Shown: in pieces, positions 1-64,000 of the stretch | Numbering within the stretch: the stretch's first letter is position 1 | Layout: each line of letters starts with the position of its first letter | NCBI GenBank assembly: GCA_016199745.1 | Contig: JACQFZ010000048.1 | Span: 186,001-250,000, forward strand | DNA: 64,000 nt | Source of the DNA: Gammaproteobacteria bacterium | GTDB lineage: Bacteria; Pseudomonadota; Gammaproteobacteria; Acidiferrobacterales; Sulfurifustaceae | Reading direction: 5' to 3' | Program-made: the position numbers and the translations under genes | Notes under the pieces: generated by a model | Seen by the model: the letters and a program-made list of their open reading frames with translations, nothing else | Databases searched by the model: none | What the model was told of the DNA's origin: nothing

Positions 1-41
1 ACGACTGAAAACAAAAGAACAATAAGAAGGGTATGGCTCAC
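1..41 (-). CDS. Possible start of a membrane protein (partial, cut by window edge)
   Basis: A GTG at 39-41 (minus strand) opens a frame that stays open to the window edge. It reads MSHTLLIVLLFSV, a strongly hydrophobic N-terminus. It begins 9 bases after the stop of the epimerase gene. No convincing ribosome binding site is visible. In the Pseudomonas aeruginosa O6 O-antigen locus an epimerase gene (wbpV) is followed by wbpL, a WecA/MraY-like initiating glycosyltransferase that starts with a membrane segment. This fragment would fit such a gene, but that is inference from context and 13 residues. Confidence 0.3.
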   Translation of the reverse strand, partial: MSHTLLIVLLFSV

Positions 42-50
42 TTTTTTTGT

Positions 51-1046
51 TTATCGATTGGCAATGGTTTCGCGATACCGCTTCACCATCTCCGGTATCG
101 CCATGGTTAATGCTTGACGGGGTTGGTAACCGAGCTCACTGCCTATTTTTTCGGAACGATACCAAGCGGTACCGATTAGCTTATTGAGAGCGGCGCTGTC
201 AAACGCAAACGGCTTGCGGCGAAGGCGCCCTATTCCGTCTCCCAACTTTGCCATGAATTGTAATGCGCTTAGCGGAATGGCAAGGCGGGAATACGGCTTA
301 CCCAGCGCCGCACGAATCATGTCGTAAAGTTCACGCGTGGAATACGCGGCACCGTCGGTAACGAGATATACCTGTCCATTCGATCGGGCGCCGACCGCGA
401 CCAACATCAACGCTTGGACCACATCGCTCACATGAACCATCGAGCGACGATTACCCAGCTCAGGTAGCGGCGGAAACCAACCACGGTCGACGGCGGCGAT
501 CATGCGCGGCAGATTTCCGCGCAACTCCGGGCCGTATACCATCGGCAAACGTAATACGCAGGCGTGCATTTCCGAACTGCCGGCCGCGAGCACCGCAAGC
601 TCAGCCGCACGCTTGGCCCGACCGTACACCGTCGATGGCTGCGGCGCGGTGGTCTCATCGACCGACCCTTGGGTCGACTCACCCATCGCCTTTACGCTGC
701 TAACGAAGATAAATCGTTGCACGCCGGCATTGCGAGCTTGGTCCAACAACGCTGTTGTTCCGTCGATCGTCACGAGCCGATGGCGCTCGGCGCTCGCCGC
801 CGAGCCTTCGTCAACCGCATGCGCATAACCGGCGAGATGAAAAACGGTGTCGATCCCGACGCAGACGTTCTGCAAGGTATCGGGTTGTTCTAAATCACCG
901 AGACAATGGCGGACACCGCTAGGCAGGGCGTCGATAGCACGCTGACGATGGCGAACCAATGCGGAGACGGTATAGCCGGATGCCGCCAGTTGCGACACTA
1001 GATGCCGACCAATAAACCCTGTCGCGCCGGTAACTAGCGCACGCAT
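51..1046 (-). CDS. NAD-dependent epimerase/dehydratase (extended SDR, WbpV-like)
   Basis: A 331-residue extended short-chain dehydrogenase, probably acting on a UDP-sugar (UDP-HexNAc C4 epimerase or 4-ketoreductase type). The N-terminal nucleotide-binding motif is TGATGFIG (residues 6-13). The catalytic YxxxK is YGRAK at 141-145, preceded by VSS near 116. I chose the ATG at 1046, where the Rossmann strand MRALVTG starts; a longer frame from 1148 would overlap the upstream glycosyltransferase and adds a non-conserved leader. GGAG lies 10 bases before this ATG. It follows the GT4 gene by 37 bases and is probably co-transcribed with it. Its position at the downstream end of the locus resembles wbpV in P. 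aeruginosa. The exact sugar cannot be told from sequence. Confidence 0.85.
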   Translation of the reverse strand: MRALVTGATGFIGRHLVSQLAASGYTVSALVRHRQRAIDALPSGVRHCLGDLEQPDTLQNVCVGIDTVFHLAGYAHAVDEGSAASAERHRLVTIDGTTALLDQARNAGVQRFIFVSSVKAMGESTQGSVDETTAPQPSTVYGRAKRAAELAVLAAGSSEMHACVLRLPMVYGPELRGNLPRMIAAVDRGWFPPLPELGNRRSMVHVSDVVQALMLVAVGARSNGQVYLVTDGAAYSTRELYDMIRAALGKPYSRLAIPLSALQFMAKLGDGIGRLRRKPFAFDSAALNKLIGTAWYRSEKIGSELGYQPRQALTMAIPEMVKRYRETIANR

Positions 1047-1083
1047 CGTTGCGCTACTCCGAAATGAACGCCGGTTAACTCGC

Positions 1084-2256
1084 TCACGCCGCACCGCGAC
1101 GAACGCTGGCGTACTGCCCTGCGCCGGCAATGTCGGCGTAATAATCAACGTAAGCGCGTAGCAACCGGTCCTGCGAAAATAATTTCACTGCCCGTTCGTT
1201 GGCGCGCTGCCCCATGTTACGCCGCAACTCGGCATCATTGGCAAGCGTGAGCATATGCCGCGCCAACGCATCTACATCGTCGGCACCGTGCAACAAACCG
1301 GTAACACCGTCTTCGACGGCGTCGACGATTCCGTAAATCCGCGACGCCACCGACGGAATACCGACTGCTGCCGCTTCAACTAATACCAAGCCGAATCCTT
1401 CTCGTTGGCTCGGCAGGCAAATAACATCCGCTGCCGCCATATATTTTTCCGGTTGATCGGTATAACCGTACGCATGAACAAACGGCATATCGTCCTTATA
1501 CTGTTGCGCCAAGCCGGGCAACAACGTGTCCTCATCGGGTCCGACGACGAAGAGATGAACGCCCGGTCGCTTTTGCCGTAATTGCCGAAAAGCCTGAAGC
1601 AAGAACTGCACACCTTTGTCACGTGTAATCCGGCCGGTATAAAGAAATACCAGCTCGCCATCGTCGACACTAGCCGCACGCCGTATTTCCGCTCGCGCAT
1701 CTCGATTCGGTCGGAATCGCGTCGTGTCGACACCCGATATCGAACCATTGGCCAACACTATCGCCCGGCGCGCCGATAACACACGCTCTTTCTCTAGAAA
1801 TACACGCTCGGAATCGCTGATGACGAGGATATGGGTGGCGGCTGCTGCAGTAATCTTGTCCATCCATTTAAGAACGGAACGCCACAACCCTTTGCGCGTC
1901 GCCCACACCTCACCCTGAAAAGTATGCACTCGCACTGGAACGCGTGCGAGCCAGGCCGCGACCATGCCGAGCAGCCCCGCCTTTGGTGCCACCGTATGAA
2001 CCACGGCAAAGCGTTCCGCGCGAAATAGACGAAACAGGAGATACAGCGCAACCAGGTCACGGAATGGATCGACTTTACGTTCGATAGGAATGCTATGAAC
2101 GATCGGTACATTATCGATAGCTCGCAACGGATACGGTTCGTCGAGATTGACTACGAGGCGCATGTCGTATCTGGCACCCAACTCGCGCAAGATCTCGGTC
2201 AGAAATGATTGCACGATAAATGGGCTGGTCGTTACGAAAGCTAAGCGCCGACGCAT
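1084..2256 (-). CDS. Glycosyltransferase family 4 (GT-B, retaining type)
   Basis: A 390-residue cytoplasmic glycosyltransferase of the GT4 type. The C-terminal domain begins with FLYTGRITRDKG (about 204-215) and carries the E-x7-E motif EGFGLVLVE at 286-294. The region AVVHTVAPKAG near 84-94 resembles N-acetylhexosaminyl or 6-deoxyhexosamine transferases of the PglA/WbpT class, which add an early sugar to a lipid-linked intermediate; that assignment is tentative. The ATG at 2256 is the natural start, although its ribosome binding site is weak. It lies 33 bases after the GT2 gene and upstream of the epimerase, in a glycan assembly block. Donor and acceptor are unknown. Confidence 0.85.
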   Translation of the reverse strand: MRRRLAFVTTSPFIVQSFLTEILRELGARYDMRLVVNLDEPYPLRAIDNVPIVHSIPIERKVDPFRDLVALYLLFRLFRAERFAVVHTVAPKAGLLGMVAAWLARVPVRVHTFQGEVWATRKGLWRSVLKWMDKITAAAATHILVISDSERVFLEKERVLSARRAIVLANGSISGVDTTRFRPNRDARAEIRRAASVDDGELVFLYTGRITRDKGVQFLLQAFRQLRQKRPGVHLFVVGPDEDTLLPGLAQQYKDDMPFVHAYGYTDQPEKYMAAADVICLPSQREGFGLVLVEAAAVGIPSVASRIYGIVDAVEDGVTGLLHGADDVDALARHMLTLANDAELRRNMGQRANERAVKLFSQDRLLRAYVDYYADIAGAGQYASVRRGAA

Positions 2257-2289
2257 TGGCGTTTTGGACTCGATCGGTAATCTCCTAAA

Positions 2290-3285
2290 TCACTGCAACG
2301 TCGACGGCTTCTCGGGAAGAATCCGCCATTTGATGCCGAGATAGATACCTTTGAAAAATCCCAGGATCGGTCCGATACTGCGACACTGCACACATTTGAC
2401 GCCTGCTTCCAGGAACAACCCGACCATCAACCATAATAAATTGAACAATGCCAACGGCTGGCTTTTATTCTTTTTATAGAAGCAGATGAAGATGCGGACT
2501 TTATGCGCCTGCCGATCGCGCTCCTTCGCGCGATTCACCGGCGAGAATACGTGATGTAGCCGCGCCTGAGTGTTGATAAAAAATCTGTTTTTGCCGTAGC
2601 ACTTGGCGGCCCGCGTTGAAAAATCTACATCCTCCATGATGAAGAACCCGTTTTGCGTATCGAACGGTACCTCATCGAAAACTTCGCGTCGAAACGCCGT
2701 CAGTCCGCCACTCAAGTAGACGCTCTGTATCCACTTGCGGTCCCATGCCTGCGGAATTCCAAAAATGCCGACACGTGGGTCGCGAAAAATACCGCGATGA
2801 AACACGTGGAATAAGAACCGATAACGCCAGTTCGAATTTGGCATCTGTACTATCACGCCGCATGAACCCATCATCTCCGGCTTTTCATCGAACCCAAGCA
2901 ATATTTTCTCGATGAAGTCAGGCTCGAGAATCACATCGTCTTCTAGAAACAAAACGACATCGCATTGGCTGCGTTGGGATGCCACTTCTTTCGCCGGCAC
3001 TAAGCCACGAACGGAAGGATCGTGAATATAGTTAACGACAACGTCGAGCTCTTTCCATTGCGGCAAGCCCAACACGATGTCCTTCGAAGCGTTGCTACCA
3101 CTTTGATCGACGACGATAAGCTCGGTCGGCAACAATGTTTGCCGCAACAACGACTCGACCGCCTTGTGCAAATCCTGCGGCCGGTCTTTGGTCGGAATTA
3201 CGGCACTGACAGTCAATTGAGTCGGTCGGTTTGAGCGATGCGTACTCGGCCGGGTGCGCTCTACCGCGCTGCTTGGCGTTGCCAT
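2290..3285 (-). CDS. Glycosyltransferase family 2 (GT-A)
   Basis: A GT-A fold inverting glycosyltransferase of 331 residues. The start of the fold reads VSAVIPTKDRP (about 26-36), and the metal/nucleotide DxD-type motif is FLEDDVILEPDF (113-124). Residues 1-25 are a basic, Ser/Thr-rich leader of unclear role. I prefer the ATG at 3285: the frame extends to a TTG at 3303, but GGAG sits 12 bases before the ATG. It follows the metallo-beta-lactamase-fold gene by 28 bases and precedes the GT4 gene, so the two transferases are probably made together. One stretch (2401-2460) counts 27/60 G+C, lower than most of the locus, which hints at separate acquisition. Donor sugar unknown. Confidence 0.85.
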   Translation of the reverse strand: MATPSSAVERTRPSTHRSNRPTQLTVSAVIPTKDRPQDLHKAVESLLRQTLLPTELIVVDQSGSNASKDIVLGLPQWKELDVVVNYIHDPSVRGLVPAKEVASQRSQCDVVLFLEDDVILEPDFIEKILLGFDEKPEMMGSCGVIVQMPNSNWRYRFLFHVFHRGIFRDPRVGIFGIPQAWDRKWIQSVYLSGGLTAFRREVFDEVPFDTQNGFFIMEDVDFSTRAAKCYGKNRFFINTQARLHHVFSPVNRAKERDRQAHKVRIFICFYKKNKSQPLALFNLLWLMVGLFLEAGVKCVQCRSIGPILGFFKGIYLGIKWRILPEKPSTLQ

Positions 3286-3313
3286 CTCGAATATCGACTC
3301 CAAATTGCGATCG

Positions 3314-4573
3314 TTATACGTGGAAGAAGCTCAAAAAATCCTGCGCTTCGCGTCTGAACTCGTCTGGAATTCGTCGCGTACGATGCTGCGAACCGACCTC
3401 GGCGTTATTCCAATGAAACACACAGGTCAACAAACCGAACAGGTAGCGCGGATCGATCAAGATCTCCGAGCGCGGCTGCAGATTTGCAACGTCTTTAGTA
3501 ACGAACGACTGCTCGCTGCCCTTGCGAGCATTACAAACAAACCACTCTTTACCGTCGCCGGTCAAATCGATACAGAAGTAATAGTCCTGAGTACAGTTAG
3601 AAAAACGCGCGGCGCTTTGATATGCCTTTGGCAGCAAACGCTTGAACGGCAACGCCGTCACCGGCAAATCGGTGAACCAGCGCTCATAGTCCATCGGCTT
3701 GTCTGCCAAACTACGTGCGTAACTTTCGCAGGCAGATGCACTGTACGGCTCGGTCCTGACGCGACTCGGTTTTAGCGTTTGCGTATCGATCGTCGCCTCA
3801 CCGCCGTCTGCCAACACCACCGCCTTCGGATCGATCGCCAACATCTCGACCGCGTCCGCCACGCCGCGATAACGATTCAGCGTCTGCAGCTTTCCGCCGA
3901 GGATGTATTTACCGGCGAACGGAATATTAACGCGTGCGTTGAGCGCCTCGTTCATCTGCTTATAACGCTCGAAGAATTGCTGCTTTTTTTGACTCGCCTT
4001 TTCGCTCAGGGTCGCCGGATCGTCGTAATACGTCTGCGGATAGGGACCGGCGCCGGTATAACTCAGCAAGGCAATTGTCGGCGATCCGCCGATGAAAGAG
4101 AGTAGCTTTTGAACTTGATTGGCGTCGAATAGATTGTCATTCATGTTGACGACAGAATCACCAGCGTGGACCACAGCCAGCGCGCTGTCGACGTCAAATG
4201 ACGACGCTTCATAAGGCACTAAGCAGACGCGGGTCTGGCCGATATTCAACTCCGATACGACTTCGTGCGGAATGCCGTCGGCCTGCATTTTTTTCGAAAG
4301 AAAGTTCGCCTTGAAGTTACAGATAATGACTCTGCATTTTGGATGGCGTTGCAAATAATCGCGTAGAAATTTCGGATCGTAATGGTCTGGATGAATATGC
4401 GACACATAGACGTAGTCGTACGTCGGAATTTTATCGAGCGCCTGCTCGAACGGCGGATAGTGATACCAACTCCCATCATAGACGCCTTCGGTAAACCAAG
4501 GGTCGCATAGAATTGTCGCATCCGACGTCTCTAGACCAACACAAGCAGAGTAGAAATAACGGACTTTAATCAT
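3314..4573 (-). CDS. Metallo-beta-lactamase-fold protein resembling CMP-Neu5Ac hydroxylase core, without Rieske domain (copy 1)
   Basis: A 419-residue MBL-fold protein. It shows CDPWFTEG (23-30), GSWYHYPP (34-41), the metal motif SHIHPDH with H59, H61, D63 and H64, then NMNDN, GAGPYPQTY and ARVNIPFAGKY, and ends with HWNNAEVG from 387. From memory of the family, animal CMP-N-acetylneuraminate hydroxylase has matching blocks (DPWL, ISHLHSDH, PFAGY) but also an N-terminal Rieske iron-sulfur domain, absent here. UlaG-type lactonases are more distant relatives. The ATG at 4573 has AGGAGG six bases upstream. It follows a HAD phosphatase gene and is a paralogue of 19738-21057. The likely substrate is a CMP-ulosonic acid or a precursor, by inference only; hydroxylation or hydrolysis cannot be distinguished. 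Confidence 0.8.
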   Translation of the reverse strand: MIKVRYFYSACVGLETSDATILCDPWFTEGVYDGSWYHYPPFEQALDKIPTYDYVYVSHIHPDHYDPKFLRDYLQRHPKCRVIICNFKANFLSKKMQADGIPHEVVSELNIGQTRVCLVPYEASSFDVDSALAVVHAGDSVVNMNDNLFDANQVQKLLSFIGGSPTIALLSYTGAGPYPQTYYDDPATLSEKASQKKQQFFERYKQMNEALNARVNIPFAGKYILGGKLQTLNRYRGVADAVEMLAIDPKAVVLADGGEATIDTQTLKPSRVRTEPYSASACESYARSLADKPMDYERWFTDLPVTALPFKRLLPKAYQSAARFSNCTQDYYFCIDLTGDGKEWFVCNARKGSEQSFVTKDVANLQPRSEILIDPRYLFGLLTCVFHWNNAEVGSQHRTRRIPDEFRREAQDFLSFFHV

Positions 4574-4630
4574 TGCAAGCCTCCTGATAAGCGACCCTTT
4601 CCATCTCCTTAACTACCCTGCTCGCTCCGC

Positions 4631-5305
4631 TCAGTGCATGATCTCGATCGGCGGCCGTTGCGGAGCAATAATCATATGAATCAACTCAACAAGATCCGAC
4701 AATACCTGCACCTCTTTTGGAAAACCATGAGTGCCGCAAGCGATACCGACAAACATAACGCCAGCGTCGATCGCACCGCTATAGTCGGTCATCGCATCGC
4801 CGACCATCAGCGTACGCGATGCGGCGATCTCATAGCTTTGGATAAAACCTCTAATAATCTCGCCCTTCTTCCGCGGTGCACCGGCAACCCCGGCAAAAAA
4901 GCGTGTCATGTTGCGCCGGGCAATAATGCGTATCAGCTCTTCTTCCGGTGTGCCTGATGCGACGAATAACGGCACCCGCACGTGCAATGTCTCGAGCAGT
5001 TCTTGTGCGCCGCCAACCCAAGGCGCCGCTACCACCGCATCCTCGACCAAATCGGAAAAACGTTGCGCCAGCTCCGCTTCTTCGTGCGCCGGCAACGGTT
5101 TGTGCAGAAAGGTTTGATGAAAATGCCGGAACTTCTCGTAGCGCGAAACACCACCATGCGCCAGGTGCCAAGCCACCACTTGATCAACAATTTGCGAACC
5201 ATAAGGCGCATATAGCGCGGCAAATGCTTGCGTTTTAACGTCAACCGATTCCACCAAAACACCGTCGAAATCGAATACGACGGCGTCGCAATGCAACTCC
5301 TTCAT
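4631..5305 (-). CDS. HAD-superfamily phosphatase (copy 1, ulosonate-associated)
   Basis: A 224-residue haloacid dehalogenase-type phosphohydrolase. Motif I is FDFDGVLVES with the nucleophile Asp12 and Asp14. Motif II is VASGTP, and the metal-binding motif is LMVGDAMTDYSGA. A helical cap lies between motifs I and II. The start is the ATG at 5305, which overlaps the upstream stop as ATGA; a longer frame to 5335 would overlap the epimerase more. It is similar in length and layout to the HAD protein at 15485-16183. Because a CMP-ulosonate synthetase-like gene and an aldolase lie close by, a plausible role is removing phosphate from an ulosonic acid phosphate, as KdsC or Neu5Ac-9-phosphatase do. 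That is inference. Confidence 0.85.
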   Translation of the reverse strand: MKELHCDAVVFDFDGVLVESVDVKTQAFAALYAPYGSQIVDQVVAWHLAHGGVSRYEKFRHFHQTFLHKPLPAHEEAELAQRFSDLVEDAVVAAPWVGGAQELLETLHVRVPLFVASGTPEEELIRIIARRNMTRFFAGVAGAPRKKGEIIRGFIQSYEIAASRTLMVGDAMTDYSGAIDAGVMFVGIACGTHGFPKEVQVLSDLVELIHMIIAPQRPPIEIMH

Positions 5306-6231
5306 ACTTTGGTCGAACGATTGGTCACCAACCAATCGTCCTCGGGATGGGCATCGCTACTGTGCTCGTGCAACTCCGCCAAGCAATCGAGCAGTCCCTG
5401 TCCAAGGTCAACATAGTCGTTGGCTACCAGCTTATGACCGACCTTCGGATGGAACGCGTACGGTGTCATGACGTAGTGTGCCGCATCATGCTCGCCGCTG
5501 AATGTCAGCTTCACGCCTTTCGGGATCATCTCGGAAATCATCTGCATCAAATTCTTGACCGGCATCCGCTCCTGACCGGTTAGCACCAAGTGGCGATTGG
5601 CGTATTCGTCAGCGAGTATCTGCACGCTCAAACGGGCGGCATCACGTACGTGAATGTACTCGCGCATCGCCTCAGGGCTACCATGATAAGTGATAGTGTG
5701 CTGTTCGAGTGCCTGCTTCAGCAAACGATAAATGCCATTACGCCGATCGGCACGACGCCCGTAAAGCGATCCATAACGCAAAATCGAGAACGCCAAACCG
5801 TAGCGATCGTTGTAGGCTTCGACAAATCGTTCGGCCGATTGCTTACTGGCGCGATAGAACGAACCGGATTCGGAATAGACGTACACCGAGCTGGCAAATA
5901 CAAAACGTTTAGCGTTGGTCAAACGTGCCGCTTCGAGCGCGTGCAGATTGCCGATGATATTGGCGTTGGCGGTGTCGAGCGGGCGATCACGCGCTTCGTC
6001 AATGTCGGCAATACCGGCGAAGTTGTATACATAAGCGCAGTCTTGAGCAGCGCGGACGACGGCGTCACGATCCATAATATCGCCGACGTGCATCTCTTGG
6101 TCCTTGCGCAGATAAGGCGACGCGGTCCGATCGTAGATGCGCACGCGATAGCCGGCATCGGAAAGCGCGTCGGCCACGTGGCTACCGAGAAATCCGCTAC
6201 CGCCAAAAACTACTACCGTCTTGGCTGTCAT
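5302..6231 (-). CDS. NAD-dependent epimerase/dehydratase (extended SDR)
   Basis: A 309-residue extended SDR. The nucleotide-binding motif is FGGSGFLGSH (9-18), DIMDR is at 51-55, and the catalytic pair is in YRASK (Tyr126, Lys130) after FASS. EYIHVRDAA is typical of UDP-glucose 4-epimerase-like enzymes. The ATG at 6231 is preferred over the GTG at 6240 because AGGTGG lies five bases before it. The gene follows the 2-hydroxyacid dehydrogenase gene by 12 bases and overlaps the HAD gene by ATGA, so the three are translationally linked. It probably modifies the sugar precursor made by this module; the substrate is unknown. Confidence 0.85.
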   Translation of the reverse strand: MTAKTVVVFGGSGFLGSHVADALSDAGYRVRIYDRTASPYLRKDQEMHVGDIMDRDAVVRAAQDCAYVYNFAGIADIDEARDRPLDTANANIIGNLHALEAARLTNAKRFVFASSVYVYSESGSFYRASKQSAERFVEAYNDRYGLAFSILRYGSLYGRRADRRNGIYRLLKQALEQHTITYHGSPEAMREYIHVRDAARLSVQILADEYANRHLVLTGQERMPVKNLMQMISEMIPKGVKLTFSGEHDAAHYVMTPYAFHPKVGHKLVANDYVDLGQGLLDCLAELHEHSSDAHPEDDWLVTNRSTKV

Positions 6232-6243
6232 AGTCACCACCTG

Positions 6244-7182
6244 CTAGTTTGGTTGCGTCGTCAGCCCGCAAGCGACGAGACCACGCAGCAGATTATCCGC
6301 TGCTTCACATTCCATAATATTCCGACACTCCTCGGCATACGAACCCATGTGCGCTGTCAACACTACCTGCGGCAACGCCGCTAGCGGGCCGGCGTACGGT
6401 TCGCGCTCGAAGGTGTCGATTGCCGCGCCGGCAAGCCGACCGGACTGCAGCGCCGCCAGCAATGCCGCCTCATCCACTAAACCGCCGCGCGAAAGGTTAA
6501 CAACGACGGCGTCCGATCGCATCTTGGCGATCCGATCGGCGTCGATCAGGTACTTACCTTCCTCGCAAGGTACATGTAGGGTAATCACGTCGGCACTGGC
6601 GATAAGCGTATCGAGGTCCACCCACTCCACTGTTTGATCGGAAATCTGAGGAATCATGTCGGTAACCAGCAACCGACAGCCGAACGGCTTAAGCAGGCTG
6701 GCAACGCGACGGCCGATCCGGCCGTAACCGACGATACCGACGGTGCGCGCTGCCAACAATCGGCCCATAAGCGGCTTCCAAATACCGGCGCGAAGTTGCT
6801 GATCGGCCGCCGGAATCTTGCGCAACAGTGCGAGTATTGTGCCGAGGGTCAATTCCGCCACCGCAGCGCTCGGTGCATCCGGCGTGTTCAATACGGTGAT
6901 GCCGAGCTCCTTTGCCGCCGTCAGGTCGACGTTATCCAGACCAATGCCACAACGCGAAATCACGCGCAGGTTCTTAGCACCCTGCAACACCCGCCGTGTC
7001 AGCGGCTCGACGCCGGCCAATAGACCGACGACGTCGTCACGCAACAACTCGGCGATTTCATCTTCGCTCAGCCGTCGACCATGGGGATTCGCAACGACTT
7101 GAATACCGGAAGCGCGCAAGTCGGTCAGTGCCTGCGTATCCCGATTGGAAAAAGAGGAAGTTGAAATTAAAACCTTTGGCAC
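6244..7182 (-). CDS. D-isomer-specific 2-hydroxyacid dehydrogenase (phosphoglycerate dehydrogenase-like)
   Basis: A 312-residue NAD-dependent dehydrogenase. The Rossmann motif is GYGRIG (152-157). The catalytic residues are Arg232 in SRGG, Glu261 in FEREP and His278 in AHMGS. It lacks the C-terminal ACT domain of the housekeeping SerA at 55041-56228 and is not closely similar to it, so a role in serine synthesis is unlikely. The frame is open to a TTG at 7254, but I chose the GTG at 7182: GGGAG lies eight bases upstream and conservation starts at MPKVLIS. It is the first gene of the third minus-strand block, with a divergent regulatory region upstream. It may oxidise a sugar-derived 2-hydroxy acid or reduce a 2-keto acid. 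Confidence 0.85.
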   Translation of the reverse strand: MPKVLISTSSFSNRDTQALTDLRASGIQVVANPHGRRLSEDEIAELLRDDVVGLLAGVEPLTRRVLQGAKNLRVISRCGIGLDNVDLTAAKELGITVLNTPDAPSAAVAELTLGTILALLRKIPAADQQLRAGIWKPLMGRLLAARTVGIVGYGRIGRRVASLLKPFGCRLLVTDMIPQISDQTVEWVDLDTLIASADVITLHVPCEEGKYLIDADRIAKMRSDAVVVNLSRGGLVDEAALLAALQSGRLAGAAIDTFEREPYAGPLAALPQVVLTAHMGSYAEECRNIMECEAADNLLRGLVACGLTTQPN

Positions 7183-7296
7183 GCTACCGTCTCCCAAATA
7201 TTCTGCGCGGCCTTCCACCCTTATCGACTCGCTGCAAAGATGACGTTCACTCAAAACGCGCTCGATCGGAACGCGCCGCGGCGAGTATATATCGAT

Positions 7297-7304
7297 CTAC
7301 CGCC
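7297..7304 (-). promoter_or_regulatory. Possible ops-like element (GGCGGTAG core)
   Basis: On the minus strand this reads GGCGGTAG followed by ATC. The first eight bases match the RfaH recruitment site exactly, but the T usually found at position 11 is C here. It is intergenic and lies 115 bases upstream of the GTG of the 2-hydroxyacid dehydrogenase gene, at the head of the block that runs to position 1. The setting therefore fits a second RfaH entry point, but eight matching bases alone are weak. Confidence 0.35.
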
Positions 7305-7309
7305 TCAGC

Positions 7310-7330
7310 CCACTGCAAGACTTGCAGTGG
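7310..7330. promoter_or_regulatory. 21-bp perfect palindrome, candidate operator in a divergent region
   Basis: Arms CCACTGCAAG and CTTGCAGTGG flank a single central A. The site lies between the divergent 2-hydroxyacid dehydrogenase gene (minus, start 7182) and aldolase gene (plus, start 7377). An odd-centred, perfectly symmetrical 10-bp half-site is what a dimeric repressor or activator would bind. With a one-base centre it is a poor RNA hairpin, so a protein site is more likely. No regulator gene is adjacent, and I do not recognise the motif. Confidence 0.4.
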
Positions 7331-7376
7331 TTCGGCTTGCTAAGATGCGCGCATTGCAACCAGCGCCCGGCAATCA

Positions 7377-8174
7377 ATGGACAACGACTCCCTCAAGCTA
7401 AAGTTGCGGCAAAACCGTTTGACGATCGGTTCGTGGATTACGCTCGCACATCCGGCTATCGCCGAAATCATGGCCCGCTCTGGTTTCGACTGGCTGGCGG
7501 TCGATTTGGAACACAGCGTCATCACCATCCGCGAGGCCGAAGAACTCATCCGCGTCATTGCCTTGCATCGCGTAGCGCCGCTAGTGCGCCTGACCAGTAA
7601 CGACGTCGACCAAATCAAGCGCGTCATGGACGCCGGCGCTCACGGCGTAATCGTACCGATGGTCAACTCGCGCGCCGATGCCGAGCGCGCCGTCGCTGCC
7701 GTGTACTATCCGCCGCGCGGACACCGCGGCGTCGGCCTTGCCCGCGCCCAAGGCTACGGCACTGCCTTCGCCGACTATCGCACCTGGCTCGAGCAAGAGG
7801 CGGTCGTCATCGTCCAAATCGAACACATTGCCGCCGTACAAGACCTCGAAGCGATCCTCAGCACGCCCGGCGTCGACGGTTTCATCATGGGCCCGTACGA
7901 CCTATCAGCGTCGATGAACATCCCCGGTCAGTTCGACAACCCGCGCCTGCTCGACGCCATCGAGCAAGTGCGCAGCAAAGGCTTGGCAATGGGCAAACCG
8001 GGCGGCCTGCACGTGGTCGAGCCGTGCCCCGACCAGCTACGCGAACACATCGCCCGCGGCTTCCGCTTTTTGGCCTACAGTCTCGACACGCGCATGCTCG
8101 ACGTCGCCTGCCGTAACGGTCTCGCCGAATGTCGCGCGGCCGCGCCCAAGTCATCCGGAGAAACACATCCATGA
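7377..8174 (+). CDS. HpcH/HpaI-family class II pyruvate aldolase
   Basis: A 265-residue TIM-barrel aldolase of the HpcH/HpaI family, which adds pyruvate to aldehydes to give 4-hydroxy-2-keto acids. Expected active-site residues are visible: His46 in DLEHS, Arg71 in LVRLTSND, metal ligand Glu149 in VQIEH and Asp175 in GPYDLSASM. Length is normal for the family. It is divergent from the minus-strand locus, and its stop overlaps the start of the KdsB-like gene as ATGA. That coupling suggests the product is a 3-deoxy-2-ulosonic acid that is then activated with CMP. Degradative members of the family act on aromatic-pathway intermediates, but none of those genes are nearby. Confidence 0.85.
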   Translation: MDNDSLKLKLRQNRLTIGSWITLAHPAIAEIMARSGFDWLAVDLEHSVITIREAEELIRVIALHRVAPLVRLTSNDVDQIKRVMDAGAHGVIVPMVNSRADAERAVAAVYYPPRGHRGVGLARAQGYGTAFADYRTWLEQEAVVIVQIEHIAAVQDLEAILSTPGVDGFIMGPYDLSASMNIPGQFDNPRLLDAIEQVRSKGLAMGKPGGLHVVEPCPDQLREHIARGFRFLAYSLDTRMLDVACRNGLAECRAAAPKSSGETHP

Positions 8175-8953
8175 GCACGATCGGTATTATCCCCGCCCGC
8201 ATGGCCTCCAGCCGCTTTCCCGGCAAGCCACTGGCGTTGATCCACGGCGTACCGATGATTGGCCACGTCTATTTTCGCTGCAAGATGAGCCGCGCGCTCG
8301 ACGAGGTCTACATCGCTACGTGCGACGAAGAAATCCGTCAATACGCGCGCTCGATCGGCGCACCGTGCGTGATGACCGCCAATACCCACGAACGCGCCAC
8401 CGACCGCACTGCCGAAGCGATGCTCAAAATCGAAGCCGATACCGGCAAGCGCACCGACATCGTCGTCATGATCCAAGGCGACGAGCCAATGACGCGGCCG
8501 GAAATGATCGATGAAGCGATCGCCCCGTTCCGCACCGATCGCAACATCAATGTCGTCAACCTAATGGCACACATCGACAATGTCGAGGATTTTGAGGATC
8601 CGAACGAAGTCAAAGTGGTGATCGATCTCAAAGGCGACGCCCTGTATTTTTCGCGCGAAGCGATTCCGTCGCGTAAAAAAGGCGTGACTAAGGTGCCAAT
8701 GCTGAAACAGGTTTGCATCATCCCGTTTCGGCGCGACTACTTGCTGCGCTTCAACAGCCTATCGCCGACACCGCTTGAAGTGATCGAATCAGTCGACATG
8801 ATGCGCATCCTCGAACACGGCGAAAAAGTACGAATGATCATGACAAACGCACAGACCGTCAGCGTCGACACGCCGGAAGATCACGCTTATGTCAACGAGT
8901 TGATGCGGACCGATTCGCTGATGCCGAGCTATTCCAACAAGCGCACCGGCTGA
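8171..8953 (+). CDS. KdsB-like CMP-ulosonate cytidylyltransferase
   Basis: A 260-residue relative of 3-deoxy-manno-octulosonate cytidylyltransferase. The CTP-binding start is IGIIPARMASSRFPGKPL, followed by TDRTAEAM and IQGDEP (metal/substrate loop). The ending VDTPEDHAYV is typical. It is somewhat divergent and longer than housekeeping KdsB (about 250 residues), and its insertion in a surface locus behind an aldolase suggests a different ulosonic acid. The start is the ATG at 8171, overlapping the aldolase stop; the frame extends upstream to 8129 but without conserved sequence, and GGAG lies 12 bases before this ATG. If this is the only kdsB in the genome, it could instead serve lipid A-core synthesis. 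Confidence 0.8.
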   Translation: MSTIGIIPARMASSRFPGKPLALIHGVPMIGHVYFRCKMSRALDEVYIATCDEEIRQYARSIGAPCVMTANTHERATDRTAEAMLKIEADTGKRTDIVVMIQGDEPMTRPEMIDEAIAPFRTDRNINVVNLMAHIDNVEDFEDPNEVKVVIDLKGDALYFSREAIPSRKKGVTKVPMLKQVCIIPFRRDYLLRFNSLSPTPLEVIESVDMMRILEHGEKVRMIMTNAQTVSVDTPEDHAYVNELMRTDSLMPSYSNKRTG

Positions 8954-8975
8954 CATCAGCCGCGTCGCAACCGGT

Positions 8976-11003
8976 CTAGTCGTTCCGCCGACGGTCGGTC
9001 ATGCCACCGCTTTTCGCGTTAGCCAGTACACTACCGACTATCGTGCAAAAGCGTTCTTCTGGATCGAGCGCTAGATCGTCGAACATCGCCTCGATAGCGC
9101 CCGGCCAGTGCGGACGCGCCTCGGCGAACGGAGTTTCTTCTTCGTACAGCCGTCGCAATGCTTGTCGTAGCGAGACAACATCATCCGCCTTTATTACCGC
9201 CGGGCCCACCGCATTCAGCGATGACGCGGTAAAACTGAAGATGGTGTCGTTGACAAACATCACTACCGGCGTTCCCAGTGCAATCGCCTCTAGCCCTACT
9301 GTCGAGCCTGTCATTATCAATGCCCGCGCCCGGCCGATGCAGTCGTAAAGGTTAGCGGTAGCCGGCACCACCTGCCCGTTGATGGCGCTCGTCTTCTGCT
9401 GTAAACGGTGCAAGAATTCCGGGCCATGATCATTGGTTGGATGACCCTTGATCTCGAGCACAAACCGGTGCTCGGATCCAACCAACGCTTCAGCCAGTAC
9501 CGCGGCGAAACTCAGCGCCTCGTTGTAATCCAGCGATACCGGTATCAACAACGGATACTTGCCGCCCTCGTTTGCTTTCGCAGGTGCCTGACCGCGTTCG
9601 CGCCAGCGCGACCGTAACTGCTGATACCGAAGCGGGCCGACGATGTGCACCTGGTCGGCGCTGAATCCATTTTTGAGCATCAATTGCGCGGCGTAACTAC
9701 CGGTCGTGACGATATGATCCGGTACCGGCATCGACGCCACTGCATCAGTGGTACGACGACCGATTTCGCCCGGCGCAAACACATGCGAAAGATAATCTTC
9801 ACCGATGGAAGAATGTTGGTAGCCGACCGTCGTCGTGCGTCGCGTTCCCAACCCGAGGAGCAGCGCTCGCTCGAACGGTTGGAACTCGATTCGAAACAAC
9901 AATAGATCGAAATCCGGTAATTTTTTGACGGCGTGGCGCAACAACAGATTACGAAACAGCTCACGATCGCTCGTCGTCCTGAGCAATTCCTCGCGGACCA
10001 ACGACTCGATCGTAAAGCCGGCAAACGCTCGATCTTCCGGCGGCAACTGCCAGTGCAGCGCGCGCCAACAATAAATCGGTGCGGCACCGAGTAATCTGCC
10101 GCTGGCGGTCAGGCTGCACAGCGATTGCAAGCACAAAAAATCATTCGATCTGGCGAGCGTTCGTATCCTAACCCGATCCTTGAACACGCTCAGCAATCGT
10201 ACTCGCAGCCAGACGACATGGCGCACAGCAAATCCGGCAGCCGACATTCCCTGCGGCAAGCCCTGATAAAACACTTCACGCCGATTTTCCGCGTCCCACG
10301 CGTTGCGCCACCAAATCGGAAAAAAACTAAAGAGCGCGACTTGCCGATTCGACATAGACGACGACTTCGACTCAGCGGCTGTTCCTACCAACAACTTAAG
10401 CAGGACAAGCTCGGCCAACGTGCCAAACGCCAACGCTACCGCACGACATGGATAAGTGATTTTATCCGCCGCTCCCTGGAACGCTCCTTTAAATTTCCTA
10501 AACCATGGACGCCTGCTGATAATCCTGACCTTGTACTGCGGGCCTAGACTATCCGCTATTACCTTGGCCAGTTTCGCATCTGCTAGCGCGATCCACACCT
10601 CCGCTGGTCGGTGTACGTCACATGCCGCGCGTACCAACGCCAACGAATAGAGCCGAGCAATCAATGTGCCGCGAAAGACGCTCTTTTCCGACATGTCGGT
10701 CAACCACCAACCGGCCGGATCTCCGGGGAATACCGAATCGGCGAGCGAATACCCGCTTGGACCTCGACGAAAAGGAAGCTGCGCGTAATAGCGCGGCACG
10801 AACTCTTTTAGAACTTGCTTCGCTCTTACCGCCAGCGGCGCAAACGGCAGAAACATGTCGGGTGCGAGATCGCGGCCGTGGATCTTGGCCTCGTCGATCA
10901 ATGCTTGCGAAGGATAACGCAGAGGCAACAACCGCATGTGACCGTCGTCGGTGCCGGCGTCCTTCAGCTCACGCCGGTATCCATCGAGGACAACTAATCG
11001 CAC
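8976..11003 (-). CDS. Large surface-carbohydrate biosynthesis protein with C-terminal GT-B-like domain
   Basis: A 675-residue cytoplasmic protein. Residues 1-190 form an unassigned domain, a hydrophobic stretch (about 187-209) follows, and the C-terminal half looks like a GT-B glycosyltransferase. That half has VLEIKGHP, an HP-type motif, and MTGSTVGLEAIALGTPVVMF, a nucleotide-binding S/T motif seen in KpsS/KpsC Kdo transferases, polysialyltransferases and related proteins. A plausible role is transfer of a CMP-ulosonic acid or assembly of the glycan. The start is a GTG at 11003, seven bases after the methyltransferase stop, with only a weak ribosome binding site. It converges with the KdsB-like gene 22 bases away. 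Function beyond the fold is uncertain. Confidence 0.7.
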   Translation of the reverse strand: MRLVVLDGYRRELKDAGTDDGHMRLLPLRYPSQALIDEAKIHGRDLAPDMFLPFAPLAVRAKQVLKEFVPRYYAQLPFRRGPSGYSLADSVFPGDPAGWWLTDMSEKSVFRGTLIARLYSLALVRAACDVHRPAEVWIALADAKLAKVIADSLGPQYKVRIISRRPWFRKFKGAFQGAADKITYPCRAVALAFGTLAELVLLKLLVGTAAESKSSSMSNRQVALFSFFPIWWRNAWDAENRREVFYQGLPQGMSAAGFAVRHVVWLRVRLLSVFKDRVRIRTLARSNDFLCLQSLCSLTASGRLLGAAPIYCWRALHWQLPPEDRAFAGFTIESLVREELLRTTSDRELFRNLLLRHAVKKLPDFDLLLFRIEFQPFERALLLGLGTRRTTTVGYQHSSIGEDYLSHVFAPGEIGRRTTDAVASMPVPDHIVTTGSYAAQLMLKNGFSADQVHIVGPLRYQQLRSRWRERGQAPAKANEGGKYPLLIPVSLDYNEALSFAAVLAEALVGSEHRFVLEIKGHPTNDHGPEFLHRLQQKTSAINGQVVPATANLYDCIGRARALIMTGSTVGLEAIALGTPVVMFVNDTIFSFTASSLNAVGPAVIKADDVVSLRQALRRLYEEETPFAEARPHWPGAIEAMFDDLALDPEERFCTIVGSVLANAKSGGMTDRRRND

Positions 11004-11010
11004 GGGTTAA

Positions 11011-12027
11011 TTAAACTTTTCTAGCAACTACGCAGACATGCGAGCTCAGCGATGAATCTGCTAGAAACTTTTGAAAATGGGGAAGTAGCTGCCGGTAACG
11101 TTCTGTCTGTGCCAACTTAAGCATGGTCTTAACAAACCGCGGCAGCTCGAGCTCGTCGTCTTCAGCCGCCATGTTCTTGACGATATCGGCATCGAGCCGC
11201 CCAGGGGTCATGACGTCCAGCAGCTCGAGGCCGCAATGATCGATCAACTGCGCGAAACCCGGCACCGAAACAAAATTAATATGATGTGGCGGGGAAATGC
11301 TTTTTGATTTATCCCACAGTATCTGTAAATCGAATCCAGTTACCGACAGCGTAGTGAAGATCAGAATTCCATTTGGCGCCAAGATATTGGCCATGCTTTT
11401 GACAAAAGCACCGGGGTCGTACAAATGCTCGAACACCTCGAACGAGGTCACGATCGACGCCCGCACCTCATCGGCACGGACGGCCTCAATCGGCTTTTCA
11501 ATGACCATGTGCCCACGTTGCCGGCATACACGCGCCAGGTCCCTGCCCGGCTCGATACCAATGACTTCATCAAACCGCCCACTCGACTTCGCTGCTTCCA
11601 GAAAAAGACCAATGCCAGCACCGACATCGGCCAACACGCGCGGTCGCGGCGGCTCGAATCGTTCGACGATGGCGCTGATCATCTGCGCTCGCGGCTCGAA
11701 GATCTGTGTTCGCCGCGCCTCGGCCGTGCTCGGAAAAAAAACCTCGGCCCAGTAACGCGACGATTCCGAATCACGGTAAAACCGATCGATCATTGCCGCG
11801 GTTGGCCGTGGCGACACATACAAGCTATCGCAGCCGGGGCAGCTGACATATCTAAAACCGTGTTTAACGAATTCAGCATGCTGCTCCGGTATACCGCAGG
11901 CCGGGCAGCTCACTTTTACAAACTGATCGGTGTTACTGAAAAACTTCGGAATATCGGCCTTCGAAATCCGCAAATACTCGTCGAATATGGCGCGCGGTCT
12001 GATTTCGTGTTCTTTTATTTCGAGCAA
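11011..12027 (-). CDS. Class I SAM-dependent methyltransferase with N-terminal zinc-ribbon-like module
   Basis: A 338-residue protein. Residues about 40-70 carry two CxxC pairs (SCPACG and SCPGCDSLY), as in C-methyltransferase-like proteins of sugar loci. The Rossmann core has VLADVGAGIGLFLEAA (motif I), SFEVFEHLYDPG and FTTLSVTGFD. It probably methylates a sugar or nucleotide-sugar intermediate; the methyl acceptor is unknown. The start is a TTG at 12027 with the purine-rich GGGGGTAGAG just upstream. It follows the O-antigen ligase-like gene by 27 bases. The methyltransferase at 25701-26609 shares the cysteine pairs followed by the SAM domain. Confidence 0.8.
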   Translation of the reverse strand: MLEIKEHEIRPRAIFDEYLRISKADIPKFFSNTDQFVKVSCPACGIPEQHAEFVKHGFRYVSCPGCDSLYVSPRPTAAMIDRFYRDSESSRYWAEVFFPSTAEARRTQIFEPRAQMISAIVERFEPPRPRVLADVGAGIGLFLEAAKSSGRFDEVIGIEPGRDLARVCRQRGHMVIEKPIEAVRADEVRASIVTSFEVFEHLYDPGAFVKSMANILAPNGILIFTTLSVTGFDLQILWDKSKSISPPHHINFVSVPGFAQLIDHCGLELLDVMTPGRLDADIVKNMAAEDDELELPRFVKTMLKLAQTERYRQLLPHFQKFLADSSLSSHVCVVARKV

Positions 12028-12054
12028 CGGCTCTACCCCCGATTCGATCAGTAA

Positions 12055-13476
12055 TTATGCGATCGCCGAGCGCACGTCGCCAGCATCAACATTTTGTTCG
12101 GCACGTTCAGATTGCTCGGCAGCGCGCCTTGATTGATCGGCTTTTGACCAACTCTCGATGATGCCGGCCAATACCAGGGCAATGCCCCACGCTACCGGCG
12201 GCAACGAGCTCAACGTCGTCACACCAAAACCCATTAGGCCAACGACCGCCGCACGAATCCTCGGGTCGCGTGATCGGATACCTTCGAAGACACTAACGAA
12301 AACCAACAACGCTAACATCGCCCCGCCCACTATTCCGATCTCGACAAAGAAACTGAAGAACGATCCTTGATCCGAATAAAACCTCAACGGCGTGATCACT
12401 CGTTCCGAGTTAAATACGCTCCCGGGGCCGTAACCAAACATCCAGGCATTGACCGCTTGCAGCCCCAGCATTTTCAATCCGTGCCATCTTCCCTGGATAG
12501 ATCCGACCATTGCCGGTGTCGCCGCGACGGCTGATACCTCCGCTTGCTCTGCCGACTGGGTGGTTGACTGGGTGGCAGTCGCCGCTGGCGGAGACGACAA
12601 ATGGTAAGTAAAGGCAAGCGTGAACTTGCCGACCCCGAAAACCAAGACAAAGGCGACGACCGCCGCCAACGTGGAAAAAACAATCCAGACGCGCTCCTTA
12701 TGGGACCTAGCCCAAAATACCGCGAGGCCTAGCATAAAACACAGCGCTACTAAACCAGCGCGGCTTTGCGCGGACAAAACAGCAAAAACAAAAACGGCGA
12801 CGCCCAACACATAGAGCGCAACCGAACGGTGATTCCGGATCAACAAGAAACCGCCAAGCGCACAAATAGCGCCGGTCAGCATTAGATTATTGGCATAAGG
12901 ACCGATAGACATAAACGGCATCTGTATTTCGACATCGCCAATGAGCACGCGTCGCCGGGTGGTGGTCGAGAACAGCAGTCGTTCCGCTGCCAAATATATA
13001 TTACGTTCCGGCACCAGCTTAGTTTGTGTAATAAACTCGAACACCGACCAAAGCGCCAACAACGCCGCGGTCGCCGTCAATGCGTAAACCATTCTCTTAC
13101 TGTTATCGTACGATCCGATCAATACGATCACTGCAAAAGCGAAACCCCAATAGGTAACGACATTGCCGACTGCCCATATAACCGACCACTTCGGTGAACT
13201 CGAGACAACCGCCGACAAAAATTGCCAGACTGCTACCGCTGCCAGCAAGCTAAGGGTACGTGGCGCCCGGTTGAGCGCCGACAATTTGAGCTTGGGCAGC
13301 TGCACAACCAATAAACCGAGCAACGCCAACATGGCGATGCGGGGTAAATCCAGGTTCGGAAACGCCGGAGCAAATCGAAAACCGACGCCGTTTGGTAATA
13401 AGATCGAGGCACATAACAGGAAAATGGCAGCCAGCGAGACTGCGGAAGGAACCTGCTTTTGGGTGGTATCGGTCAT
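12055..13476 (-). CDS. O-antigen ligase / Wzy-type polymerase family membrane protein
   Basis: A 473-residue polytopic inner-membrane protein with about eleven hydrophobic segments, a large hydrophilic periplasmic loop (about 290-350, rich in Ala/Thr/Ser/Gln) and the typical family signatures SAQSRAGLVAL and FGYGPGSVFN. Members either polymerise lipid-linked repeat units (Wzy), ligate glycan to lipid A-core (WaaL) or transfer glycans to proteins (PglL). Sequence alone does not separate these. The ATG at 13476 has AGGAG nine bases upstream. A TTGACA-containing promoter candidate and a short ORF lie upstream. The C-terminus is rich in Glu, Arg and Ala. Confidence 0.8.
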   Translation of the reverse strand: MTDTTQKQVPSAVSLAAIFLLCASILLPNGVGFRFAPAFPNLDLPRIAMLALLGLLVVQLPKLKLSALNRAPRTLSLLAAVAVWQFLSAVVSSSPKWSVIWAVGNVVTYWGFAFAVIVLIGSYDNSKRMVYALTATAALLALWSVFEFITQTKLVPERNIYLAAERLLFSTTTRRRVLIGDVEIQMPFMSIGPYANNLMLTGAICALGGFLLIRNHRSVALYVLGVAVFVFAVLSAQSRAGLVALCFMLGLAVFWARSHKERVWIVFSTLAAVVAFVLVFGVGKFTLAFTYHLSSPPAATATQSTTQSAEQAEVSAVAATPAMVGSIQGRWHGLKMLGLQAVNAWMFGYGPGSVFNSERVITPLRFYSDQGSFFSFFVEIGIVGGAMLALLVFVSVFEGIRSRDPRIRAAVVGLMGFGVTTLSSLPPVAWGIALVLAGIIESWSKADQSRRAAEQSERAEQNVDAGDVRSAIA

Positions 13477-13553
13477 TGACGAAATTCTCCTAAAATCTAC
13501 TCAACACCGGGCCGTGCTGCCCCAGTGGATCGTCGCCTCGTGAGCACAGCGGG

Positions 13554-13652
13554 TCATAGCCCTGGTAGAGGAAGTTTTACGGTGGAAATCAGAAGATGTG
13601 GCAGCAAAAACTTCGCTGCTCGCTTCGAAAGTCGTTCCATGAAGTACGCCAC
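13554..13652 (-). CDS. Possible 32-codon leader ORF upstream of the O-antigen ligase gene
   Basis: A GTG at 13652 is preceded by AAGGAGG at a spacing of nine and opens a frame of 32 codons ending in TGA at 13554. The peptide starts MAYFMERLSKRAAKF and becomes hydrophobic (LLPHLLISTV), so it could be a short membrane peptide. It lies between a TTGACA promoter candidate and the ligase start, in a 296-base gap that holds nothing else recognisable. The strong ribosome binding site is the main support; I recognise no homologue. It may be a chance ORF. Confidence 0.3.
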   Translation of the reverse strand: MAYFMERLSKRAAKFLLPHLLISTVKLPLPGL

Positions 13653-13685
13653 GTTAATCTTCCTCCTTGAACAGCAGCACGTCAA

Positions 13686-13715
13686 AGTAAACGGCATTAA
13701 CCGCTGCGCTGTCAA
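13686..13715 (-). promoter_or_regulatory. Sigma70-like promoter upstream of the O-antigen ligase gene
   Basis: On the minus strand TTGACA (13710-13715) is followed after 18 bases by TTTACT (13686-13691). The -35 is a perfect match and the -10 matches four of six. It lies in the intergenic gap after the FkbM gene and would give the ligase gene its own transcript. Confidence 0.45.
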
Positions 13716-13772
13716 GGGAATATTAACCTCAGATCATCGTTGGACGCCCAGCCAGACAGACACGAGACGCAT

Positions 13773-14729
13773 TCATCCGTTCCCCAAGCCACTGTCCGTC
13801 CCCGAATAAGGCCCTTTAGTATCGAAAATACCTGCCATCTTCATGATTAAATTTCGAATTCGTCCTTTGCCCCGGAAATCTGGAATGAAATTTTTCCCTT
13901 TATATTTCGCTAGAGTTCGCTGAACAGCGTGCTGCATTTCAACCGGCAACAGTCGTCGATTGTTTGCAAGATCGAACAGCGCTTGCGCCAGGTCGGCATA
14001 GCCGTAAACCATATAAACACCAATCGACCGGACTATCTTTTCCGGCGTCACTCCTTTCATTAACAGAATCAGCTCCGGACTCTTAAAGTACAGCGCGTCG
14101 CCATACACTAACTGCCCCTTGCGGCTACCGAAGGGTTTACTGCCGTTTCTCTTCCAGAAGTACCGTTTGAGGTCGAACAACTCAAAGTTCGATTTTCTAA
14201 CGAAACTGTCAACATCAGCGAACAACGGCTGGTTTTCATAGAGCGGAGAAAATTCGACTTCGAGCTCCAGGCCGATCGCCTGCTCCAAAGACTGGATGCC
14301 GCCCCGCAAAATCGCCAGCTCATATCCCTGCGTATCTATTTTGATGAAATCGATTTCGTTGAGATTGTTCTTTTCCAACTGATCATCGAGCGTGTCAGTT
14401 TTTATTTTGATCGTTCTTTCGACGCTGAATCGTTCGCAGTCCGGAAATTTGGCAAGAAAATCTCGATTGGGCAGATAAGCCGACGATACCTGCTGCTTTT
14501 TGCAAAGATTAAAATCAACTTCCTTTACGGCGTCGGACAATGCTGAATTCAAGACAACTAAATTTCCACGGCTCTTGCCCTTAAGTATTTCGAATTCCCG
14601 CGGATCGGGTTCGAACAAGATCGCCTTGAAAAACGACGTAAAGTTGCTCCAGCGGGAATCGATACCGCCGCTGGCGCCGACGTCGATCACCCACAGAGGA
14701 TTCGCCTTTAATAATTCATCTCCGATCAT
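13773..14729 (-). CDS. FkbM-family methyltransferase
   Basis: A 318-residue SAM-dependent methyltransferase of the FkbM family, usually O-methylating sugars or polyketides. VIDVGASGGIDSRW (14-27) is motif I, ILFEPDP is motif II, and FIKIDTQGYELAILRG is the family signature. The C-terminal 110 residues extend past the catalytic domain. The ATG at 14729 has GGAGAA seven bases upstream. Base composition stands out: I count 47 G+C in the 120 bases 14341-14460 (39%), far below the flanking genes, which suggests recent transfer. It follows the CMP-sugar synthetase gene by 42 bases and may methylate the ulosonic acid or a neighbouring sugar. Confidence 0.85.
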   Translation of the reverse strand: MIGDELLKANPLWVIDVGASGGIDSRWSNFTSFFKAILFEPDPREFEILKGKSRGNLVVLNSALSDAVKEVDFNLCKKQQVSSAYLPNRDFLAKFPDCERFSVERTIKIKTDTLDDQLEKNNLNEIDFIKIDTQGYELAILRGGIQSLEQAIGLELEVEFSPLYENQPLFADVDSFVRKSNFELFDLKRYFWKRNGSKPFGSRKGQLVYGDALYFKSPELILLMKGVTPEKIVRSIGVYMVYGYADLAQALFDLANNRRLLPVEMQHAVQRTLAKYKGKNFIPDFRGKGRIRNLIMKMAGIFDTKGPYSGTDSGLGNG

Positions 14730-14771
14730 CCTGTTTCTCCGATGCGCTAAATCGCGTCGATAACTTCCGTG

Positions 14772-15488
14772 CTAAGTTCGGGCCGATTGTTCGGCCAGCA
14801 ACCGTTCCAACGTTTGAAAATCTTCTAGTGTGTCGATATTTACGATCGGATCAGTAACCACTACCGCGCCGGAACGTTCGCCCATGATTTTCTTCTGCTC
14901 GAGCAGACAGGAACGGGTCATCGCGTACACCAATCCGTTACGGTGGAAAACCGGGCTCAATTGCTGCCGGGCAACGATGGTGGAGCCCCTGGCATCGAAA
15001 TAATCCATTCGGCCGTCCTGGTCGACAATCAGCTGCTTCAGCGGATGAAACTTGAGGTCAGTCGGCGACACCGTCCAGACGGCATCCAATCGCTCGCGCA
15101 CCAACCGCTCTACAACTTCATGCACATGCGCGGGCCGGCGTAACGGCGAGGTCGGCTGCAACATCACAACCACGTCGTACGTAATCCGATCCAGCTTTTC
15201 CATTTCCTGCAACGCATGCACCAACACATCCCAATCGGCGATGCGATCACCGGAAATGTCGACCGGTCGTGTAAACGGCGCGCTCAGGCCTTCACCGGCG
15301 GCAACACTGGCGATCTCGGTGCTATCGGTCGAGACCACCGCTCGGTCGATGAATGGACACGCCTTAATCGTTCGCGCCGTGAAGGCAATGAGCGGAACAC
15401 CGTTGACCGGTCGGATATTCTTTTTTAGAACACCTTTGCTGCCGCCGCGCGCGGGCACGACCGCCAATATTCGTTGCTGTTCGATCAC
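14772..15488 (-). CDS. CMP-nonulosonic acid cytidylyltransferase (NeuA/PseF/LegF/CMP-KDN type)
   Basis: A 238-residue cytidylyltransferase. The CTP-binding motif is VVPARGGSKGVLKKN (10-24), LLQPTSPLR is visible as MLQPTSPLR, and NIDTLEDF near the end matches the family. It couples CTP to a nonulosonic acid to give the CMP-activated donor. The start is the GTG at 15488, overlapping the HAD stop as GTGA. The order NeuB-cupin, HAD phosphatase, this gene recalls the Bacteroides thetaiotaomicron KDN set (KDN-9-phosphate synthase, phosphatase, CMP-KDN synthetase). It is also the best candidate for the otherwise unassigned PseF. Substrate specificity cannot be read here. Confidence 0.85.
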   Translation of the reverse strand: MIEQQRILAVVPARGGSKGVLKKNIRPVNGVPLIAFTARTIKACPFIDRAVVSTDSTEIASVAAGEGLSAPFTRPVDISGDRIADWDVLVHALQEMEKLDRITYDVVVMLQPTSPLRRPAHVHEVVERLVRERLDAVWTVSPTDLKFHPLKQLIVDQDGRMDYFDARGSTIVARQQLSPVFHRNGLVYAMTRSCLLEQKKIMGERSGAVVVTDPIVNIDTLEDFQTLERLLAEQSART

Positions 15489-16183
15489 TTGCGGATTCTC
15501 GTTGTCGCGGTGGCACTGTCGGGATCCCTGTTGAGGGAGAGAATAATGGGCGGAAGTTGACGCAGGTCGTCGATCAAAATCGATGGACGCTGGGTATAAC
15601 CGGAGAAATCGTTTTCAATACCGACGAAGTGGCAACCAACCGCCACCGCCGCAGTTCGGTCGACCTCGTTATCACCGACCATGACCGTTGCCTCGGGCGC
15701 TGCCATTACTTCAGCCATCGCTAACCGCAAGTTTTCAACCTTCCCGGCGGGACGACCGAGAATTTGCCTGAAAAAACGATCAATACCGCGTCGGCGCAGG
15801 ACCTGCCGCAACGGCGCGGTTGGCGTCGCCGAGCTCACGAACAACGCCACCTGTAACGCCGTCAATGCTTCCAAGCAGGCAGTGGCGCCAACAACTTCCG
15901 CACAGGAGGCGATGCTCTCCTCGCAGTAAGACGTATAACGATCCACCAGGTCGTGCGCCAAGGTTTGTTCAACTCGAACCGCCGGCAACCGACCGGTCGT
16001 CTGCAACCGTCGAACCAGTTCGGCAAAAATCGCCTGCCGATCCCCAACCTTGTCCACCAATACCGTATCGACTACTTCGGCAACGTCACCGAGCGCCTTG
16101 GTCACTTCATAAAAGCCTTGGCGTTTTATCGAATTCGACTGCACCAGCGTTCCGTCGAAATCGAAAACGACGCATTGGATCAT
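15485..16183 (-). CDS. HAD-superfamily phosphatase (copy 2, ulosonate-associated)
   Basis: A 232-residue HAD phosphatase with nucleophile motif VFDFDGTLVQS (Asp8, Asp10), motif II FVSSATP, Lys in GRPAGKVEN and motif IV VMVGDNEVDRTAA. The ATG at 16183 overlaps the stop of the NeuB-cupin gene (ATGA), and its own stop overlaps the next gene. Tight coupling between a synthase and a CMP-transferase argues that it dephosphorylates the ulosonic acid phosphate formed by the synthase, as in the mammalian Neu5Ac-9-P and bacterial KDN-9-P routes; bacterial NeuB/PseI pathways normally need no phosphatase. It is a paralogue of 4631-5305. Confidence 0.85.
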   Translation of the reverse strand: MIQCVVFDFDGTLVQSNSIKRQGFYEVTKALGDVAEVVDTVLVDKVGDRQAIFAELVRRLQTTGRLPAVRVEQTLAHDLVDRYTSYCEESIASCAEVVGATACLEALTALQVALFVSSATPTAPLRQVLRRRGIDRFFRQILGRPAGKVENLRLAMAEVMAAPEATVMVGDNEVDRTAAVAVGCHFVGIENDFSGYTQRPSILIDDLRQLPPIILSLNRDPDSATATTRIRK

Positions 16184-17712
16184 GCCGACGCCGGCAACTG
16201 GAAGCGGCCCCAATGATCGACTACGGTCTTGCGTTCGTGCCGCTGCATCGCGTTAATCTTCTTGTCTTGGTAGACCGAATCGTTGTTGAAGTGGGTCGTT
16301 GATATCTCTTCGGCGACGCAACCGGTTTCGGTCCAGAACCGATGCCACACGCCCGGCAGCACCAGAATGGTTTCACCCGGATGCAGGATCCGGTGATGGC
16401 CATCGATCTCGACGTGCATGACGCCGTAGAGTACTTGGAATGTTTCTTCTTTCCGTTTGTGAAAGTGCAACGGATGCGATTGGCCCGGCAATTGGACGAT
16501 GATCTTCTTACAATACTCGCGGTTGACGCAGTCGATCAGCACGCAGCCAGTCTTACGGAACTCTTCCATGCCGTAATGATGCGAATACTCGACTTTGAAT
16601 TCGCTGCTGAGATGGATCCGCGCTTCGTTGAGTAGCGCCTTGACGTCGTGCACCGCCGATTGAATCGCCAGACGCGGCGGATCCGGCGGATAAATCGCCG
16701 CCGACCAATTCAGCGGCTGATGCACCGTCAGATCGCTGGACGCGACCATGCCCTCTTTCCAGCGACCGCTCGGGATCTGCCCCTCTTGGATCGGCATCGC
16801 AAAGTAAACGTCGTGCCGCTCGATCGCCGAACCCGCCTTGATATCGTTCCGCAGATAAACGCCACGCATGAGCGTATCCAGAGCGTCCTTCTCTTCCTTC
16901 GACGGCGCGCCGCGATGGAACTCGCCGCACAGCGTCAGCGCGCGCCGATACGATGCCATCCACTGATCGATCTGCGCCGGCGTCGCCGAATAGGAATTGA
17001 GCGTGATCTTGTCGGTAGCGACACCGACGTGCCGTTCGAACATGCGCGCGCCCTTGGCGACCGCGATCTGCACCGCCGAAAGCTCCTTCGGATCTTCGTG
17101 GGTCGACCAGCCGATAGTGTGTTTCGGATAGCGGTTGCGCAGCATCTCGATCTGGCTGAGATTAAATTTGTCGTCGGGAATCGGATAGATCGACACACAA
17201 TGCATGATCGCGTAATCGATACCGCGGTGATCGAAGAAGCTCACGAGCTTGTCGATGTCGCTGATGAGCAGTCCGCCGGTAGAGAAGATCACCGGCCTAC
17301 CGGCATCGGCGATACGCTCGAGCAACGGCCAGTCTTTAGCGGAGCAGCTGCCGACCTTAATGATGTCCAGACTCATCTGTTCGCAGATATCGACCGACTC
17401 TTCGTCGAACGGCGTCGACATCGGCATCATATCGTGCTTGCGGATTTCGTCGACCAACGCCTGAAATTCTTCGTGCTTCAGGCGCGTCGACATAAATCGC
17501 GGGATATGTTTGTTGCTGCTCTTATCCTGATGCGTCGGATGCACGAAAGAATCGAGCTGACGGAACTGCAGCTTAACCGCCGCGCGCACACCGTGCTTCT
17601 TCACCACCTGCGCCAGCTCTTGGATGATCTTTTTGCCGTGGCTCACGTCGCCCTGGTGGTTGTTAGCCATTTCCAGAACGAAAAGGTCATTGAAGTCGAA
17701 GTTGTTGAACAT
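16180..17712 (-). CDS. NeuB-family nonulosonic acid synthase fused to a C-terminal cupin
   Basis: A 510-residue fusion. Residues 1-270 are the NeuB TIM barrel (EMANNHQGD at 14-22, AAVKLQF, IKVGSCSAKDW, IGWSTHE, FERHVG). Residues about 290-350 resemble the antifreeze-like SAF domain (YLRNDIKAGSAIERHDVYFAMP). Residues about 370-490 are a cupin with metal ligands likely His416, His418, Glu423 and His457 (HFHKRKEETF and VWHRFW), resembling D-lyxose isomerase-like cupins. The barrel condenses PEP with a sugar; the cupin may bind, isomerise or present that sugar. Canonical NeuB and PseI are about 350 residues. It heads a coupled set with the HAD and CMP-transferase genes. The ATG at 17712 follows the oxidoreductase gene by 24 bases. 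Confidence 0.85.
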   Translation of the reverse strand: MFNNFDFNDLFVLEMANNHQGDVSHGKKIIQELAQVVKKHGVRAAVKLQFRQLDSFVHPTHQDKSSNKHIPRFMSTRLKHEEFQALVDEIRKHDMMPMSTPFDEESVDICEQMSLDIIKVGSCSAKDWPLLERIADAGRPVIFSTGGLLISDIDKLVSFFDHRGIDYAIMHCVSIYPIPDDKFNLSQIEMLRNRYPKHTIGWSTHEDPKELSAVQIAVAKGARMFERHVGVATDKITLNSYSATPAQIDQWMASYRRALTLCGEFHRGAPSKEEKDALDTLMRGVYLRNDIKAGSAIERHDVYFAMPIQEGQIPSGRWKEGMVASSDLTVHQPLNWSAAIYPPDPPRLAIQSAVHDVKALLNEARIHLSSEFKVEYSHHYGMEEFRKTGCVLIDCVNREYCKKIIVQLPGQSHPLHFHKRKEETFQVLYGVMHVEIDGHHRILHPGETILVLPGVWHRFWTETGCVAEEISTTHFNNDSVYQDKKINAMQRHERKTVVDHWGRFQLPASA

Positions 17713-17736
17713 TAGCGTTTCCCTGTCTTCAGTGGA

Positions 17737-18828
17737 TCAAGAGATGGCCGCCGGGCCATAGCCTTTCGAATAGTCGATCCGCACCACGCGGCCTTCGCGC
17801 GCCGATCGATGCGCTGCCACCAGCGCCAACATCGTTTCTAACCCGCGCTCGATGCTGACCGGTGAATCGCTACGCTTGCCGGAAAGCACATCGGCGATGT
17901 GTTTCATCTCGACGATGAAATCGTCCGGGCGAGTTTTGGAGAAACCGGCCTCGACCGCGTCCGCTTTGCCGTGCTTGTGGACGATCATATCAAGGCCCGG
18001 TTTGTGGTTGATGTGGAATTCGCCGAAGCCGTCGCGCCCTTGGATACGGCCCCACTTCCTAGCCGGCGCGGTGACGACGTCCTGCACGCAACGGCCCATC
18101 AATCCCGACTCGGTGCGCAGATCGAACGCGCAAACCTTATCGTAGTCGGCGCCACCTTCGCTGACGAAATCCATCATCGCGCTGACTTCGACGACGCAAC
18201 CGGCGCCAACCACATGGGCGAAATGCTGCCACAGGTTCAGCGCGTGCGAATGCTCGCCGCTGGCGCCGCCGCCCTTGGTCCAAAAGCCGAGATAAGTATC
18301 CGCCGGCCCGCTCAACCACGGATGCGCGGCGAAGATGCCGCCCCAATGCTCGCGGAACTCGACGTCCAACGTCTCGATCGGGCCGATCGCCTGCTGGCGC
18401 AAGATCTCTTCCAGCTTGACCACCGAAGGCGCGACCACGTGGTTGTAGCCGACGAACACGCGCGTACCGCCGGCGCGGGCGGCGCTGTATAGCTCTTGCG
18501 TGCGGGTTAGGTCCGGCGGGCACAGCGGCTTCTCGACCAGCAGCGCCTTCGGTTTTTCCTGCAATGCCTGCATCGCCAAATCTAAATGCGAGTTCGGCGG
18601 CGTGCCGATAAAGATCAGATCGTAGCCACCCTTCGGCGCTTCGTTAGACGGAAACAGTTTTATCGATTCGTCCCAGCTGCCGTAACGTTGCGGATAGATC
18701 TGATTACGCGTGCGATCGAGCGCGGCGCGGTCGAGATCGCAGATGTGGACTTCCCAACCCAAGACCCGACAAGCGTTCGCCAAATGATTGCCGATCGAGC
18801 CGGCTCCGTGAATTTTTACTTTGTACAT
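17737..18828 (-). CDS. Gfo/Idh/MocA-family oxidoreductase
   Basis: A 363-residue NAD(P)-dependent sugar dehydrogenase. The N-terminal Rossmann motif is IHGAGSIGNH (6-15), followed by FIGTPPNSH, VEKPL (catalytic Lys of the EKP motif) and GYNHVVAPSV. The C-terminal half is the alpha/beta substrate domain. Such enzymes oxidise or reduce a hydroxyl of a nucleotide sugar or sugar acid, as WbpB does. The ATG at 18828 is preceded by GGGGCTGAG. It lies directly upstream of the NeuB-cupin gene and probably prepares or modifies its sugar substrate. Confidence 0.85.
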   Translation of the reverse strand: MYKVKIHGAGSIGNHLANACRVLGWEVHICDLDRAALDRTRNQIYPQRYGSWDESIKLFPSNEAPKGGYDLIFIGTPPNSHLDLAMQALQEKPKALLVEKPLCPPDLTRTQELYSAARAGGTRVFVGYNHVVAPSVVKLEEILRQQAIGPIETLDVEFREHWGGIFAAHPWLSGPADTYLGFWTKGGGASGEHSHALNLWQHFAHVVGAGCVVEVSAMMDFVSEGGADYDKVCAFDLRTESGLMGRCVQDVVTAPARKWGRIQGRDGFGEFHINHKPGLDMIVHKHGKADAVEAGFSKTRPDDFIVEMKHIADVLSGKRSDSPVSIERGLETMLALVAAHRSAREGRVVRIDYSKGYGPAAIS

Positions 18829-18911
18829 CTCAGCCCCGTGACTCCAAACACCGTTATTGCCGTGATCCCGGCTCGACGCGGCGCGTCGGCAGGCCCAAAT
18901 ACGATAAGCCG

Positions 18912-19643
18912 TTATTTCTTCCGCACCAAAACGTAGTAGCGATCGTCGCGACTGTAATGCTTGTCGCTGCCGATGAGGCTGCGACCGACCAGGGAAATGT
19001 TGGCGGACTGGACGATACTTTCAGTTTCGAACGCGGCGAACTCACGGGCGATACGTTGCTGGCTGAAGAACGCCTGCGGAATATTTTTTTCGAACCCGTC
19101 CGGCAAGATCCAGGTATCTTCTTCGATCGGCTGACCTTGGCCATAGGCGCTGTCTTCGTTGCTGATGACGCTGAAGAAGAACAATCCACCCGACTTCAGC
19201 ACTCGCTGCACTTCGTCAATACCGCGGCGGCGCACGTCGTTGACCATATGATCGAGCACGCCGTGACAAATGACGAAATCGAATGCGCCGTCGCCGTAGG
19301 GAATGACGTCGATTGATCCTTGCTTGACGTCACCGCGCAATTGCCGCGACGCCAACCATTGTTGCGCGAATTCGACTGCGACTTTCGACAGATCGACACC
19401 GCAAGCGTTGATGCCGAACTCCGCCATCGTGATCAGATGCCGGCCCTTGCCGCAACCAAGATCGAGGCCGGTCGGTTGTTGCGGCGTGACGTAGCGCACA
19501 TCGCCGGCGCCGAAGCCGGTGCGGCGAGCGATGTAGCGCGCGAGGAAGCGAACGATCTGCTCGTCGGGATACCACGGTTGCGCCTCGAGGTGCGACCAAG
19601 TGTCGTCCCACTGCCGCTCGAACTTTCGATTCGGTTCGGTCAT
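18912..19643 (-). CDS. Class I SAM-dependent methyltransferase
   Basis: A 243-residue methyltransferase with motif I GLDLGCGKGRHLITMAE, acidic strand-2 region CGVDLSKVAV and a later ICHGVLDHM block. The N-terminal WDDTWSHLEAQPWYPDEQIVRFLARY is common in small-molecule methyltransferases of surface-glycan loci. The ATG at 19643 has AAGGA six bases upstream; the frame continues to 19841 but overlaps the preceding gene and is not conserved. The start overlaps the stop of a 23-codon ORF as ATGA. The acceptor is unknown; a sugar N- or O-methylation is likely. Confidence 0.8.
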   Translation of the reverse strand: MTEPNRKFERQWDDTWSHLEAQPWYPDEQIVRFLARYIARRTGFGAGDVRYVTPQQPTGLDLGCGKGRHLITMAEFGINACGVDLSKVAVEFAQQWLASRQLRGDVKQGSIDVIPYGDGAFDFVICHGVLDHMVNDVRRRGIDEVQRVLKSGGLFFFSVISNEDSAYGQGQPIEEDTWILPDGFEKNIPQAFFSQQRIAREFAAFETESIVQSANISLVGRSLIGSDKHYSRDDRYYVLVRKK

Positions 19644-19711
19644 GACGATCCTTGATGCGCTTCCATTTCTTCTTTGTATCGCTGGTCCTGAGTAGTGGCG
19701 TAGGAATGCAT
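19640..19711 (-). CDS. Possible 23-codon ORF coupled to the methyltransferase gene
   Basis: An ATG at 19711 with AAAGGA five bases upstream opens a 23-codon frame ending in TGA at 19640-19642, which overlaps the methyltransferase ATG as ATGA. The peptide is hydrophilic and charged (starts MHSYATTQDQRYKEEMEAH). Both the ribosome binding site and the stop/start coupling match the style of real genes in this locus. It could be a small protein, a translational coupling leader, or a remnant. No homologue is recognised. Confidence 0.35.
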   Translation of the reverse strand: MHSYATTQDQRYKEEMEAHQGSS

Positions 19712-19737
19712 GGAAGTCCTTTGGGGTAGTGTCGGTA

Positions 19738-21057
19738 TTAGGCCTGAACCGGAACGTGTAAGAACGACAACAGCACGAACACTTCGGGTACGTATTCATT
19801 GGGCCGACGGTTGAAATCGATATGCAGCCCGCCTTCGGCATTATTCCAATGCGATTTACGCGTCAGAATACTGTGTAACAGCTGGCGTGACAAAAAACAT
19901 TCGAGGAACGGCTCGGTCTTCTGGCGCGCGAAGCCGACCAACTTCGTATAGCCCTCGGTGGCGAAGTTGAAGGCGTAACCGAGTTTCTCGTCGATCGATA
20001 AATAAAGATTGTAATCGCGCTTCCAATCGAGCCGGCTCTGCACCCGCCAGACGTTCTGCCGCGCCTTCTCCATGAGCGCGTCGATCTCGGCGACATCGGT
20101 ACACGACGCTTCCCAGTCGTACGGATACGGCACGTCCTTCAACGTCGCGGCGAATTCCATCAAATCCGCCGGCAACAGATGCCGTACCGGCAGTCCGCTG
20201 ATGTTACCGCTGTCGACGTCGAGCAGCGTACCGCAATCGAGCTGTACCGGCCGAGTAGCGCCGCCGCCGTTCTTCATTGCCGCGTTGACCGCAGTGACGG
20301 CATCGCTGGCGGCGGCCAAGCCGATGTAAGGATTCTTTTGATACATGCGACCGACCACGGCGTACTCCGCCGCCGTCGGTGCCACCAACCGCGGCTTGAC
20401 GATCTCGGTGATGCGTACGAAGTGATCGACATACTGCCGCTGCAGCCGTTTGGCTTCGCCGACCTTCTCCTCGGTGCTGAGATTGAGAAAACTCGCCGGA
20501 TACGGTCCCGACGCCGAGTGCGGCATCAGCGCCAGATCGATTTTCGGATAGCGCGCGGCGATCGACTTGGCCGACGGTTCGTCCAGGTAGTTGTCATTGC
20601 AGTTGAGGATCGTATGCCCGTCCCACTCGATCATGATCGCGCTGTCGATCATGTTGCCAAAATCAGCCTTGGCGTACAGATTATTAACGAACTGGCCGAA
20701 CAATGTGATGGTCGCGCCGCAGCTAAGCGTCGTCTGCTGATCGGGCGCGAGCGAAACGACGTTGTCGAAGCCGAACGCGCGCAACTTGCGTTCCAGCAAC
20801 CGGCCCATGTAGTTCGGGACGATGAACGTGGCGTCGCGACGCGCGCCGACGAGCGCTTTGAAGTCGCAATGATCGGGATGGATGTGCGAAATATAGATGT
20901 AATCGCAATCGGCAATGCCGAACTTGGTCGGCCGCAATGGCGGAAAATGAAACCAACTGCCTTCGAACGCGCCTTGGGTGAGCCACAGGTCCATGCCGAG
21001 GACGGCGCCGTTGTGCTCCAGATAACAGCCTGTGTTGCTGATAAATTCAAGCTGCAC
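19738..21057 (-). CDS. Metallo-beta-lactamase-fold protein resembling CMP-Neu5Ac hydroxylase core, without Rieske domain (copy 2)
   Basis: A 439-residue paralogue of 3314-4573. Shared landmarks are DLWLTQGAFEGSWFHFPP (23-40), SHIHPDH with His58, His60, Asp62 and His63, NCNDNYLD, SGPYPASF and HWNNAEGG from 403. The order and spacing match the CMP-N-acetylneuraminate hydroxylase catalytic region as I know it, again with no Rieske domain. The start is a GTG at 21057 with AGGAG seven bases upstream. It is the first gene of the middle minus-strand block (21.06-8.98 kb), downstream of a divergent promoter region and upstream of a methyltransferase. A role in tailoring an ulosonic acid is inferred from context. 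Confidence 0.8.
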   Translation of the reverse strand: MQLEFISNTGCYLEHNGAVLGMDLWLTQGAFEGSWFHFPPLRPTKFGIADCDYIYISHIHPDHCDFKALVGARRDATFIVPNYMGRLLERKLRAFGFDNVVSLAPDQQTTLSCGATITLFGQFVNNLYAKADFGNMIDSAIMIEWDGHTILNCNDNYLDEPSAKSIAARYPKIDLALMPHSASGPYPASFLNLSTEEKVGEAKRLQRQYVDHFVRITEIVKPRLVAPTAAEYAVVGRMYQKNPYIGLAAASDAVTAVNAAMKNGGGATRPVQLDCGTLLDVDSGNISGLPVRHLLPADLMEFAATLKDVPYPYDWEASCTDVAEIDALMEKARQNVWRVQSRLDWKRDYNLYLSIDEKLGYAFNFATEGYTKLVGFARQKTEPFLECFLSRQLLHSILTRKSHWNNAEGGLHIDFNRRPNEYVPEVFVLLSFLHVPVQA

Positions 21058-21081
21058 AGTTCGCTCCTTCGTTTCCGTTCG

Positions 21082-21109
21082 TTGAATTTCGTCGTTGCCC
21101 GGCTAAGAT
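21082..21109 (+). promoter_or_regulatory. Candidate promoter for pseH
   Basis: TTGAAT (21082-21087), 16 bases, TAAGAT (21104-21109). It lies 45 bases upstream of the pseH ATG. Both hexamers match sigma70 consensus at four positions. It overlaps the candidate minus-strand promoter, so the two would compete. Confidence 0.3.
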
Positions 21110-21133
21110 AGCGATATTAATAGGTATAACCAA
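21105..21133 (-). promoter_or_regulatory. Candidate promoter for the middle minus-strand block
   Basis: On the minus strand TTGGTT (21128-21133), 17 bases, TATCTT (21105-21110). It sits 48 bases upstream of the GTG of the metallo-beta-lactamase-fold gene. Spacing is optimal; hexamers match at three and four positions. Confidence 0.35.
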
Positions 21134-21153
21134 GCAGGCACCTCGAAACTAAA

Positions 21154-21705
21154 ATGATCGATTCAGCACAATTCAAACTACGGCCGTTGGCGGAGCACGA
21201 TCTCGAGCTCGTGCTGGCGTGGCGCAATTCCGAGCGCGTCCGCGCCAACATGTACACCGACCATGTCATCAGCCTCGACGAACACCGGCGCTGGTTCGAA
21301 AGGTTGCGCGATCACCCGACACCGGAAAAATATCTGATCTTCGAATCGGCCGAGCGTCCGCTCGGCTTCGTCTCGTTCACCCGCTTCAACGTCGCCAGCG
21401 ACCTCTGTTACTGGGCATTCTACCTCGGCGAGACCGAGGTCCCGCGCGGCACCGGCGCGATCATGGAGTTCATGGCTATCGAATACGCCTTGCGCGAGCT
21501 CAAGCTTCGCAAGCTCTGCTGCGAGGTGTTCGTGTTCAACGCGCCGGTGATCAAGCTGCATCACAGATTCGGCTTCATCGAAGAAGGCCGGCTCAAAGAG
21601 CACATGCTCAAAGCCGGCAAATACGAGGACATCGTTTCGCTGGCGTTGTTCGAGCGCGACTGGGAAAACATTCGCCCTTCTTTATACAAGCTGTGCTTCC
21701 GCTGA
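21154..21705 (+). CDS. pseH: PseH-type GNAT N-acetyltransferase
   Basis: A 183-residue GNAT protein matching PseH, which acetylates the 4-amino group of UDP-4-amino-4,6-dideoxy-N-acetyl-beta-L-altrosamine using acetyl-CoA. The family marks are LRPLAEHDLELVLAWRN at the N-terminus, PLGFVSF, YWAFYLGE, the acetyl-CoA loop GTGAIMEFMAIEYA and NAPVIKLHHRFGFIEEG near the C-terminus. It supplies the third step of the pseudaminic acid pathway between PseC and PseG. It is oddly placed: on the plus strand, 10 kb from pseG/pseI, and converging on the ABC exporter gene with four bases between stops. Confidence 0.85.
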   Translation: MIDSAQFKLRPLAEHDLELVLAWRNSERVRANMYTDHVISLDEHRRWFERLRDHPTPEKYLIFESAERPLGFVSFTRFNVASDLCYWAFYLGETEVPRGTGAIMEFMAIEYALRELKLRKLCCEVFVFNAPVIKLHHRFGFIEEGRLKEHMLKAGKYEDIVSLALFERDWENIRPSLYKLCFR

Positions 21706-21709
21706 CCCA

Positions 21710-23518
21710 CTAACCCGCGCCCTGCGCCGCCGGCTCACCCGCCATCTTGCGGAACGCCGGTGACGACGTGTACAGCTCGTCGAATTTACCGATGCCGCGC
21801 ACGCAGCCCTGATCGAGAAACACGATGCGATCGCAACGCGCCGCCGCCGCCAGGCGGTGGGTGACAACGATCAACGTCTTGCTACCGGCGAGGCCGTTGA
21901 TGGTGTCGTTGATCTCGCGCTCGGTAAATTGATCGAGCGACGACGTCGCTTCATCGAAGATAACGACGTCAGGATCGGAGTACAACGCCCGCGCGATCGA
22001 CAACCGTTGGCGCTCACCGCCCGACAGCTTAACGCCGCGCTCGCCGACCTCAGTATCCAGCTCATCCTGTAACGCCCGCACCTTATCGGCTAAGCGCGCC
22101 AGCTCCAACACCGCCCAAATACGGCTATCGTCGATCGCGCCATCGGCAATACCGAAGGCGACGTTACGGCGCACGCTGTCGTCCAGCAAATAAGGGTGTT
22201 GCGGGACATAGCCGACGCGCCGGTCTAGATTGCCACCGTGACGCACGTCGAGACCGTCTACCACGACTTTGCCGGCATCCGACTGCAATAGCCCGAGCAA
22301 CAGATCGGCGAGCGTGCTCTTACCGGCACCGGAATGACCGACGATGGCGACGCACTCGCCGCGCAATACTGTGAACGATACGTCCTGCAGGATCCACTTC
22401 TCCATGCCCGGATGGCGGTAGGAGACGTGTTCGAATTCGACGACCACGTTGCTGGTTGCATGACCTGCCACCACTGTCAGCGACGCTTCGTCGGCATCTT
22501 GGCGGGTCAGCTCCAAATCTTTGGACACCGCGTCCAACGCCGGCGTACAAAAACGCAAGCTATTGAGCGAGGACAGGATGCGGGTAACGGACGGCATGAC
22601 GCGGATCGACGACAAGGCAAACACCGCCAGTAGCGGCACGATCTCGTGCACGTCGCCGCGCTGCCACAAAATCACACCGACGACCAACAGCAAGATCGTC
22701 ACCGCCAGCGTCTCGACCACCAGCCGCGGCGTTTGATTCAGAAACGCGAACGCCTGAAACACGCGGGCGTAACCGGCGATGTTTTCGCCGAATACGTTGT
22801 TGAAATATTTCTCGGCGCGGAACGCCTTGACCTCCTTCAACGCCCCGAGCCCCTGATTCGCCCACTTTTGCGCCTGCCCGCCGAATTGGCGGCTCTGGTG
22901 ACGGTAAGCGGAAATTTGCGCGCGGAAATAGCGCATGATCAGGAAACCGGCGAGGACCATCATGGCACTGACGATCAACGCCACCAGCGGGTCGATGTAG
23001 ATCAGCAACGCCGCGATCATCACCGCGACGAATAGTTCGGCAATCACCATTAGCAACGGTTGCAGAAAGCCGTTAGCGACGCGCGGCACTTCGATGGTGA
23101 CCGTGCGGATCAACTCGGCCGAGTTGCGATCGAGGTGCATGGCATACGGCGTCGCTAAGTAGCGCGCCAGCAGCGCCCGCGCCATCGACGCCTCCTTGTT
23201 GGCGATAAACTTGGTCTGCGCGTAGTACAGCATCGCCAACAGACAATTCTTGCCGACGAACATCAGCACCAGCCCGCCGGTCGCGGCGAGCATGAATTGC
23301 ATGTCGCTGGTCATGCCGAGAAACGCGTAAATCTTGCTCAACACCGGCTGCTGGTGGATCACCGCCGGATTATTGAGGATACCGATGAACGGAATCAGCA
23401 AACCGATACCGAGCGCCTCGACCCAGGCGCCGACGAACATCAGCAACAACAGGCCGGCGATTTTGACCCGTTCCTTGCGCGTGAACAGATTTAGAACTTG
23501 CTGTACGGGTAGTTTCAC
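21710..23518 (-). CDS. ABC exporter, fused membrane and ATPase domains (PglK/MsbA type)
   Basis: A 602-residue half-transporter. Residues 1-320 contain six membrane segments. The ATPase domain has Walker A GHSGAGKST near 395, signature LSGGERQRLSIARAL, Walker B VVIFDEATSSLD and the switch His in VVTHRL. It would work as a homodimer in the inner membrane. In Campylobacter, PglK of this type flips lipid-linked oligosaccharides, and no Wzx flippase is seen in this window, so a glycan-flipping role is attractive. An MsbA-like role for lipid A is the alternative. The start is a GTG at 23518 with a weak ribosome binding site. It is the last gene of the first minus-strand block. Confidence 0.85.
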   Translation of the reverse strand: MKLPVQQVLNLFTRKERVKIAGLLLLMFVGAWVEALGIGLLIPFIGILNNPAVIHQQPVLSKIYAFLGMTSDMQFMLAATGGLVLMFVGKNCLLAMLYYAQTKFIANKEASMARALLARYLATPYAMHLDRNSAELIRTVTIEVPRVANGFLQPLLMVIAELFVAVMIAALLIYIDPLVALIVSAMMVLAGFLIMRYFRAQISAYRHQSRQFGGQAQKWANQGLGALKEVKAFRAEKYFNNVFGENIAGYARVFQAFAFLNQTPRLVVETLAVTILLLVVGVILWQRGDVHEIVPLLAVFALSSIRVMPSVTRILSSLNSLRFCTPALDAVSKDLELTRQDADEASLTVVAGHATSNVVVEFEHVSYRHPGMEKWILQDVSFTVLRGECVAIVGHSGAGKSTLADLLLGLLQSDAGKVVVDGLDVRHGGNLDRRVGYVPQHPYLLDDSVRRNVAFGIADGAIDDSRIWAVLELARLADKVRALQDELDTEVGERGVKLSGGERQRLSIARALYSDPDVVIFDEATSSLDQFTEREINDTINGLAGSKTLIVVTHRLAAAARCDRIVFLDQGCVRGIGKFDELYTSSPAFRKMAGEPAAQGAG

Positions 23519-23530
23519 AGGGGCTTTCGT

Positions 23531-24778
23531 CTACTTCTGCCAAATGCAAGGTTGTTCGTACGGCATAACGATCTTGATCGGCAGGCATCGGCGCAACGCC
23601 TCCGCGCCTTTCGACTTGGCGTCGTTCAGCGCCTGCCGCGCCTCCGCCAATATCGGCGCACGCTTCACGCGATAGCCGGTCTCCATGTTGCCGATGAACG
23701 ACGCCACCGACACCACGTGCCCCGGCCGCAACTGGCGCGACACTAAATTGAATTGGCGGAACAGGTGCCGCACTACCTTTTCGGTCAGCGGATCTTCCTG
23801 CGGCGCGCGCTCGCCGGCGCTCTTCTCGAACAAACAATAGACGTATCCGGGATAACTCAAATCCTGCTTCGGCTTGAAGCCGGCGAGCCCGAGCAAGTTG
23901 ACCAACGCATTCTTGGTAAACGAATGCGTATGAATGATCAGATTGGAAAACGAGGTGGTGCACTCGGAGAAGTAGTCCGGCACACCGATCATCAGCACGC
24001 CGTCATCCGCCAGAAACTCGCGCAGCATCGCGGCAACGGCGCGCGGATCGTACAGATGCTCGAACACGTGGTTTAGATAAATAAGATCGAACTTGCCGCC
24101 CAAGCCGCTCAAGTTAGCATGCACCTGCTCGCCTTCGACCGGGCTATTCAAGATCGGCGTCCCGAGCAGTTGGCTCGCGAACTTGGCGCGATGACGGCTC
24201 GGCTCGAGCCCGAATACCTGGTAACCCTTCTGCTTCAAATAAAACAACTGATCGCCATAACCGCAACCGACGTCGAGCACGCGGCCGCCGGCCTTGAGGT
24301 CGGCCCGCGTCAGAATTTTTTCGACCTTATTGCCGCGTGTCTTCATGAACGCATCGGCGTTCGCCGATTGCACTTGACCGGACGCGTCCCAATTTTCTGC
24401 GTAGTACTTGTGCTGCCACTCGTGCGACGGCAACAACTGGTGGAACACGACACCGGTCTTCGGGCAATGAACCAGCGACAGATAGCGCCGGCCGCTGGCG
24501 GTATAGACCTCGATCAGCGGTAGCAGCTTGGTGCCGGTTAACGGATAATCTTGATGCACCGGAAAGTCGGCGTCGACGAATACTTGCGAAAAATTTTCTG
24601 GACCGCTGTACCACAAGAAGTCGACTTCGAGCGGTTCGGAGACGGTAATGCCGGAGAACTGTACCTTCGAGCCCGGCTGCCAATGCCGTGCCTCAAACAC
24701 GTCTTTTTCCATGAGCCGTCGTACTGCACGTACGGCCGGCCGTAAGAATTCTTTGGCGATATGCGCTGTGGAAGCCAA
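23531..24778 (-). CDS. Class I SAM-dependent methyltransferase
   Basis: A 415-residue protein. A 150-residue N-terminal region (with WYSGPENFSQVFVDADFP and YLSLVHCPKTGVVFHQ) precedes a Rossmann methyltransferase domain: VLDVGCGYGDQLFYLKQKG (motif I), VFGLEPSRHRAKFA and LNHVFEHLYDPRAV. This layout is common for glycan-modifying methyltransferases with one incomplete zinc-ribbon-like segment. The start is a TTG at 24778 supported by AAGGAG nine bases upstream. It is 12 bases upstream of the ABC exporter gene, so the modification may act on the exported glycan. Substrate unknown. Confidence 0.8.
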   Translation of the reverse strand: MASTAHIAKEFLRPAVRAVRRLMEKDVFEARHWQPGSKVQFSGITVSEPLEVDFLWYSGPENFSQVFVDADFPVHQDYPLTGTKLLPLIEVYTASGRRYLSLVHCPKTGVVFHQLLPSHEWQHKYYAENWDASGQVQSANADAFMKTRGNKVEKILTRADLKAGGRVLDVGCGYGDQLFYLKQKGYQVFGLEPSRHRAKFASQLLGTPILNSPVEGEQVHANLSGLGGKFDLIYLNHVFEHLYDPRAVAAMLREFLADDGVLMIGVPDYFSECTTSFSNLIIHTHSFTKNALVNLLGLAGFKPKQDLSYPGYVYCLFEKSAGERAPQEDPLTEKVVRHLFRQFNLVSRQLRPGHVVSVASFIGNMETGYRVKRAPILAEARQALNDAKSKGAEALRRCLPIKIVMPYEQPCIWQK

Positions 24779-24802
24779 GTGTAACGACTCCTTAATAAAT
24801 AA

Positions 24803-25666
24803 TTAGGTATGACTGCTGCGCTTAAACGGCAACGGCGGATTACCGAACACCGCCCGCATCGACTCGGGCAAATGCTCGAGCTCGCGCCGATCGACGTCGA
24901 TCGTCGTCAGCGCCTGTCCTGGGGTGTAGTAATAGGTGATGGAATCGCGCACGCGCGCCATCGGCTTACGACGAAGCCGATGGATGAGATTGGTGTCGAA
25001 TACCATGGCGTCTCCCGCTTGGCCACGCCACTCGACTGTCGAGACCTTCATTGCCTCGACCTCGGCGTCTGACAGTCGGCTCTCTTCATATTCTTTCTTG
25101 CGATAATGCGCGCCGATGTGGGTACCAGGCACGAGCGAGAAATTGCTGTCGGCCTCAGCGACGTCGGAAAGATAAATCATCAATTTAACTTGGCGCCCGC
25201 GCGTATCGCGATGCCAATTGCTGGATGAGTAACCACTACTCTGGACCTCCGACATATCGGTCGGCGGGATCCGCCGTAGATCGATGTCTGACAAATAGGG
25301 CCGTCGCGCGAAGTAACGTTCGACGAGGGCGATGACCGCGGGATGCGCCGCGAGTCGCAATAGCGATGGGTCGAGGCGCAATGGATTCTCAATCCGCCAA
25401 TACTTAACGCTATCACTCCAGCGCACATCGAGATCCGGACGCTGGCCGCCGATGGCTGCGTCGATCAACCCGCGCAGCTGCCCGACGCCGGCCGCATCAA
25501 GCAATCGTCCGACCGAGGTGTATCCATTAATACGTAGTTCAGCTATGCCTTTGGCCAATTCCGCTTCATCCCCTGGGAACCGAGGCTTATAGCGGAGACC
25601 TGGCGCGGTTAACACAGTATCTTCAATCACGACCCGACAACGCGAGACGATCTGCCTTAGTGTCAT
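24803..25666 (-). CDS. Phytanoyl-CoA dioxygenase (PhyH)-family Fe(II)/2-oxoglutarate oxygenase
   Basis: A 287-residue non-haem iron oxygenase. The iron ligands are visible as HRD in SNWHRDTRG and the distal His in NLIHRLRRKP, followed by an Arg suited to bind 2-oxoglutarate. VPGTHIGAH lies between them. PhyH proteins hydroxylate small molecules, including sugars and nucleotide sugars. The ATG at 25666 has GGTGG close upstream. It lies between two methyltransferase genes in the first minus-strand block and is likely a glycan-tailoring hydroxylase. Substrate is unknown. Confidence 0.8.
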   Translation of the reverse strand: MTLRQIVSRCRVVIEDTVLTAPGLRYKPRFPGDEAELAKGIAELRINGYTSVGRLLDAAGVGQLRGLIDAAIGGQRPDLDVRWSDSVKYWRIENPLRLDPSLLRLAAHPAVIALVERYFARRPYLSDIDLRRIPPTDMSEVQSSGYSSSNWHRDTRGRQVKLMIYLSDVAEADSNFSLVPGTHIGAHYRKKEYEESRLSDAEVEAMKVSTVEWRGQAGDAMVFDTNLIHRLRRKPMARVRDSITYYYTPGQALTTIDVDRRELEHLPESMRAVFGNPPLPFKRSSHT

Positions 25667-25700
25667 AACACCACCCTTCGCAACGACTTACTGATATCGA

Positions 25701-26609
25701 TCATTGGCGAGCCAATACGACGTATAGATAATCGCCCTTGAACTCCCGCTCTAAAGCAATACGCCAATTCGCGTCCAACGCGGCATCGTCGAGCCCGGCG
25801 ATTCGCCCGCGCCCCGAAGGCCGCCGATCACGCAACCACAGCGCGGCGTTACTTAACCCAAAACGATGAACACATTTAAGCGAGCGCACTTTCAACCCGG
25901 CATGGCGCGCGCACTCGGCGAGCGACTGTCGATCGAAATACCAACGATGAACCGTCCGATAAAAGAAGCTCGGATAATCGTCTGGCAACAACTCCATCAT
26001 AATATCGTCGCGGTTCGGTGTGCTGATAATCAACTCGCCATCCGGCGCGAGCAACTCGCGCGCTTGTTCGAGGAATGCCCGTGGCTCAGCGACGTGCTCG
26101 ATCACGCTAAACGAGAAACAAGCGTCGACTTTTCCACTCCACTGCACCACCGCCGCATCGAGACTCGCATGCACCGAGTAACCGCGGCTCTCCAGCGAAC
26201 GATGGTAATGTTGCGCCGGCTCAACGGCGATGCCGTTTCGCGCTAGCCCCCTGACGTGGTCGAGGAAGGTACCGGCGGCGCAACCGACGTCGGCGACATT
26301 CTTGCCGCGCAATTGATGCGGAGGAAATACATTAAGGCGCTCGAGCTGTAGTGGATCATGCTCCGCGAAGTAACCATCGATCGAGGAATCGGCATTCACC
26401 AACAACCGATAGGCCGTCGTTTCGTAAAACTCCTCGCCCTTGCAACTCGCCTCGATCAGCCGTTCGACACCGCAACCACGGCAACGACCCACCAGCGTGT
26501 CGGGTGTAAGACTCCCGAACTTGCCATCGCGCACAGGTCCGAATCTGGCGACTTCCCACTTGTGATCGCGGCAAATCTCACAGGCGTCGAAATCAGGTTT
26601 TTGGCTCAT
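25701..26609 (-). CDS. Class I SAM-dependent methyltransferase with N-terminal cysteine cluster
   Basis: A 302-residue protein with CEICRDH (about 10-16) and GRCRGCGVER (about 42-51), likely a zinc site, then a SAM domain (VADVGCAAGTFLDHVRG, AVEPAQHYHRSL, FSVIEHVAEPRAF). The same architecture is found in 11011-12027. C-methyltransferases of deoxysugar pathways such as TylC3 have a related cysteine-rich start, but this one is shorter. The ATG at 26609 follows the GT-B-like gene by 31 bases. It probably modifies a glycan sugar. Confidence 0.8.
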   Translation of the reverse strand: MSQKPDFDACEICRDHKWEVARFGPVRDGKFGSLTPDTLVGRCRGCGVERLIEASCKGEEFYETTAYRLLVNADSSIDGYFAEHDPLQLERLNVFPPHQLRGKNVADVGCAAGTFLDHVRGLARNGIAVEPAQHYHRSLESRGYSVHASLDAAVVQWSGKVDACFSFSVIEHVAEPRAFLEQARELLAPDGELIISTPNRDDIMMELLPDDYPSFFYRTVHRWYFDRQSLAECARHAGLKVRSLKCVHRFGLSNAALWLRDRRPSGRGRIAGLDDAALDANWRIALEREFKGDYLYVVLARQ

Positions 26610-26640
26610 AAATTACGTCGATATCCCAACCGCACTAGAT

Positions 26641-28065
26641 TCATTGAGTCGATACCTTACCCATCAACGTTCCAAGAGAAAAATCCGCTTCAATCTGTTC
26701 CAACAACCGCTGTGCATAGCTGCGATCGTCGAAATGTATCGTGCGCCCGGCCTCGCGACGCACCTTATCGGTCGTGTCGCCATTGTGCAACGCGATCAGA
26801 TAGTTCTCGAATTGCTCGCGCAATTGCCGCCGCTGGGTGCAAACGGTAAGCCAGCTTCGGCCCATGATCGCCTGTATATGTTCTGTGTTATTGGCCTCGG
26901 CGAAATTCCAGTCATTGACGTTATCGGAAAATGAAATACAAAACGCCGGTTTGCCGGCGATTGCGCCTTCGAGAATCATGGTGGAAAACGGCGACGCAAC
27001 GCCGTTAACGGCGCCGATTAACGCCAAGTAATGCGCATCGCTTGTTGCATCCACGGCGGTAGCGACATCGAGCAATACGTTAGCCAGGCTCTTCGGATCA
27101 ACGCTCTCAACCGAACGTCGCTCCCAGGCCCGCGGATGCGGTCGATAGACGATCCGGCAACCGGCAAACCTCGGCTGCGCCGCAATCTCACTCAACTCGC
27201 GCAGCACCGACAGTTCGTCGTACGGAACCGCAGTGCCGGCGAATAGGACCAACACCCCGTCGCGCGGATATCCGAGTGCACAACGGTACTCGTCTTGCAT
27301 TTCCAACCGCAACTGTCGATATTTTTCAAACTGCGGTGCACCGACGACACACACGGCATTGCGATCTACTCCGTTTCGCCCAACGGCCAAGCTCGCCATA
27401 TCGTCACCCCAAACATAGATGCGATCGGGCGCCACCCGCAGTAAACCCTTTTTGGAAAAATAGTCCCAGTGAGAAATAATCATTGCCGAACGAATACCGA
27501 GGCGCTGCGCGGAGCGCAGCACCATGTGCGAATAACTATCGAGCGCGGAGCCCGGCACGATAATAAGATCCGGTCGTAGCGTCTTGAGACAATTCAAGGC
27601 GGCCGCGTCATCGCGAAAAAAAATCTTGGCATCGCTGGCCGATACGACAGCAGCCAACAACGGATGCGCCAATAAATGATGCAACGCCCGGCCTATCGGC
27701 CGCAATTGCATGGCCTTGAAACTGGCGTTGGTCCGCAGGCGGTGGCGACGAAAGTGGCGAAATAACGCGTGGTACCACATGTGCGTATCTAAACGCTGGC
27801 GCCAACCGCGGAGGCTGGGAAGATCCAACACAGTTGCGTTGGGCGCTAATTCCGGCGGTACTTCCGGGCCCGCGATCAGCTTGATTTCGACGCGCTCCGC
27901 CAAGACTGTGAGCGCGCCGCTGTTCAGCAACGCATCAACGACACGTTCGGAAGGTACGACCACGGCGATTCGCGGGCGCTTGCTACCGGTGCGGCCGGGT
28001 AAGGCGTTCTTACCAACATCGATATTTTCGGCGGCAACGGTGATCGATTCGCTCATCTTACGCAT
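26641..28065 (-). CDS. GT-B-like surface-carbohydrate protein
   Basis: A 474-residue cytoplasmic protein I can place only by fold signature. The C-terminal half has LVLFAGTAVPYDE, then IVYRPHPRAWE (an HP-type motif) and SPFSTMILEGAIAGKPAF, the pattern of GT-B proteins that bind CMP- or UDP-sugars. The N-terminal 40 residues are probably flexible. The ATG at 28065 overlaps the upstream stop as TGATG, so it is translationally coupled to the next GT-B-like gene. It is a candidate transferase for one of the ulosonic acids made by this locus; that is inference. Confidence 0.65.
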   Translation of the reverse strand: MRKMSESITVAAENIDVGKNALPGRTGSKRPRIAVVVPSERVVDALLNSGALTVLAERVEIKLIAGPEVPPELAPNATVLDLPSLRGWRQRLDTHMWYHALFRHFRRHRLRTNASFKAMQLRPIGRALHHLLAHPLLAAVVSASDAKIFFRDDAAALNCLKTLRPDLIIVPGSALDSYSHMVLRSAQRLGIRSAMIISHWDYFSKKGLLRVAPDRIYVWGDDMASLAVGRNGVDRNAVCVVGAPQFEKYRQLRLEMQDEYRCALGYPRDGVLVLFAGTAVPYDELSVLRELSEIAAQPRFAGCRIVYRPHPRAWERRSVESVDPKSLANVLLDVATAVDATSDAHYLALIGAVNGVASPFSTMILEGAIAGKPAFCISFSDNVNDWNFAEANNTEHIQAIMGRSWLTVCTQRRQLREQFENYLIALHNGDTTDKVRREAGRTIHFDDRSYAQRLLEQIEADFSLGTLMGKVSTQ

Positions 28066-29642
28066 CAGCCTCTCGCAACAGCATTATCCCGACGACGCCC
28101 TAACAGTTGATGTGCCGTTGCCAGCAATTGCGCGCGATCGCCGGCGAAATGAACCCATGGCGTGGCGTCGAATGTCGGCTCCAACTCCGTGGTGGCATCG
28201 AAATAGATCGCCGGTTTACCGACGTGATCCGCGACATAGGCCGGCGACGAATACGGAGCGACAATCGACAAATCGCTGCCTGCCAATAGCGCATATATAT
28301 TCGTCCCGAACGGCACCAACTCGAAGGCACCCTCAGGCCCGGTCAGGCGTTCGATAAATTCGATATAGCGCCGATCGTGCAGCGCGTGATAACTACGTTT
28401 GTGTTTGAGTAACAACCGCACACGTCGACCGGTACTGGCTTGCAGCTCGCGGCCAGCGGCTGCGATCTCTTCGATAAACCGAATCATGTTAGCGGTCGCG
28501 TAATAGTTGTAGATCAGGCCGATACGGCGCGTGAAGTCTTCGCGCAACGGTGTCACATCGAACACGACGATTCGGATCTCATTGTCGGCCCGCGGTTGCG
28601 CCGGTTTCGATAGATACCAAAGGATCGGTCCGCATGCATGCAGCTCGCCGGTGACGCCGAGACGGCACAAATAGTCGGCGCAAGCCGAGGTCCATAGCCA
28701 ATGCGTGTCGACCAGCAGATGCCGATAATTCGGCAAGTCCGAGCGCAAACCATCGGCCCGGAACACGAACGGCATTATGTTCTGCGAGTACCAAATCATG
28801 TGGGTCTCGAACCGCCGACGCTCGCGTTCGCGCATCCATAACGGTTGCCGTGCGTACGCCGAATTGGTGATGACCACTGCGTTCAATCGCTGCGACCGAT
28901 CGAATGCGCGCACCAGCTCGATCTCCGCGGCATCACGTGCCAACGTTGCCAAGAGTGGCCGACGGATCACGGCGGCGCAAAAACGAACGAGCATCAACGT
29001 CTGGCACAGAACCAATCGGATCCGACCGCGCACGCCCAATGGAATTGTCCGCGCCGCATTGATCAGCGGAAAACGACCGTATTGCAAACGCGTCGGATCC
29101 GACGAGCGAATCGGCACCAACGATTGCACGATAAGCCGGTCGGCAGACACGAGCGGTTGGATGGGACCGGAGCGGCAGTAGGCGGCAAAGCGCGCGTCCG
29201 ACCCCTCCTCTTGCAGACCTTCGGCGCCGATACCAAAAATCAGCGTCGCCGACCGCGGATCTTTTCCTTGACGGCGAAAACCGCCGATGACGGCGTGCCA
29301 CAGCAGCAATGCCCAGTGCACGGCAAACTCTCCCAGCGAACGCACGATCAATCCCGCGGTGGCGCCGACCGCGCCCGATTGAAGTTTGAAACGAAGTCCG
29401 CCCCAAGACGCCGATTCATGTGTTTCCGGAATCGGAGCGCGACCTTGCTCAATACGGTCAACACAGGCGGTGACGAACGGATTCAGCGCCAGTTCAACCA
29501 CCCGCTGCGCCAGTCGAGCTGCAATCGTATCGGCGCTGTAACCGAATGCGCCACGATGATGCGTCGTCAGATGCGCTTGTACACGATGTGCGATCGCATC
29601 GAACGCCCGCAGTGCATGCGGTGTGTGAAATTTAGGCGCCAT
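28065..29642 (-). CDS. GT-B-like polysaccharide biosynthesis protein (PFTS-motif-like)
   Basis: A 525-residue protein without a confident assignment. Near the C-terminus it has VRLLLKHKR and SIVAPYSSPAYVADHVGKPAIYFD, resembling the PFTS-type motif of a family of uncharacterised polysaccharide biosynthesis proteins with a GT-B-like fold. A hydrophobic stretch lies near residues 105-125 and another near 225-240. The ATG at 29642 follows the acetyltransferase stop directly (TAAATG), and its own stop overlaps the next start. Placement directly after pseG, pseI and the acetyltransferase gene makes it a candidate pseudaminyltransferase, by context only. Confidence 0.6.
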   Translation of the reverse strand: MAPKFHTPHALRAFDAIAHRVQAHLTTHHRGAFGYSADTIAARLAQRVVELALNPFVTACVDRIEQGRAPIPETHESASWGGLRFKLQSGAVGATAGLIVRSLGEFAVHWALLLWHAVIGGFRRQGKDPRSATLIFGIGAEGLQEEGSDARFAAYCRSGPIQPLVSADRLIVQSLVPIRSSDPTRLQYGRFPLINAARTIPLGVRGRIRLVLCQTLMLVRFCAAVIRRPLLATLARDAAEIELVRAFDRSQRLNAVVITNSAYARQPLWMRERERRRFETHMIWYSQNIMPFVFRADGLRSDLPNYRHLLVDTHWLWTSACADYLCRLGVTGELHACGPILWYLSKPAQPRADNEIRIVVFDVTPLREDFTRRIGLIYNYYATANMIRFIEEIAAAGRELQASTGRRVRLLLKHKRSYHALHDRRYIEFIERLTGPEGAFELVPFGTNIYALLAGSDLSIVAPYSSPAYVADHVGKPAIYFDATTELEPTFDATPWVHFAGDRAQLLATAHQLLGRRRDNAVARG

Positions 29643-30227
29643 TTATCGTGATTGCGCCCGGCGCGCAACCAACATGCGCACTACCGCTGGCTGGCCGTCC
29701 CGCTGATAGCGGTCGGCCACATCTTTCTCAAGAACATAACCGGCTTTCATAAATGCCTTCCACGAAGAAACGTTGTCGACATAAGTGCCTGCCAAAATCG
29801 ACTGTATGCCAAGCCTATCGAACGCCCATTGCGTCACGGAACCAATCGCCGCCGCACCTATTGCTTGCCCCCAGACACGTTTGTCAAAAACACAAATGCC
29901 GATATCAGCCGTTCGATCCGTCAGATTGACGTGATGCAACCGTACGGTACCGCAATGACGCGCGCTGTTCTTATGAAAGATGCCGAACAACACCGCGTCC
30001 GGCGCCAGCTCGTCGATGCGCACGAATGCGCGGACGGTGTCATCGGTCTGCGTCTTTTGGCGCACCGCGACCATGTATCGATTGACTTCGGGATCGTTGA
30101 GCCCGTCGATGTAGCCGGCATGTACGTCATCGACCGTCAGCGACCAAAGATACCCCTGCGGGATATTCAGCGTCACGCCGCGTTTGAATACCGGCGTCAG
30201 TAACCTGCCGCTACCCATAGAACTCAT
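29643..30227 (-). CDS. GNAT-family N-acetyltransferase
   Basis: A 194-residue GNAT protein of the RimJ/RimL type: DDVHAGYIDGLNDPEVNRYM at the N-terminus, CGTVRLHHVN, ADIGICVFDKRVWGQAIGAAA (acetyl-CoA loop) and TYVDNVSSWKAFMKAGYVLE. It is not a PseH match; a separate pseH lies at 21154. The ATG at 30227 overlaps the pseI stop (ATGA). A sugar-modifying acetyl- or acyltransferase for a second amino group is likely, perhaps giving a differently acylated pseudaminic acid. Acyl donor and acceptor are not known. Confidence 0.8.
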   Translation of the reverse strand: MSSMGSGRLLTPVFKRGVTLNIPQGYLWSLTVDDVHAGYIDGLNDPEVNRYMVAVRQKTQTDDTVRAFVRIDELAPDAVLFGIFHKNSARHCGTVRLHHVNLTDRTADIGICVFDKRVWGQAIGAAAIGSVTQWAFDRLGIQSILAGTYVDNVSSWKAFMKAGYVLEKDVADRYQRDGQPAVVRMLVARRAQSR

Positions 30228-31273
30228 GTCAAAACATCCCACGATACTGGTGTGCCGCGGGTTACGGCCTGCTTCAGCGTGCGGCCAATGACGGCAGCGC
30301 GAAATTTCGGCGGTAGGCCGTCGCCCGGCCGCAACGCCTGTACGTCGTTTTCCCTCACCGTTGCGCCGGCGGCAAGATCGCGAATGAAAAACAGCGAGCG
30401 CCGGTAACGGCGGTAAGAGCTTTCGAGCTCGCCGTGCACATACGTCACTTCGCCGAGTGCCGCGTGCGCCATGCGTGTTTCAGTGACAAGTTGCGCGAGC
30501 TCGGCCGGCTCGAGCGAGAACGACGAATCGACGCCGCCATCGGCGCGCGCCAGTGTGAAATGTTTTTCGATGAAGGCCGCGCCGAGCGCGGTCGCAGCAA
30601 CCGATACCCCAGTGCCCATCGTATGATCGGACAAACCGGTGACAACATCGAACGCCTGCGCCAGGTGCGCAATAGTGCGTAAGTTGATCATCTCCGCCGG
30701 CGCCGGGTAAGCGCTGGTGCACTTGAGCAGGATCAGTCCCTGCACGTTAGCGTCTTTCGCCGCCTGCACTGCTTCTGAAATCTCGGTCAGTGACGCCATA
30801 CCGGTGGACATGATCACCGGCTTGCCGGTGGCGGCACAGCGCCGGATCAAATCAAGATCGACCAGTTCGAACGAGGCGATCTTATATGCCGGCGCGTCGA
30901 GACGCTCCAACAGCTCGACCGCGGCGTTATCGAACGGCGAGCTGAAGATAGTGATGCCGAGTTTGCGGCCGTAGTCGAACAATGGTTCGTGCCATTCCCA
31001 CGGCGTCATCGCTTTGCGATACAGCTCGTAGAGATGCTCACCGTCCCACGGGTTCTTGCCCTTCACTTTGAAACGCGGGTGATCGACATCGAGCGTCATC
31101 GTGTCGGGCGTATAGGTTTGCAACTTCACGGCATCGGCGCCGGCAACGTGCGCCGCGCGGATAATCTCCAAGGCGCGGTCCAACGAGCCGTTATGATTGG
31201 CCGACATCTCGGCGACGATGTATGGCGGATGCCCGTTGCCACAGGGCCGGCCGGCGATATGTACGACGCTCAT
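30224..31273 (-). CDS. pseI: Pseudaminic acid synthase
   Basis: A 349-residue NeuB-family enzyme that condenses PEP with 2,4-diacetamido-2,4,6-trideoxy-L-altropyranose to form pseudaminic acid. AEMSANHNG (21-29), ADAVKLQTYTPDTMT, LYRKAMTPWEWH, FSSPFDNAAVELLE, KIASFELVD, STGMASLTEI and EKHFTL are characteristic, and a SAF domain occupies about 290-349 (FFIRDLAAGATV). Length is normal. The ATG at 31273 overlaps the pseG stop, and its stop overlaps the GNAT gene. The TPWEWH segment favours PseI over NeuB or LegI. Confidence 0.92.
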   Translation of the reverse strand: MSVVHIAGRPCGNGHPPYIVAEMSANHNGSLDRALEIIRAAHVAGADAVKLQTYTPDTMTLDVDHPRFKVKGKNPWDGEHLYELYRKAMTPWEWHEPLFDYGRKLGITIFSSPFDNAAVELLERLDAPAYKIASFELVDLDLIRRCAATGKPVIMSTGMASLTEISEAVQAAKDANVQGLILLKCTSAYPAPAEMINLRTIAHLAQAFDVVTGLSDHTMGTGVSVAATALGAAFIEKHFTLARADGGVDSSFSLEPAELAQLVTETRMAHAALGEVTYVHGELESSYRRYRRSLFFIRDLAAGATVRENDVQALRPGDGLPPKFRAAVIGRTLKQAVTRGTPVSWDVLT

Positions 31274-32361
31274 TGCGGTGACTGTCTCAGTCGATCGGTC
31301 TTACGGTCGGAGAATCGTTCGAGCAGCGCGCTGACCGCGAGCGGCTGGCCGGTGGTGCTGAATCCATCCATGATCTGTATCGCGCGCTGACTCATGGCCA
31401 TTAGTTTTTTTGGATGACGAATGGCGTCGTCGATATCGGCGGCCAGGGCGTCGACAGTCAACTTGTCCGCCCAACCTAAATAGCGCAGCGCACCGATATT
31501 GCCGGTCTCGCGCGTCGATCGTTCCTGGTTATGAGCGAACACCACCGTCAACGTTGGCAATCCCAACAGGCAACGCTCCCACATGGTGGCACCGCCGGCG
31601 CCGATACCGAGATCGGCCGCCGCCATCAACTGGGCCATGTTGTCGGCTTGCACGTGCAGCCGCAGATTGCGCTGCGGCGCGCATAACACTTCAATCATGC
31701 GGCGATGCGGGTTGGTCGCGCCGATCACGACATCCGCCGTGATATCGCTACGCCCGGCCTTCGCCAGCGCCGCGATCGCCTTGGCGGTGATGTTCTGCGG
31801 ATCGGCGCCGCCAAAAAAAATCAAAATATTTTTGACCGAGCCGTCGCGCGATCGTAGTCGTTGACGCACTTCGCGAAACTCCCGGCGCAACAACGCGTAA
31901 CGCGGACCGAGCAGCTTCAGGCAATTCACCGGCAAGCAATCGTTATAACGCTGTGCCATTGCGTCGTAATAATTCTGGTCCAGTAAAATATCGCAATCAT
32001 GGGGCCGATCCGCGAGATCGTCGATTGCCATGATGCCGTTGACGTAACGCCGCAGCACCGACTCCCAGCGCACATCGAGCGCGTAGTGGTCGACGACCAA
32101 ACCGTTGAACGTTTTACCGTTGAGTATTGCCGCCGTTTCCGCCGCATCCGCCTGCCAGGCGCGTGCAGTTGCCGACATTTCCTGAACCGCGTAGCCACGA
32201 GTGCGAATCAGGTCGGACAGATTCCCCGGTAACGTCCGGCAGGCGAAACTAGCATTTGCACCGGCCTCGCGCAGTCCATCGGCCAACGTCAAACAACGCA
32301 TCGCGTGGCCAGTGCCGATTTCGAGCGAGGCATCAACGCGAATCAGGACGTTCAACGGCAC
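31270..32361 (-). CDS. pseG: UDP-2,4-diacetamido-2,4,6-trideoxy-beta-L-altropyranose hydrolase
   Basis: A 363-residue GT-B-like hydrolase releasing UDP before the PseI step. The N-terminus RVDASLEIGTGHAMRCLTLAD carries the likely catalytic His19 (the counterpart of His17 in Campylobacter PseG). DHYALDVRWE, DLADRPHDCDILLDQNYY, FFGGADPQN and GAGGATMWERCLLGLP are family blocks. It is somewhat longer than the Campylobacter enzyme. The start is a GTG at 32361, four codons' length after the aminotransferase stop, with AGAAG upstream. It overlaps pseI. Confidence 0.92.
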   Translation of the reverse strand: MPLNVLIRVDASLEIGTGHAMRCLTLADGLREAGANASFACRTLPGNLSDLIRTRGYAVQEMSATARAWQADAAETAAILNGKTFNGLVVDHYALDVRWESVLRRYVNGIMAIDDLADRPHDCDILLDQNYYDAMAQRYNDCLPVNCLKLLGPRYALLRREFREVRQRLRSRDGSVKNILIFFGGADPQNITAKAIAALAKAGRSDITADVVIGATNPHRRMIEVLCAPQRNLRLHVQADNMAQLMAAADLGIGAGGATMWERCLLGLPTLTVVFAHNQERSTRETGNIGALRYLGWADKLTVDALAADIDDAIRHPKKLMAMSQRAIQIMDGFSTTGQPLAVSALLERFSDRKTDRLRQSPQ

Positions 32362-32364
32362 GCG

Positions 32365-33699
32365 CTAAATCTTCTTGCGAAACACCGGCCGTACCGACCG
32401 GCCGATCAACAGTCCGTCGCAGCTACCCTTTTCGATCGCTTGGCCATAAACCTGGCACGCCCGATCGAATGCGGCGACCACCTGATCGAGCTCGGCCTGC
32501 TGATGCGACCAGGTCGGATAGAACACGCCCTGGAACAGCACGCCGTGCGCAATCATTTCTTGCATCATCAACGTGCGGAAAGTGTCATCGGCATTGCCTT
32601 GCGGGTTGCGACAAACGAGCGCTAACAGACACGGGTCGCCGATGAGGCTCAAGTAACGCGTCAGCCCGTGGCGCGTCACGACTTCGTTCAAGCGCTGTTG
32701 CCACGAGCGACCGCGCGCCCAATTGTCCTTGATCATGTCGTGCCGCTGGAACTCAGCGATGGTGGCGATGAGCGCCGCCAGACCGATGGTCTCGGCGCCG
32801 TGCGTGGTCGAGATCAAAAATAATTTGTCGTCACCTTCGCGGCGAATGCCGCCGAGCTCCATGATGTCGGCGCGACCGGTGAGCGCACACGCGGAAAAGC
32901 CGTTGGCGATGCCTTTGCCCCAGGTAGCGAGATCGGGCCGCACGCCGAAATAATCCTGCGCGCCTTTCAGCCCCCACTTAAAGCCGGAGATCATTTCGTC
33001 GAGGATGTAGACCACGCCGTGTTTGCGGCAGAGCTCGCCGGTCTTGCGCAGAAAATCGTCGCGCGGCGCGTCGAACTTCACCGGCTCCATGATTAGGCAG
33101 GCGATGTCGTGCTTCGGATCGGCGAACAACGCCTCGACCGACGTCAAGTCGTTGTAGCTGAAACACGCCGTCAGTTCGCGCGTTTCTTCCGGAATACCGC
33201 GGTCACACGCAGTGGTGACGATGAACCAATCGTCGTAGCTGAAAAAATTGTGTTCGCGGCACAGCGCTACGCGATTACGGCCGGTATAGGCGCGCGCCAA
33301 CTTGACCGCAGCGGTAGTAACCGTCGAGCCGTTCTTGGCGAATTTCACCATGTCGCCCGACTGCACTGTCTCCAAAAATTTGGCCGCAGCCTCGAGCTCG
33401 ATCGTCGCCGGCCGCTGGAAGTTCGTGCCCTTGAATGCGGCGTCGCTGACGGCTTGCGCCACCGGCTCGTAGCCGTGGCCGATGCTGACCGAGGTCAGGC
33501 CCATACTGCAGTCGACATATTCGTTGCCGTCGACGTCCCAAACATGCGCACCTTTGCCGTGGGTGATGGCCGCGGGCGCATTGATCGGGAACTGATCGTC
33601 GCCCTTCGAATACGTATGCGCCCCGCCTGGCACGATGTCGTGAATACGTTGCGAGAACTGGCGCGAGCGATCGAATTGAGAAATGCGTTTCAGCGTCAT
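32365..33699 (-). CDS. Class III PLP-dependent aminotransferase (glutamate-1-semialdehyde aminomutase-like)
   Basis: A 444-residue fold-type I aminotransferase. GGAHTYSKGDDQFP, HVWDVDGNEYVD, AKNGSTVTTAAVKLARAYTGR, ILDEMISGF (Asp234) and the Schiff-base lysine in TWGKGIANGFS (Lys262) are visible. It is not HemL: the sequence context and many positions differ. In this locus it follows the SpsF-like gene by seven bases and probably aminates a keto-sugar or a CMP-linked intermediate. Similar aminotransferase plus cytidylyltransferase plus NeuB cassettes occur in spore-coat and flagellin glycan loci. Substrate unknown. Confidence 0.85.
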   Translation of the reverse strand: MTLKRISQFDRSRQFSQRIHDIVPGGAHTYSKGDDQFPINAPAAITHGKGAHVWDVDGNEYVDCSMGLTSVSIGHGYEPVAQAVSDAAFKGTNFQRPATIELEAAAKFLETVQSGDMVKFAKNGSTVTTAAVKLARAYTGRNRVALCREHNFFSYDDWFIVTTACDRGIPEETRELTACFSYNDLTSVEALFADPKHDIACLIMEPVKFDAPRDDFLRKTGELCRKHGVVYILDEMISGFKWGLKGAQDYFGVRPDLATWGKGIANGFSACALTGRADIMELGGIRREGDDKLFLISTTHGAETIGLAALIATIAEFQRHDMIKDNWARGRSWQQRLNEVVTRHGLTRYLSLIGDPCLLALVCRNPQGNADDTFRTLMMQEMIAHGVLFQGVFYPTWSHQQAELDQVVAAFDRACQVYGQAIEKGSCDGLLIGRSVRPVFRKKI

Positions 33700-33706
33700 G
33701 ACGGGG

Positions 33707-34450
33707 TCAACCGATGTTCCAAGTGGGCTCCGGCACCACGAACGGTGCCACCAGCGCTTTCAAATCCGGACGCGAATCGAGAAAGGTGGCGATCTGCGCC
33801 ACCGACACCAGCGGCATGGAGCTGCGACACGCCTTGGCGATCTCGCGGCAGACGATGAGGTCCTCGGGATAATCCACCGTCACCCGCAGGTCCATGCGCT
33901 GTTGGTCGACCGGCGGCAACACCACCTCGATCTTGAACTCGTCGACATGATGGCGCGCGTAGTTCGAACAAAACTCCGAGCGATCCTTGGCCGAGCCGTT
34001 GGCGTGCGAGCGCTCCAGCGCCGCCAGCGAATAGATTTCGAAATTGATACCTTCCGGCAGTCGATCGCAAACGGTGATGTCGTTGCCATTGCGCTTATGT
34101 CGCGTCCATACCTCGGTCAGCAAGTCATAGGCGAACCACGGGCACTCGGTGGTGACACGAAACACGTCGGTGGCGCGACCCATGCGGCCGCATTGAATCA
34201 GGCGCATCAATACATCTTGCGGATCACCCCAGATGTATCCGATACCGTACTCGTGCGCCTTATCGACGAAGATGTCGTTGGCCGCGCCTTCGGAAATACC
34301 AAGGACGATTTCGTCGATGATGCCGACGCGGCGGATAGCGGCGACGATCTGGTCGAGGATCGACGTGTTGTCGAGCAGATTTTGCAGCGGCTTGCCGAAC
34401 AACCGGGAACCATTGTTGCGGCAAGCGAGCGCGGCGACGAGTCGGCGCAT
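33707..34450 (-). CDS. SpsF-like cytidylyltransferase-family protein
   Basis: A 247-residue protein of the KdsB/SpsF nucleotidyltransferase fold. The usual N-terminal motif A-R-x-G-S-x-R-L-P-G-K is altered to ACRNNGSRLFGKPL (9-22), keeping S-R-L-x-G-K. GDPQDVLMRL and FRVTTECPWF follow as in SpsF, and LRVTVDYPEDL near 190-200 supports CTP use. The ATG at 34450 follows the NeuB-like gene by 12 bases. It would activate the product of that synthase, or serve as PseF since no other pse-adjacent cytidylyltransferase exists. Confidence 0.75.
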   Translation of the reverse strand: MRRLVAALACRNNGSRLFGKPLQNLLDNTSILDQIVAAIRRVGIIDEIVLGISEGAANDIFVDKAHEYGIGYIWGDPQDVLMRLIQCGRMGRATDVFRVTTECPWFAYDLLTEVWTRHKRNGNDITVCDRLPEGINFEIYSLAALERSHANGSAKDRSEFCSNYARHHVDEFKIEVVLPPVDQQRMDLRVTVDYPEDLIVCREIAKACRSSMPLVSVAQIATFLDSRPDLKALVAPFVVPEPTWNIG

Positions 34451-34462
34451 CGTTAGTCTCTC

Positions 34463-35476
34463 TTATTCTAAGTGCGATTCAAGAATTGCCGCACCTTCGG
34501 CGAGCGCGGTCTTGGTGCGTTTGCCGTACAGCTGACGCACGTCGCTCAGAAACGTCGCCGAGGCGGTACGCTTCAAGCCGACATGCTCGGGACGGATCAC
34601 AGTACCGGCAGCTAACGGCTTCACCGCGACCACGTGCTTGCGAATAGCGTCGCGATAGCGGCGCTCGGCCTCATGCATGCCGAGATCCGGCCGCGTGCCG
34701 TCGACCGTGCCGATAGCAGTACCGCACTCGCGCATGCGCGCGGCGAACTCAGCGAACTCGGACGGATCGAGCGCTGATTCGTGGTCTTCGAATTTCATCA
34801 GGCGCGACAACGTGAGGTGCTTCTCGATAACGACGGCGCCGGCACCAATCGCGACCGCCGGTAGCGCCGTGCACGCCGCGGTTTCGATCGGCGCATGATC
34901 GTGGAAGCCTTGGCGCAGCGGCGCGTCAGCGTTGCCGGAACCGAAACGGCACGCGAAGTGGCCGATGCGCGCCAGCTGATTCGCCTCGAACGGCGTCGGA
35001 TAACCTTGAAAGCCGTGCATCAACACGATCGGCTTCGGACCAATCGTTTCGATGGCTTCGGCTACCTCCTGCTCGACACAGCCGCCGACGGAGAGAATGA
35101 CCTCCGGCAACTTCGCCTTAGCGACTTGTTGCAGCAGACCGATGTTCGACATATCGGTGCTGTGAATCTTGATGCCGGCGACACCGAGTGTCTGCGCCAG
35201 CGCCAGCCCGCGCACGCCGAAAACATCGAACAGCAATCCGATGTTGCGCTCACGCGTCTCTTGCGCGACTTCTTGCCAAGCGCTATCCGGCATTTCCAGC
35301 GAGCGGAACAAATCGAAGTAGCGATAGTCCGGCGTCGCCAACTCGTCGGCGTAGACCAATTGAAACTTAATGCCATCGGCGCCGGCGGCGGCAGCCGCGC
35401 GGACCAGCAATAACGTTTGCGGCAGCTTGCCCTCGAAGCCCTGGGCTGCCTCCGCCAAAATTTTTATCTGACTCAT
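34463..35476 (-). CDS. Divergent NeuB-family synthase
   Basis: A 337-residue NeuB-like TIM barrel plus SAF domain. It keeps GADGIKFQLVYADEL, IKIHSTDMSNIGLL, GIxGYP-like GFQGYPTPFEAN, VVIEKHLTLSR and a C-terminal SAF domain (VVAVKPLAAGTVIRPEHVGLK). The normally conserved N-terminal N-H-x-G (seen in PseI and in the cupin fusion) is replaced by GFEG in LAEAAQGFEGK, so its substrate or chemistry may differ. It lies between the aldo/keto reductase and SpsF-like genes. The ATG at 35476 is 13 bases after the upstream stop. It is the third NeuB paralogue in this locus. Confidence 0.8.
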   Translation of the reverse strand: MSQIKILAEAAQGFEGKLPQTLLLVRAAAAAGADGIKFQLVYADELATPDYRYFDLFRSLEMPDSAWQEVAQETRERNIGLLFDVFGVRGLALAQTLGVAGIKIHSTDMSNIGLLQQVAKAKLPEVILSVGGCVEQEVAEAIETIGPKPIVLMHGFQGYPTPFEANQLARIGHFACRFGSGNADAPLRQGFHDHAPIETAACTALPAVAIGAGAVVIEKHLTLSRLMKFEDHESALDPSEFAEFAARMRECGTAIGTVDGTRPDLGMHEAERRYRDAIRKHVVAVKPLAAGTVIRPEHVGLKRTASATFLSDVRQLYGKRTKTALAEGAAILESHLE

Positions 35477-35489
35477 CAGCTCTCCGTCA

Positions 35490-36374
35490 TCAGGCGATCT
35501 GCCAACGGGACGGATTGATCAATCCTTCGTCAGCGATCGTGAATTCGTCAAAAAACGTGTAATCGGGAAGCGGTTGCGCCAATGCATCGACGATCTGCAC
35601 CAGCTCGACCTGCGAAGTCACACCAACCAAGGCGATGTCGACCTCGGGAACCGACGCCACGAACGCGAGCGCACCTTGCAAACGCGATAAGCCGGCGTCG
35701 GCAAGCGCGCGGAAGTACGCACGTAGCCGGTCACGGTAGGGATCGAAGTAGCGATGGATCTTTGCGTCATCCATCAGCAACAGGCCCTGCAGGAACGCGG
35801 AACGCGCATGAACCTCGACACCCGCCCGCTGCAATGCGGCTAAATGCCCGCCACTGATAAATCGGCGGTCACAAACATTCAGCGGTAACTGCACGAGATC
35901 GACTGGGTAGCGCTCGAGCACATCGTCGAGCTGGCGCGTGTCGTACACCGATACGCCGATCTTTGCTACCTGCCCGCTGGCGCGAAGCCGCAGCATCTCC
36001 GCGTGCAACGCTTCGCCGCCGTCTACCAACAAGTCGTCGGCATGGTGCACTAATAAACCGTAGACCTGCTCCGCGCCGAGGCGCGTGAGCGACTGCTCGA
36101 AACCGACGCGCAACGCGTGCGCATCGTGGTCCGTCAACCGTGCCGTTCGAAACTGCAGCGTCTTGGTGACGACACGGAAGTGCTGATCGGGTGGAATCGT
36201 TCGACCCAATACGGCTTCGCTATCGCCATAGAGATTGGCCGTATCCAACACGGAAATTTCCGCGCGCCCGGCGGTTGCAAGAATTTTTTCAACTTCCGCT
36301 TCCGGCACCCGACCACCGGCGTTAGATACACCGTAGTCCAAACCGAACTGAACGGTACCGAGACCGAGCTTCAC
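35490..36374 (-). CDS. Aldo/keto reductase
   Basis: A 294-residue aldo/keto reductase. LGLGTVQFGLDYGVSN starts the barrel, VLDTANLYGDSEAVLG has the catalytic Tyr and the DTA motif, VVTKTL the Lys, and LLVHHADDLL the His region. The start is the GTG at 36374, overlapping the pseC stop as GTGA; the frame runs to 36692 but only as overlap with pseC and with low-complexity Arg/Pro-rich sequence. It probably reduces a keto-sugar or sugar aldehyde for the neighbouring NeuB-like pathway. Confidence 0.85.
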   Translation of the reverse strand: MKLGLGTVQFGLDYGVSNAGGRVPEAEVEKILATAGRAEISVLDTANLYGDSEAVLGRTIPPDQHFRVVTKTLQFRTARLTDHDAHALRVGFEQSLTRLGAEQVYGLLVHHADDLLVDGGEALHAEMLRLRASGQVAKIGVSVYDTRQLDDVLERYPVDLVQLPLNVCDRRFISGGHLAALQRAGVEVHARSAFLQGLLLMDDAKIHRYFDPYRDRLRAYFRALADAGLSRLQGALAFVASVPEVDIALVGVTSQVELVQIVDALAQPLPDYTFFDEFTIADEGLINPSRWQIA

Positions 36375-37543
36375 TGCGTCAACGCCGCCAGGCGGTCGAT
36401 AATCGACCGTTGTTGTTCGGCGGTTAGCCCGAAATAAAGTGGGATACTGAGCGCCTCGCGGTAGTACTGCTCGGTCGCTGCCAGGTCGTCGGTCGGCTGG
36501 CCGGCACGACGATAATAAGGATGAAAATGCACCGGAATGTAGTGCACCTGCGAGCCGATTCCGTGTTCCGCCAGCTGCCACATCAATTTTGCACGCGACG
36601 TCTTCAACGCCGCGAAATCGATGCGCAGTACATATAGGTGATGCGAGCTGAGGTCGCGGCCGTGTGTTTGCCCGGGGCGGACGCCGCGCCACGAGCGGAA
36701 CGTCTCATCATAGACACGCACCAGCTCGCGCCGGCGGGCAACAAACCGGTCGAGCTTGCGCATCTGCGACAGCGCCAGCGCGCTTTGAATATCGGTGATG
36801 CGATAGTTGTAGCCGAGTTCCTGCATCTCGTAATACCACGGGTTCGGCGCGCCGTCGGTGAACCCCAAGTCCTTACATAAGGTCGGATCGTCACCCTTGT
36901 TGATGCCGTGGCTACGTAAGCGAATCAAGCGGCGATAGTAGTTTTCGTTATTGGTAACGATCATTCCGCCTTCGCCGGCGGCGATGTGTTTGACCGGATG
37001 GAACGAGAACACCGTCATGTCCGAGTGCGCGCCGTTACCGACGCGGCCACCGTCCGGATAGCTCGCACCCAATGCATGCGACGCGTCTTCGATGACCACC
37101 GCCCGGTGTTGCTTCGCAACCGCGCGAATCGCCGGCATATCGCACGGCAAGCCGGCGAAGTGCACCGGCACGATCGCGCGTACACGCGACTGACCTTGGC
37201 AACGCAGCGCCAACGCCGTCGGCGACATATTAAGTGTCTGCGGATCGATATCGGCGAACTGCACGGTGGCACCAACGAAGGCGCCGCAATTGGCGCTGGC
37301 GACGAAGGTGTTGGGCGTCGTGATCAACGTATCACCAGGGCCGAGATCGGCGACCATGGCGGCGAGGTGTAACGCCGACGTGCCGCTCGACACCGCCACC
37401 GCGTAACGCGCACCGACATAGTCAGCCACCGCGCGCTCGAACTCGCCGACCTTGGGGCCCTGCGTGAGCGCGCCGTGGCGCAATACTTCGGCGACCGCCT
37501 GAATGTCGTCCTCGTCGATATAGTGCCGGCCGTAAGGGATCAT
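36371..37543 (-). CDS. pseC: UDP-4-amino-4,6-dideoxy-N-acetyl-beta-L-altrosamine transaminase
   Basis: A 390-residue DegT/DnrJ/EryC1 aminotransferase matching PseC. MIPYGRHYIDEDDIQAV, SSGTSALHLA, TPNTFVASAN, IEDASHALGA and the PLP lysine in FHPVKHIAAGEGG (Lys185) are visible. It aminates the keto sugar made by PseB. The ATG at 37543 overlaps the pseB stop (ATGA). The frame extends upstream to 37684 within pseB and is not conserved there. LGYNYRITDIQSALALSQ and HYIPVHFHPYY are typical of PseC/LegC-type enzymes, and adjacency to pseB fixes the assignment. Confidence 0.92.
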   Translation of the reverse strand: MIPYGRHYIDEDDIQAVAEVLRHGALTQGPKVGEFERAVADYVGARYAVAVSSGTSALHLAAMVADLGPGDTLITTPNTFVASANCGAFVGATVQFADIDPQTLNMSPTALALRCQGQSRVRAIVPVHFAGLPCDMPAIRAVAKQHRAVVIEDASHALGASYPDGGRVGNGAHSDMTVFSFHPVKHIAAGEGGMIVTNNENYYRRLIRLRSHGINKGDDPTLCKDLGFTDGAPNPWYYEMQELGYNYRITDIQSALALSQMRKLDRFVARRRELVRVYDETFRSWRGVRPGQTHGRDLSSHHLYVLRIDFAALKTSRAKLMWQLAEHGIGSQVHYIPVHFHPYYRRAGQPTDDLAATEQYYREALSIPLYFGLTAEQQRSIIDRLAALTQ

Positions 37544-38535
37544 AGTTCGATGGTTTCTTTTCTGAGGAGCTCGGCCAACTGCTCGCGCGTCATCCATACG
37601 GAATTGTGATCGCTGCTGTATTGGAAATCTTCCGGCACGATGCCGGCCTTGGTGTCGCGTAGATATGCCGCCCGGTCCCACCACGTCGCCGCCGGCTGGA
37701 TCACGTAGTGATCGCTGAACTCGGCGGTATGCGCGGCGTCATCCTGCGTGATCATGACCTCGTGCAGCTTCTCGCCCGGACGAATGCCGATGATCTTGGT
37801 GCTGCACTCCGGCGCGACGACCTTCGCCACGTCCATGATGTTCATGCTGGGGATCTTCGGCACGAATATTTCGCCGCCATGCATGCGCTCAAGACTATCG
37901 ATCACGAATTGCACGCCCTGTTTGAGCGTGATCCAAAAACGTGTCATGCGCGCATCGGTGATCGGCAACACGCCTTCCTTGCGCTTCTGCATGAAGAACG
38001 GAATGACGCTGCCGCGCGAGCCGATGACGTTACCGTAACGTACCACCGAGAAGTGCGTGCGGTGGCGGCCAGACAAGGCGTTGGCGGCGATGAACAATTT
38101 GTCCGAGCACAACTTAGTGGCGCCGTACAAATTCGCCGGGTTCGCCGCCTTGTCGGTACTCAAGGCGACCACGCGCTCGACGCCTTGATCGATACAGACG
38201 TCGATAACGTTCTCGGCGCCGATGATGTTGGTCTTAATCGCCTCCATCGGGTTGTATTCCGACGCCGGCACTTGTTTCATGGCGGCGGCGTGGATCACCA
38301 CCTGCACGCCGTCGAACGCCCGGTACAGCCGGGTCTTGTCGCGCACATCGCCCAAAAAGTAACGCAGCAACGGCGATTGAATATGCTGCTGCATTTCAAA
38401 TTGCTTCAGCTCATCGCGACTGAAAATCACCAAACGCGACGGCTGGTGATGGTCCAACACGTATTTGACGAAACGCTTACCGAACGAGCCGGTGGCGCCG
38501 GTAATCAAGACCGATTTTCCGTCCAAAATTGACAT
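37540..38535 (-). CDS. pseB: UDP-N-acetylglucosamine 4,6-dehydratase (C5-inverting)
   Basis: A 331-residue short SDR dehydratase/epimerase starting the pseudaminic acid pathway from UDP-GlcNAc. ITGATGSFGKRFV (11-23) binds NADP, FSRDELKQFEMQ is a PseB mark, AAAMKQVPASEYNPMEAIKTN and LSTDKAANPANLYGATK contain the catalytic Lys/Asp/Tyr region, and TRFWITLKQGVQFV follows. The length and lack of membrane segments separate it from the long WbpM type. The ATG at 38535 follows the reductase stop directly (TAAATG). Confidence 0.93.
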   Translation of the reverse strand: MSILDGKSVLITGATGSFGKRFVKYVLDHHQPSRLVIFSRDELKQFEMQQHIQSPLLRYFLGDVRDKTRLYRAFDGVQVVIHAAAMKQVPASEYNPMEAIKTNIIGAENVIDVCIDQGVERVVALSTDKAANPANLYGATKLCSDKLFIAANALSGRHRTHFSVVRYGNVIGSRGSVIPFFMQKRKEGVLPITDARMTRFWITLKQGVQFVIDSLERMHGGEIFVPKIPSMNIMDVAKVVAPECSTKIIGIRPGEKLHEVMITQDDAAHTAEFSDHYVIQPAATWWDRAAYLRDTKAGIVPEDFQYSSDHNSVWMTREQLAELLRKETIEL

Positions 38536-39459
38536 TTATATCTCCGCTACGACGTTCTTGAGTTCTGCTGCCCTACCCTGCTGTTCCTGTCGATAAAGCT
38601 CTTCAAAGAAAACTTCCAACTTGCCGATGTCGCGATTCAATAAACTACGAACCCGGGAATTGTCGAGCGACATATCGTGCGGTCGCGGCGCCGACAACTT
38701 GGATTGGTCGACCTTGCCGCGCGCAATCAGCGCCGTGCGCAAGCCGAAACGTTGCGCAAGTTGCTGGCCGAAATCGAATTTCGAAACCCGTTGATCGCCG
38801 ACCATGTGATAGATGCCGCTGGCGTTCCGCGCCAACACGTCGTGCGCCGTCAACGCCAGGGTGTCGGCCAAGATCGGCGTGAAGTAAACGTCGTCAAACA
38901 TGGTCAATGCTTGACCGAGCCGCAGGTTATTGATGATCCAATCGCTAAACGACTGGCGCCGCGCCGAGCCCCAACCGAAAAAATTGGTGCGGACAATCAA
39001 TGCCTGCGGATGCGCCGTTTGCACCTGCTGCTCCGCTTGCAATTTGGTGCGCGCATAAACGTTCAACGGCCGCGGTGCATCGTGCTCGGTGACCAGCGGC
39101 TTGTCGCCGGGAAAAAAATGATCGGTTGAGATGTGCACAAGTTTGACGCCGCGCGCCTGCGTCGCCAGCGCCACGTTCGTGGCAACGTCGCGGTTCGTGT
39201 GCTCGGCTTCGCGCGGATGGCGCTCGCAACGATCGACACTGGCCATGCCGGCGGTATGGACGACAATATCCGGCGCCAGCACCTGCAATTGCTGGGTGAA
39301 TGCCTCGGCCGATTGCAAATCGAGCGCGACCGCACGCGTGCCGGATAGCTGCACGGCGTGCCGATGCGTGCCGAGCACGACGTCGAACCGATCGCGAACC
39401 GCGCACGCCCAATTCAACGCGAGCAGGCCGCTACCGCCTGTTATTAACAAACGTTCCAA
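38536..39459 (-). CDS. RmlD-like SDR reductase
   Basis: A 307-residue extended SDR resembling dTDP-4-dehydrorhamnose reductase. LLITGGSGLLALN is the NAD(P) motif, VDRCERHPREAEHTN matches the RmlD pattern, ISTDHFFPG and YARTKLQAEQ supply the catalytic Ser/Thr and Tyr-Lys. No rmlA, rmlB or rmlC is present in the window, so rhamnose synthesis is not shown; another 4-keto sugar is possible. The start is a TTG at 39459 with a weak ribosome binding site. It directly precedes pseB. Confidence 0.8.
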   Translation of the reverse strand: MERLLITGGSGLLALNWACAVRDRFDVVLGTHRHAVQLSGTRAVALDLQSAEAFTQQLQVLAPDIVVHTAGMASVDRCERHPREAEHTNRDVATNVALATQARGVKLVHISTDHFFPGDKPLVTEHDAPRPLNVYARTKLQAEQQVQTAHPQALIVRTNFFGWGSARRQSFSDWIINNLRLGQALTMFDDVYFTPILADTLALTAHDVLARNASGIYHMVGDQRVSKFDFGQQLAQRFGLRTALIARGKVDQSKLSAPRPHDMSLDNSRVRSLLNRDIGKLEVFFEELYRQEQQGRAAELKNVVAEI

Positions 39460-39490
39460 CGCAGATCCAGACGAGTTATGACGCCAACGG

Positions 39491-40900
39491 TTAGTTCTTG
39501 TGCCGGTTATAGGCGTCTTCGAATCGGACGATATCGTCCTCTCCGAGATAGCTACCCGATTGTACTTCGATGATTTCCAGCGGAATGTTGCCTGGATTTT
39601 CCAGACGATGACGCGTGCCCAACGGAATGTAGGTCGATTGATTTTCCGTCAGTACAAAAGATTCGTCGCCGCGCGTTACCCGCGCCGTCCCTTTGACCAC
39701 CACCCAATGCTCGGCGCGATGATAGTGCATCTGTAACGATAACGATGCTCGCGGTTTAACCACCAGTCGCTTCACTTGAAAGCGCGCACCGTCGTCGATA
39801 CCCTCATAACTGCCCCACGGTCGAGACACGCAACGGTGCACCAAATGTTCCGTGCGCTTTTCGCGCTTGAGACGGTCGACGATGTCGCGCACGTTCTGCG
39901 ATTGGCTCTTGTGCGCCACCAACACCGCATCGGCGGTCTCGATAACTATCACGTCTTCGAGGCCAACGGTCGCCACCAAACGGTGTTGCGCGATGACCAG
40001 CGCGTTGCGTGTCGAATGCGTCATAACGTCGCCTTGCGTTACATTGCCGTCGCCGTCCTGTTCGCTTACCTGCCACAACGCCGACCAGGCACCGATGTCG
40101 GACCAACCGGCATCCAACGGTACGACTGCGGCATGTTCGGTTTTTTCCATTACCGCGTAGTCGATCGAATCACTCGGACAGTCAGTGAACACTTGCCGGT
40201 CGACACGAAAAAAATCGGCGTCGCGCTTTCCCTGATCGTAGGCAGCGCGGCATGCGTTCAATATGTCCGGCCGGCGTTGCTCGATCTCTCGCAGCCACAC
40301 GTCCGCGCGCATCAAAAAAATGCCGCTATTCCATAAATAGTCACCACTCGCAAGATACTTGCGCGCAGTGGCTTCATCCGGCTTCTCGACGAACTGCGCG
40401 ACACGATTTTGGCGACCGCGACGGATGTAACCGTAACCGGTTTCCGGCGCCGTCGGTACCACGCCGAACGTCACCAACAAACCGCTCTCGGCCAACTGTG
40501 CGCCATGGCCAATGGCTTCGCGAAATGCCTCCGTGTTACCAATCACATGATCGGCCGGCATCAGCAACATCAACGCCTGCGGATCGCGCTTCAGCAACGA
40601 CAATGCTGCCAGCGTTGCCGCCGGCGCCGTGTTGCGGCCTATCGGTTCTAAAATAATTTCTGCCGGTGTTTTGCCGAGCGCGCGCACTTGCTCGGCAACC
40701 AGAAATCGATGTTCCTCATTACACACCAATAGCGGCTCAGCGACGGCGCTACTCATACCGTCGACGCGCAACACCGTTTGCTGGAGTAACGTCTGATCGC
40801 CGGCCAGACTCAATAGCTGCTTCGGAAAATATTCACGTGACAACGGCCACAGGCGCGTGCCCGAGCCGCCGGAAAGCACGACGGGATGTATCGATAACAT
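39491..40900 (-). CDS. manC: Bifunctional mannose-1-phosphate guanylyltransferase / mannose-6-phosphate isomerase
   Basis: A 469-residue type II ManC/AlgA/WbpW enzyme. The nucleotidyltransferase domain starts with VVLSGGSGTRLWPLSREYFPKQ, and FVEKPDEATARKYL is its sugar-binding block. The C-terminal cupin isomerase domain has RPWGSYEGID, QMHYHRAEHWVVV and YIPLGTRHRLENPG. It makes GDP-mannose from fructose-6-phosphate via mannose-6-phosphate. Mannose-6-phosphate is also the sugar substrate of KDN-9-phosphate synthase, so it could feed the NeuB-cupin branch. The ATG at 40900 is three bases from the epimerase stop. Confidence 0.92.
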   Translation of the reverse strand: MLSIHPVVLSGGSGTRLWPLSREYFPKQLLSLAGDQTLLQQTVLRVDGMSSAVAEPLLVCNEEHRFLVAEQVRALGKTPAEIILEPIGRNTAPAATLAALSLLKRDPQALMLLMPADHVIGNTEAFREAIGHGAQLAESGLLVTFGVVPTAPETGYGYIRRGRQNRVAQFVEKPDEATARKYLASGDYLWNSGIFLMRADVWLREIEQRRPDILNACRAAYDQGKRDADFFRVDRQVFTDCPSDSIDYAVMEKTEHAAVVPLDAGWSDIGAWSALWQVSEQDGDGNVTQGDVMTHSTRNALVIAQHRLVATVGLEDVIVIETADAVLVAHKSQSQNVRDIVDRLKREKRTEHLVHRCVSRPWGSYEGIDDGARFQVKRLVVKPRASLSLQMHYHRAEHWVVVKGTARVTRGDESFVLTENQSTYIPLGTRHRLENPGNIPLEIIEVQSGSYLGEDDIVRFEDAYNRHKN

Positions 40901-40903
40901 TCG

Positions 40904-41911
40904 TTAGACTTTGTAGTAGGCCCGGAACCATTCTACAAACTTTGCGATACCAACTTCGACTGGCGTATCGGGTCGGAAACCCACATCTTTTCCAAGCGCA
41001 CTCGTGTCCGCGTATGTTGCAGGGACGTCGCCCGGCTGCATCGGCAACATATTCATCACCGCTTTTTTGCCAAGGCAATCTTCGAGTACGTGAATGTATT
41101 TCATCAGCTCGACCGGGCGGTTGTTGCCGATATTGTAAACACGATACGGCGCACGGCTGGTAGCGGAATCCGGATCATCGCCGGTCCAATTCGGATTCGG
41201 TTGCGCGGTGTGGTCCATCGTCCGCACAACGCCCTCGACGATGTCCTCAACGAACGTGAAGTCACGGATCATTTGACCGTTGTTGAATACATCGATCGGT
41301 TTACCGGCGATGATGCCGCGCGTGAACATGAACAGCGCCATGTCCGGACGACCCCAAGGACCATAGACGGTGAAGAACCTCAAACCAGTACACGGCAACC
41401 CATAAAGATGGGCGTAGGTATGCGCCATCAACTCATTGGCTTTCTTGGTGGCGGCGTACAGCGAGACCGGATGATCGACGTTGTCGTGCTCGGAGAACGG
41501 CAGCTTGGTGTTGGCGCCGTACACCGAGCTCGACGAGGCATACACCAAGTGCTTCACCTTCGAGTGCCGACAACCTTCGAGAATATTGCAAAAGCCGACG
41601 AGGTTGGCATCGATATAGGCATGCGGGTTTTCCAGCGAGTAACGCACGCCGGCCTGCGCCGCTAAATGCACGACCGCATCGAATTGATGACGCTTGAATA
41701 ATTCCGGCATGCCAACGCGATCGGCAACATCCAGCTTGTCGAAGCTAAAACCTTTCTTGGCTTGTAACCGCGCCAGCCGCGCTTCCTTGAGGGATACTTC
41801 ATAATAGTTATTGAGATTATCAATTCCGTGAACGCTGTCTCCCCGCTCCAGCAGCTTCAACGTTAGTGTCGAACCGATAAAGCCTGCTGCACCCGTTACT
41901 AGAACCTTCAC
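40904..41911 (-). CDS. UDP-glucuronate 4-epimerase-like NAD-dependent epimerase
   Basis: A 335-residue extended SDR and first gene of the long operon. [18 protein letters not shown] is the NAD motif, [21 protein letters not shown] is characteristic of UDP-GlcA 4-epimerases (LpsL/WcvA/GlaE type), and [13 protein letters not shown] gives the catalytic Tyr/Lys. [23 protein letters not shown] also fits. It should supply UDP-galacturonate, although UDP-GlcNAcA epimerases of WbpP type are related. The start is a GTG at 41911 with AGGAG seven bases upstream. The ops element lies 67 bases upstream. Confidence 0.88.
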
Positions 41912-41977
41912 GTTTTATCTCCTCATCGACTGCGCATCTGTAAATTTTACTATTCGAATCGACGAAGCGCTCCAAGC

Positions 41978-41988
41978 ACGCTACCGCC
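41978..41988 (-). promoter_or_regulatory. ops element (RfaH recruitment site) in the polysaccharide operon leader
   Basis: On the minus strand this reads GGCGGTAGCGT, identical to the Escherichia coli ops core, continuing GCTTGG. It lies between the regulator gene and the first polysaccharide gene, 67 bases upstream of the GTG at 41911. A 6-bp hairpin (GGATGG and CCATCC around five bases, 41994-42010) sits just upstream. ops pauses RNA polymerase and loads RfaH, which suppresses termination downstream. An rfaH gene lies 0.7 kb away. Confidence 0.85.
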
Positions 41989-42046
41989 CTGCAGGATGGT
42001 TATGCCATCCCGCATAAGAAACCCTCACCGCAAAACCTAACGGCAA

Positions 42047-42649
42047 TTAGCTAAGACGCAAAATATCCGGAACTAAAATTTTTTCGCGTCCAACAATGGC
42101 GCACAGCTGCTCAAATACAACCAGCGGTGCACGTAAATCGGTCAACATACAAACATCGAACATCGGCAACTCGGCAAACGATTGCCATATCGGCCGACCG
42201 GCAAGACGACGCACCTCGGCCTCGGGGTCATAAACGCCGACGACTTCAATATTCATCTCTTGCGCCCGTAATGCCGCAATCTCAGCCAGATCCGAATGTC
42301 CGCAAAGCACCACCCTCCTCAAGTCGCGCGCCCGACATTCCGCATATAACCGCAGGCAAGAGTCGCCGGCCTTACGATAAAACTCGAACGAATGCGCCAA
42401 ATATTTGGCGGCGAGCCGGCTCTTTTCGGAAAAACCTGTTGGCGTGAGGTAATACAGATAACGATTGGACGGCGCCTCGGTGATCTTGATGAATCCTTTA
42501 CGAATACAACGCCGCAGATAGGAATTGGCCAGACCAAGGGCGACCCCCATTTGATGGGCTAAGTGGCGTTGAGTGACGTTGCTCTTCCGACCAACCGCAT
42601 CCAGCAACTCAAGCACCAATTGCTCTTCCCTGTCGGGCTTGGTGTTCAT
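42047..42649 (-). CDS. Winged-helix (MarR-like, EPS-associated) transcriptional regulator with Rossmann-like C-terminal domain
   Basis: A 200-residue protein. Residues about 10-75 form a winged helix (VTQRHLAHQMGVALGLANSYLRRCIRKGFIKI, then YLYYLTPTGFSEK as wing), as in MarR-type regulators linked to exopolysaccharide loci. Residues about 110-200 look like a small Rossmann domain (RRVVLCGHSDLAEIAALRAQ, VVGVYDPEAE) that might sense a nucleotide sugar or cofactor. The ATG at 42649 lies 10 bases after the predicted -10 hexamer, so the mRNA is nearly leaderless. A 19-bp palindrome covers the start codon, consistent with autoregulation. It sits between rfaH and the ops-headed operon. Confidence 0.8.
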   Translation of the reverse strand: MNTKPDREEQLVLELLDAVGRKSNVTQRHLAHQMGVALGLANSYLRRCIRKGFIKITEAPSNRYLYYLTPTGFSEKSRLAAKYLAHSFEFYRKAGDSCLRLYAECRARDLRRVVLCGHSDLAEIAALRAQEMNIEVVGVYDPEAEVRRLAGRPIWQSFAELPMFDVCMLTDLRAPLVVFEQLCAIVGREKILVPDILRLS

Positions 42650-42660
42650 TGAATGAACAC
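42642..42660. promoter_or_regulatory. 19-bp palindrome over the regulator start codon, candidate operator
   Basis: Arms GTGTTCATT and AATGAACAC flank one base. The site touches the -10 hexamer and includes the regulator ATG, so bound protein would block initiation. Position and symmetry suggest the winged-helix regulator binds it and represses itself. Confidence 0.6.
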
Positions 42661-42686
42661 TATAGTCCCATCACCCTTGAGGTCAA
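42659..42686 (-). promoter_or_regulatory. Sigma70-like promoter of the regulator gene
   Basis: On the minus strand TTGACC (42681-42686), 16 bases, TATAGT (42659-42664). Five of six positions match consensus in the -10 and four to five in the -35. Transcription would start within a few bases of the ATG at 42649. No terminator is visible between the regulator and the ops element, so it may also drive the polysaccharide operon. Confidence 0.6.
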
Positions 42687-42701
42687 GCGCGCGGCGGGTT
42701 G

Positions 42702-43214
42702 CTATGACGACTCTATGGTATCGACGCCGATAACCGTGCGCGTCTTTTTACCCAAAATCTCAAGCAACAGGACCACACGGTCCCGACCCGATTTCGCGAG
42801 GAAAATTCCTTCGTATCCAGCCAATGACCCCTCCGTAATTCGTATTCGGCTGCCGGGGCGGTGTTGCTCCACCGGCAACGCATGTATTCCATCGCCGTCC
42901 TCGCGCTGCCGCAATGCCGCTACCAAATCGGTCGGTACCTGCGCCGCTTGCTGACCAAAACGCACCAACGACGCCACTCCCAAGGTCGACCGAATCGGGC
43001 CCCAATTATCAGACTCGTTATCGAGATGAATAAACAAGTAGCGCGGAAACATCGGCCCAACGGTGACTATACGTCGACCCTGACGCTTTCGTGTCTGGTG
43101 GATCAGCGGAAGATACGTTTCGTAACCCTGGCGCGCGAGATTAACTTGCGCCACTGCTTCCTGGTGCGGCTTGGCATAGAGCAAATACCATGCTCTGGAA
43201 GCGACGTCACTCAT
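42702..43214 (-). CDS. rfaH: RfaH-type transcription antiterminator
   Basis: A 170-residue NusG paralogue. The NGN domain has WYLLYAKPHQEAVAQVNLARQGYETYLPL, GPMFPRYLFIHLD and STLGVASLVRFG, all close to E. coli RfaH; the C-terminal KOW region reads GSRIRITEGSLAGYEGIF. RfaH rides on RNA polymerase after loading at ops and couples transcription to translation of long surface-polymer operons. The ATG at 43214 is preferred over a TTG at 43220. It lies 53 bases downstream of hldD and directly upstream of the regulator, which puts the antiterminator next to its target ops site. Confidence 0.92.
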   Translation of the reverse strand: MSDVASRAWYLLYAKPHQEAVAQVNLARQGYETYLPLIHQTRKRQGRRIVTVGPMFPRYLFIHLDNESDNWGPIRSTLGVASLVRFGQQAAQVPTDLVAALRQREDGDGIHALPVEQHRPGSRIRITEGSLAGYEGIFLAKSGRDRVVLLLEILGKKTRTVIGVDTIESS

Positions 43215-43268
43215 TATCAAACCCTGTGCACGGTGGGCAACGACAACTTACCCTAATTCGATACCGGT

Positions 43269-44255
43269 TCACCGCGTCAGCAATTGCTGCATGTATCGCT
43301 CTACACCCTGCTCGACGGTGAGAAACGTCTTCTTGTAACCCGCCTTGCGCAAGCGAGCAATATCCGCCTGCGTAAAACTCTGATACTTGCCCTTCAGCGC
43401 CTCCGGAAATGCGACATATTCGATCAATCCCTGCTGCTGCAACTCGGCTAACGAAAGTGTCGGCTCGCCTTTGCTTTTGCGTACGCTATTGACGACGGCG
43501 CAACCGACGTCGTTAAACGTCTGCGCCCGACCGGTACCGACATTAAAGATGCCGCTCTTGGCCGGATGATCCAAGAAAAATAAATTAACGGCGGTCACGT
43601 CATCGACCGAAATAAAATCGCGCCGCTGTTCGCCGGAGCCATAACCGTCGCAACCTTCGAAAAGTTTGACGCGGCCGGATTCGCGCAGCTGATGAAAGTG
43701 ATGGAACGCAACCGACGCCATACGGCCTTTGTGCGTCTCGCGATCGCCGTACACGTTGAAATAACGAAAGCCGGCGATCTGCGCCGTCTTCTTCGGCAAC
43801 GCACGCCGTACGTACTGATCGAACAGAAACTTGGAGTAGCCGTAGACATTGAGCGGCGCTTCGCATTCACGGTCTTCGCGGAATTCTTTGTTGCCGCCAT
43901 AAACCGCTGCCGACGACGCGTACAAAAATGGAATGCGCTTGCCCTGACAAAAATGCAGCAACGTCTTCGAGTATTCGAAGTTGTTCTGCATCATGTAGCG
44001 GCCGTCGTGTTCCATTGTGTCGGAACATGCGCCTTGATGTAGCACTGCCTTGAATTTCTTGAAGGCGCCGGCTTGCACGCGCGCCAGGAATTCTTGCTTG
44101 TCGAGGTAGTCGGCGATTTCGCAATCTGTCAGATTGCGAAACTTGTCCGCCTTCGTTAGGTTGTCCACGACCAAAACGTCTTTGGCGCCGCGCTGGTTCA
44201 ACGCCTTGACGATATTGGCGCCGACGAAGCCGGCACCACCGGTAACGACGAACAT
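43269..44255 (-). CDS. hldD: ADP-L-glycero-D-manno-heptose 6-epimerase
   Basis: A 328-residue SDR making ADP-L,D-heptose for LPS core. [71 protein letters not shown] and [13 protein letters not shown] are hallmark blocks. Two adjacent ATGs exist (44258 and 44255); the second is better spaced from AGGAGG (four bases). The frame extends upstream to 44396 inside the kinase gene and is ignored. The start overlaps the heptose kinase stop. Confidence 0.93.
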
Positions 44256-45211
44256 CATGCCTCCTGTAACGCGGCTTCGTGCAGAATTTCTTCCGGTGTT
44301 GCCGTCGCCGCACCGAGTTTGCCGACGACGATGCCGGCAGCGATGTTCGCCAAATGCAACGCGTCTTCGACCGAGCTGCCAGCGGCGTAGGCGCAACCAA
44401 CGGTAGCGATCACGCTATCGCCGGCGCCGGTGACGTCGAACACCTCGCGCGCTCGTGCCGGCAGATGCGCTACGCGATTAGTTTTATCGATCAGGCTCAT
44501 GCCATCTTCGCCGCGCGTCACCAGCAACCCCTCCAAATCCAACGCCGCTACCATGGCCTGCGCCTTGCGTTCTAAATCAGCGTTGTCGCGAAACTTACCG
44601 GCGACTTGCTCGAACTCTTTGCGGTTAGGTGTAATCAATGTCGCGCGTCGATAGTGACTGTAGTCATCGCCTTTGGGATCAACCACCACCGGCACATCGG
44701 CGTCGCGTGCCGCGGTAATCATTTCTTGTACGTAACCCAAGCCGCCCTTGCCGTAATCGGAAAGAATGACGACGTCGAAATCACGCAAATGTTCGAGGTA
44801 ATAATCGAGCAGTTTTACCCGTGCGTCTTTACTGGCCTGCGATTCGAAATCGATTCGAATTAGTTGCTGATTACGTGAAATAACACGCAACTTGACGGTG
44901 GTGTTGATGCACTTGTCGCGATAGAGCCCGCATTCAACACCGTCCGTCTGCAGCAGTCGTTGCAAACTGTCGGCCTCGGCATCGTCACCGGTAATGGACA
45001 GTAGCCGACATTGCGCGCCGAGCGTACGTACGACCCGGGCAACGTTGGCGGCACCGCCCGGACGTTCGTCCGTACGCGTCACCGCAACTACCGGCACCGG
45101 CGCCTCCGGCGAGATGCGCTCGACACCACCATGCCAGTAACGATCGAGCATGGCATCACCCACGACTAGCACGCGGCAACGGGCAATATCACTAAGTAAT
45201 TGATTCAACAT
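44255..45211 (-). CDS. rfaE1: D-glycero-beta-D-manno-heptose-7-phosphate kinase (monofunctional)
   Basis: A 318-residue PfkB/ribokinase-family kinase, equal to the N-terminal half of E. coli Hld[64 protein letters not shown] and the catalytic [14 protein letters not shown] are visible. The C-terminal adenylyltransferase domain is absent, so a separate HldC/RfaE2 must be encoded elsewhere. The ATG at 45211 is preferred over a TTG at 45256. It is coupled to hldD. Confidence 0.92.
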
Positions 45212-45284
45212 GTTGGTCGATTCGCCTCTTGGCGGGCGCAATGGTATCAGGGCCAAGTTAGCCGCTGTAGTCGGTAATCGGACA

Positions 45285-45983
45285 TTACGGTCCGGCTATC
45301 TCGTGCTCAATAGCCGCGAGCGTCGCCAACGGATCCGGCGCACGCGTGATCGGCCGGCCGATCACCAACAAATCCGCGCCTTCGGCGATCGCCTGCGCCG
45401 GCGTCAGCACGCGCTGCTGATCGCCGATCGCGCTACCCGTCGGGCGGATTCCGGGTGTCACTAGTAAAAAGCCGGCGCCGAATCGCTGCCGCAGCGCCCG
45501 CGCCTCGGTCGGCGCGCAGACGACACCATCGAGCCCAGCAACATGAGCGAGCTCCGCCAATTTCAGCGCACGGTCGGCGAGACTTTCACCCAAACCGATT
45601 TCACGCACGTCGGCAGTGCTGAGACTGGTCAGTAAGGTCACGCCGATTACGCGCGGCCGATCGGCTGCCTCGCCGACACCGCGCCGCGCTGCCGCCATCA
45701 TGGCACTGCCGCCAAGGCAATGGACGGTCAGCAAGCGGGTACCGAGATGACTGAGCTGTCGGCAAGCCTGTTCGACGGTATTAGGAATATCGTGCAATTT
45801 AAGATCGAGGAATACGTCAAACCCACGGGCGACAACTTCGCGAACCAGATTTGGGCCAGCGGCGGTAAAAAGTTCGAGCCCGACTTTAAGCTGACACTGT
45901 CCAGGCACCAGCCGATCGACGAACGCGAGCGCCTCATCAGCGATAGCAAAATCAAGAGCGACAATGACGCGTGGTTGATTCAT
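45285..45983 (-). CDS. pyrF: Orotidine 5'-phosphate decarboxylase
   Basis: A 232-residue TIM-barrel enzyme converting OMP to UMP in pyrimidine synthesis. VIVALDFA, QLKVGLELFTAAGP, the catalytic charged network in VFLDLKLHDIPNTV, and LVTPGIRPTG plus VIGRPITRAPDP at the phosphate-binding end are all present. The ATG at 45983 overlaps the lapB stop as TGATG with GGAG just upstream; a frame to 46016 exists but is less likely. lapB-pyrF adjacency is common in gammaproteobacteria. Confidence 0.95.
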   Translation of the reverse strand: MNQPRVIVALDFAIADEALAFVDRLVPGQCQLKVGLELFTAAGPNLVREVVARGFDVFLDLKLHDIPNTVEQACRQLSHLGTRLLTVHCLGGSAMMAAARRGVGEAADRPRVIGVTLLTSLSTADVREIGLGESLADRALKLAELAHVAGLDGVVCAPTEARALRQRFGAGFLLVTPGIRPTGSAIGDQQRVLTPAQAIAEGADLLVIGRPITRAPDPLATLAAIEHEIAGP

Positions 45984-47167
45984 CAGCTCTCCACCACCGG
46001 TTTCACGGTATTCCAACGGCTACAGCTGGGACACAGCCAATGCAAGCTGCGACCCTTGAAGCCGCACTGCTGACAGGCGTACCCCTGATGTTGCTTACGT
46101 AAGTCTTCGATAATGCCTTTGAGCAGTAATAAATCGCGCTTAACGGTGTCGTCAGCCTGCTCGAGATTGAGCTCGAGCAATTGATAAAGACCATGGACGT
46201 TGGGTTGACGACGCAGCGACTCGACGATGAATCGCTCGGCTGCCTTTACACCGTCGCGCCGCTTGATAATGTCGGCGAACGTCAGTGTCAGCGATACCGC
46301 CGCGTGGCGCTCCTGTGCATCGCTGAAAAACTCGTACAACCCCTGCTCGTCATCCAACTGCCGATAAGCCTCGGCGATACGGCTGGCGACTTCGCTGAAG
46401 TAATGGGCATCCTGGTCTTCGACGCGTCGCCACGCCTTGATGGCTTCGCGCTGACGTCCCTCTTTAACTTCGATATCGCCTAGAACGATGCTAGCGCGCA
46501 CGCAATTGCCGTCTGCCGCCAATGCCTGCTTCAGGAATTCACGAGCAGCGGTTAGGTTAGCTTTGGTAAACGCTTGTTCGGCCAGCTCGCAGTAATACTG
46601 GGCGATGATCGCGTCCATATTCTTGCCGGAAGCGCGCGCCAACTTCCGGCTCGTCTGGATCGCCTTTTCCCACTCCTTCTCCTGTTGATAAATATTCAAC
46701 AGTAAGCGCAACGCTTGTTCACTGTGCGCGCGGATCTCGGCGAGTTCGAGGAACAAGTTCTCGGCGCGATCGAACAGACCGGCTTTGAAGTAGTCCTGCG
46801 CCAGCTCGAGTAGCGCGTATGTGCGCTGCTCGCGATCCAGCGTCGGGCGGGCAATCAGGTTTTGATGAATGCGGATGGCGCGCTCGACTTCACCGCGCCG
46901 GCGAAATAAATTGCCGAGTGCTAAGTGCGTCTCGACCGTATCGGAGTTGACCTCGAGCACCTGGATAAAGATCTCGATGGCCTTGTCGGGCTGCTCGTTG
47001 AGCAGGAAGTTCAAACCCTTGAAATACGCCGACGGCAGGTCGAGCGTCTTGTTAGACTGGCGCTTGGCGTCGAAACGAGCGATCCAATAGCCGGACAACG
47101 CCGCCAGCGGTAGGAGCAAGCCTACCAACAGGTCATAACCGCTGAGCGTTATTCCGCTAAATGACAT
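45983..47167 (-). CDS. lapB: Lipopolysaccharide assembly protein B
   Basis: A 394-residue inner-membrane-anchored protein. Residues 6-26 form one membrane segment (YDLLVGLLLPLAALSGYWIA), residues about 45-350 hold TPR repeats, and a rubredoxin-like zinc module at the end has CQQCG and CPSCSRW. In E. coli LapB directs FtsH to degrade LpxC and so sets LPS levels. The ATG at 47167 overlaps the lapA stop by 11 bases, so the pair is coupled. Placement beside heptose and O-antigen genes is consistent with an LPS function. Confidence 0.94.
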   Translation of the reverse strand: MSFSGITLSGYDLLVGLLLPLAALSGYWIARFDAKRQSNKTLDLPSAYFKGLNFLLNEQPDKAIEIFIQVLEVNSDTVETHLALGNLFRRRGEVERAIRIHQNLIARPTLDREQRTYALLELAQDYFKAGLFDRAENLFLELAEIRAHSEQALRLLLNIYQQEKEWEKAIQTSRKLARASGKNMDAIIAQYYCELAEQAFTKANLTAAREFLKQALAADGNCVRASIVLGDIEVKEGRQREAIKAWRRVEDQDAHYFSEVASRIAEAYRQLDDEQGLYEFFSDAQERHAAVSLTLTFADIIKRRDGVKAAERFIVESLRRQPNVHGLYQLLELNLEQADDTVKRDLLLLKGIIEDLRKQHQGYACQQCGFKGRSLHWLCPSCSRWNTVKPVVES

Positions 47168-47453
47168 CTTTGATCGGCAGCGCCCGCAAGTTCATCACTT
47201 CTTGCTCGATCTGGCGAATGTCTTTGCGTGCCTGCACCAATTGCCGCTGCATGCGAATAACCATGCGCAATCCGGCGAGATAACCGATGGCGATGCCAAT
47301 TGCGAGCGTGCTCAGTAGCGCCAGCGATAACGGACCGCGCCAATTTACACCGAGGTAATAAGCAAGTTCGATGTCCTGATGATTTTTCAGCGCGAAGGTA
47401 ATGCCAAACAGCAGGGTGACGACGATCACGACAAAATAAAACGCACGCTTCAT
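47157..47453 (-). CDS. lapA: Lipopolysaccharide assembly protein A
   Basis: A 98-residue protein with two membrane segments (about 4-21 and 42-63) joined by FALKNHQDIELAYYLGVNWRGP, a typical DUF1049/LapA arrangement, and a coiled C-terminus (MQRQLVQARKDIRQIEQEV). It partners LapB in LPS regulation. AAGGAGG precedes the ATG at 47453 at short spacing. A stable palindromic hairpin lies just upstream. Confidence 0.92.
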   Translation of the reverse strand: MKRAFYFVVIVVTLLFGITFALKNHQDIELAYYLGVNWRGPLSLALLSTLAIGIAIGYLAGLRMVIRMQRQLVQARKDIRQIEQEVMNLRALPIKDVI

Positions 47454-47469
47454 GCCGCCTCCTTAAAGA

Positions 47470-47487
47470 AAGCCGCCGCGGCGGCTT
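47470..47487 (-). terminator. Hairpin with short U-tract just upstream of lapA (terminator or attenuator-like)
   Basis: AGCCGCCG and CGGCGGCT form a 16-bp perfect palindrome, flanked by A/T pairs; on the minus strand it is followed by TTTCTTT and then the lapA ribosome binding site. The stem is GC-rich, but the loop is tight. It could attenuate transcription entering lapA or control translation. Confidence 0.4.
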
Positions 47488-47602
47488 AATCCGTGAGCAA
47501 AAGGTCCGGAGCGAGGCGCATAGGCGCCGCCGCTCGCAAGTTGGAAAAAGCCTCGAATAGACTTTCTCAACCTACCTATTTTCTAATTTTTTCAGGTCAT
47601 AA

Positions 47603-47635
47603 AAAAACGGCATTGATAACCCAAATGCCGTTTTT
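47603..47635 (-). terminator. Rho-independent terminator after ihfB
   Basis: AAAAACGGCATT (47603-47614) pairs with AATGCCGTTTTT (47624-47635) across a nine-base loop. On the minus strand the stem ends in seven T. It lies 25 bases after the ihfB stop and would work in both directions. The remaining 130 bases to lapA hold the palindrome listed separately and no gene. Confidence 0.85.
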
Positions 47636-47659
47636 GCTTCCCGCATAACGGAAAGCGAT

Positions 47660-47962
47660 TTAACCAGGTGCCGGTGCCGAATTATCGCTATCGACCCGTT
47701 CACGCAATTCCTTGCCAGGTTTGAAGTGAGGAACGAACTTGTCCGGAACATGCACTGCCGCCCCTGTCTTCGGATTACGGCCGACCCGCGGCGGACGATA
47801 ATGCAGCGAGAAACTGCCGAAGCCACGCACCTCGATCCGCTCTCCGGCCGCTAACGCCGCAGACATCTGCTCGAGCAACTCTTTGACGGCCAGTTCGACA
47901 TCACGGTAATCGAGCTGCGGCTGCTTGGCAGCCAGCGCATTGATGAGTTCTGATTTCGTCAT
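47660..47962 (-). CDS. ihfB: Integration host factor subunit beta
   Basis: A 100-residue DNA-bending HU/IHF protein, forming a heterodimer with Ihf[18 protein letters not shown], the beta-arm region [31 protein letters not shown] and [11 protein letters not shown] are diagnostic. Length is normal, with a short acidic/Pro tail. It follows rpsA by 59 bases and ends at a strong terminator. In several gammaproteobacteria this gene borders the O-antigen locus. Confidence 0.96.
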
Positions 47963-48021
47963 CGTCCTTTTCCTATAGGAAATGCGCCGGCCAATTTCAA
48001 GCTAGACAAGCATTGCTTCCG

Positions 48022-49707
48022 TTACTCCTCGACGCTGTCTTGGGCGCCGAGTTTTTCCTTGAGCTTGTCGCCCAAGGTCGAAGTACCGGAAGATGGCTTG
48101 CGCGTGTACTCCTGCACCGCCTCGTTCTCTTCTTCCAGGTCCTTCGCCCGCACCGACAACGACAACTTGCGGTTTTTACGGTCGATGGTGGTGATCTTGG
48201 CCTCGACCTCGTCGCCTTCCTTCAGCACCGAACGCGCATCTTCGATGCGGTCACGGCCCAATTCGGAAGCACGAAGATAGCCTTCGATCTCTTCACCAAG
48301 CTTAATGGTCGCACCCTTCGCCTCGACGGCGATGACGATACCTTTAACGACCGAGCCCTTACCGTTGACGGTGACGAAGTTCGAGAACGGATCGCCTTCG
48401 AGCTGCTTGATGCCGAGCGAAATGCGCTCGCGTTCCGGGTCGATGGCGAGAATGATTGCTTCGACGTCGTCGCCCTTCTTGTAGTTACGCACGGCTTCTT
48501 CGCCTGGCGCGCCCCAGGAAAGGTCGGACAAGTGCACGAGACCGTCGATGCCGCCTTCGAGACCGATGAACACACCGAAGTCGGTGATCGACTTGATCTT
48601 GCCTTTGATGTGTTCGTTCTTATTGTGGTTCGCGGCGAATTCCTGCCACGGGTTCGGCTGGCACTGCTTCATGCCGAGCGAGATACGACGACGCTCGGTG
48701 TCGATGTCGAGCACCATGACCTCGACCTCGTCGCCCAACTGCACGACCTTGGTCGGGTGGATATTCTTATTGGTCCAGTCCATTTCGGAGACGTGCACCA
48801 GGCCTTCGACGCCCGGCTCGATCTCGACGAACGCGCCGTAGTCGGTGATGTTGGTGACCTTACCGAACAGACGCGCGCCTTCCGGATAACGGCGGGTGAT
48901 GTCGACCCACGGATCATCGCCGAGCTGCTTGAGACCGAGCGAAACGCGGTTGCGCTCGCGGTCGTAACGCAGAACTTTGGCTTCGATCTCGTCGCCGATC
49001 TTGAGGACTTCGGACGGATGCTTGACGCGCTTCCAGGCGAGGTCGGTGATGTGCAACAGACCATCGATGCCGCCCAAGTCCACGAACGCGCCGTAATCGG
49101 TGAGGTTCTTGACCACGCCCTTGACCGTCTGCCCCTCTTCGAGGTTCGACAGCAATGCTTGGCGTTCGGCGGAAATTTCTTTCTCGACGACAGCGCGACG
49201 CGAAACAACGACGTTCGAACGCTTGCGGTCGATCTTGATGACTTTGAATTCGAGTTCTTTGCCTTCGAGGTAACTCGGATCGCGCACCGGGCGCACATCG
49301 ACGAGCGAGCTTGGCAAAAATGCACGGATGCCGTTGACGGCGACGGTGTAGCCGCCCTTCACCTTACCGGTCATGACGCCGGTGACAACCGACTGAACTT
49401 CGAAAGCCTTCTCCAAATCTTCCCAGGCCTTGACGCGCATCGCCTTCTCGCGCGACAGCAAGGTCTCGCCGGTGCCGTCTTCGAGCGACTCGATAACGAC
49501 TTCGACGGTGTCGCCGATCTTGACGTGCAATACGCCGAGAGCGTCTTTGAATTGGATAGAGGGGATAACGCCTTCTGACTTGAGGCCGGCGTTGACGATC
49601 ACCACTTCATCGTCGACAAAAACCACTTCACCGGAAATCAGTTGGCCCGACTGCAAACGCGTTTTATGCAGGCTTTCTTCGAACAGTTGCGCAAAACTTT
49701 CAGCCAT
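48022..49707 (-). CDS. rpsA: 30S ribosomal protein S1
   Basis: A 561-residue protein of six S1 RNA-binding domains, each recognisable by repeats such as [50 protein letters not shown] and [25 protein letters not shown] shown here in part (the glycine/phenylalanine blocks lie near 200, 285 and 370). It brings mRNA to the 30S subunit. Start [13 protein letters not shown] at 49707. The cmk stop is 103 bases upstream; that gap shows no gene. A long opposite-strand ORF in this span is a codon-bias shadow. Confidence 0.97.
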
Positions 49708-49810
49708 AACTCTCCACGAGGACAGATACCTGAATGGTCCGAGACCAGTTGTTGAAGTTTCGAGATTCGTTTACGCCGAGCTAAGAAGGAACTCGGACCT
49801 GCTGAAAACG

Positions 49811-50482
49811 TTAACGTTTATGCAGCAGACTCTCGATGCGATCGACCACCTCGGAAATGCTTAAATCGGAGGTATCTAAAATGTGGGCGTCCGCAGCGGG
49901 CTTGAGCGGTGATGCTTCACGAGCGGCATCACGCGCATCACGTTCACGAATCTCGTCCAAAAGCCGGCGCAGGTTAACATCGAACCCCTTTTCCTTCAAC
50001 TGTTTATACCTGCGTTCAGCTCGTACCTCGGCACTCGCCGTAAGGAATACCTTTATTAAAGCATCGGGAAAAACCGTCGTGCCCATATCCCGACCATCGG
50101 CCACCAACCCCGGTGGCCGGCGTAAGGCATGTTGTTTATGCAACAAGGCTTTACGTACCGACGGCAATGCTGCCACCCGGGAGGCAGCGGCACCTGAGCT
50201 TTCAGTTCGCAAATCGTCGCCAACCTCTTCACCCTGCAGCAAAATCTCGGGCGCCCCATCGGCACGTGGCAGAAACTCGACGTCGAGACTTAGCGCCAGT
50301 TGGGCAACGACCGGCTCATCGGCCAAGTCCACACCGGCACGGTTCGCCGCCAGCCCAACCAGGCGATATAGCGCACCGCTGTCCAAAAAGTGCCACCCAA
50401 GACGGGTCGCCAGGATTTGACAGACAGTCCCCTTGCCCGAACCACTCGGGCCGTCGACGGTAATGACGGGTGTGTGCTCCAT
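49811..50482 (-). CDS. cmk: Cytidylate kinase
   Basis: A 223-residue P-loop kinase phosphorylating CMP and d[21 protein letters not shown] is the P-loop, [13 protein letters not shown] the CMP-binding part, and [15 protein letters not shown] with [14 protein letters not shown] the lid region. The ATG at 50482 (MEHTP) is preferred over a GTG at 50494 that overlaps the aroA stop. CMP recycling is relevant because CMP-ulosonate transferases release CMP, though the gene is housekeeping. Confidence 0.95.
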
Positions 50483-50486
50483 CCGA

Positions 50487-51800
50487 TTAACCACCCTCTT
50501 GCACGTCGACCCTCAAACCGGCGCGGCGCGCCAAATCCGCAAATCCGGGAAATGAGGTATCCACGTTCTTACAATCACGCACGACGATCGATCGCTGCGA
50601 GGTCAGTGCCGCCATCGAAAACGCCATGGCAATACGATGGTCGCCAAGGCTGTCGACGACACCGCCCTGCGCCATCCCGCCTTGAACCACCATTCCGTCC
50701 GCGGTCTCGCGCACCGGAATGCCGATCGCCATAAGTCCGCGCGCCGTTGCCGCGATCCGATCGCTTTCTTTGACACGTAGCTCTTCGGCGCCTGAAAGAA
50801 TCGTTTCGCCTTCCGCATTCGCCGCCGCAATCATCAGCACCGGCAACTCATCGATCGCCAGCGGCACTTGGTCTTCAGGAATATGAATGCCGCGCAAACG
50901 GGCCGAGCGAACACGAATATCGGCCACCGGTTCTCCGCCCACTTCGCGTTGGTTCAACAGCGCAATATCAGCACCCATTAATCGCAAAATATTAAGCACG
51001 CCGATGCGCGTTGGGTTTATGCCAACATGTTCGAGAATTAACTCCGAATCGGCGGCAATCGAAGCGCCGACCAGAAAAAACGCCGCCGACGAAATGTCCG
51101 CCGGCACATCGACGTCACAAGCGTGCAACTGTCCGCCGCCGCGAACACGCGCCGTAGCGCCGGCGACAACGACGTCATAGCCGAATCCACGCAACATGCG
51201 TTCGGTGTGATCGCGTGTCGGCGCCGGTTCAGTCACGGAGGTTTCACCGTCGGCATACAGACCCGCGAGCAAAACCGACGACTTTACCTGCGCGCTCGGC
51301 ATCGACAGCGGATAGTCGATGCCGCGCAACTTGCGAGCGCCGCGAATCCGCAGCGGCGGGCAACCACCGTCGGCGGTTTCGATCAACGCTCCCATACTAT
51401 TGAGCGGTTCGGATACGCGCCGCATCGGTCGCTTCGACAACGACTCATCGCCGATCAACGTCGATTCGAACGGCTGGCCGGCGAGCAGCCCGGCCATTAA
51501 ACGCATGGCCGTACCGGAGTTGCCCATGTCGAGCGGTTGCGTCGGCGCATTGAGCCCGTGCATACCGACACCCTCGATCGTCAGCCGCCCTGCCGTCGGT
51601 CCGTCAGCCGGCACACCCATCGCTCGGAATGCCGCCAGTGTGCACAGCACGTCGTCGCCTTCCAGCAAGCCGGTGATTTGCGTTGTGCCGTCGGCCAACG
51701 AACCCAACATGACGGCCCGATGCGAGATGGACTTGTCGCCCGGCACTCGCAACGCGCCACGCAGACGTCCGCCGGACGCCACGCGATAATCGATTCTCAT
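50487..51800 (-). CDS. aroA: 3-phosphoshikimate 1-carboxyvinyltransferase (EPSP synthase)
   Basis: A 437-residue EPSP synthase. [18 protein letters not shown] (22-39), [32 protein letters not shown] and [17 protein letters not shown] are class-defining. It adds the enolpyruvyl group of PEP to shikimate-3-phosphate. The ATG at 51800 lies three bases after the tyrA stop, with GGAG eight bases upstream. In P. aeruginosa tyrA and aroA are fused; here they are separate but adjacent. Confidence 0.96.
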
Positions 51801-51803
51801 AAA

Positions 51804-52682
51804 TTAATCTCCAGCTGTACTCGGGCCTGACCCCAGCTGCTCGCGCGCGCGCTTAGCGCGCCCGAAGGTCTCGTACAGCCATTGGCCGTCACCACGCTCG
51901 ATCGCTTCCGACAGCGCATCGAGGTCCTCTTGATACTGCCGCAACAACGCCAGCAGTTCCTTCCGGTTGGCAAGACAGATGTCACGCCACATGGTGGGAT
52001 CGCTGGCGGCAATACGTGTGAAATCACGAAATCCGCCGCCAGAGCAATCGAAAATAGAACGGTGTTCGTCCATGCGCACGATCATATCGACTAGTGCGTA
52101 CGACAACGCGTGCGGTAAATGACTGCTGGCAGCCAGGATGCGATCGTGCTCGGTGGCGGACATATCAATCACGGTGGCGCCGGTCGCCGCCCACATCGTT
52201 CGCACACGATCCAATGCCTCGACATTGGTCTCCGGTTCCGGCGTCAATACCACACGCCGCTGCTCGAACAAATCGACGATCGACGCTGCTGCACCGGAAC
52301 GTTCGGTGCCGGCAATGGGATGGCCCGGAACAAAATCGGCAAAGCGATCACCGAGTGCAGCGCGGGCGTCATCGACGACCGGAACCTTAACGCTGCCGAC
52401 ATCCGTCACCACCGCATTCGGCGCCAGTGCCGGCCGAATATCCGCCAAAACACTAGGCATTGCTCCAATCGGCACAGCGACAACAACCATATCGGCGTTT
52501 CGCACGGCGCCGGCGATGTTGGTCTCGGCACTATCGATGATATCGAGGCGAACCGCATCTTCGAGATTCGCCAGCGAGCGCCCATAGCCCACCACCTCAC
52601 CGACTGCATCGGCGGCGCGCAATGCGCGCGCCAGCGAGCCGCCGATCAGGCCGACACCGATGATGCACAGACGCGCGATCAT
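51804..52682 (-). CDS. tyrA: Prephenate dehydrogenase
   Basis: A 292-residue NAD-dependent enzyme of tyrosine synthesis. The Rossmann motif is IIGVGLIGGSLARALR, VVVAVPIGAMPSVL and VTDVGSVKVPV follow, PGHPIAGTERSG carries the catalytic His, and MSATEHDRILAASSHLPH is the substrate segment. It lacks a chorismate mutase domain, which is on PheA here. The ATG at 52682 overlaps the hisC stop (ATGA). Confidence 0.95.
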   Translation of the reverse strand: MIARLCIIGVGLIGGSLARALRAADAVGEVVGYGRSLANLEDAVRLDIIDSAETNIAGAVRNADMVVVAVPIGAMPSVLADIRPALAPNAVVTDVGSVKVPVVDDARAALGDRFADFVPGHPIAGTERSGAAASIVDLFEQRRVVLTPEPETNVEALDRVRTMWAATGATVIDMSATEHDRILAASSHLPHALSYALVDMIVRMDEHRSIFDCSGGGFRDFTRIAASDPTMWRDICLANRKELLALLRQYQEDLDALSEAIERGDGQWLYETFGRAKRAREQLGSGPSTAGD

Positions 52683-53812
52683 CCGACACTGCGGGCGGGC
52701 GTGCCGCCAGCATCCCGCAAAACATCGGCTAGCGCCGTGAGGAACCGTCGATTTTCCTCCGCTAGACCGATGGTGACACGCAAATGCTGCGGCATACCGT
52801 AGCTCGCTACCGGCCGCACGATGACACCGGCGCGCAATAACGCGTCATATACCGGCCGTGCCGGCCGGCGGACATCGAACGATACGAAATTGCCAACCGA
52901 CGGAATGAAATCAAGGCCGAGACCTGTCAGTCCTTCGGTTATCTGTTCCATGCCGGCACGATTAAGCGCGACACCACGGGCAACGTGCGCATCATCGGCC
53001 AACGCTGCCTCGGCGGCGGCGGCGGCGACACTGTTCACATTGAACGGTTGGCGCACCCGATTGAGATAGTCGGCAACATGCGGATGCGACACACCGTAAC
53101 CGATACGCAACGCCGCCAATCCATAAATTTTGGAAAACGTCCGCGTCACCACCAAGTTGGGATAGCGCGCCACCCACTGCACCGCATTCGGATAATCGGA
53201 CTCGGCGACATACTCGAAATAGGCTTCGTCGACGACCACTAAAACGTTGATCGGCACCGAGCGAATGAACGCTTCCAGATCGTCACGTTTGAGCCAGGTA
53301 CCGGTGGGGTTGTTCGGGTTGGCAATAAATACTAAGCGCGTATGCGGTGTGAATGCATCACGCATAGCGGCAAGATCATGCCCCCAGGCACGCGCCGGCA
53401 CCACCATCGGCTTCGCGCCAACCGCACGCGCCACCAGCTCATACACGGCGAACGCATGTTCGGAATAAATCACCTCGTCGCCGGTGGTAGCGAACGCACG
53501 CGCCATGAATTCGAGCACGTCGTTGGAACCATTACCCAGCGTGATTTGCTCCGGCGCCACATCGAGCTTGGTCGACAACGCCCGCTTCAGCGCAAAGCCG
53601 CCGCCGTCAGGATAACGCGCGAGCTCAGCCAGTGTCGCCCGTGCCGCCTCTATTGCATACGGACTCGGGCCAATAGGATTTTCGTTGCTGGCCAGCTTGA
53701 TCGCGTCGGCAATGCCGTACTCGCGTTGCAGCTCGGATAACGGCTTACCCGGCTGGTACGGCTCGATCGAGCGCACACCGGGTACAGCAAGAGAACGAAT
53801 GTCGATGGTCAT
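52679..53812 (-). CDS. hisC: Histidinol-phosphate / aromatic aminotransferase
   Basis: A 377-residue class I/II aminotransferase. IEPYQPGKPLSELQREYG, LASNENPIGPSPYAIEA, NGSNDVLEFMARAF, FIANPNNPTGTW and the PLP lysine in TRTFSKIYGLAALRIGYG identify HisC. Between pheA and tyrA, as in Pseudomonas hisC2, it may mainly serve aromatic amino acids or both pathways. The ATG at 53812 is one base after the pheA stop; an upstream frame to 53866 lies in pheA. Confidence 0.93.
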   Translation of the reverse strand: MTIDIRSLAVPGVRSIEPYQPGKPLSELQREYGIADAIKLASNENPIGPSPYAIEAARATLAELARYPDGGGFALKRALSTKLDVAPEQITLGNGSNDVLEFMARAFATTGDEVIYSEHAFAVYELVARAVGAKPMVVPARAWGHDLAAMRDAFTPHTRLVFIANPNNPTGTWLKRDDLEAFIRSVPINVLVVVDEAYFEYVAESDYPNAVQWVARYPNLVVTRTFSKIYGLAALRIGYGVSHPHVADYLNRVRQPFNVNSVAAAAAEAALADDAHVARGVALNRAGMEQITEGLTGLGLDFIPSVGNFVSFDVRRPARPVYDALLRAGVIVRPVASYGMPQHLRVTIGLAEENRRFLTALADVLRDAGGTPARSVG

Positions 53813-53813
53813 G

Positions 53814-54899
53814 TTAACGCACCGCTTTGGGGTAAGAGCCAAGACACTTATAGAAAGCCGCTTCACGCTCGAGCAGCTTCAGCACGCGTTCGGTTTTCTT
53901 CTCGCGCACGTGGCCTTCGATATCGATGAAGAACACGTATTCCCAGGCACTGCGGCGCGACGGCCGCGACTCGATGCGGGTCATGTTAAGGCCGTAGCGT
54001 GATAACGGCGTCAACAATTTATGCAATGCGCCCGGCTGGTTCTTGCCCGATAACATCAGCGTCGTTTTGTCTTTGCCGGTCGGCGTCGTTTCGAGATTGC
54101 CGATCACAAGAAAGCGTGTGGTGTTGTCGGGCCGGTCTTCGATGTTCTTCGACAGCACGTTCAATCCGTAGAGCTTCGCCGCCGATTCGCTGGCGATTGC
54201 CAGCGTCGTGTCGTCCGCGGCCGCGAGCCGCGCCGCCTCGGCATTGCTCGCCACCGGCACGCGTTCCAGCTGCGGCAAGTGGGCATCGAGCCACTCGCGG
54301 CACTGCGCCAACGACTGCTGGTGCGAAACGATACGCTGCGATTTTTCTAGGCTGTCGCCGCGACCGAGCAAATGCTGATGTACTCGCAACGCCACCTCGC
54401 CGCAAATCTTGAGCGACGATACCAGAAACATATCGAGCGTATGGTTGACCACGCCTTCGGTCGAGTTCTCGACCGGCACGACGCCGAAGTGCGCGTCGCC
54501 GGAATCGACCTCGCGAAATACCTCGTCAATCGTACCGAGCGGAACCGTTTCTACGGAATGGCCAAAATGTTTGAACGCGGCTTCTTGCGTGAATGTACCG
54601 GCCGGGCCCAAAAAGGCGATCTTGAGCGGCGACTCGAGCGCGAGGCAAGCTGACATAATTTCACGGAACAGCCGTGCCATCTCTTCGTTCGGCAACGGCC
54701 CTTTGTTGCGCTCGAGCACACCCCGCAAGACATTCGCCTCGCGCTCCGGGCGATAACAATGCGTGGCACCGTTGTCGTGTTTGGTTTTGGCAACCACCTG
54801 CGCGTACTGCGCACGCTTGCTGATCAACGCCTGAATCTTTTCGTCGATTGCGTCGATCTTAGTGCGCAGCTCGCGCAGCCGCTGTTCTTCGTTATTCAT
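53814..54899 (-). CDS. pheA: Bifunctional chorismate mutase / prephenate dehydratase (P-protein)
   Basis: A 361-residue protein. Residues 1-90 are an AroQ chorismate mutase (LRELRTKIDAIDEKIQALISKRAQYA). Residues about 95-275 are prephenate dehydratase (IAFLGPAGTFTQEAA, VVPVENSTEGVVNHTLD and the TTRFLVIG motif). The ACT domain (about 285-361) has GALHKLLTPLSRYGLNMTRIESRPSR, the phenylalanine-binding ESRP, so feedback control by phenylalanine is expected. The ATG at 54899 has GGAG seven bases upstream. Two hairpins lie in the 141-base leader. Confidence 0.95.
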   Translation of the reverse strand: MNNEEQRLRELRTKIDAIDEKIQALISKRAQYAQVVAKTKHDNGATHCYRPEREANVLRGVLERNKGPLPNEEMARLFREIMSACLALESPLKIAFLGPAGTFTQEAAFKHFGHSVETVPLGTIDEVFREVDSGDAHFGVVPVENSTEGVVNHTLDMFLVSSLKICGEVALRVHQHLLGRGDSLEKSQRIVSHQQSLAQCREWLDAHLPQLERVPVASNAEAARLAAADDTTLAIASESAAKLYGLNVLSKNIEDRPDNTTRFLVIGNLETTPTGKDKTTLMLSGKNQPGALHKLLTPLSRYGLNMTRIESRPSRRSAWEYVFFIDIEGHVREKKTERVLKLLEREAAFYKCLGSYPKAVR

Positions 54900-54910
54900 A
54901 GATAAACTCC

Positions 54911-54929
54911 GCAACCGTGCCACGGTTGC
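54911..54929. repeat. 19-bp palindrome next to the pheA ribosome binding site
   Basis: Arms GCAACCGTG and CACGGTTGC flank one base. On the mRNA it would form a hairpin ending at the GGAG of pheA, so it might modulate translation. No phenylalanine-rich leader peptide is seen. Confidence 0.4.
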
Positions 54930-54991
54930 GCCTGGCGTTTCTACAACCGGGTCAATTTCGTTTGGCGCCCTCTCCCACCTTATGCTCGCCG

Positions 54992-55016
54992 GGGTGCACA
55001 ACAATTTTGTGCACCC
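54992..55016. repeat. 10-bp stem-loop between serA and pheA
   Basis: GGGTGCACAA (54992-55001) pairs perfectly with TTGTGCACCC (55007-55016) across five bases. It lies 24 bases after the serA stop. There is no T-run on either side, so it is a possible mRNA-stabilising structure or protein site rather than a clear terminator. Confidence 0.45.
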
Positions 55017-55040
55017 ATTCGGCGGCGCGAAGTCGGTTTG

Positions 55041-56228
55041 CTAGCGCATTTCATCGATGGGCGGGTCGATGATCCGCGCCATCAGCACCCCGTCGATCGA
55101 GGCGATGCGCTGGCGCAACGACTCTGGCACCGGGGCGTCGAGGTCGACGACAGTATACGCCAAGTTGCCGCGCGACATGTTCACCATGTCATGGATGTTG
55201 AGCTTCGCCTGCCCGAATGCCTCCGAGATCTGACCGAGCATGTTCGGTACATTGGCGTTGGCGCAGACGAATCGATGCTGGGTCGCGCGCGGCACCACGA
55301 CCTCGGGGAAATTGACCGAGTTGCGGATGTTGCCGTTCTCCAGGAAATCGCGGACTTGGTCGGCAACCATCACCGCGCAGTTATCCTCGGCCTCTTGGGT
55401 CGAAGCACCAAGATGCGGCAAGGTAATCGTACGCGGGTGGCTCTTGGTCAGATTACTCGGGAAATCGCAGATGTAGGCGTAGGCCTTGCCGGCATCGAGT
55501 GCGTCCACCATCGCCTTGTCATCGACGATGCCTTCACGGGCAAAGTTCAAGACAACGACGCCGTCCTTCATCATCTTCAGGCGATCGGCATTAATAAGGT
55601 TGCGGGTGGCATCGATCAATGGCACATGGCACGTTACGAAGTCCGACATGCGCAACAGCTCGTCGATCGAACGCGCCTTTTTCACATCGGCCGATAACTG
55701 CCAGGCGCCTTCGACTGTCAGACCCGGGTCGAAGCCGACGACCTTCATGCCCAACGCAATACCGGTGTTGGCGACGATACGGCCGATAGCACCAAGGCCG
55801 ATGACGCCGAGCGTGCGGCCGGGTAACTCGTAGCCGCCGAACTGCTTCTTACCCGCCTCGACCGCTTTGTGCAGCTCGTCATCCGTACCCTGCAAGCGGC
55901 GCGCATAGTCCCATGCCTGGCAAATATGGCGGCACGCTAGAACCAACCCTGCCACCACTAATTCTTTTACCGCGTTGGCGTTCGCCCCGGGGGCGTTGAA
56001 CACCGGAATCCCGCGCGCACTCATCTGCGGTACGGGGATATTGTTCACGCCGGCGCCGGCACGGCCGACCGCCTTCAACGTCGACGGAATCTCCATGTCG
56101 TGCATTTTGGCAGAGCGCACTAACACAGCATCCGGCGTCTTGAGGTCGGTACCGACGCGATAACGGTCGGCAGGTAAGCGCTCTAATCCAAGCGCGGAGA
56201 TATTGTTCAGGGTCAATATTTGATACAT
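55041..56228 (-). CDS. serA: D-3-phosphoglycerate dehydrogenase
   Basis: A 395-residue NAD-dependent enzyme opening serine synthesis. GRAGAGVNNIPV, LGVIGLGAIGRIVANTG (Rossmann), LNFAREGIVDDKA with the catalytic Arg and TLPHLGASTQEAEDNCA with the catalytic His are present. A C-terminal ACT domain (about 325-395, GNLAYTVVDLDAPVP) suggests serine or related control. AAGGA lies seven bases before the ATG at 56228. It sits between serC and pheA, an insertion relative to the Pseudomonas order, and pairs with serC functionally. Confidence 0.95.
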   Translation of the reverse strand: MYQILTLNNISALGLERLPADRYRVGTDLKTPDAVLVRSAKMHDMEIPSTLKAVGRAGAGVNNIPVPQMSARGIPVFNAPGANANAVKELVVAGLVLACRHICQAWDYARRLQGTDDELHKAVEAGKKQFGGYELPGRTLGVIGLGAIGRIVANTGIALGMKVVGFDPGLTVEGAWQLSADVKKARSIDELLRMSDFVTCHVPLIDATRNLINADRLKMMKDGVVVLNFAREGIVDDKAMVDALDAGKAYAYICDFPSNLTKSHPRTITLPHLGASTQEAEDNCAVMVADQVRDFLENGNIRNSVNFPEVVVPRATQHRFVCANANVPNMLGQISEAFGQAKLNIHDMVNMSRGNLAYTVVDLDAPVPESLRQRIASIDGVLMARIIDPPIDEMR

Positions 56229-56313
56229 GACTATTTCCTTCTCGTTCGGGTCTTTTTTAATAATCTGTTAATACAGCAGCGACGCAGTCATTATCCGCGC
56301 CACCAACGTCGCT

Positions 56314-57396
56314 CTAGGCGCACTTCAGAAACTCTTTCATGTAAGCAATAAGTGCATCGATGCCGGCTTCCGGCATAGCGTTGTAAATACTCGCGCGCAT
56401 ACCGCCGACCGAACGATGCCCTTTGAGCTGTAGCAAACCAGCGGCTTGCGCACCCTTGAGGAACGGCTCGTCGAGCGCCTCATCCTTCAATGTGAACGGG
56501 ATATTCATCCATGAGCGCGACGACAACTCGACCGGATTCTTATAGAACCCGCCGGAGGCATCGATGTAGTTATAGAGTTTCTTCGCCTTACGTTCGTTGG
56601 TCTCGGCCATCGCTTTGAGGCCGCCGTTCTGCAGCAACCACTCGAACACCAGCCCAGCGATGTACCAGCCGTAGGTCGGCGGCGTGTTGTACATCGAGTC
56701 GTTGTCGGCGTGGATCTTGTAATCGAACATCGACGGCGTACCCGGCAATGTTTGACCGATGAGATCCTCGCGCACGATCACGAGCGTGAGGCCGGACGGA
56801 CCGAAATTTTTTTGCGCACCGGCGTAGATCAAACCGAATTTGCTGACGTCGACCGGCCGCGACAAGAACGTCGACGACATGTCGCACACCAGTGGCACAT
56901 TGCCAACATTGGGAACATCAGGAAATTCAACGCCGCCGATGGTCTCGTTGGCGGTGTAGTGCACATAAGCGGCATCCGCGCCGAGCTTCCACTGCGAGCG
57001 CGGTGGGATGGTAGTGAACTTTGAGGATTCGGCGTTGGCGGCGATGTTAACGGCGCCGTACTTCTGCGCTTCCTTGATCGCTTTCTTCGACCATTCACCG
57101 GTATGTAAGTAGTCGACCTTCTTTTTGCCGCCGAGCAGGTTCATCGGCACCATCGCGAACTGCGCAGTCGCGCCGCCCTGCAGGAACAACACTTTGTAGT
57201 TGGCTGGGATCCCGACCAAGACGCGCAGATCCTTCTCGGCCTTTTCGGCAATACTGATGAATTCCTTGCCGCGGTGACTCATCTCCATCACCGACATGCC
57301 GCTGCCGTGCCAATCGAGTAATTCCGCCTGCGCGCGTTGCAATACGTCCTGCGGCAACACCGCCGGACCGGCACTGAAGTTATAAATCGCTGTCAT
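56314..57396 (-). CDS. serC: Phosphoserine aminotransferase
   Basis: A 360-residue class V aminotransferase making phosphoserine, and also acting in pyridoxal synthesis. [45 protein letters not shown] and the PLP lysine in [13 protein letters not shown] are diagnostic. The ATG at 57396 is preceded by GGGG. The 192-base gap up to gyrA shows a CGTTGG/CCAACG inverted repeat but no gene. Confidence 0.96.
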
Positions 57397-57588
57397 TACA
57401 TCCCCGTACGTTGGATTAACAAATGTGACCCAACGGTAGTCAGATGCCGACGGTATTTGCTGGGGTTAAGAGATGATCGCCCAACATGTGCCCATCCTTG
57501 GCGTCGCTTTCGCGCCGCTGCTTGATCTCGGCCCACGCATCCGTCTGCAGGCGCTCAACGGCGTCGACGCACTTACGTGCGCCGGCGA

Positions 57589-60150
57589 CTACTCCGCTTC
57601 GCCCTCATCAGACTCGATGATCTTTTCGAGGCCGGCTAATAACTCGCCGTTGGAAAGTTCGATCAACCGTACACCTTGGGTGTTGCGGCTAATCACCGAT
57701 ACCTCTTTGACATGCGTACGAATGAGCGTACCACCGTCGGTGATGAGCATCGCCTCATCACCTTCTTCGACCACGCACGCGCTCAACACTGAACCATTGC
57801 GCTCATTCACCTGAATCGAAATCACACCCTGACCACCACGCTTGTGCAACGGATACTCCGACAACAACGAACGCTTGCCGTAACCGTTGCGAGTTGCGGT
57901 CAATACTGCCGTGGTTTCACCCTGACCGTCTTTAGTGGCGATGATGAGCGACACCACCGCCTGATTTTCCTTGAGTTCGATGCCACGCACGCCGCGCGCC
58001 GAACGACCCATCGGCCGCACGTCTTCTTCGGCAAAGCGCACAGCTTTGCCGGAATCGCTGAACAACAAGATTTCGCACTGACCGGTTGTCAGACCGACAC
58101 CGACCAACTGGTTACCGGCCTCAAGCTCGATCGCCTTGATGCCGTTTGAGCGTGGCCGCGAGAATTCGGTGAGCTCGGTCTTCTTGACCGTGCCGTCTGA
58201 GGTCGCCATGAACACGTAGCCGCCTTGATTGAAATCGCGCACCGGCAGGATCGCATTGATGCGTTCGCCCTCTTCCAGCGGCAACAAATTCACGATCGGC
58301 TTACCGCGAGCGCCACGGCCAGCTTGCGGAATTTCGTAGACCTTGCGCCAGTACGCTTTGCCACGACTCGTGAAACACAGAATCGTCGCATGCGTATTGG
58401 CGATAATCAGCTTCTCGACGAAATCTTCTTCCTTCATGCGCGTCGCCATCTTGCCGCGGCCGCCACGACGTTGTGCGCGGTAGTCGGATAACGGCTGCGA
58501 CTTGATGTAGCCGGCATGCGACAACGTGACGACGACATCTTCGTCAGCGATTAAATCTTCGATCTTGAGATTGACCCGCGTTTCGATGATTTCGGTTCGA
58601 CGTTTGTCGCCGTATCGATCGCGAATGACGACTAACTCGTCGCGGATGACTTTCGCTAAGCGCTCGGGACTCGCCAGAATGTCGAGCAAGTCGGCGATAG
58701 TTTTGAGAATCTCGGCATACTCAGCGCGCAGCTTGTCTTGCTCGAGACCGGTCAAGCGATGCAAACGCAGATCGAGGATCGCCTGCGCTTGCGCTTCCGA
58801 CAACCAGTAGCCGTCGTCGCGCAAACCGTACTGCACTTCCAACCCCTGCGGACGCGACAAGTTCGAATCGGCGGCGGCCAGCATCTTGGTCACGATCTTC
58901 GCCGGCCACGAACGCGCCATCATCTGCGTCTTCGCCTCGACCGGATCCTTTGCCGTTTTGATCAGCGCGATCATCTCGTCGATGTTGTCGAGCGCAACCG
59001 CAAGACCTTCCAACACATGCGCGCGCTCGCGCGACTTGCGCAGCTCGTACAACGAACGGCGGGTGACGACTTCGCGCCGATGGCGCAGGAACGCTTCGAG
59101 CAGTTGTTTTAAGTTGAGCACCCGCGGCTGGTTGTTGACCAGCGCCACCGTGTTGATGCCGAACACCGTCTGCAACGCGGTGTGCTCGAAGAGATTGTTC
59201 AGAATGACGTCGGCGACTTCACCGCGCTTTAGCTCGATCACCATGCGCATGCCGGATTTATCCGACTCGTCGCGCAGCTCGGAGATGCCGTCGATCTTGC
59301 CGTCTTTCACCAGCTCGGCGATGTGCTCGAGCAACCGTGCCTTATTCACTTGATACGGCAGCTCGTGCACAACGATCGTTTGCCGACCGTTCTTCTCGTC
59401 GGTCTCGATCTCGGTGCGGGCGCGTACATAAATCCTGCCACGACCGGTGCGATACGCTTCACGTATCCCCTCGACGCCATTGATGATCGCCGCTGTCGGA
59501 AAATCCGGACCCGGGATGTACTGCATCAAGTCGTCGATGGTGCAATCCGGATTGTCGATCAACGCCAAGCAAGCGGTGATGACTTCGGTCAAATTGTGCG
59601 GCGGAATGTTGGTCGCCATACCGACGGCGATACCGGACGAGCCGTTGACCAACAAGTTGGGCAACCGCGTCGGCATCACCACCGGCTCTCTTTCCGAGCC
59701 GTCGTAGTTCGGCGAGAAGTCGACCGTTTCCTTGTCGAGATCTTCCAACATCTCATGAGCGATACGGCTCATGCGGATTTCGGTGTAACGCATCGCCGCC
59801 GGAGCGTCGCCGTCGATCGAACCGAAGTTACCTTGGCCGTCGACCAGCGGATAACGCATGGAGAAATCTTGCGCCAGGCGGACGATAGTGTCGTACACCG
59901 CGGTGTCGCCGTGCGGGTGATACTTACCGATCACGTCACCGACGATACGCGCCGACTTTTTATAAGGTTTGTTGTACTCGTTGCCGAGCTCGTGCATCGC
60001 CCAGAGCGCGCGCCGGTGGACCGGCTTCATGCCATCGCGCACATCTGGCAGCGCGCGCCCGACGATTACGCTCATCGCGTAAGCCAGGTACGACTGCCGC
60101 ATCTCGTCTTCGAGGTTTACCGGAATTGTTTCTTTGGCGAACTGTTCCAT
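57589..60150 (-). CDS. gyrA: DNA gyrase subunit A
   Basis: An 853-residue type II topoisomerase subunit. The catalytic Tyr122 lies in [10 protein letters not shown]. The quinolone region [10 protein letters not shown] aligns without gaps to E. coli numbering and has Thr83 (E. coli Ser83) and Asp87. The GyrA box QRRGGRG is present, followed by the six-bladed C-terminal domain. The ATG at 60150 ([17 protein letters not shown]) is chosen; the frame extends to 60201 without conservation. An extended -10 promoter candidate lies 87 bases upstream. Confidence 0.97.
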
Positions 60151-60236
60151 GCGTCGTTTTATGTCGTGGCGTCGGGCGCAAAGAAAGGCGGGCCCGACCA
60201 CGCGGTCGAGGCTAGGCCTTTAATTGGAAAGGGGGA

Positions 60237-60242
60237 ATTCTA
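60237..60242 (-). promoter_or_regulatory. Candidate extended -10 of the gyrA promoter
   Basis: On the minus strand TGCTAGAAT gives an extended -10 (TG, one base, TAGAAT). No good -35 is present at the right distance, which extended -10 promoters tolerate. It lies 87 bases upstream of the gyrA ATG. Confidence 0.4.
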
Positions 60243-60279
60243 GCACGGTGCCTAGGCCAGCTGCATTACAGAAAGTCGA

Positions 60280-61347
60280 TTACGACCGCAGTAATGCCGC
60301 AATTTTTTCGCTGTTCGGGGCCTGCACAACCCCCCGCTCGGTCACCAAAACATCGACTAAACCCGCCGGCGTGACGTCAAATGCAGGATTCCAGGCTTGG
60401 GCCCCTTCAGCCGTTATCAGCCGGTCACCATAGAACAACACCTCGGCTGCCGGCCGATGTTCGATATGAATATCGGCACCGGTAGCCGTCGCTGGGTCGA
60501 TGGTCGATATCGGTGCGACCACCATAAACTTCACCCCGTGATGGCGGGCGGCGATCGCCCCCATATAAGTCCCGATCTTGTTGGCGACGTCGCCGTTGGC
60601 TGTAATCCGATCGGCACCGACGATTACCCATTGCACCTTGCCCTGTTGCATAAGATAAGCAGCGGCACTATCGGCAAGGAGCGTTACCGGGATTCTTTCT
60701 TGCACTAGCTCCCACGCCGTCAAACGCGCGCCCTGCAACCAGGGCCGAGTCTCGTCGGCATAGGTATGAACGATACGACCATCGGCTACCCCGGCGCGTA
60801 CGACGCCGAGCGCCGTGCCATAGCCACCCGTCGCCAACGCCCCGGTATTGCAATGCGTCAACACACTGCTGCCCGGCGCGATCAAGGCCGCGCCGAACCG
60901 ACCCATAGCCTGATTAGCGGTGATATCTTCGGCATGAATGTGTCGTGCTTCTTCCAGCAAGCGCGGTACCGGATCACCGGCCAAGCCGGTGGCGATCAAA
61001 CACTGCATACGCGCGATCGCCCAGGCGAGATTGACCGCGGTCGGTCGAGCGGCGTTCAACATCACCAAATCCGCTTCGATTGCTTTGGCCCAGCCACTGG
61101 GATCAGCTCGATAACGATCCCGCGCTGCCAGCACGACCGCATAAGCAGCAGTGATACCGATCGCCGGCGCACCGCGCACCGCCATGTTGCGAATCGCCAA
61201 CGCCGCGGCGGCAACCGTATCGATCGATAAATACTCTTCGCGCAGCGGTAGGCCGCGCTGATCGAGCAGCTTTAACTGATTCTGCGCCCATTCGACGGCG
61301 CGGATACGGTCATAAGATCGAGACTGAGAAGCGCTGGATAATGTCAT
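60280..61347 (-). CDS. mtnA: S-methyl-5-thioribose-1-phosphate isomerase
   Basis: A 355-residue enzyme of methionine salvage, converting methylthioribose-1-phosphate to methylthioribulose-1-phosphate. [52 protein letters not shown] (catalytic Cys), [17 protein letters not shown] and [19 protein letters not shown] (catalytic Asp) are diagnostic. The ATG at 61347 is chosen; a GTG at 61359 is the alternative. It is divergent from the MTA/SAH deaminase gene, which acts in the same salvage area. Confidence 0.95.
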
Positions 61348-61460
61348 CACCGGGATCACTCGGGAAGAAGCCGTATATATTACTACCGCACGGTATTGTC
61401 AGGTGCAGCTAAACCACCAAAAATAACCGGCGTTCCGTTTTCGTCATAGAGACTGCGTCG

Positions 61461-61466
61461 TATACT
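61461..61466 (+). promoter_or_regulatory. Candidate -10 for the MTA/SAH deaminase gene
   Basis: TATACT lies 16 bases before the ATG at 61482, with a weak TTTTCG 17 bases upstream. The leader would be about 10 bases and includes GGAA as a ribosome binding site. The rest of this 134-base divergent gap shows nothing else. Confidence 0.3.
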
Positions 61467-61481
61467 GCCTGCGGAATCCTT

Positions 61482-62798
61482 ATGCAAACCATCGACACTC
61501 TAATTCACGCCCGTTGGGTCATCCCTATCGAACCGGATGGCATCGTACACGAGCACTATGCGATTGCGATCGACAACGGGCGATTGATCGAGCTATTGCC
61601 AAGCCCGCTGGCGCACACGCGCTACCAAGCGCGTGAAACCATTCGCCTTGAGCAGCATGCTCTTTTCCCAGGTTTTGTTAACGCGCATACACATGCGGCC
61701 ATGAGCTTGTTCCGTGGGCTCGCCGACGATCTGCCGTTGATGGATTGGTTGCAGAATCATATTTGGCCGGCGGAAGCGAAATGGGTCAGCCCGGAATTCG
61801 TGCGCGACGGTACCGAGCTCGCTATAGCCGAGATGTTGAAAGGCGGCACGACCTGCTTCAGCGATATGTATTTCTTTGCGGAGGACACAGCGCGTACTTG
61901 CTTGAACATCGGTATGCGCGCGGTCGTCGGGCTGATCCTGATCGATTTTCCGACCAGTTATGCGCAGACGGCTGACGAGTACATCGACAAAGGGTTGCGG
62001 CTACGCGATGACTTGCGCGCGAGCGAGCTCGTCACTACCGCGTTCGCGCCGCATGCACCGTATACCGTATCGGACGCACCGCTGGTGCGACTACGCACGC
62101 TGAACGGCGAGATCAACTTGCCGGTGCATATGCATGTGCACGAAACGGCGCACGAGGTGAACGAAGCGACGAAGGCGACCGGTCAACGGCCGCTGGCACG
62201 ACTGGCGGCGCTGAACCTGTTGCAACCGAATCTAGTGACAGTGCACATGACGCAGTTGCTCGACAGTGAAATCGACAGCCTGGCGCAAAGCGGCGCCAGC
62301 GTCGTGCATTGCCCATCGTCGAATCTAAAACTAGCAAGCGGTTTCTGTCCGGTACACAAGCTTCTTAAGGCCGGTGTCAACGTCGCTCTCGGCACCGACG
62401 GCGCCGCTAGTAACAACGATCTCGATATGTTCGAAGAAATGCGGCTCGCCGCCCTGCTCGCTAAAGGCGTGGCCGGCGAAGCAACCGCGGTGCCGGCACA
62501 CGCCGCGCTGCAGATGGCGACGCTCAACGGCGCGCGCGCCCTCGGCCTCGACGATCGCATCGGTTCGCTCACGGTCGGTAAGGCCGCCGATATCACCGCC
62601 GTCGATCTGTCCGGCATCGCCACACAACCGATCTACGATCCGGTATCGCAATTGGTGTACGCCGCCGGCCGCGATCAAGTGACCGACGTTTGGGTCAACG
62701 GCCGGCGGCTACTGGCCGACCGTCGTCTCGTCGAGCTCGACGAAACCGTCGTACTCGATAAGGCGCGGAAATGGCGTGATAAGATCCGCGCCCTATGA
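61482..62798 (+). CDS. mtaD: 5-methylthioadenosine / S-adenosylhomocysteine deaminase
   Basis: A 438-residue amidohydrolase of the TRZ/ATZ group. [24 protein letters not shown] has the metal-binding Hx[14 protein letters not shown] the next His and Glu, VHMTQL the second His, and [14 protein letters not shown] the metal Asp. It deaminates methylthioadenosine and/or S-adenosylhomocysteine to the inosine forms. The P. aeruginosa counterpart sits in the same place between mtnA and ubiG. The many methyltransferases of the locus produce S-adenosylhomocysteine, its likely substrate. Confidence 0.92.
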
Positions 62799-63508
62799 AT
62801 CCTTCCGCCCAAAACGTCGACCCCGCTGAGATCGCCAAATTCGAGGCGCTCGCGGCACGCTGGTGGGATCCGGACTCCGAATTCAAGCCGCTGCACGAGA
62901 TCAACCCGCTGCGGCTCAACTTCATCGATGAGCGCGTCGGCCTCGCCGGCAAATCGGTACTCGATGTTGGCTGCGGCGGTGGCATCCTCGCCGAGTCGAT
63001 GACGGCACGCGGCGCGCGCGTTACTGGCATCGATCTGGGCGACGCCCCGTTAGCGGTGGCGCGACTTCATTTAAAAGAAAGCGGTTGCGATGTCGATTAT
63101 CGCCACGTGAGCGCCGAAGATTTTGCGCGCGAGCGTCCGCGCACCTACGACGTCGTCACCTGCATGGAAATGTTGGAGCACGTCCCCGATCCGGCATCGA
63201 CCGTGGCCGCGTGCGCGGCGCTGGTGAAGCCGGGCGGCCACGTGTTGTTCTCGACCATCAATCGCAATCCGAAGGCGTGGTTGTTCGCGATCGTCGGCGC
63301 CGAGTATGTGCTCAATCTGCTGCCACGCGGCACGCACGATTACTTGAAACTCGTCAAACCCTCCGAGCTCGAACGCATGGCGCGCACCGCCGGTTTGCGT
63401 ACGCGTGAGCTCACCGGCATGCACTACAACCCGCTGACTCGCCGTTATCGCCTCGGCCCAGGCGTCGATGTGAACTACCTCGCGCACACGCGTCGCGTGG
63501 ATGACTAA
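62795..63508 (+). CDS. ubiG: Ubiquinone biosynthesis O-methyltransferase
   Basis: A 237-residue SAM-dependent enzyme performing both O-methylations of ubiquinone synthesis. [32 protein letters not shown] is the UbiG N-terminal mark, [15 protein letters not shown] is motif I, and [10 protein letters not shown] and [12 protein letters not shown] follow. The ATG at 62795 overlaps the deaminase stop (ATGA), so the two are coupled. Confidence 0.96.
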
Positions 63509-63528
63509 CCCCGATCTTAAACGTATGC

Positions 63529-63559
63529 ATCGCCCTCTCCCCTTGCGGGAGAGGGCGAT
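63529..63559. repeat. Perfect 13-bp stem-loop between ubiG and the phosphatase gene
   Basis: ATCGCCCTCTCCC (63529-63541) pairs with GGGAGAGGGCGAT (63547-63559) around five bases. This CCCTCTCCC type of palindrome is common between genes in many proteobacteria as a dispersed repeat. It has no T-run. It may be a REP-like element, or slow the transcript between two genes. Confidence 0.55.
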
Positions 63560-63604
63560 GGGAAACTCTTCGATGGTTGGCGGCGGTTCATGGAGAGAAA
63601 ATAA

Positions 63605-64000
63605 ATGAACGTTCATAAGCTCCGCACCGTCCTGTTCGACCTCGACGGCACGCTCGCCGACACCGCGCCCGATCTCGCCGCCGCGCTCAACAAAGTTATC
63701 GCCGACGAAGGCCGTGCGCCGCTGCCGTTCGCCACCATCCGCCCGTGGGTCTCGCACGGCGCCAATGCCCTCATCCGCTTGGGCTTCAACAAAGGACCGA
63801 ACGATGTCGACTTCGCCGAGTTGCGCTCGCGGCTGCTGTCGTACTACGCCGCCGATGTGTGCCGGGCGACGCGGGTGTTTCCCGGCGTCCCGGAGTTACT
63901 GGCGACGCTACGCCGCCGCGACATCGGCTGGGGCATCGTCACCAATAAACCCGGCTTCCTCACCGATCCGCTGGTCGCGCAACTCAATCTCGTGCATCCG
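63605..64000 (+). CDS. HAD phosphatase, MupP/Gph type (partial, cut by window edge)
   Basis: 132 codons are visible from the ATG at 63605 to the window end. TVLFDLDGTLADTAPDL has the HAD nucleophile, WVSHGANALIRLGF is in the cap and WGIVTNKPG is motif II. The family includes phosphoglycolate phosphatase Gph and MupP, the N-acetylmuramate-6-phosphate phosphatase of peptidoglycan recycling. The Pseudomonas order mtnA, deaminase, ubiG, mupP matches this window, which favours MupP. A product name is left open because the C-terminal half is missing. Confidence 0.85.
   Translation, partial: MNVHKLRTVLFDLDGTLADTAPDLAAALNKVIADEGRAPLPFATIRPWVSHGANALIRLGFNKGPNDVDFAELRSRLLSYYAADVCRATRVFPGVPELLATLRRRDIGWGIVTNKPGFLTDPLVAQLNLVHP

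Follow-up and report, generated by a model that had tools for sequence, protein, structure and literature searches.

A Rieske-free branch of CMAH/NamH-like metallo-beta-lactamase proteins often encoded beside sialic-acid-like sugar genes

Introduction

CMAH hydroxylates the N-acetyl group of CMP-Neu5Ac in animals, using electrons supplied by a Rieske domain located at its N-terminus. NamH, the Rv3818-type enzyme of mycobacteria, hydroxylates the N-acetyl group of UDP-MurNAc and carries its Rieske domain at the C-terminus. Metallo-beta-lactamase (MBL) oxygenases that have no Rieske domain are also known, namely CmlA and FrsH, which act on amino-acid side chains in natural-product pathways, and the solved structure of FrsH (8a90) is annotated as a non-heme diiron monooxygenase.

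Here we describe a Rieske-less family related to all of these enzymes. We analyzed a 64,000-nucleotide stretch of DNA, referred to below as the window, from a member of the Gammaproteobacteria (GenBank assembly GCA_016199745.1, contig JACQFZ010000048.1, positions 186,001 to 250,000). A preliminary description of this DNA, made from the sequence alone, had pointed out a CMAH-like MBL protein without a Rieske domain and had proposed that it tailors CMP-ulosonates. The annotated records of family members are labeled merely 'MBL fold metallo-hydrolase', and a search of open-licence papers found no description of Rieske-less CMAH relatives.

Results and discussion

The gene, which we call copy A (P0001), lies at 3314..4573 on the minus strand and encodes a protein of 419 amino acids with an ATG start and no internal stops; we assign it as a Rieske-less CMAH/NamH-like protein on the basis of its intact open reading frame, hhalign comparisons and an AlphaFold model. 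The sequence blocks reported in the preliminary description are all found, and in the order given there: DPW at residues 24-26, SHIHPDH at 58-64, NDN at 145-147, PFAGK at 218-222 and HWNNAE at 387-392. Likewise, the reported absence of a Rieske domain holds, as copy A has no CxH..CxxH motif, and none was found in any window open reading frame of at least 70 amino acids on either strand, including copy A and the second copy described below. Copy A starts directly, at residue 1, with its MBL domain (residues ~1-270; 3764..4573, minus strand), for which a weak match to Lactamase_B_3 (5.4e-8) is the sole Pfam domain match and over which structural matches span residues 1-289. An SCP2-like C-terminal domain (residues ~304-419; 3317..3664, minus strand) contains the HWNNAE block and the conserved residues W388 and R401. 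The preliminary description had missed a divergent Rieske-less paralogue, copy B (P0002; 439 amino acids; 19738..21057, minus strand), which is 26% identical to copy A over its full length with a single-comparison E-value of 4e-40. Copies A and B are the only matches detected in the source genome. A close relative of copy B, at locus L066, has a similar set of genes nearby.

For comparison with the Rieske-containing architectures, we used three bacterial proteins from whole genomes (P0008-P0010), in which an N-terminal CxH..CxxH motif precedes the MBL region (Pfam Rieske 4.8e-7 on P0010), and two actinobacterial proteins from plasmid records (P0004 and P0005), in which the MBL region is accompanied by a C-terminal Rieske motif. 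Judging from architecture and general knowledge, we take the former to be CMAH and the latter to be NamH in activity. When an 80-member Rieske-less profile was aligned to the three CMAH-type proteins using hhalign, the match had a probability of 99.9 and an E-value of 1.3e-33 over 384 columns, corresponding to residues 134-550 of the 580 residues of CMAH. The same profile aligned to the NamH-type proteins with an E-value of 2.1e-34 over 407 columns, corresponding to NamH residues 2-432. Both alignments span the entire catalytic part and leave out the Rieske domain alone, and they put the resemblance far above chance. The three architectures have 17 invariant residues in common: D24, W26, W36, D53, Y56, S58, H59, H61, D63, H64, D129, D146, P179, P218, A220, W388 and R401.

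The catalytic regions of copy A and CMAH are thus homologous from end to end and have HxHxDH, D129, D146, P218/A220, W388 and R401 in common. However, copy A lacks the N-terminal Rieske domain, is 15-16% identical to CMAH, and belongs to a group with the signature HWNNAE(I/V)G where CMAH has WE(D/E)(L/I)SIGF, and NxND where CMAH has VDS. The CMAH-like blocks noted previously do occur in the CMAH order, but HWNNAE is characteristic of the Rieske-less group and the NDN block reads VDS in CMAH. With NamH, copy A shares the NxND motif and the order of an MBL domain followed by an SCP2-like domain; it differs in the lack of a C-terminal Rieske domain and in its gene context. The Pfam model SCP2_Rv3818 (PF25451) gave no match to copy A at E<=1, while the NamH-type protein P0004 matches both this model and the Rieske model. 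Lacking the Rieske domain that defines both enzymes, copy A does not qualify as a CMAH or a NamH in the strict sense. Nevertheless, the preliminary observation is confirmed and extends to a real, conserved Rieske-free branch of CMAH/NamH enzymes.

To define this branch, 84,980 species genomes were scanned, yielding 111 relatives, 80 of which were fetched. A Rieske motif is present in none of the 80, a figure that holds partly by construction because the scan patterns were peptides typical of the Rieske-less group. The family thus has at least 80 Rieske-less members, distributed among bacteria and archaea (Pseudomonadota, Bacteroidota, Bacillota, Cyanobacteriota, Nitrospinota, Planctomycetota, Chloroflexota, Chlamydiota, Actinomycetota, Myxococcota, haloarchaea and Nitrososphaerota). 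It is rare in the sampled Gammaproteobacteria and Bacteroidota; the Bacteroidota sample gave two matches in 296 genomes, one of them in the centre genome. Searches of phage sequences and IMG/VR returned no relatives. Some haloarchaeal copies reside on plasmids (L004, L007 and L008), and since those at L007 and L008 are close to GlmU/GlmM-type rather than nonulosonate genes, the substrate at these two loci may differ.

In a phylogenetic tree, the Rieske-less proteins fall on one side of a branch (support 97/94) and CMAH and NamH on the other, with long deep branches. This bears on the idea that copy A is a decayed or non-catalytic CMAH left behind by loss of the Rieske domain. While the missing domain is what such decay would produce, the core residues are all kept, many full-length relatives have the same architecture, and the supported branch sets the Rieske-less proteins apart from CMAH and NamH. 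A single-gene truncation cannot account for a family whose architecture and residues are conserved across phyla, and we regard decay as very improbable.

The AlphaFold model of copy A (pLDDT 97, pTM 0.94) predicts an MBL domain and an SCP2-like domain. When the C-terminal 148 residues were folded alone (pLDDT 96), SCP2 proteins and domains were the top structural matches, with Z-scores of 7 up to 8.5, in line with the match of NamH to an SCP2-like Pfam model. A structure search with residues 1-289 returned NAPE-PLD (Z 20.8), SaxA (19.6), CmlA (18.6) and FrsH (18.6). No solved structure of CMAH or NamH came up in this fold search or in a sequence search. The preliminary description had suggested a structural comparison with CMAH and UlaG, with a best match to an unrelated MBL family of non-sugar substrate counting against its proposal. 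The best folds are indeed MBL hydrolases, with UlaG-type proteins among the closest, but this outcome is not decisive, as CmlA and FrsH score 18.6 and many MBL families crowd together at 10-20% identity. Foldseek and VIA did not separate oxygenases from hydrolases. Profile searches of solved structures gave a different order: FrsH was the best match to the Rieske-less family (5.9e-11), followed by SaxA (8e-10) and CmlA (~7e-7), and FrsH was also on top for the CMAH-type and NamH-type profiles.

The predicted metal site resembles that of CmlA and FrsH in part. The HxHxDH metal motif (HIHPDH, residues 59-64; 4382..4399, minus strand) is invariant in the Rieske-less family, CMAH and NamH and aligns with HNHQDH of CmlA and FrsH. 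D146 (4136..4138, minus strand), the motif-4 Asp, is also invariant and aligns, via its CMAH equivalent, with the Asp of AADS in CmlA. D129 (4187..4189, minus strand), a putative ligand, is the sole potential ligand that is invariant in the alignment of all three architectures where other MBLs carry the motif-3 His. CmlA and FrsH are Rieske-less MBL oxygenases, as proposed here for copy A, and are the top or near-top solved relatives of all three architectures. In contrast to copy A, they have an extra N-terminal segment of ~250 residues, so that the MBL match starts near residue 250, they do not match the C-terminal domain of copy A, and no residue of copy A corresponds in linear terms to their Glu of GEHGD (presumably E377 in CmlA, going by chain numbering and general knowledge). 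Linear equivalence of D129 to this Glu was ruled out, as the distance to the following strand is about nine residues longer for the CmlA Glu; by its position nearby, D129 may stand in for it as a ligand. Since copy A has neither a motif-5 His nor a residue in the linear position of the CmlA Glu, its metal site is probably not identical to that of CmlA, which counts against the diiron monooxygenase reading.

The reading of copy A as an oxygenase draws on its homology to CMAH and NamH minus the Rieske domain, and on FrsH being the best solved sequence relative. It must be weighed against a hydrolase reading, in which a deacylase, esterase or phosphodiesterase acts on nonulosonates or their CMP esters. 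In that case, CMAH and NamH would be oxygenases that arose from a hydrolytic ancestor with the MBL-SCP2 scaffold, whose chemistry the Rieske-less proteins would have retained. The Z-scores speak for hydrolysis, since the nearest folds are those of NAPE-PLD, UPF0173 proteins, SaxA and hydrolases of the UlaG type (19-21 for the UlaG, NAPE-PLD and SaxA group), which score at least as high as CmlA and FrsH; so do the SaxA profile match and the occurrence of an MBL plus SCP2-like combination in the alkylsulfatases SdsA1 and Pisa1. In contrast to these top-scoring hydrolases, copy A has neither the motif-3 nor the motif-5 His at the expected positions in its sequence, and their match does not extend over its C-terminal domain. 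The lack of the motif-5 His, which is usual in di-zinc hydrolases, speaks against hydrolysis. In addition, the residues held in common with CMAH and NamH, including D129, W388 and R401, argue for a shared active site, and FrsH is the top sequence match. With these points and those on oxygen given below, we consider the hydrolase reading less likely than the oxygenase reading, although it is a serious rival and the strongest of the alternatives.

We then considered the genes around both copies. Directly upstream of copy A, across a 57 bp gap, is a HAD-family phosphatase gene (4631..5335; Pfam 1.2e-15), and next downstream, after 10 bp, is a family 2 glycosyltransferase gene (2290..3303; Pfam 1.8e-20) followed by a GT4-type glycosyltransferase gene (1084..2256; Pfam 4.4e-37). 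A NAD-dependent sugar epimerase/dehydratase of the SDR type (5302..6240; Pfam 3.1e-43) and a D-2-hydroxyacid dehydrogenase (6244..7254; Pfam 1.5e-52) are encoded beyond the phosphatase, all five on the minus strand. The opposite, plus strand carries genes for a divergent HpaI-type pyruvate aldolase, a candidate ulosonate-forming enzyme (7377..8174; NCBIfam HpaI 1.8e-56, below the equivalog cut-off), and a KdsB-type CMP-ulosonate synthetase (8129..8953, start probably 8171; NCBIfam subfamily PRK13368 2.2e-97, above the cut-off). The dehydrogenase, aldolase and synthetase genes (6244-8953) possibly constitute an aldolase-based route to an unusual CMP-ulosonate. Copy B is adjoined by a SAM methyltransferase gene (18912..19841; Pfam Methyltransf_11 1.7e-20), and further downstream, again on the minus strand, are genes for a Gfo/Idh/MocA oxidoreductase (17737..18828; Pfam 6.3e-10), a NeuB-type synthase fused to a C-terminal cupin domain (16180..17712; Pfam NeuB 7.4e-42, Cupin_2 2.4e-11), a HAD-family phosphatase (15485..16213; Pfam 2.3e-14) and a NeuA-type CMP-sugar synthetase (14772..15488; Pfam CTP_transf_3 1.4e-17). 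The cupin of the fusion is weakly similar to D-lyxose/mannose isomerase, and the succession of the fusion and the phosphatase suggests a phosphorylated nonulosonate route.

A pseudaminic-acid-type cluster is located at 29643..38535 on the minus strand and comprises GNAT, PseI-like, PseG-like, aminotransferase, CMP-transferase, NeuB-like, aldo/keto reductase, PseC-like and PseB-like genes. The GNAT, PseG-like and aldo/keto reductase assignments come from Pfam and the NeuB-like one from NeuB_NnaB (34463-35476); the rest come from reading of the open reading frames and matches in other genomes. Altogether, the region 14772-38535 holds an unusually rich ulosonate set, with three NeuB-family genes, equal to the three matches in the genome listing, and several CMP-transferases. 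The same polysaccharide region encodes a PhyH-type dioxygenase of the 2-oxoglutarate type (24803-25666), a potential second sugar hydroxylase that also has a relative at L066.

The ulosonate-tailoring role proposed in the preliminary description is supported by the synthetase-like and aldolase genes near copy A and the NeuB, HAD and NeuA genes downstream of copy B, and also by NeuB, PseB, PseC, PseG and CMP-sugar synthetase neighbors in distant lineages. A NeuB-family gene lies within ~9 kb of 19 of 83 Rieske-less loci, a CMP-sugar synthetase gene within ~9 kb of 21, and one or the other within that distance of 26. By our own arithmetic, which assumes about one NeuB per 3-4 Mb genome, chance would place NeuB at ~0.5 loci, although a formal p-value would be unsafe because the loci share ancestry and glycan genes cluster generally. 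The commonest neighbor clusters are PseC-, PseB- and PseI-like, with PseG-like genes also frequent. NeuB is directly upstream on the same strand, at most 112 bp away, in Nitrospinota (L010), Bacteroidota (L031), Bacillota (L033), SAR11 (L051) and Thaumarchaeota (L060). NeuB and TylF-type methyltransferase genes are the commonest of the 52 adjacent genes (five each), and others encode further methyltransferases, GNATs, formyltransferases and PseB-type dehydratases; the GNATs and formyltransferases would suit the acyl exchange of a hydrolase too. The TylF-type gene adjoins the Rieske-less gene at L018, L026, L036, L044 and L066, which fall in three parts of the tree; at L018 and L026, the two genes are located away from any recognised nonulosonate genes. 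In a Pseudoalteromonas locus (L016, 8156-10278), a flagellin gene immediately precedes the Rieske-less gene, and PseB and PseC are close by.

A related precedent is found at locus L109 (G240:C1:487000-505000), where a CMAH gene with an N-terminal Rieske region is clustered at 7828-17076 with NeuB-, NeuC- and NeuA-type genes and a methyltransferase gene. This cluster is a candidate bacterial Neu5Gc pathway, in contrast to the statement that prokaryotes do not make Neu5Gc naturally (PMC7845648), and it provides a like-for-like precedent for a nonulosonate role of the Rieske-less proteins.

The gene neighborhoods could also be explained if the proteins were oxygenases or other metalloenzymes that act in surface-glycan metabolism on a substrate other than a nonulosonate, with neighbors that reflect shared glycan islands. 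Neither NeuB nor a CMP-transferase lies within 9 kb of 57 of the 83 loci, and nonulosonate genes are missing within that distance of many members, among them most of those from haloarchaea. Close relatives of copy A at L011, L014 and L018 are found among unrelated genes, for example those for malate synthase, a citrate transporter or a solute-binding protein. NeuB was detected in 40 of 50 host genomes, compared with 86 of 200 Pseudomonadota and 103 of 148 Bacteroidota (43-70%), and four haloarchaeal hosts are among the 10 with no NeuB match; because this enrichment is modest, genome-level co-occurrence is not one of our main arguments. However, co-directional adjacency to NeuB in five unrelated lineages is hard to explain by island sharing, and at L012, NeuB is ~18 kb away in the same genome and apparently on the same contig. 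A substrate other than a nonulosonate therefore appears doubtful to us, and less probable than hydrolysis.

The suggestion that a separate partner delivers electrons stands in part. It is plausible since the relatives CmlA and FrsH, annotated as diiron monooxygenases, likewise have no Rieske domain. However, the surroundings of the family members yielded no linked ferredoxin, Rieske protein or reductase, and this result counts against an oxygenase and in favor of a hydrolase. Ferredoxin-like regular-expression matches in flanking open reading frames were judged to be chance or reverse-frame artefacts, and open reading frames with Rieske motifs at L027, L039 and L077 were rejected as partners, as they do not adjoin the MBL gene. 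With respect to oxygen, the haem-copper oxidase COX1 is present in 48 of 50 host genomes, counted in host genomes alone, and this near-universal occurrence argues against hydrolysis. No Clostridia, Campylobacterota, spirochaetes or methanogens appear among the 80 record titles, even though many Clostridium strains and species carry genes for pseudaminic acid, which are widespread in that genus (PMC13317340). Both observations on the hosts fit an O2-dependent enzyme.

Taken together, we favor the reading, which we hold at about an even chance, that copies A and B are cytosolic, metal-dependent enzymes, probably diiron monooxygenases, that hydroxylate a nonulosonate or a related 3-deoxy-ulosonate, free or as its CMP ester, with an unlinked electron carrier. 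For both copies, we infer the identity of the metal, the dependence on O2, the hydroxylation, the substrate and the external donor. In such a mechanism, the MBL domain would hold the metal centre through H59, H61, D63, H64, D146 and probably D129, and the SCP2-like C-terminal domain, common to NamH, would help to shape the substrate pocket. Electrons would come from a general cellular carrier encoded elsewhere, as opposed to the covalent Rieske domains of CMAH (N-terminal) and NamH (C-terminal). In several lineages, the new hydroxyl group would then be O-methylated by the adjacent methyltransferase, which would account for the pairing of methyltransferase and Rieske-less genes. On Shewanella flagellin, a putative nonulosonic acid is reported to carry an O-methylated substituent (PMC3765264).

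Conclusions

The Rieske-less genes, often found beside sialic-acid-like sugar genes in distant bacteria and archaea, point to an undescribed branch of sugar-tailoring enzymes. More tentatively, and at somewhat less than an even chance, we propose that, in aerobic bacteria and archaea, widespread Rieske-independent diiron oxygenases hydroxylate nonulosonic acids, which are subsequently O-methylated, and that CMAH and NamH share with them a core whose electron supply is exchangeable, being N-terminally fused, C-terminally fused or free. If so, bacterial and archaeal nonulosonates would bear oxidative modifications for which there is a genetic marker, and the family would offer a Rieske-free model for O2 activation by CMAH and NamH. 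It would also help to explain why the glycans of flagellin, capsules and S-layers are chemically so diverse among marine and soil microbes.

Follow-up and report, generated by a model that had tools for sequence, protein, structure and literature searches.

The window, i.e., the whole 64-kb stretch of DNA analysed here, carries a surface glycan locus, and on balance we read it as supplying up to three CMP-activated 2-ulosonic acids through three cassettes, A, B and C (Table 1). The genes themselves are plainly present; the identities of the products, every reaction and any joining of the three sugars into a single glycan are what we infer from them. Window genes were scored against curated NCBIfam, PRK and TIGR models and Pfam, with the curated cut-offs, and a profile search of the whole genome gave three PF03102 (NeuB) matches, all of them inside the window. 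The inventory of the first-pass annotation, i.e., three NeuB-family synthases, an aldolase-KdsB pair, three cytidylyltransferases that differ in type and a pair of HAD phosphatases, was confirmed in full. Its suggestion that pseudaminic acid (Pse) and at least one further CMP-ulosonic acid are made was also supported, and the synthases seem to differ in specificity: in the search of synthase and cytidylyltransferase families, 30224 passed the PseI cut-off, while 16180 and 34463 fell below both the NeuB and the PseI cut-offs. One further CMP-ulosonic acid is probably undescribed, which the first-pass annotation had considered possible, with the product of cassette C as the candidate. The locus likely does hold an undescribed system, although this would be cassette C, whose distribution reaches far beyond the locus, and not the crowding of synthases.

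Table 1. Features of the locus, with family scores and their cut-offs
Feature	Cassette	Position	Strand	Evidence
HAD-family phosphatase	C	4631..5335	-	HAD-IA families
Extended SDR (SDR_C)	C	5302..6240	-	PF01370 148 bits; 47-62% identical to four cassette homologues
D-2-hydroxyacid dehydrogenase, closest to 3-phosphoglycerate dehydrogenase (PGDH)	C	6244..7254	-	PGDH family 229 bits (cut-off 454); PDB 1wwk, E 4.6e-60
HpaI/GarL-type class II pyruvate aldolase	C	7377..8174	+	PF03328; below every equivalog cut-off
KdsB-like cytidylyltransferase	C	8171..8953	+	PRK13368 325 bits (cut-off 255)
Candidate glycosyltransferase for cassette C product, TIGR04326-related		8976..11003	-	71.9 bits (cut-off 250)
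SAM methyltransferase, recurrent beside cassette C		11011..12027	-	PF13489; relatives in L065, L066, L068, L069
O-antigen ligase/polymerase-like protein		12055..13476	-	PF04932 26.3 bits (cut-off 31.7)
FkbM methyltransferase		13773..14729	-	TIGR01444 76.6 bits (cut-off 37.7)
NeuA/PseF-like CMP-nonulosonate cytidylyltransferase	B	14772..15488	-	PseF 136 bits (cut-off 205.7); PDB 6ifd, E 4.9e-34; 60% identical in L040
HAD phosphatase	B	15485..16213	-	PF13419; homologues adjoin NeuB-cupin in L039, L040
NeuB synthase fused to lyxose-isomerase-like cupin	B	16180..17712	-	PF03102 + PF07883 + PF07385; PDB 3g8r, E 2.9e-88
Gfo/Idh/MocA oxidoreductase	B	17737..18828	-	PF01408; 63% and 58% identical in L039, L040 near NeuB-cupin
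MsbA/PglK-like ABC exporter		21710..23518	-	PglK 303 bits, MsbA 257 bits, both below cut-off
BFO_1060-like candidate glycosyltransferase		26641..28065	-	25 bits (cut-off 200); 29% relative beside cassette B in L040
PFTS polysaccharide biosynthesis protein		28065..29642	-	TIGR04417 113 bits (cut-off 100)
GNAT acetyltransferase, weakly PseH-like	A	29643..30242	-	PseH 25 bits (cut-off 93); PF13302
PseI, pseudaminic acid synthase	A	30224..31273	-	477.8 bits (cut-off 340.25)
PseG	A	31270..32361	-	309 bits (cut-off 153.55)
GSA-type (PRK06209) aminotransferase	A	32365..33699	-	580 bits (cut-off 486)
SpsF-like nucleotidyltransferase, probable CMP-Pse synthetase	A	33707..34450	-	spiroSPASM 38.6 bits (cut-off 250); relatives adjoin pseI in L073, L075
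Second divergent NeuB with SAF domain	A	34463..35476	-	PF03102 + PF08666
Aldo/keto reductase (AKR)	A	35490..36383	-	PF00248; 47% identical AKR after PseB/PseC in L168
PseC	A	36371..37543	-	487 bits (cut-off 423.5)
PseB	A	37540..38535	-	541 bits (cut-off 407.75)

Pseudaminic acid and the second NeuB

The best explanation of cassette A, with the product predicted from its genes, is that it makes pseudaminic acid. As in the PseB-C-H-G-I-F pathway, PseB, PseC, PseG and PseI are present, here in one operon and all four over their NCBIfam cut-offs; the cassette differs in having an SpsF-like enzyme in place of a clear PseF, and an extra AKR, GSA-type aminotransferase and second NeuB. The listed open reading frames of the AKR and PseC begin too early; the genes start at about 36383 and 37543, respectively. 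PseB, PseC, the GNAT protein, PseG and PseI would form pseudaminic acid, which the AKR and the aminotransferase would probably modify, and the SpsF-like protein would be the likely CMP-transfer enzyme. The latter matched neither a Pfam family nor PseF at E <= 0.001. It is probably the Pse activator, because its relatives adjoin pseG/pseH/pseI in Peribacillus and pseI in Azospirillum, and because a CMP-Pse activating role was suggested for the SpsF-like enzyme of a Vibrio cluster (PMC7371886). That cluster, of Vibrio B9-25K2, shares with cassette A an SpsF-like cytidylyltransferase and an AKR after PseC; the two are fused there, whereas all are separate genes here, and L166, L168 and L169 have the SpsF-like part joined to the aminotransferase.

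The first-pass annotation had counted up to four separate routes; three CMP-ulosonate routes are better supported. The cytidylyltransferases number three only, and with the SpsF-like one probably serving Pse the second NeuB is left without a dedicated partner. It seems quite unlikely that the second NeuB works with the SpsF-like enzyme, the AKR and the aminotransferase to form a separate nonulosonic acid, with Pse using the NeuA-like enzyme at 14772 instead, even though the operon holds the gene order AKR-NeuB2-nucleotidyltransferase-aminotransferase, the best score of the 14772 enzyme was to PseF, and the third SpsF-like relative examined, in Ponticoccus, had no pse genes nearby. The same AKR/nucleotidyltransferase/aminotransferase set accompanies PseB/PseC without this NeuB in G100 and G160, the nucleotidyltransferase relatives in L073 and L075 have pseI as a neighbour, and a relative of the 14772 enzyme accompanies the NeuB-cupin in L040, all of which argues against such a route. 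Moreover, the second NeuB lacks an N-H pair that the other nine aligned NeuBs have. Of the 398 genomes, the 397 others gave no match to it at E <= 1e-45.

A NeuB-cupin set in cassette B

Judging from its sequences, cassette B perhaps makes a sialic/Kdn-like acid. NeuB synthase, HAD phosphatase and CMP transferase stand together in the window and in the same order in L040; the order NeuA-HAD-NeuBcupin-Gfo is kept in G297, G108 has Gfo-MT-NeuBcupin-HAD, and the 14.6-kb contig of L039 showed no NeuA. The cupin is the C-terminal part of the synthase and matches PDB 2y0o (E 4.4e-8). The NeuB-cupin would condense PEP with an aldose, probably phosphorylated, which the isomerase-like cupin could possibly form in place; the HAD phosphatase would then remove the phosphate and the NeuA-like enzyme would add CMP. 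The phosphorylated-intermediate sialic acid route of animals and of the Leptospira NeuB-phosphatase fusion (PMC3438082) likewise uses a NeuB-type synthase, a HAD phosphatase and a CMP transferase. However, the synthase of cassette B has a cupin, a Gfo/Idh oxidoreductase is added, and neither a kinase nor a 2-epimerase was seen in the cassette. The Shewanella sfmABCDE flagellin modification genes (PMC3765264) also include a NeuB-family synthase, and a more distant NeuB-cupin (L043) adjoins a TPP enzyme, like sfmA beside sfmB; cassette B, in contrast, is without a TPP enzyme and has HAD and NeuA. Such an acetolactate-synthase-like gene, present next to the L043 NeuB-cupin, did not turn up among the genes scanned in the locus.

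Genes and distribution of cassette C

The coupling of the aldolase to the KdsB-like gene, as first annotated, was confirmed by an ATGA common to the HpaI stop and the KdsB-like ATG at 8171 (a 4-bp gene overlap), with the correction that the pair belongs with the HAD, SDR and 2-hydroxyacid dehydrogenase genes at 4631-7254. At least 95% of 43 dehydrogenase sequences keep R256, E285 and H302, and its weaker matches include GhrB and a probable 2-ketogluconate reductase. In the aldolase, H46, R71 and E149 were found in 33/33 aligned sequences and D43 and D175 in 32/33, which make up the HpaI/GarL active-site set; two more positions, chosen by eye, vary (D76 in 9/33, Q147 in 21/33), and for G184 and G128 the aldolase match was reported with one in-frame stop apiece. 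The KdsB-like gene is an extra copy, since a Kdo synthase and a second KdsB are encoded outside the window in the same genome (C42, C70). Its product passed TIGR00466 (174 bits, cut-off 155), which models the Kdo enzyme at equivalog level, but not PRK05450.1-1, the second equivalog (178 bits, cut-off 281). The CTP/metal residues R8, D98 and D233 are kept in all 34 cassette KdsBs. On the other hand, H179 is changed to Q in 33/34, E208 to D in 32/34 and Q209 to M in 32/34, and the canonical RHIG.YAYR and LEQLR motifs are altered in nearly all, while the histidine and LEQLR are retained in the KdsB1 of the genome itself, 1gq9 and 3k8d. These motifs have a role in Kdo binding. The cassette KdsBs split off on a 100/97 branch, in a tree with only two non-cassette KdsB rows, both long-branched.

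The adjacent protein at 8976-11003, relatives of which occur in 20/59 cassette loci, is below the TIGR04326 cut-off and is a distant relative only of that family. Its model (pLDDT 77.7, pTM 0.82) has two Rossmann-like domains in a GT-B-like fold and aligned with 7vz6_C, a 2-epimerase of GT-B fold, over 326 residues at 3.9 A (Z 15.8). It is a candidate glycosyltransferase; the GT-B fold is common and points to no donor.

With SDR_C as bait, the scan of named genomes gave 80 loci, 59 of which were selected on SDR_C alone and span many phyla. Within 6 kb of SDR_C, a cytidylyltransferase was present in 49/59, HAD in 40/59, the 2-hydroxyacid dehydrogenase in 38/59 and the aldolase in 31/59, and all 31 loci with an aldolase had a cytidylyltransferase; among the remaining 21/80, only L153, with a partial SDR_C match, has any other cassette gene. 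Acuticoccus, for example, carries consecutive genes for aldolase, CMP transferase, PGDH, HAD and SDR, and none of eight Desulfovibrio loci with KdsB, aldolase and HAD has the 2-hydroxyacid dehydrogenase. As no aldolase was recognised within 6 kb in 28/59 SDR_C loci, this may be a variant step. Cassette C is present in genomes without a recognisable Kdo synthase and transferase: KdsA over cut-off and a WaaA domain were both absent in 10 of 14 carriers chosen by us, Nitrosomonas, Nitrosospira and Desulfovibrio among them, five of the ten being metagenome bins and one of these only 1.5 Mb. Two Nitrosomonas genomes have no PF02348 match besides the cassette KdsB.

It could be that the locus yields pseudaminic acid alone, with cassettes B and C silent, decaying or feeding other metabolism, and cassette C is indeed split over both strands in the window. 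This is very improbable, considering the open frames, the conserved catalytic residues and the coupled genes, and the recurrence of both cassettes as units elsewhere.

The product of cassette C

Most likely, cassette C encodes an aldolase-based and so far undescribed synthesis of a CMP-ulosonic acid that is not Kdo. Its HpaI-type aldolase would join pyruvate to an aldehyde, the HAD, SDR and 2-hydroxyacid dehydrogenase would provide or tailor the substrate, and the KdsB-like enzyme would add CMP before the GT-B-like protein transfers the product. KdsB-family CMP activation with a HAD phosphatase is shared with the canonical Kdo pathway (KdsD-KdsA-KdsC-KdsB, WaaA). Cassette C, however, has a pyruvate aldolase and not the PEP-dependent Kdo-8-P synthase, adds an SDR and a 2-hydroxyacid dehydrogenase, has changed KdsB motifs, and occurs mostly, among the chosen carriers, without KdsA and WaaA.

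Kdo could still be the product if the aldolase joined pyruvate to a D-arabinose-type aldehyde, replacing KdsA in bacteria without Kdo synthase and giving here a second supply for an outer polysaccharide. The TIGR00466 score, the absence of KdsA in the ten carriers and the best-matching aldolase families, which use or yield 2-keto-3-deoxy acids, are in line with this, as is the Kdo of a D. desulfuricans LPS, reported from GC/MS and thiobarbiturate data (PMC3354558). We consider it unlikely, in view of the missing WaaA domain in the same ten genomes, the altered motifs of nearly all 34 KdsBs and the lack of an evident place for SDR and 2-hydroxyacid dehydrogenase in a Kdo route; one lpx gene each is reported for N. 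europaea and Nitrosospira multiformis (PMC3087551), which also speaks against Kdo. Alternatively, a non-deoxy 2-ulosonic acid could be made by oxidation: SDR and a lactonase would give an aldonate and the 2-hydroxyacid dehydrogenase a 2-keto acid, followed by dephosphorylation by HAD and CMP addition by the KdsB/NeuA-like enzyme, with the aldolase as a side step or using hydroxypyruvate. In 24/59 loci a possible lactonase of one of two unrelated kinds, 6-phosphogluconolactonase-like or PF04199 cyclase, was present within 6 kb of SDR_C. The 28/59 loci without a recognised aldolase would agree, as would the PGDH-like character of the dehydrogenase and its weaker matches. Little credence can be given to this scheme, however, as no such lactonase was found among the scanned window genes, the Nitrosomonas Pgl gene may be housekeeping, and the presence of a cytidylyltransferase in all 31 aldolase loci makes the aldolase look like a build step.

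Returning to the aldolase-type route, we tentatively suggest that cassette C could represent a widespread undescribed pathway, in which a pyruvate aldolase takes over the part of a PEP-dependent synthase in forming a CMP-ulosonic acid. It would be the main or only CMP-ulosonate route, replacing surface Kdo, in bacteria without Kdo, for instance Nitrosomonas and Desulfovibrio, and would have been captured here beside Pse and Kdn-like routes, giving one glycan with three ulosonic acid classes. Cassette C, an apparently unstudied gene set, occurs in many distant bacteria, some of them without the Kdo genes, and so may represent a new means of making acidic sugars.

Probable routes to CMP-ulosonic acids in the glycan locus

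The contig that carries the window is 310 kb long and belongs to a genome of 4.26 Mb. Between about 38.5 and 4.6 kb nearly every gene is read from the minus strand, and most neighbours overlap or are separated by few bases; two larger gaps (296 and 652 bases) occur in this run, and the aldolase/KdsB-like pair of cassette C is on the plus strand. All three NeuB-family proteins found in a whole-genome search fall within the window. The first-pass annotation had proposed up to four routes to CMP-ulosonic acids here. More than one route is supported, four are not, and the best count is three, corresponding to cassettes A, B and C. The pathway of cassette A is known, that of cassette B modifies a known type, and that of cassette C is probably undescribed. 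The full reading, in which the three cassettes supply up to three CMP-ulosonic acids and the sugar of cassette C is not Kdo, is favoured by a narrow measure.

Two metallo-beta-lactamase-fold proteins (PF13483, PF12706) are also encoded within the locus. With five SAM methyltransferases and one PhyH-type dioxygenase encoded here, methylation of the glycan may be extensive.

Positions of the features discussed in the text
Feature	Position	Strand
Metallo-beta-lactamase-fold proteins	3314-4573, 19738-21057	
Cassette C (probably together with 8976-12027)	4631-8953	
HAD (C)	4631	
SDR_C (C)	5302	
2-hydroxyacid dehydrogenase (C)	6244	
HpaI aldolase (C)	7377	+
KdsB-like (C)	8171-8953	+
Candidate glycosyltransferase	8976-11003	
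SAM methyltransferases	11011-12027, 18912-19841, 23531-24778, 25701-26609	
O-antigen-ligase-like, below cut-off	12055	
SAM methyltransferase, FkbM	13773-14729	
NeuA-like (B)	14772	
HAD phosphatase (B)	15485	
NeuB-cupin (B)	16180	
Gfo/Idh (B)	17737-18828	
PhyH-type dioxygenase	24803-25666	
Cassette A	29643-38535	
AKR (A)	within 29643-38535	
PRK06209 aminotransferase (A)	within 29643-38535	
SpsF-like nucleotidyltransferase (A)	33707-34450	
NeuB2, second NeuB (A)	34463-35476	
Heptose genes	right flank	
LapB, ribosomal protein S1, cytidylate kinase, AroA, HisC, GyrA (housekeeping)	right flank	

In cassette A, the pseudaminic acid (Pse) operon, PseB, PseC, PseG and PseI all scored above curated cut-offs, and a GNAT protein was weakly PseH-like. 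In genomes G100 and G160, PseB-PseC-AKR is followed by one protein fusing the SpsF-like domain to the aminotransferase, with no second NeuB; G116 has this fusion too, PseB, PseC and AKR not being seen in the stretch fetched. According to a study on a Vibrio cluster, an SpsF-like domain located after PseC is fused to an AKR (PMC7371886). From these two kinds of fusion, therefore, the AKR, SpsF-like and aminotransferase functions probably act together. The fused SpsF-like nucleotidyltransferase/GSA-type aminotransferase genes lie at loci L166, L168 and L169, in the first two after PseB-PseC-AKR; L164 and L165, which carry the aminotransferase, have no Pse genes. Enzymes related to the SpsF-like one adjoin pseI in Azospirillum brasilense and Peribacillus, and a Ponticoccus relative has no pse gene nearby. 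The spsF gene of B. subtilis was reported to be required for legionaminic acid placement on spores (PMC7439481). The window enzyme is probably the CMP-Pse synthetase. NeuB2 had plasmid relatives of 29-33% identity among the matches listed (12 out of a total of 61), and at E <= 1e-45 it matched only its own genome among the 398 searched. It lacks the N-H pair near the N-terminus present in the other nine NeuBs aligned, and retains the later histidines.

The synthase, HAD phosphatase and NeuA of cassette B follow the logic of the animal-type route via a 9-phosphate (PMC3438082). The cupin of its NeuB matches D-lyxose isomerase (PF07385; 2y0o, E 4.4e-8), other cupins matching more weakly, and could supply the aldose; an SAF-like stretch was read by eye in the alignment, with no Pfam call for SAF. 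All four genes recur in the same order in G297 (57-60% identity; HAD 37%). G108 has Gfo/Idh, a methyltransferase, NeuB-cupin and HAD, and NeuA was not found on its 14.6-kb contig. Relatives of NeuB-cupin at E <= 1e-40 occurred in 13 of 398 genomes, own included, ten of them 43-48% identical (one of these, G116, in the NeuB part only); G297 was the only one among 148 genomes of its order, and a scan of named genomes with the single query gave no relative. A common context for all NeuB-cupins was rejected: at L043 a distant NeuB-cupin adjoins an acetolactate-synthase-like TPP enzyme and a PgfS-like glycosyltransferase, and at L050 a cupin-less NeuB adjoins a PgfS-like gene. NeuB has a neighbouring ORF of about 600-625 aa at L044, L045, L046, L048, L049 and L050 as well. 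The L043 pair resembles Shewanella sfmA beside sfmB (PMC3765264), and the L043/L050 arrangement is possibly a wider version of the sfm system.

Recurrence of cassette C

The HpaI and KdsB-like genes overlap by ATGA, and on an Acuticoccus plasmid the aldolase, cytidylyltransferase, PGDH, HAD and SDR genes are consecutive. The aldolase was found at E <= 1e-48 in 10 of 398 genomes, own included; in seven of the nine others more of the cassette lies close by (L064-L069, L072), and the aldolases of G116 and G236 (L070, L071) have no cassette gene beside them. The search output marks one in-frame stop in each of the matches in G184 and G128. About 3 kb from the aldolase at L065 (G192), 4279-6240 encodes a MamZ-like magnetosome protein (743.9 bits, over cut-off).

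Named genomes were scanned with two short peptide patterns from an alignment of five SDRs, and the best 80 loci were kept. Four loci (L143, L144, L146, L155) were set aside as unrelated SDRs, none of them showing a second cassette gene, and the counts are for 59 loci without them. Within 6 kb of SDR_C, 49 of these 59 had a cytidylyltransferase (28 KdsB-type, 21 NeuA-type), 40 HAD, 38 the 2-hydroxyacid dehydrogenase, 31 an aldolase (29 HpaI, 2 divergent), 24 Pgl or cyclase and 20 a TIGR04326-like gene, counts which are not prevalence, as they cover the best 80 loci of a two-pattern scan, which are inflated by relatives of Nitrosomonas and Desulfovibrio, and which come from HMMs built on the same loci, though SDR alone chose the loci. 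All 31 aldolase-bearing loci had a cytidylyltransferase. Eight Desulfovibrio loci combine KdsB, aldolase and HAD, and the dehydrogenase was found in none of them; at L097, L127 and L141, SDR_C was the sole cassette gene in the 6 kb. Among the remaining 21 loci, only L153 (partial SDR_C match, 51%, residues 9-208) had a further cassette gene. Another tally (63 loci, four from searches other than the SDR scan; 8 kb) gave HAD 44, HADH 41, HpaI 32, KdsB 28 and NeuA 20. A 6-phosphogluconolactonase-like gene was present in 14 and a PF04199 cyclase in 10 of the 59 loci, never both (e.g., L111, L137). By record titles, carriers include Nitrosomonas, Nitrosospira, Desulfovibrio, Bacteroidota, Campylobacterota, Omnitrophota, Anaerolineales and two archaeal bins, and bins can be contaminated. 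Open-access literature searches listed no match pointing to cassette C; those directed at it listed 20 of 20, 12 of 30 and 15 of 49,193 papers.

The protein at 8976, whose relatives recur at cassette C loci, has a GT-B-like predicted fold (pLDDT 77.7, pTM 0.82) with UDP-GlcNAc 2-epimerases and GT-B enzymes as top matches (Z 15.8 and below), and may be a transferase. Sialyl-, polysialyl- and Kdo-transferases were absent among the 50 matches listed, which excludes nothing. The model of a Nitrosomonas neighbour protein (pLDDT 63, GT-B-like matches) was too weak to use. In N. marina (L089) the genes opposite the cassette operon encode an FkbM methyltransferase and an O-antigen-ligase-like protein, and the window likewise has both functions beside cassette C.

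The product of cassette C and carriers without KdsA and WaaA

The KdsB-like enzyme was rejected as the housekeeping copy, since another KdsB and KdsA are encoded elsewhere in the genome. Its 174 bits against TIGR00466 exceed the cut-off of 155, which speaks for production of Kdo itself by a non-canonical route, an explanation we consider unlikely, and against a sugar other than Kdo; against PRK05450.1-1 it scored 178 bits, below the cut-off of 281. In the numbering of the other KdsB, R8, D98 and D233 are kept in 34 of 34 cassette sequences, H179 is replaced by Q and S72 by R in 33 each, and E208 by D and Q209 by M in 32 each. We take the conserved residues to serve CTP and metal and the altered ones to contact Kdo. 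The best two PDB relatives retain the histidine and LEQLR. In the KdsB tree a 100/97 branch separates the cassette group from the only two other sequences, both of which have long branches. Near cassette C in G077, L066 12095-12910 encodes another KdsB homologue, which has the canonical histidine.

Among 14 carrier genomes, own included and hand-picked by us, four had both KdsA over cut-off and the WaaA domain, and ten had neither: five Nitrosomonadaceae, four Desulfovibrio and the one-contig genome G161, five of the ten being metagenome bins by record title, one of 1.5 Mb. Six of the ten have KdsA matches of about 40-108 bits (cut-off 314), probably DAHP synthases. The cassette KdsB is the sole PF02348 match in two Nitrosomonas genomes (G579, G580); Nitrosospira multiformis and D. 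piger each have one more match, of lower score, and the Desulfovibrio in G583 has five. Other 3-deoxy-ulosonic acids would give the thiobarbiturate reaction too. The presence of Kdo in Desulfovibrio is disputed, with earlier work suggesting absence and one group reporting it by GC/MS and thiobarbiturate (PMC3354558). One lpx gene was found in N. europaea in a published survey, which cites one in Nitrosospira multiformis (PMC3087551).

That cassette C is a widespread aldolase-built CMP-ulosonate route replacing Kdo in Kdo-less bacteria, with three ulosonic classes here joined in one glycan, as the first-pass annotation had supposed of the products, is a tentative proposal that we hold rather doubtful. 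The cassette has few genes, and its core reaction is open to purified-enzyme work. CMP-ulosonic acids (sialic acids, Pse, Leg, Kdo) determine the charge of the cell surface, how the immune system recognises it and how phages bind, and to our knowledge all described natural routes to them rest on a PEP-dependent synthase. If the proposal is true, the conserved aldolase-based cassette would be a new route to CMP-ulosonic acids; it would explain why ammonia oxidisers that lack genes for Kdo synthase and transferase carry KdsB-like ones, and would bear on the Kdo dispute in Desulfovibrio.
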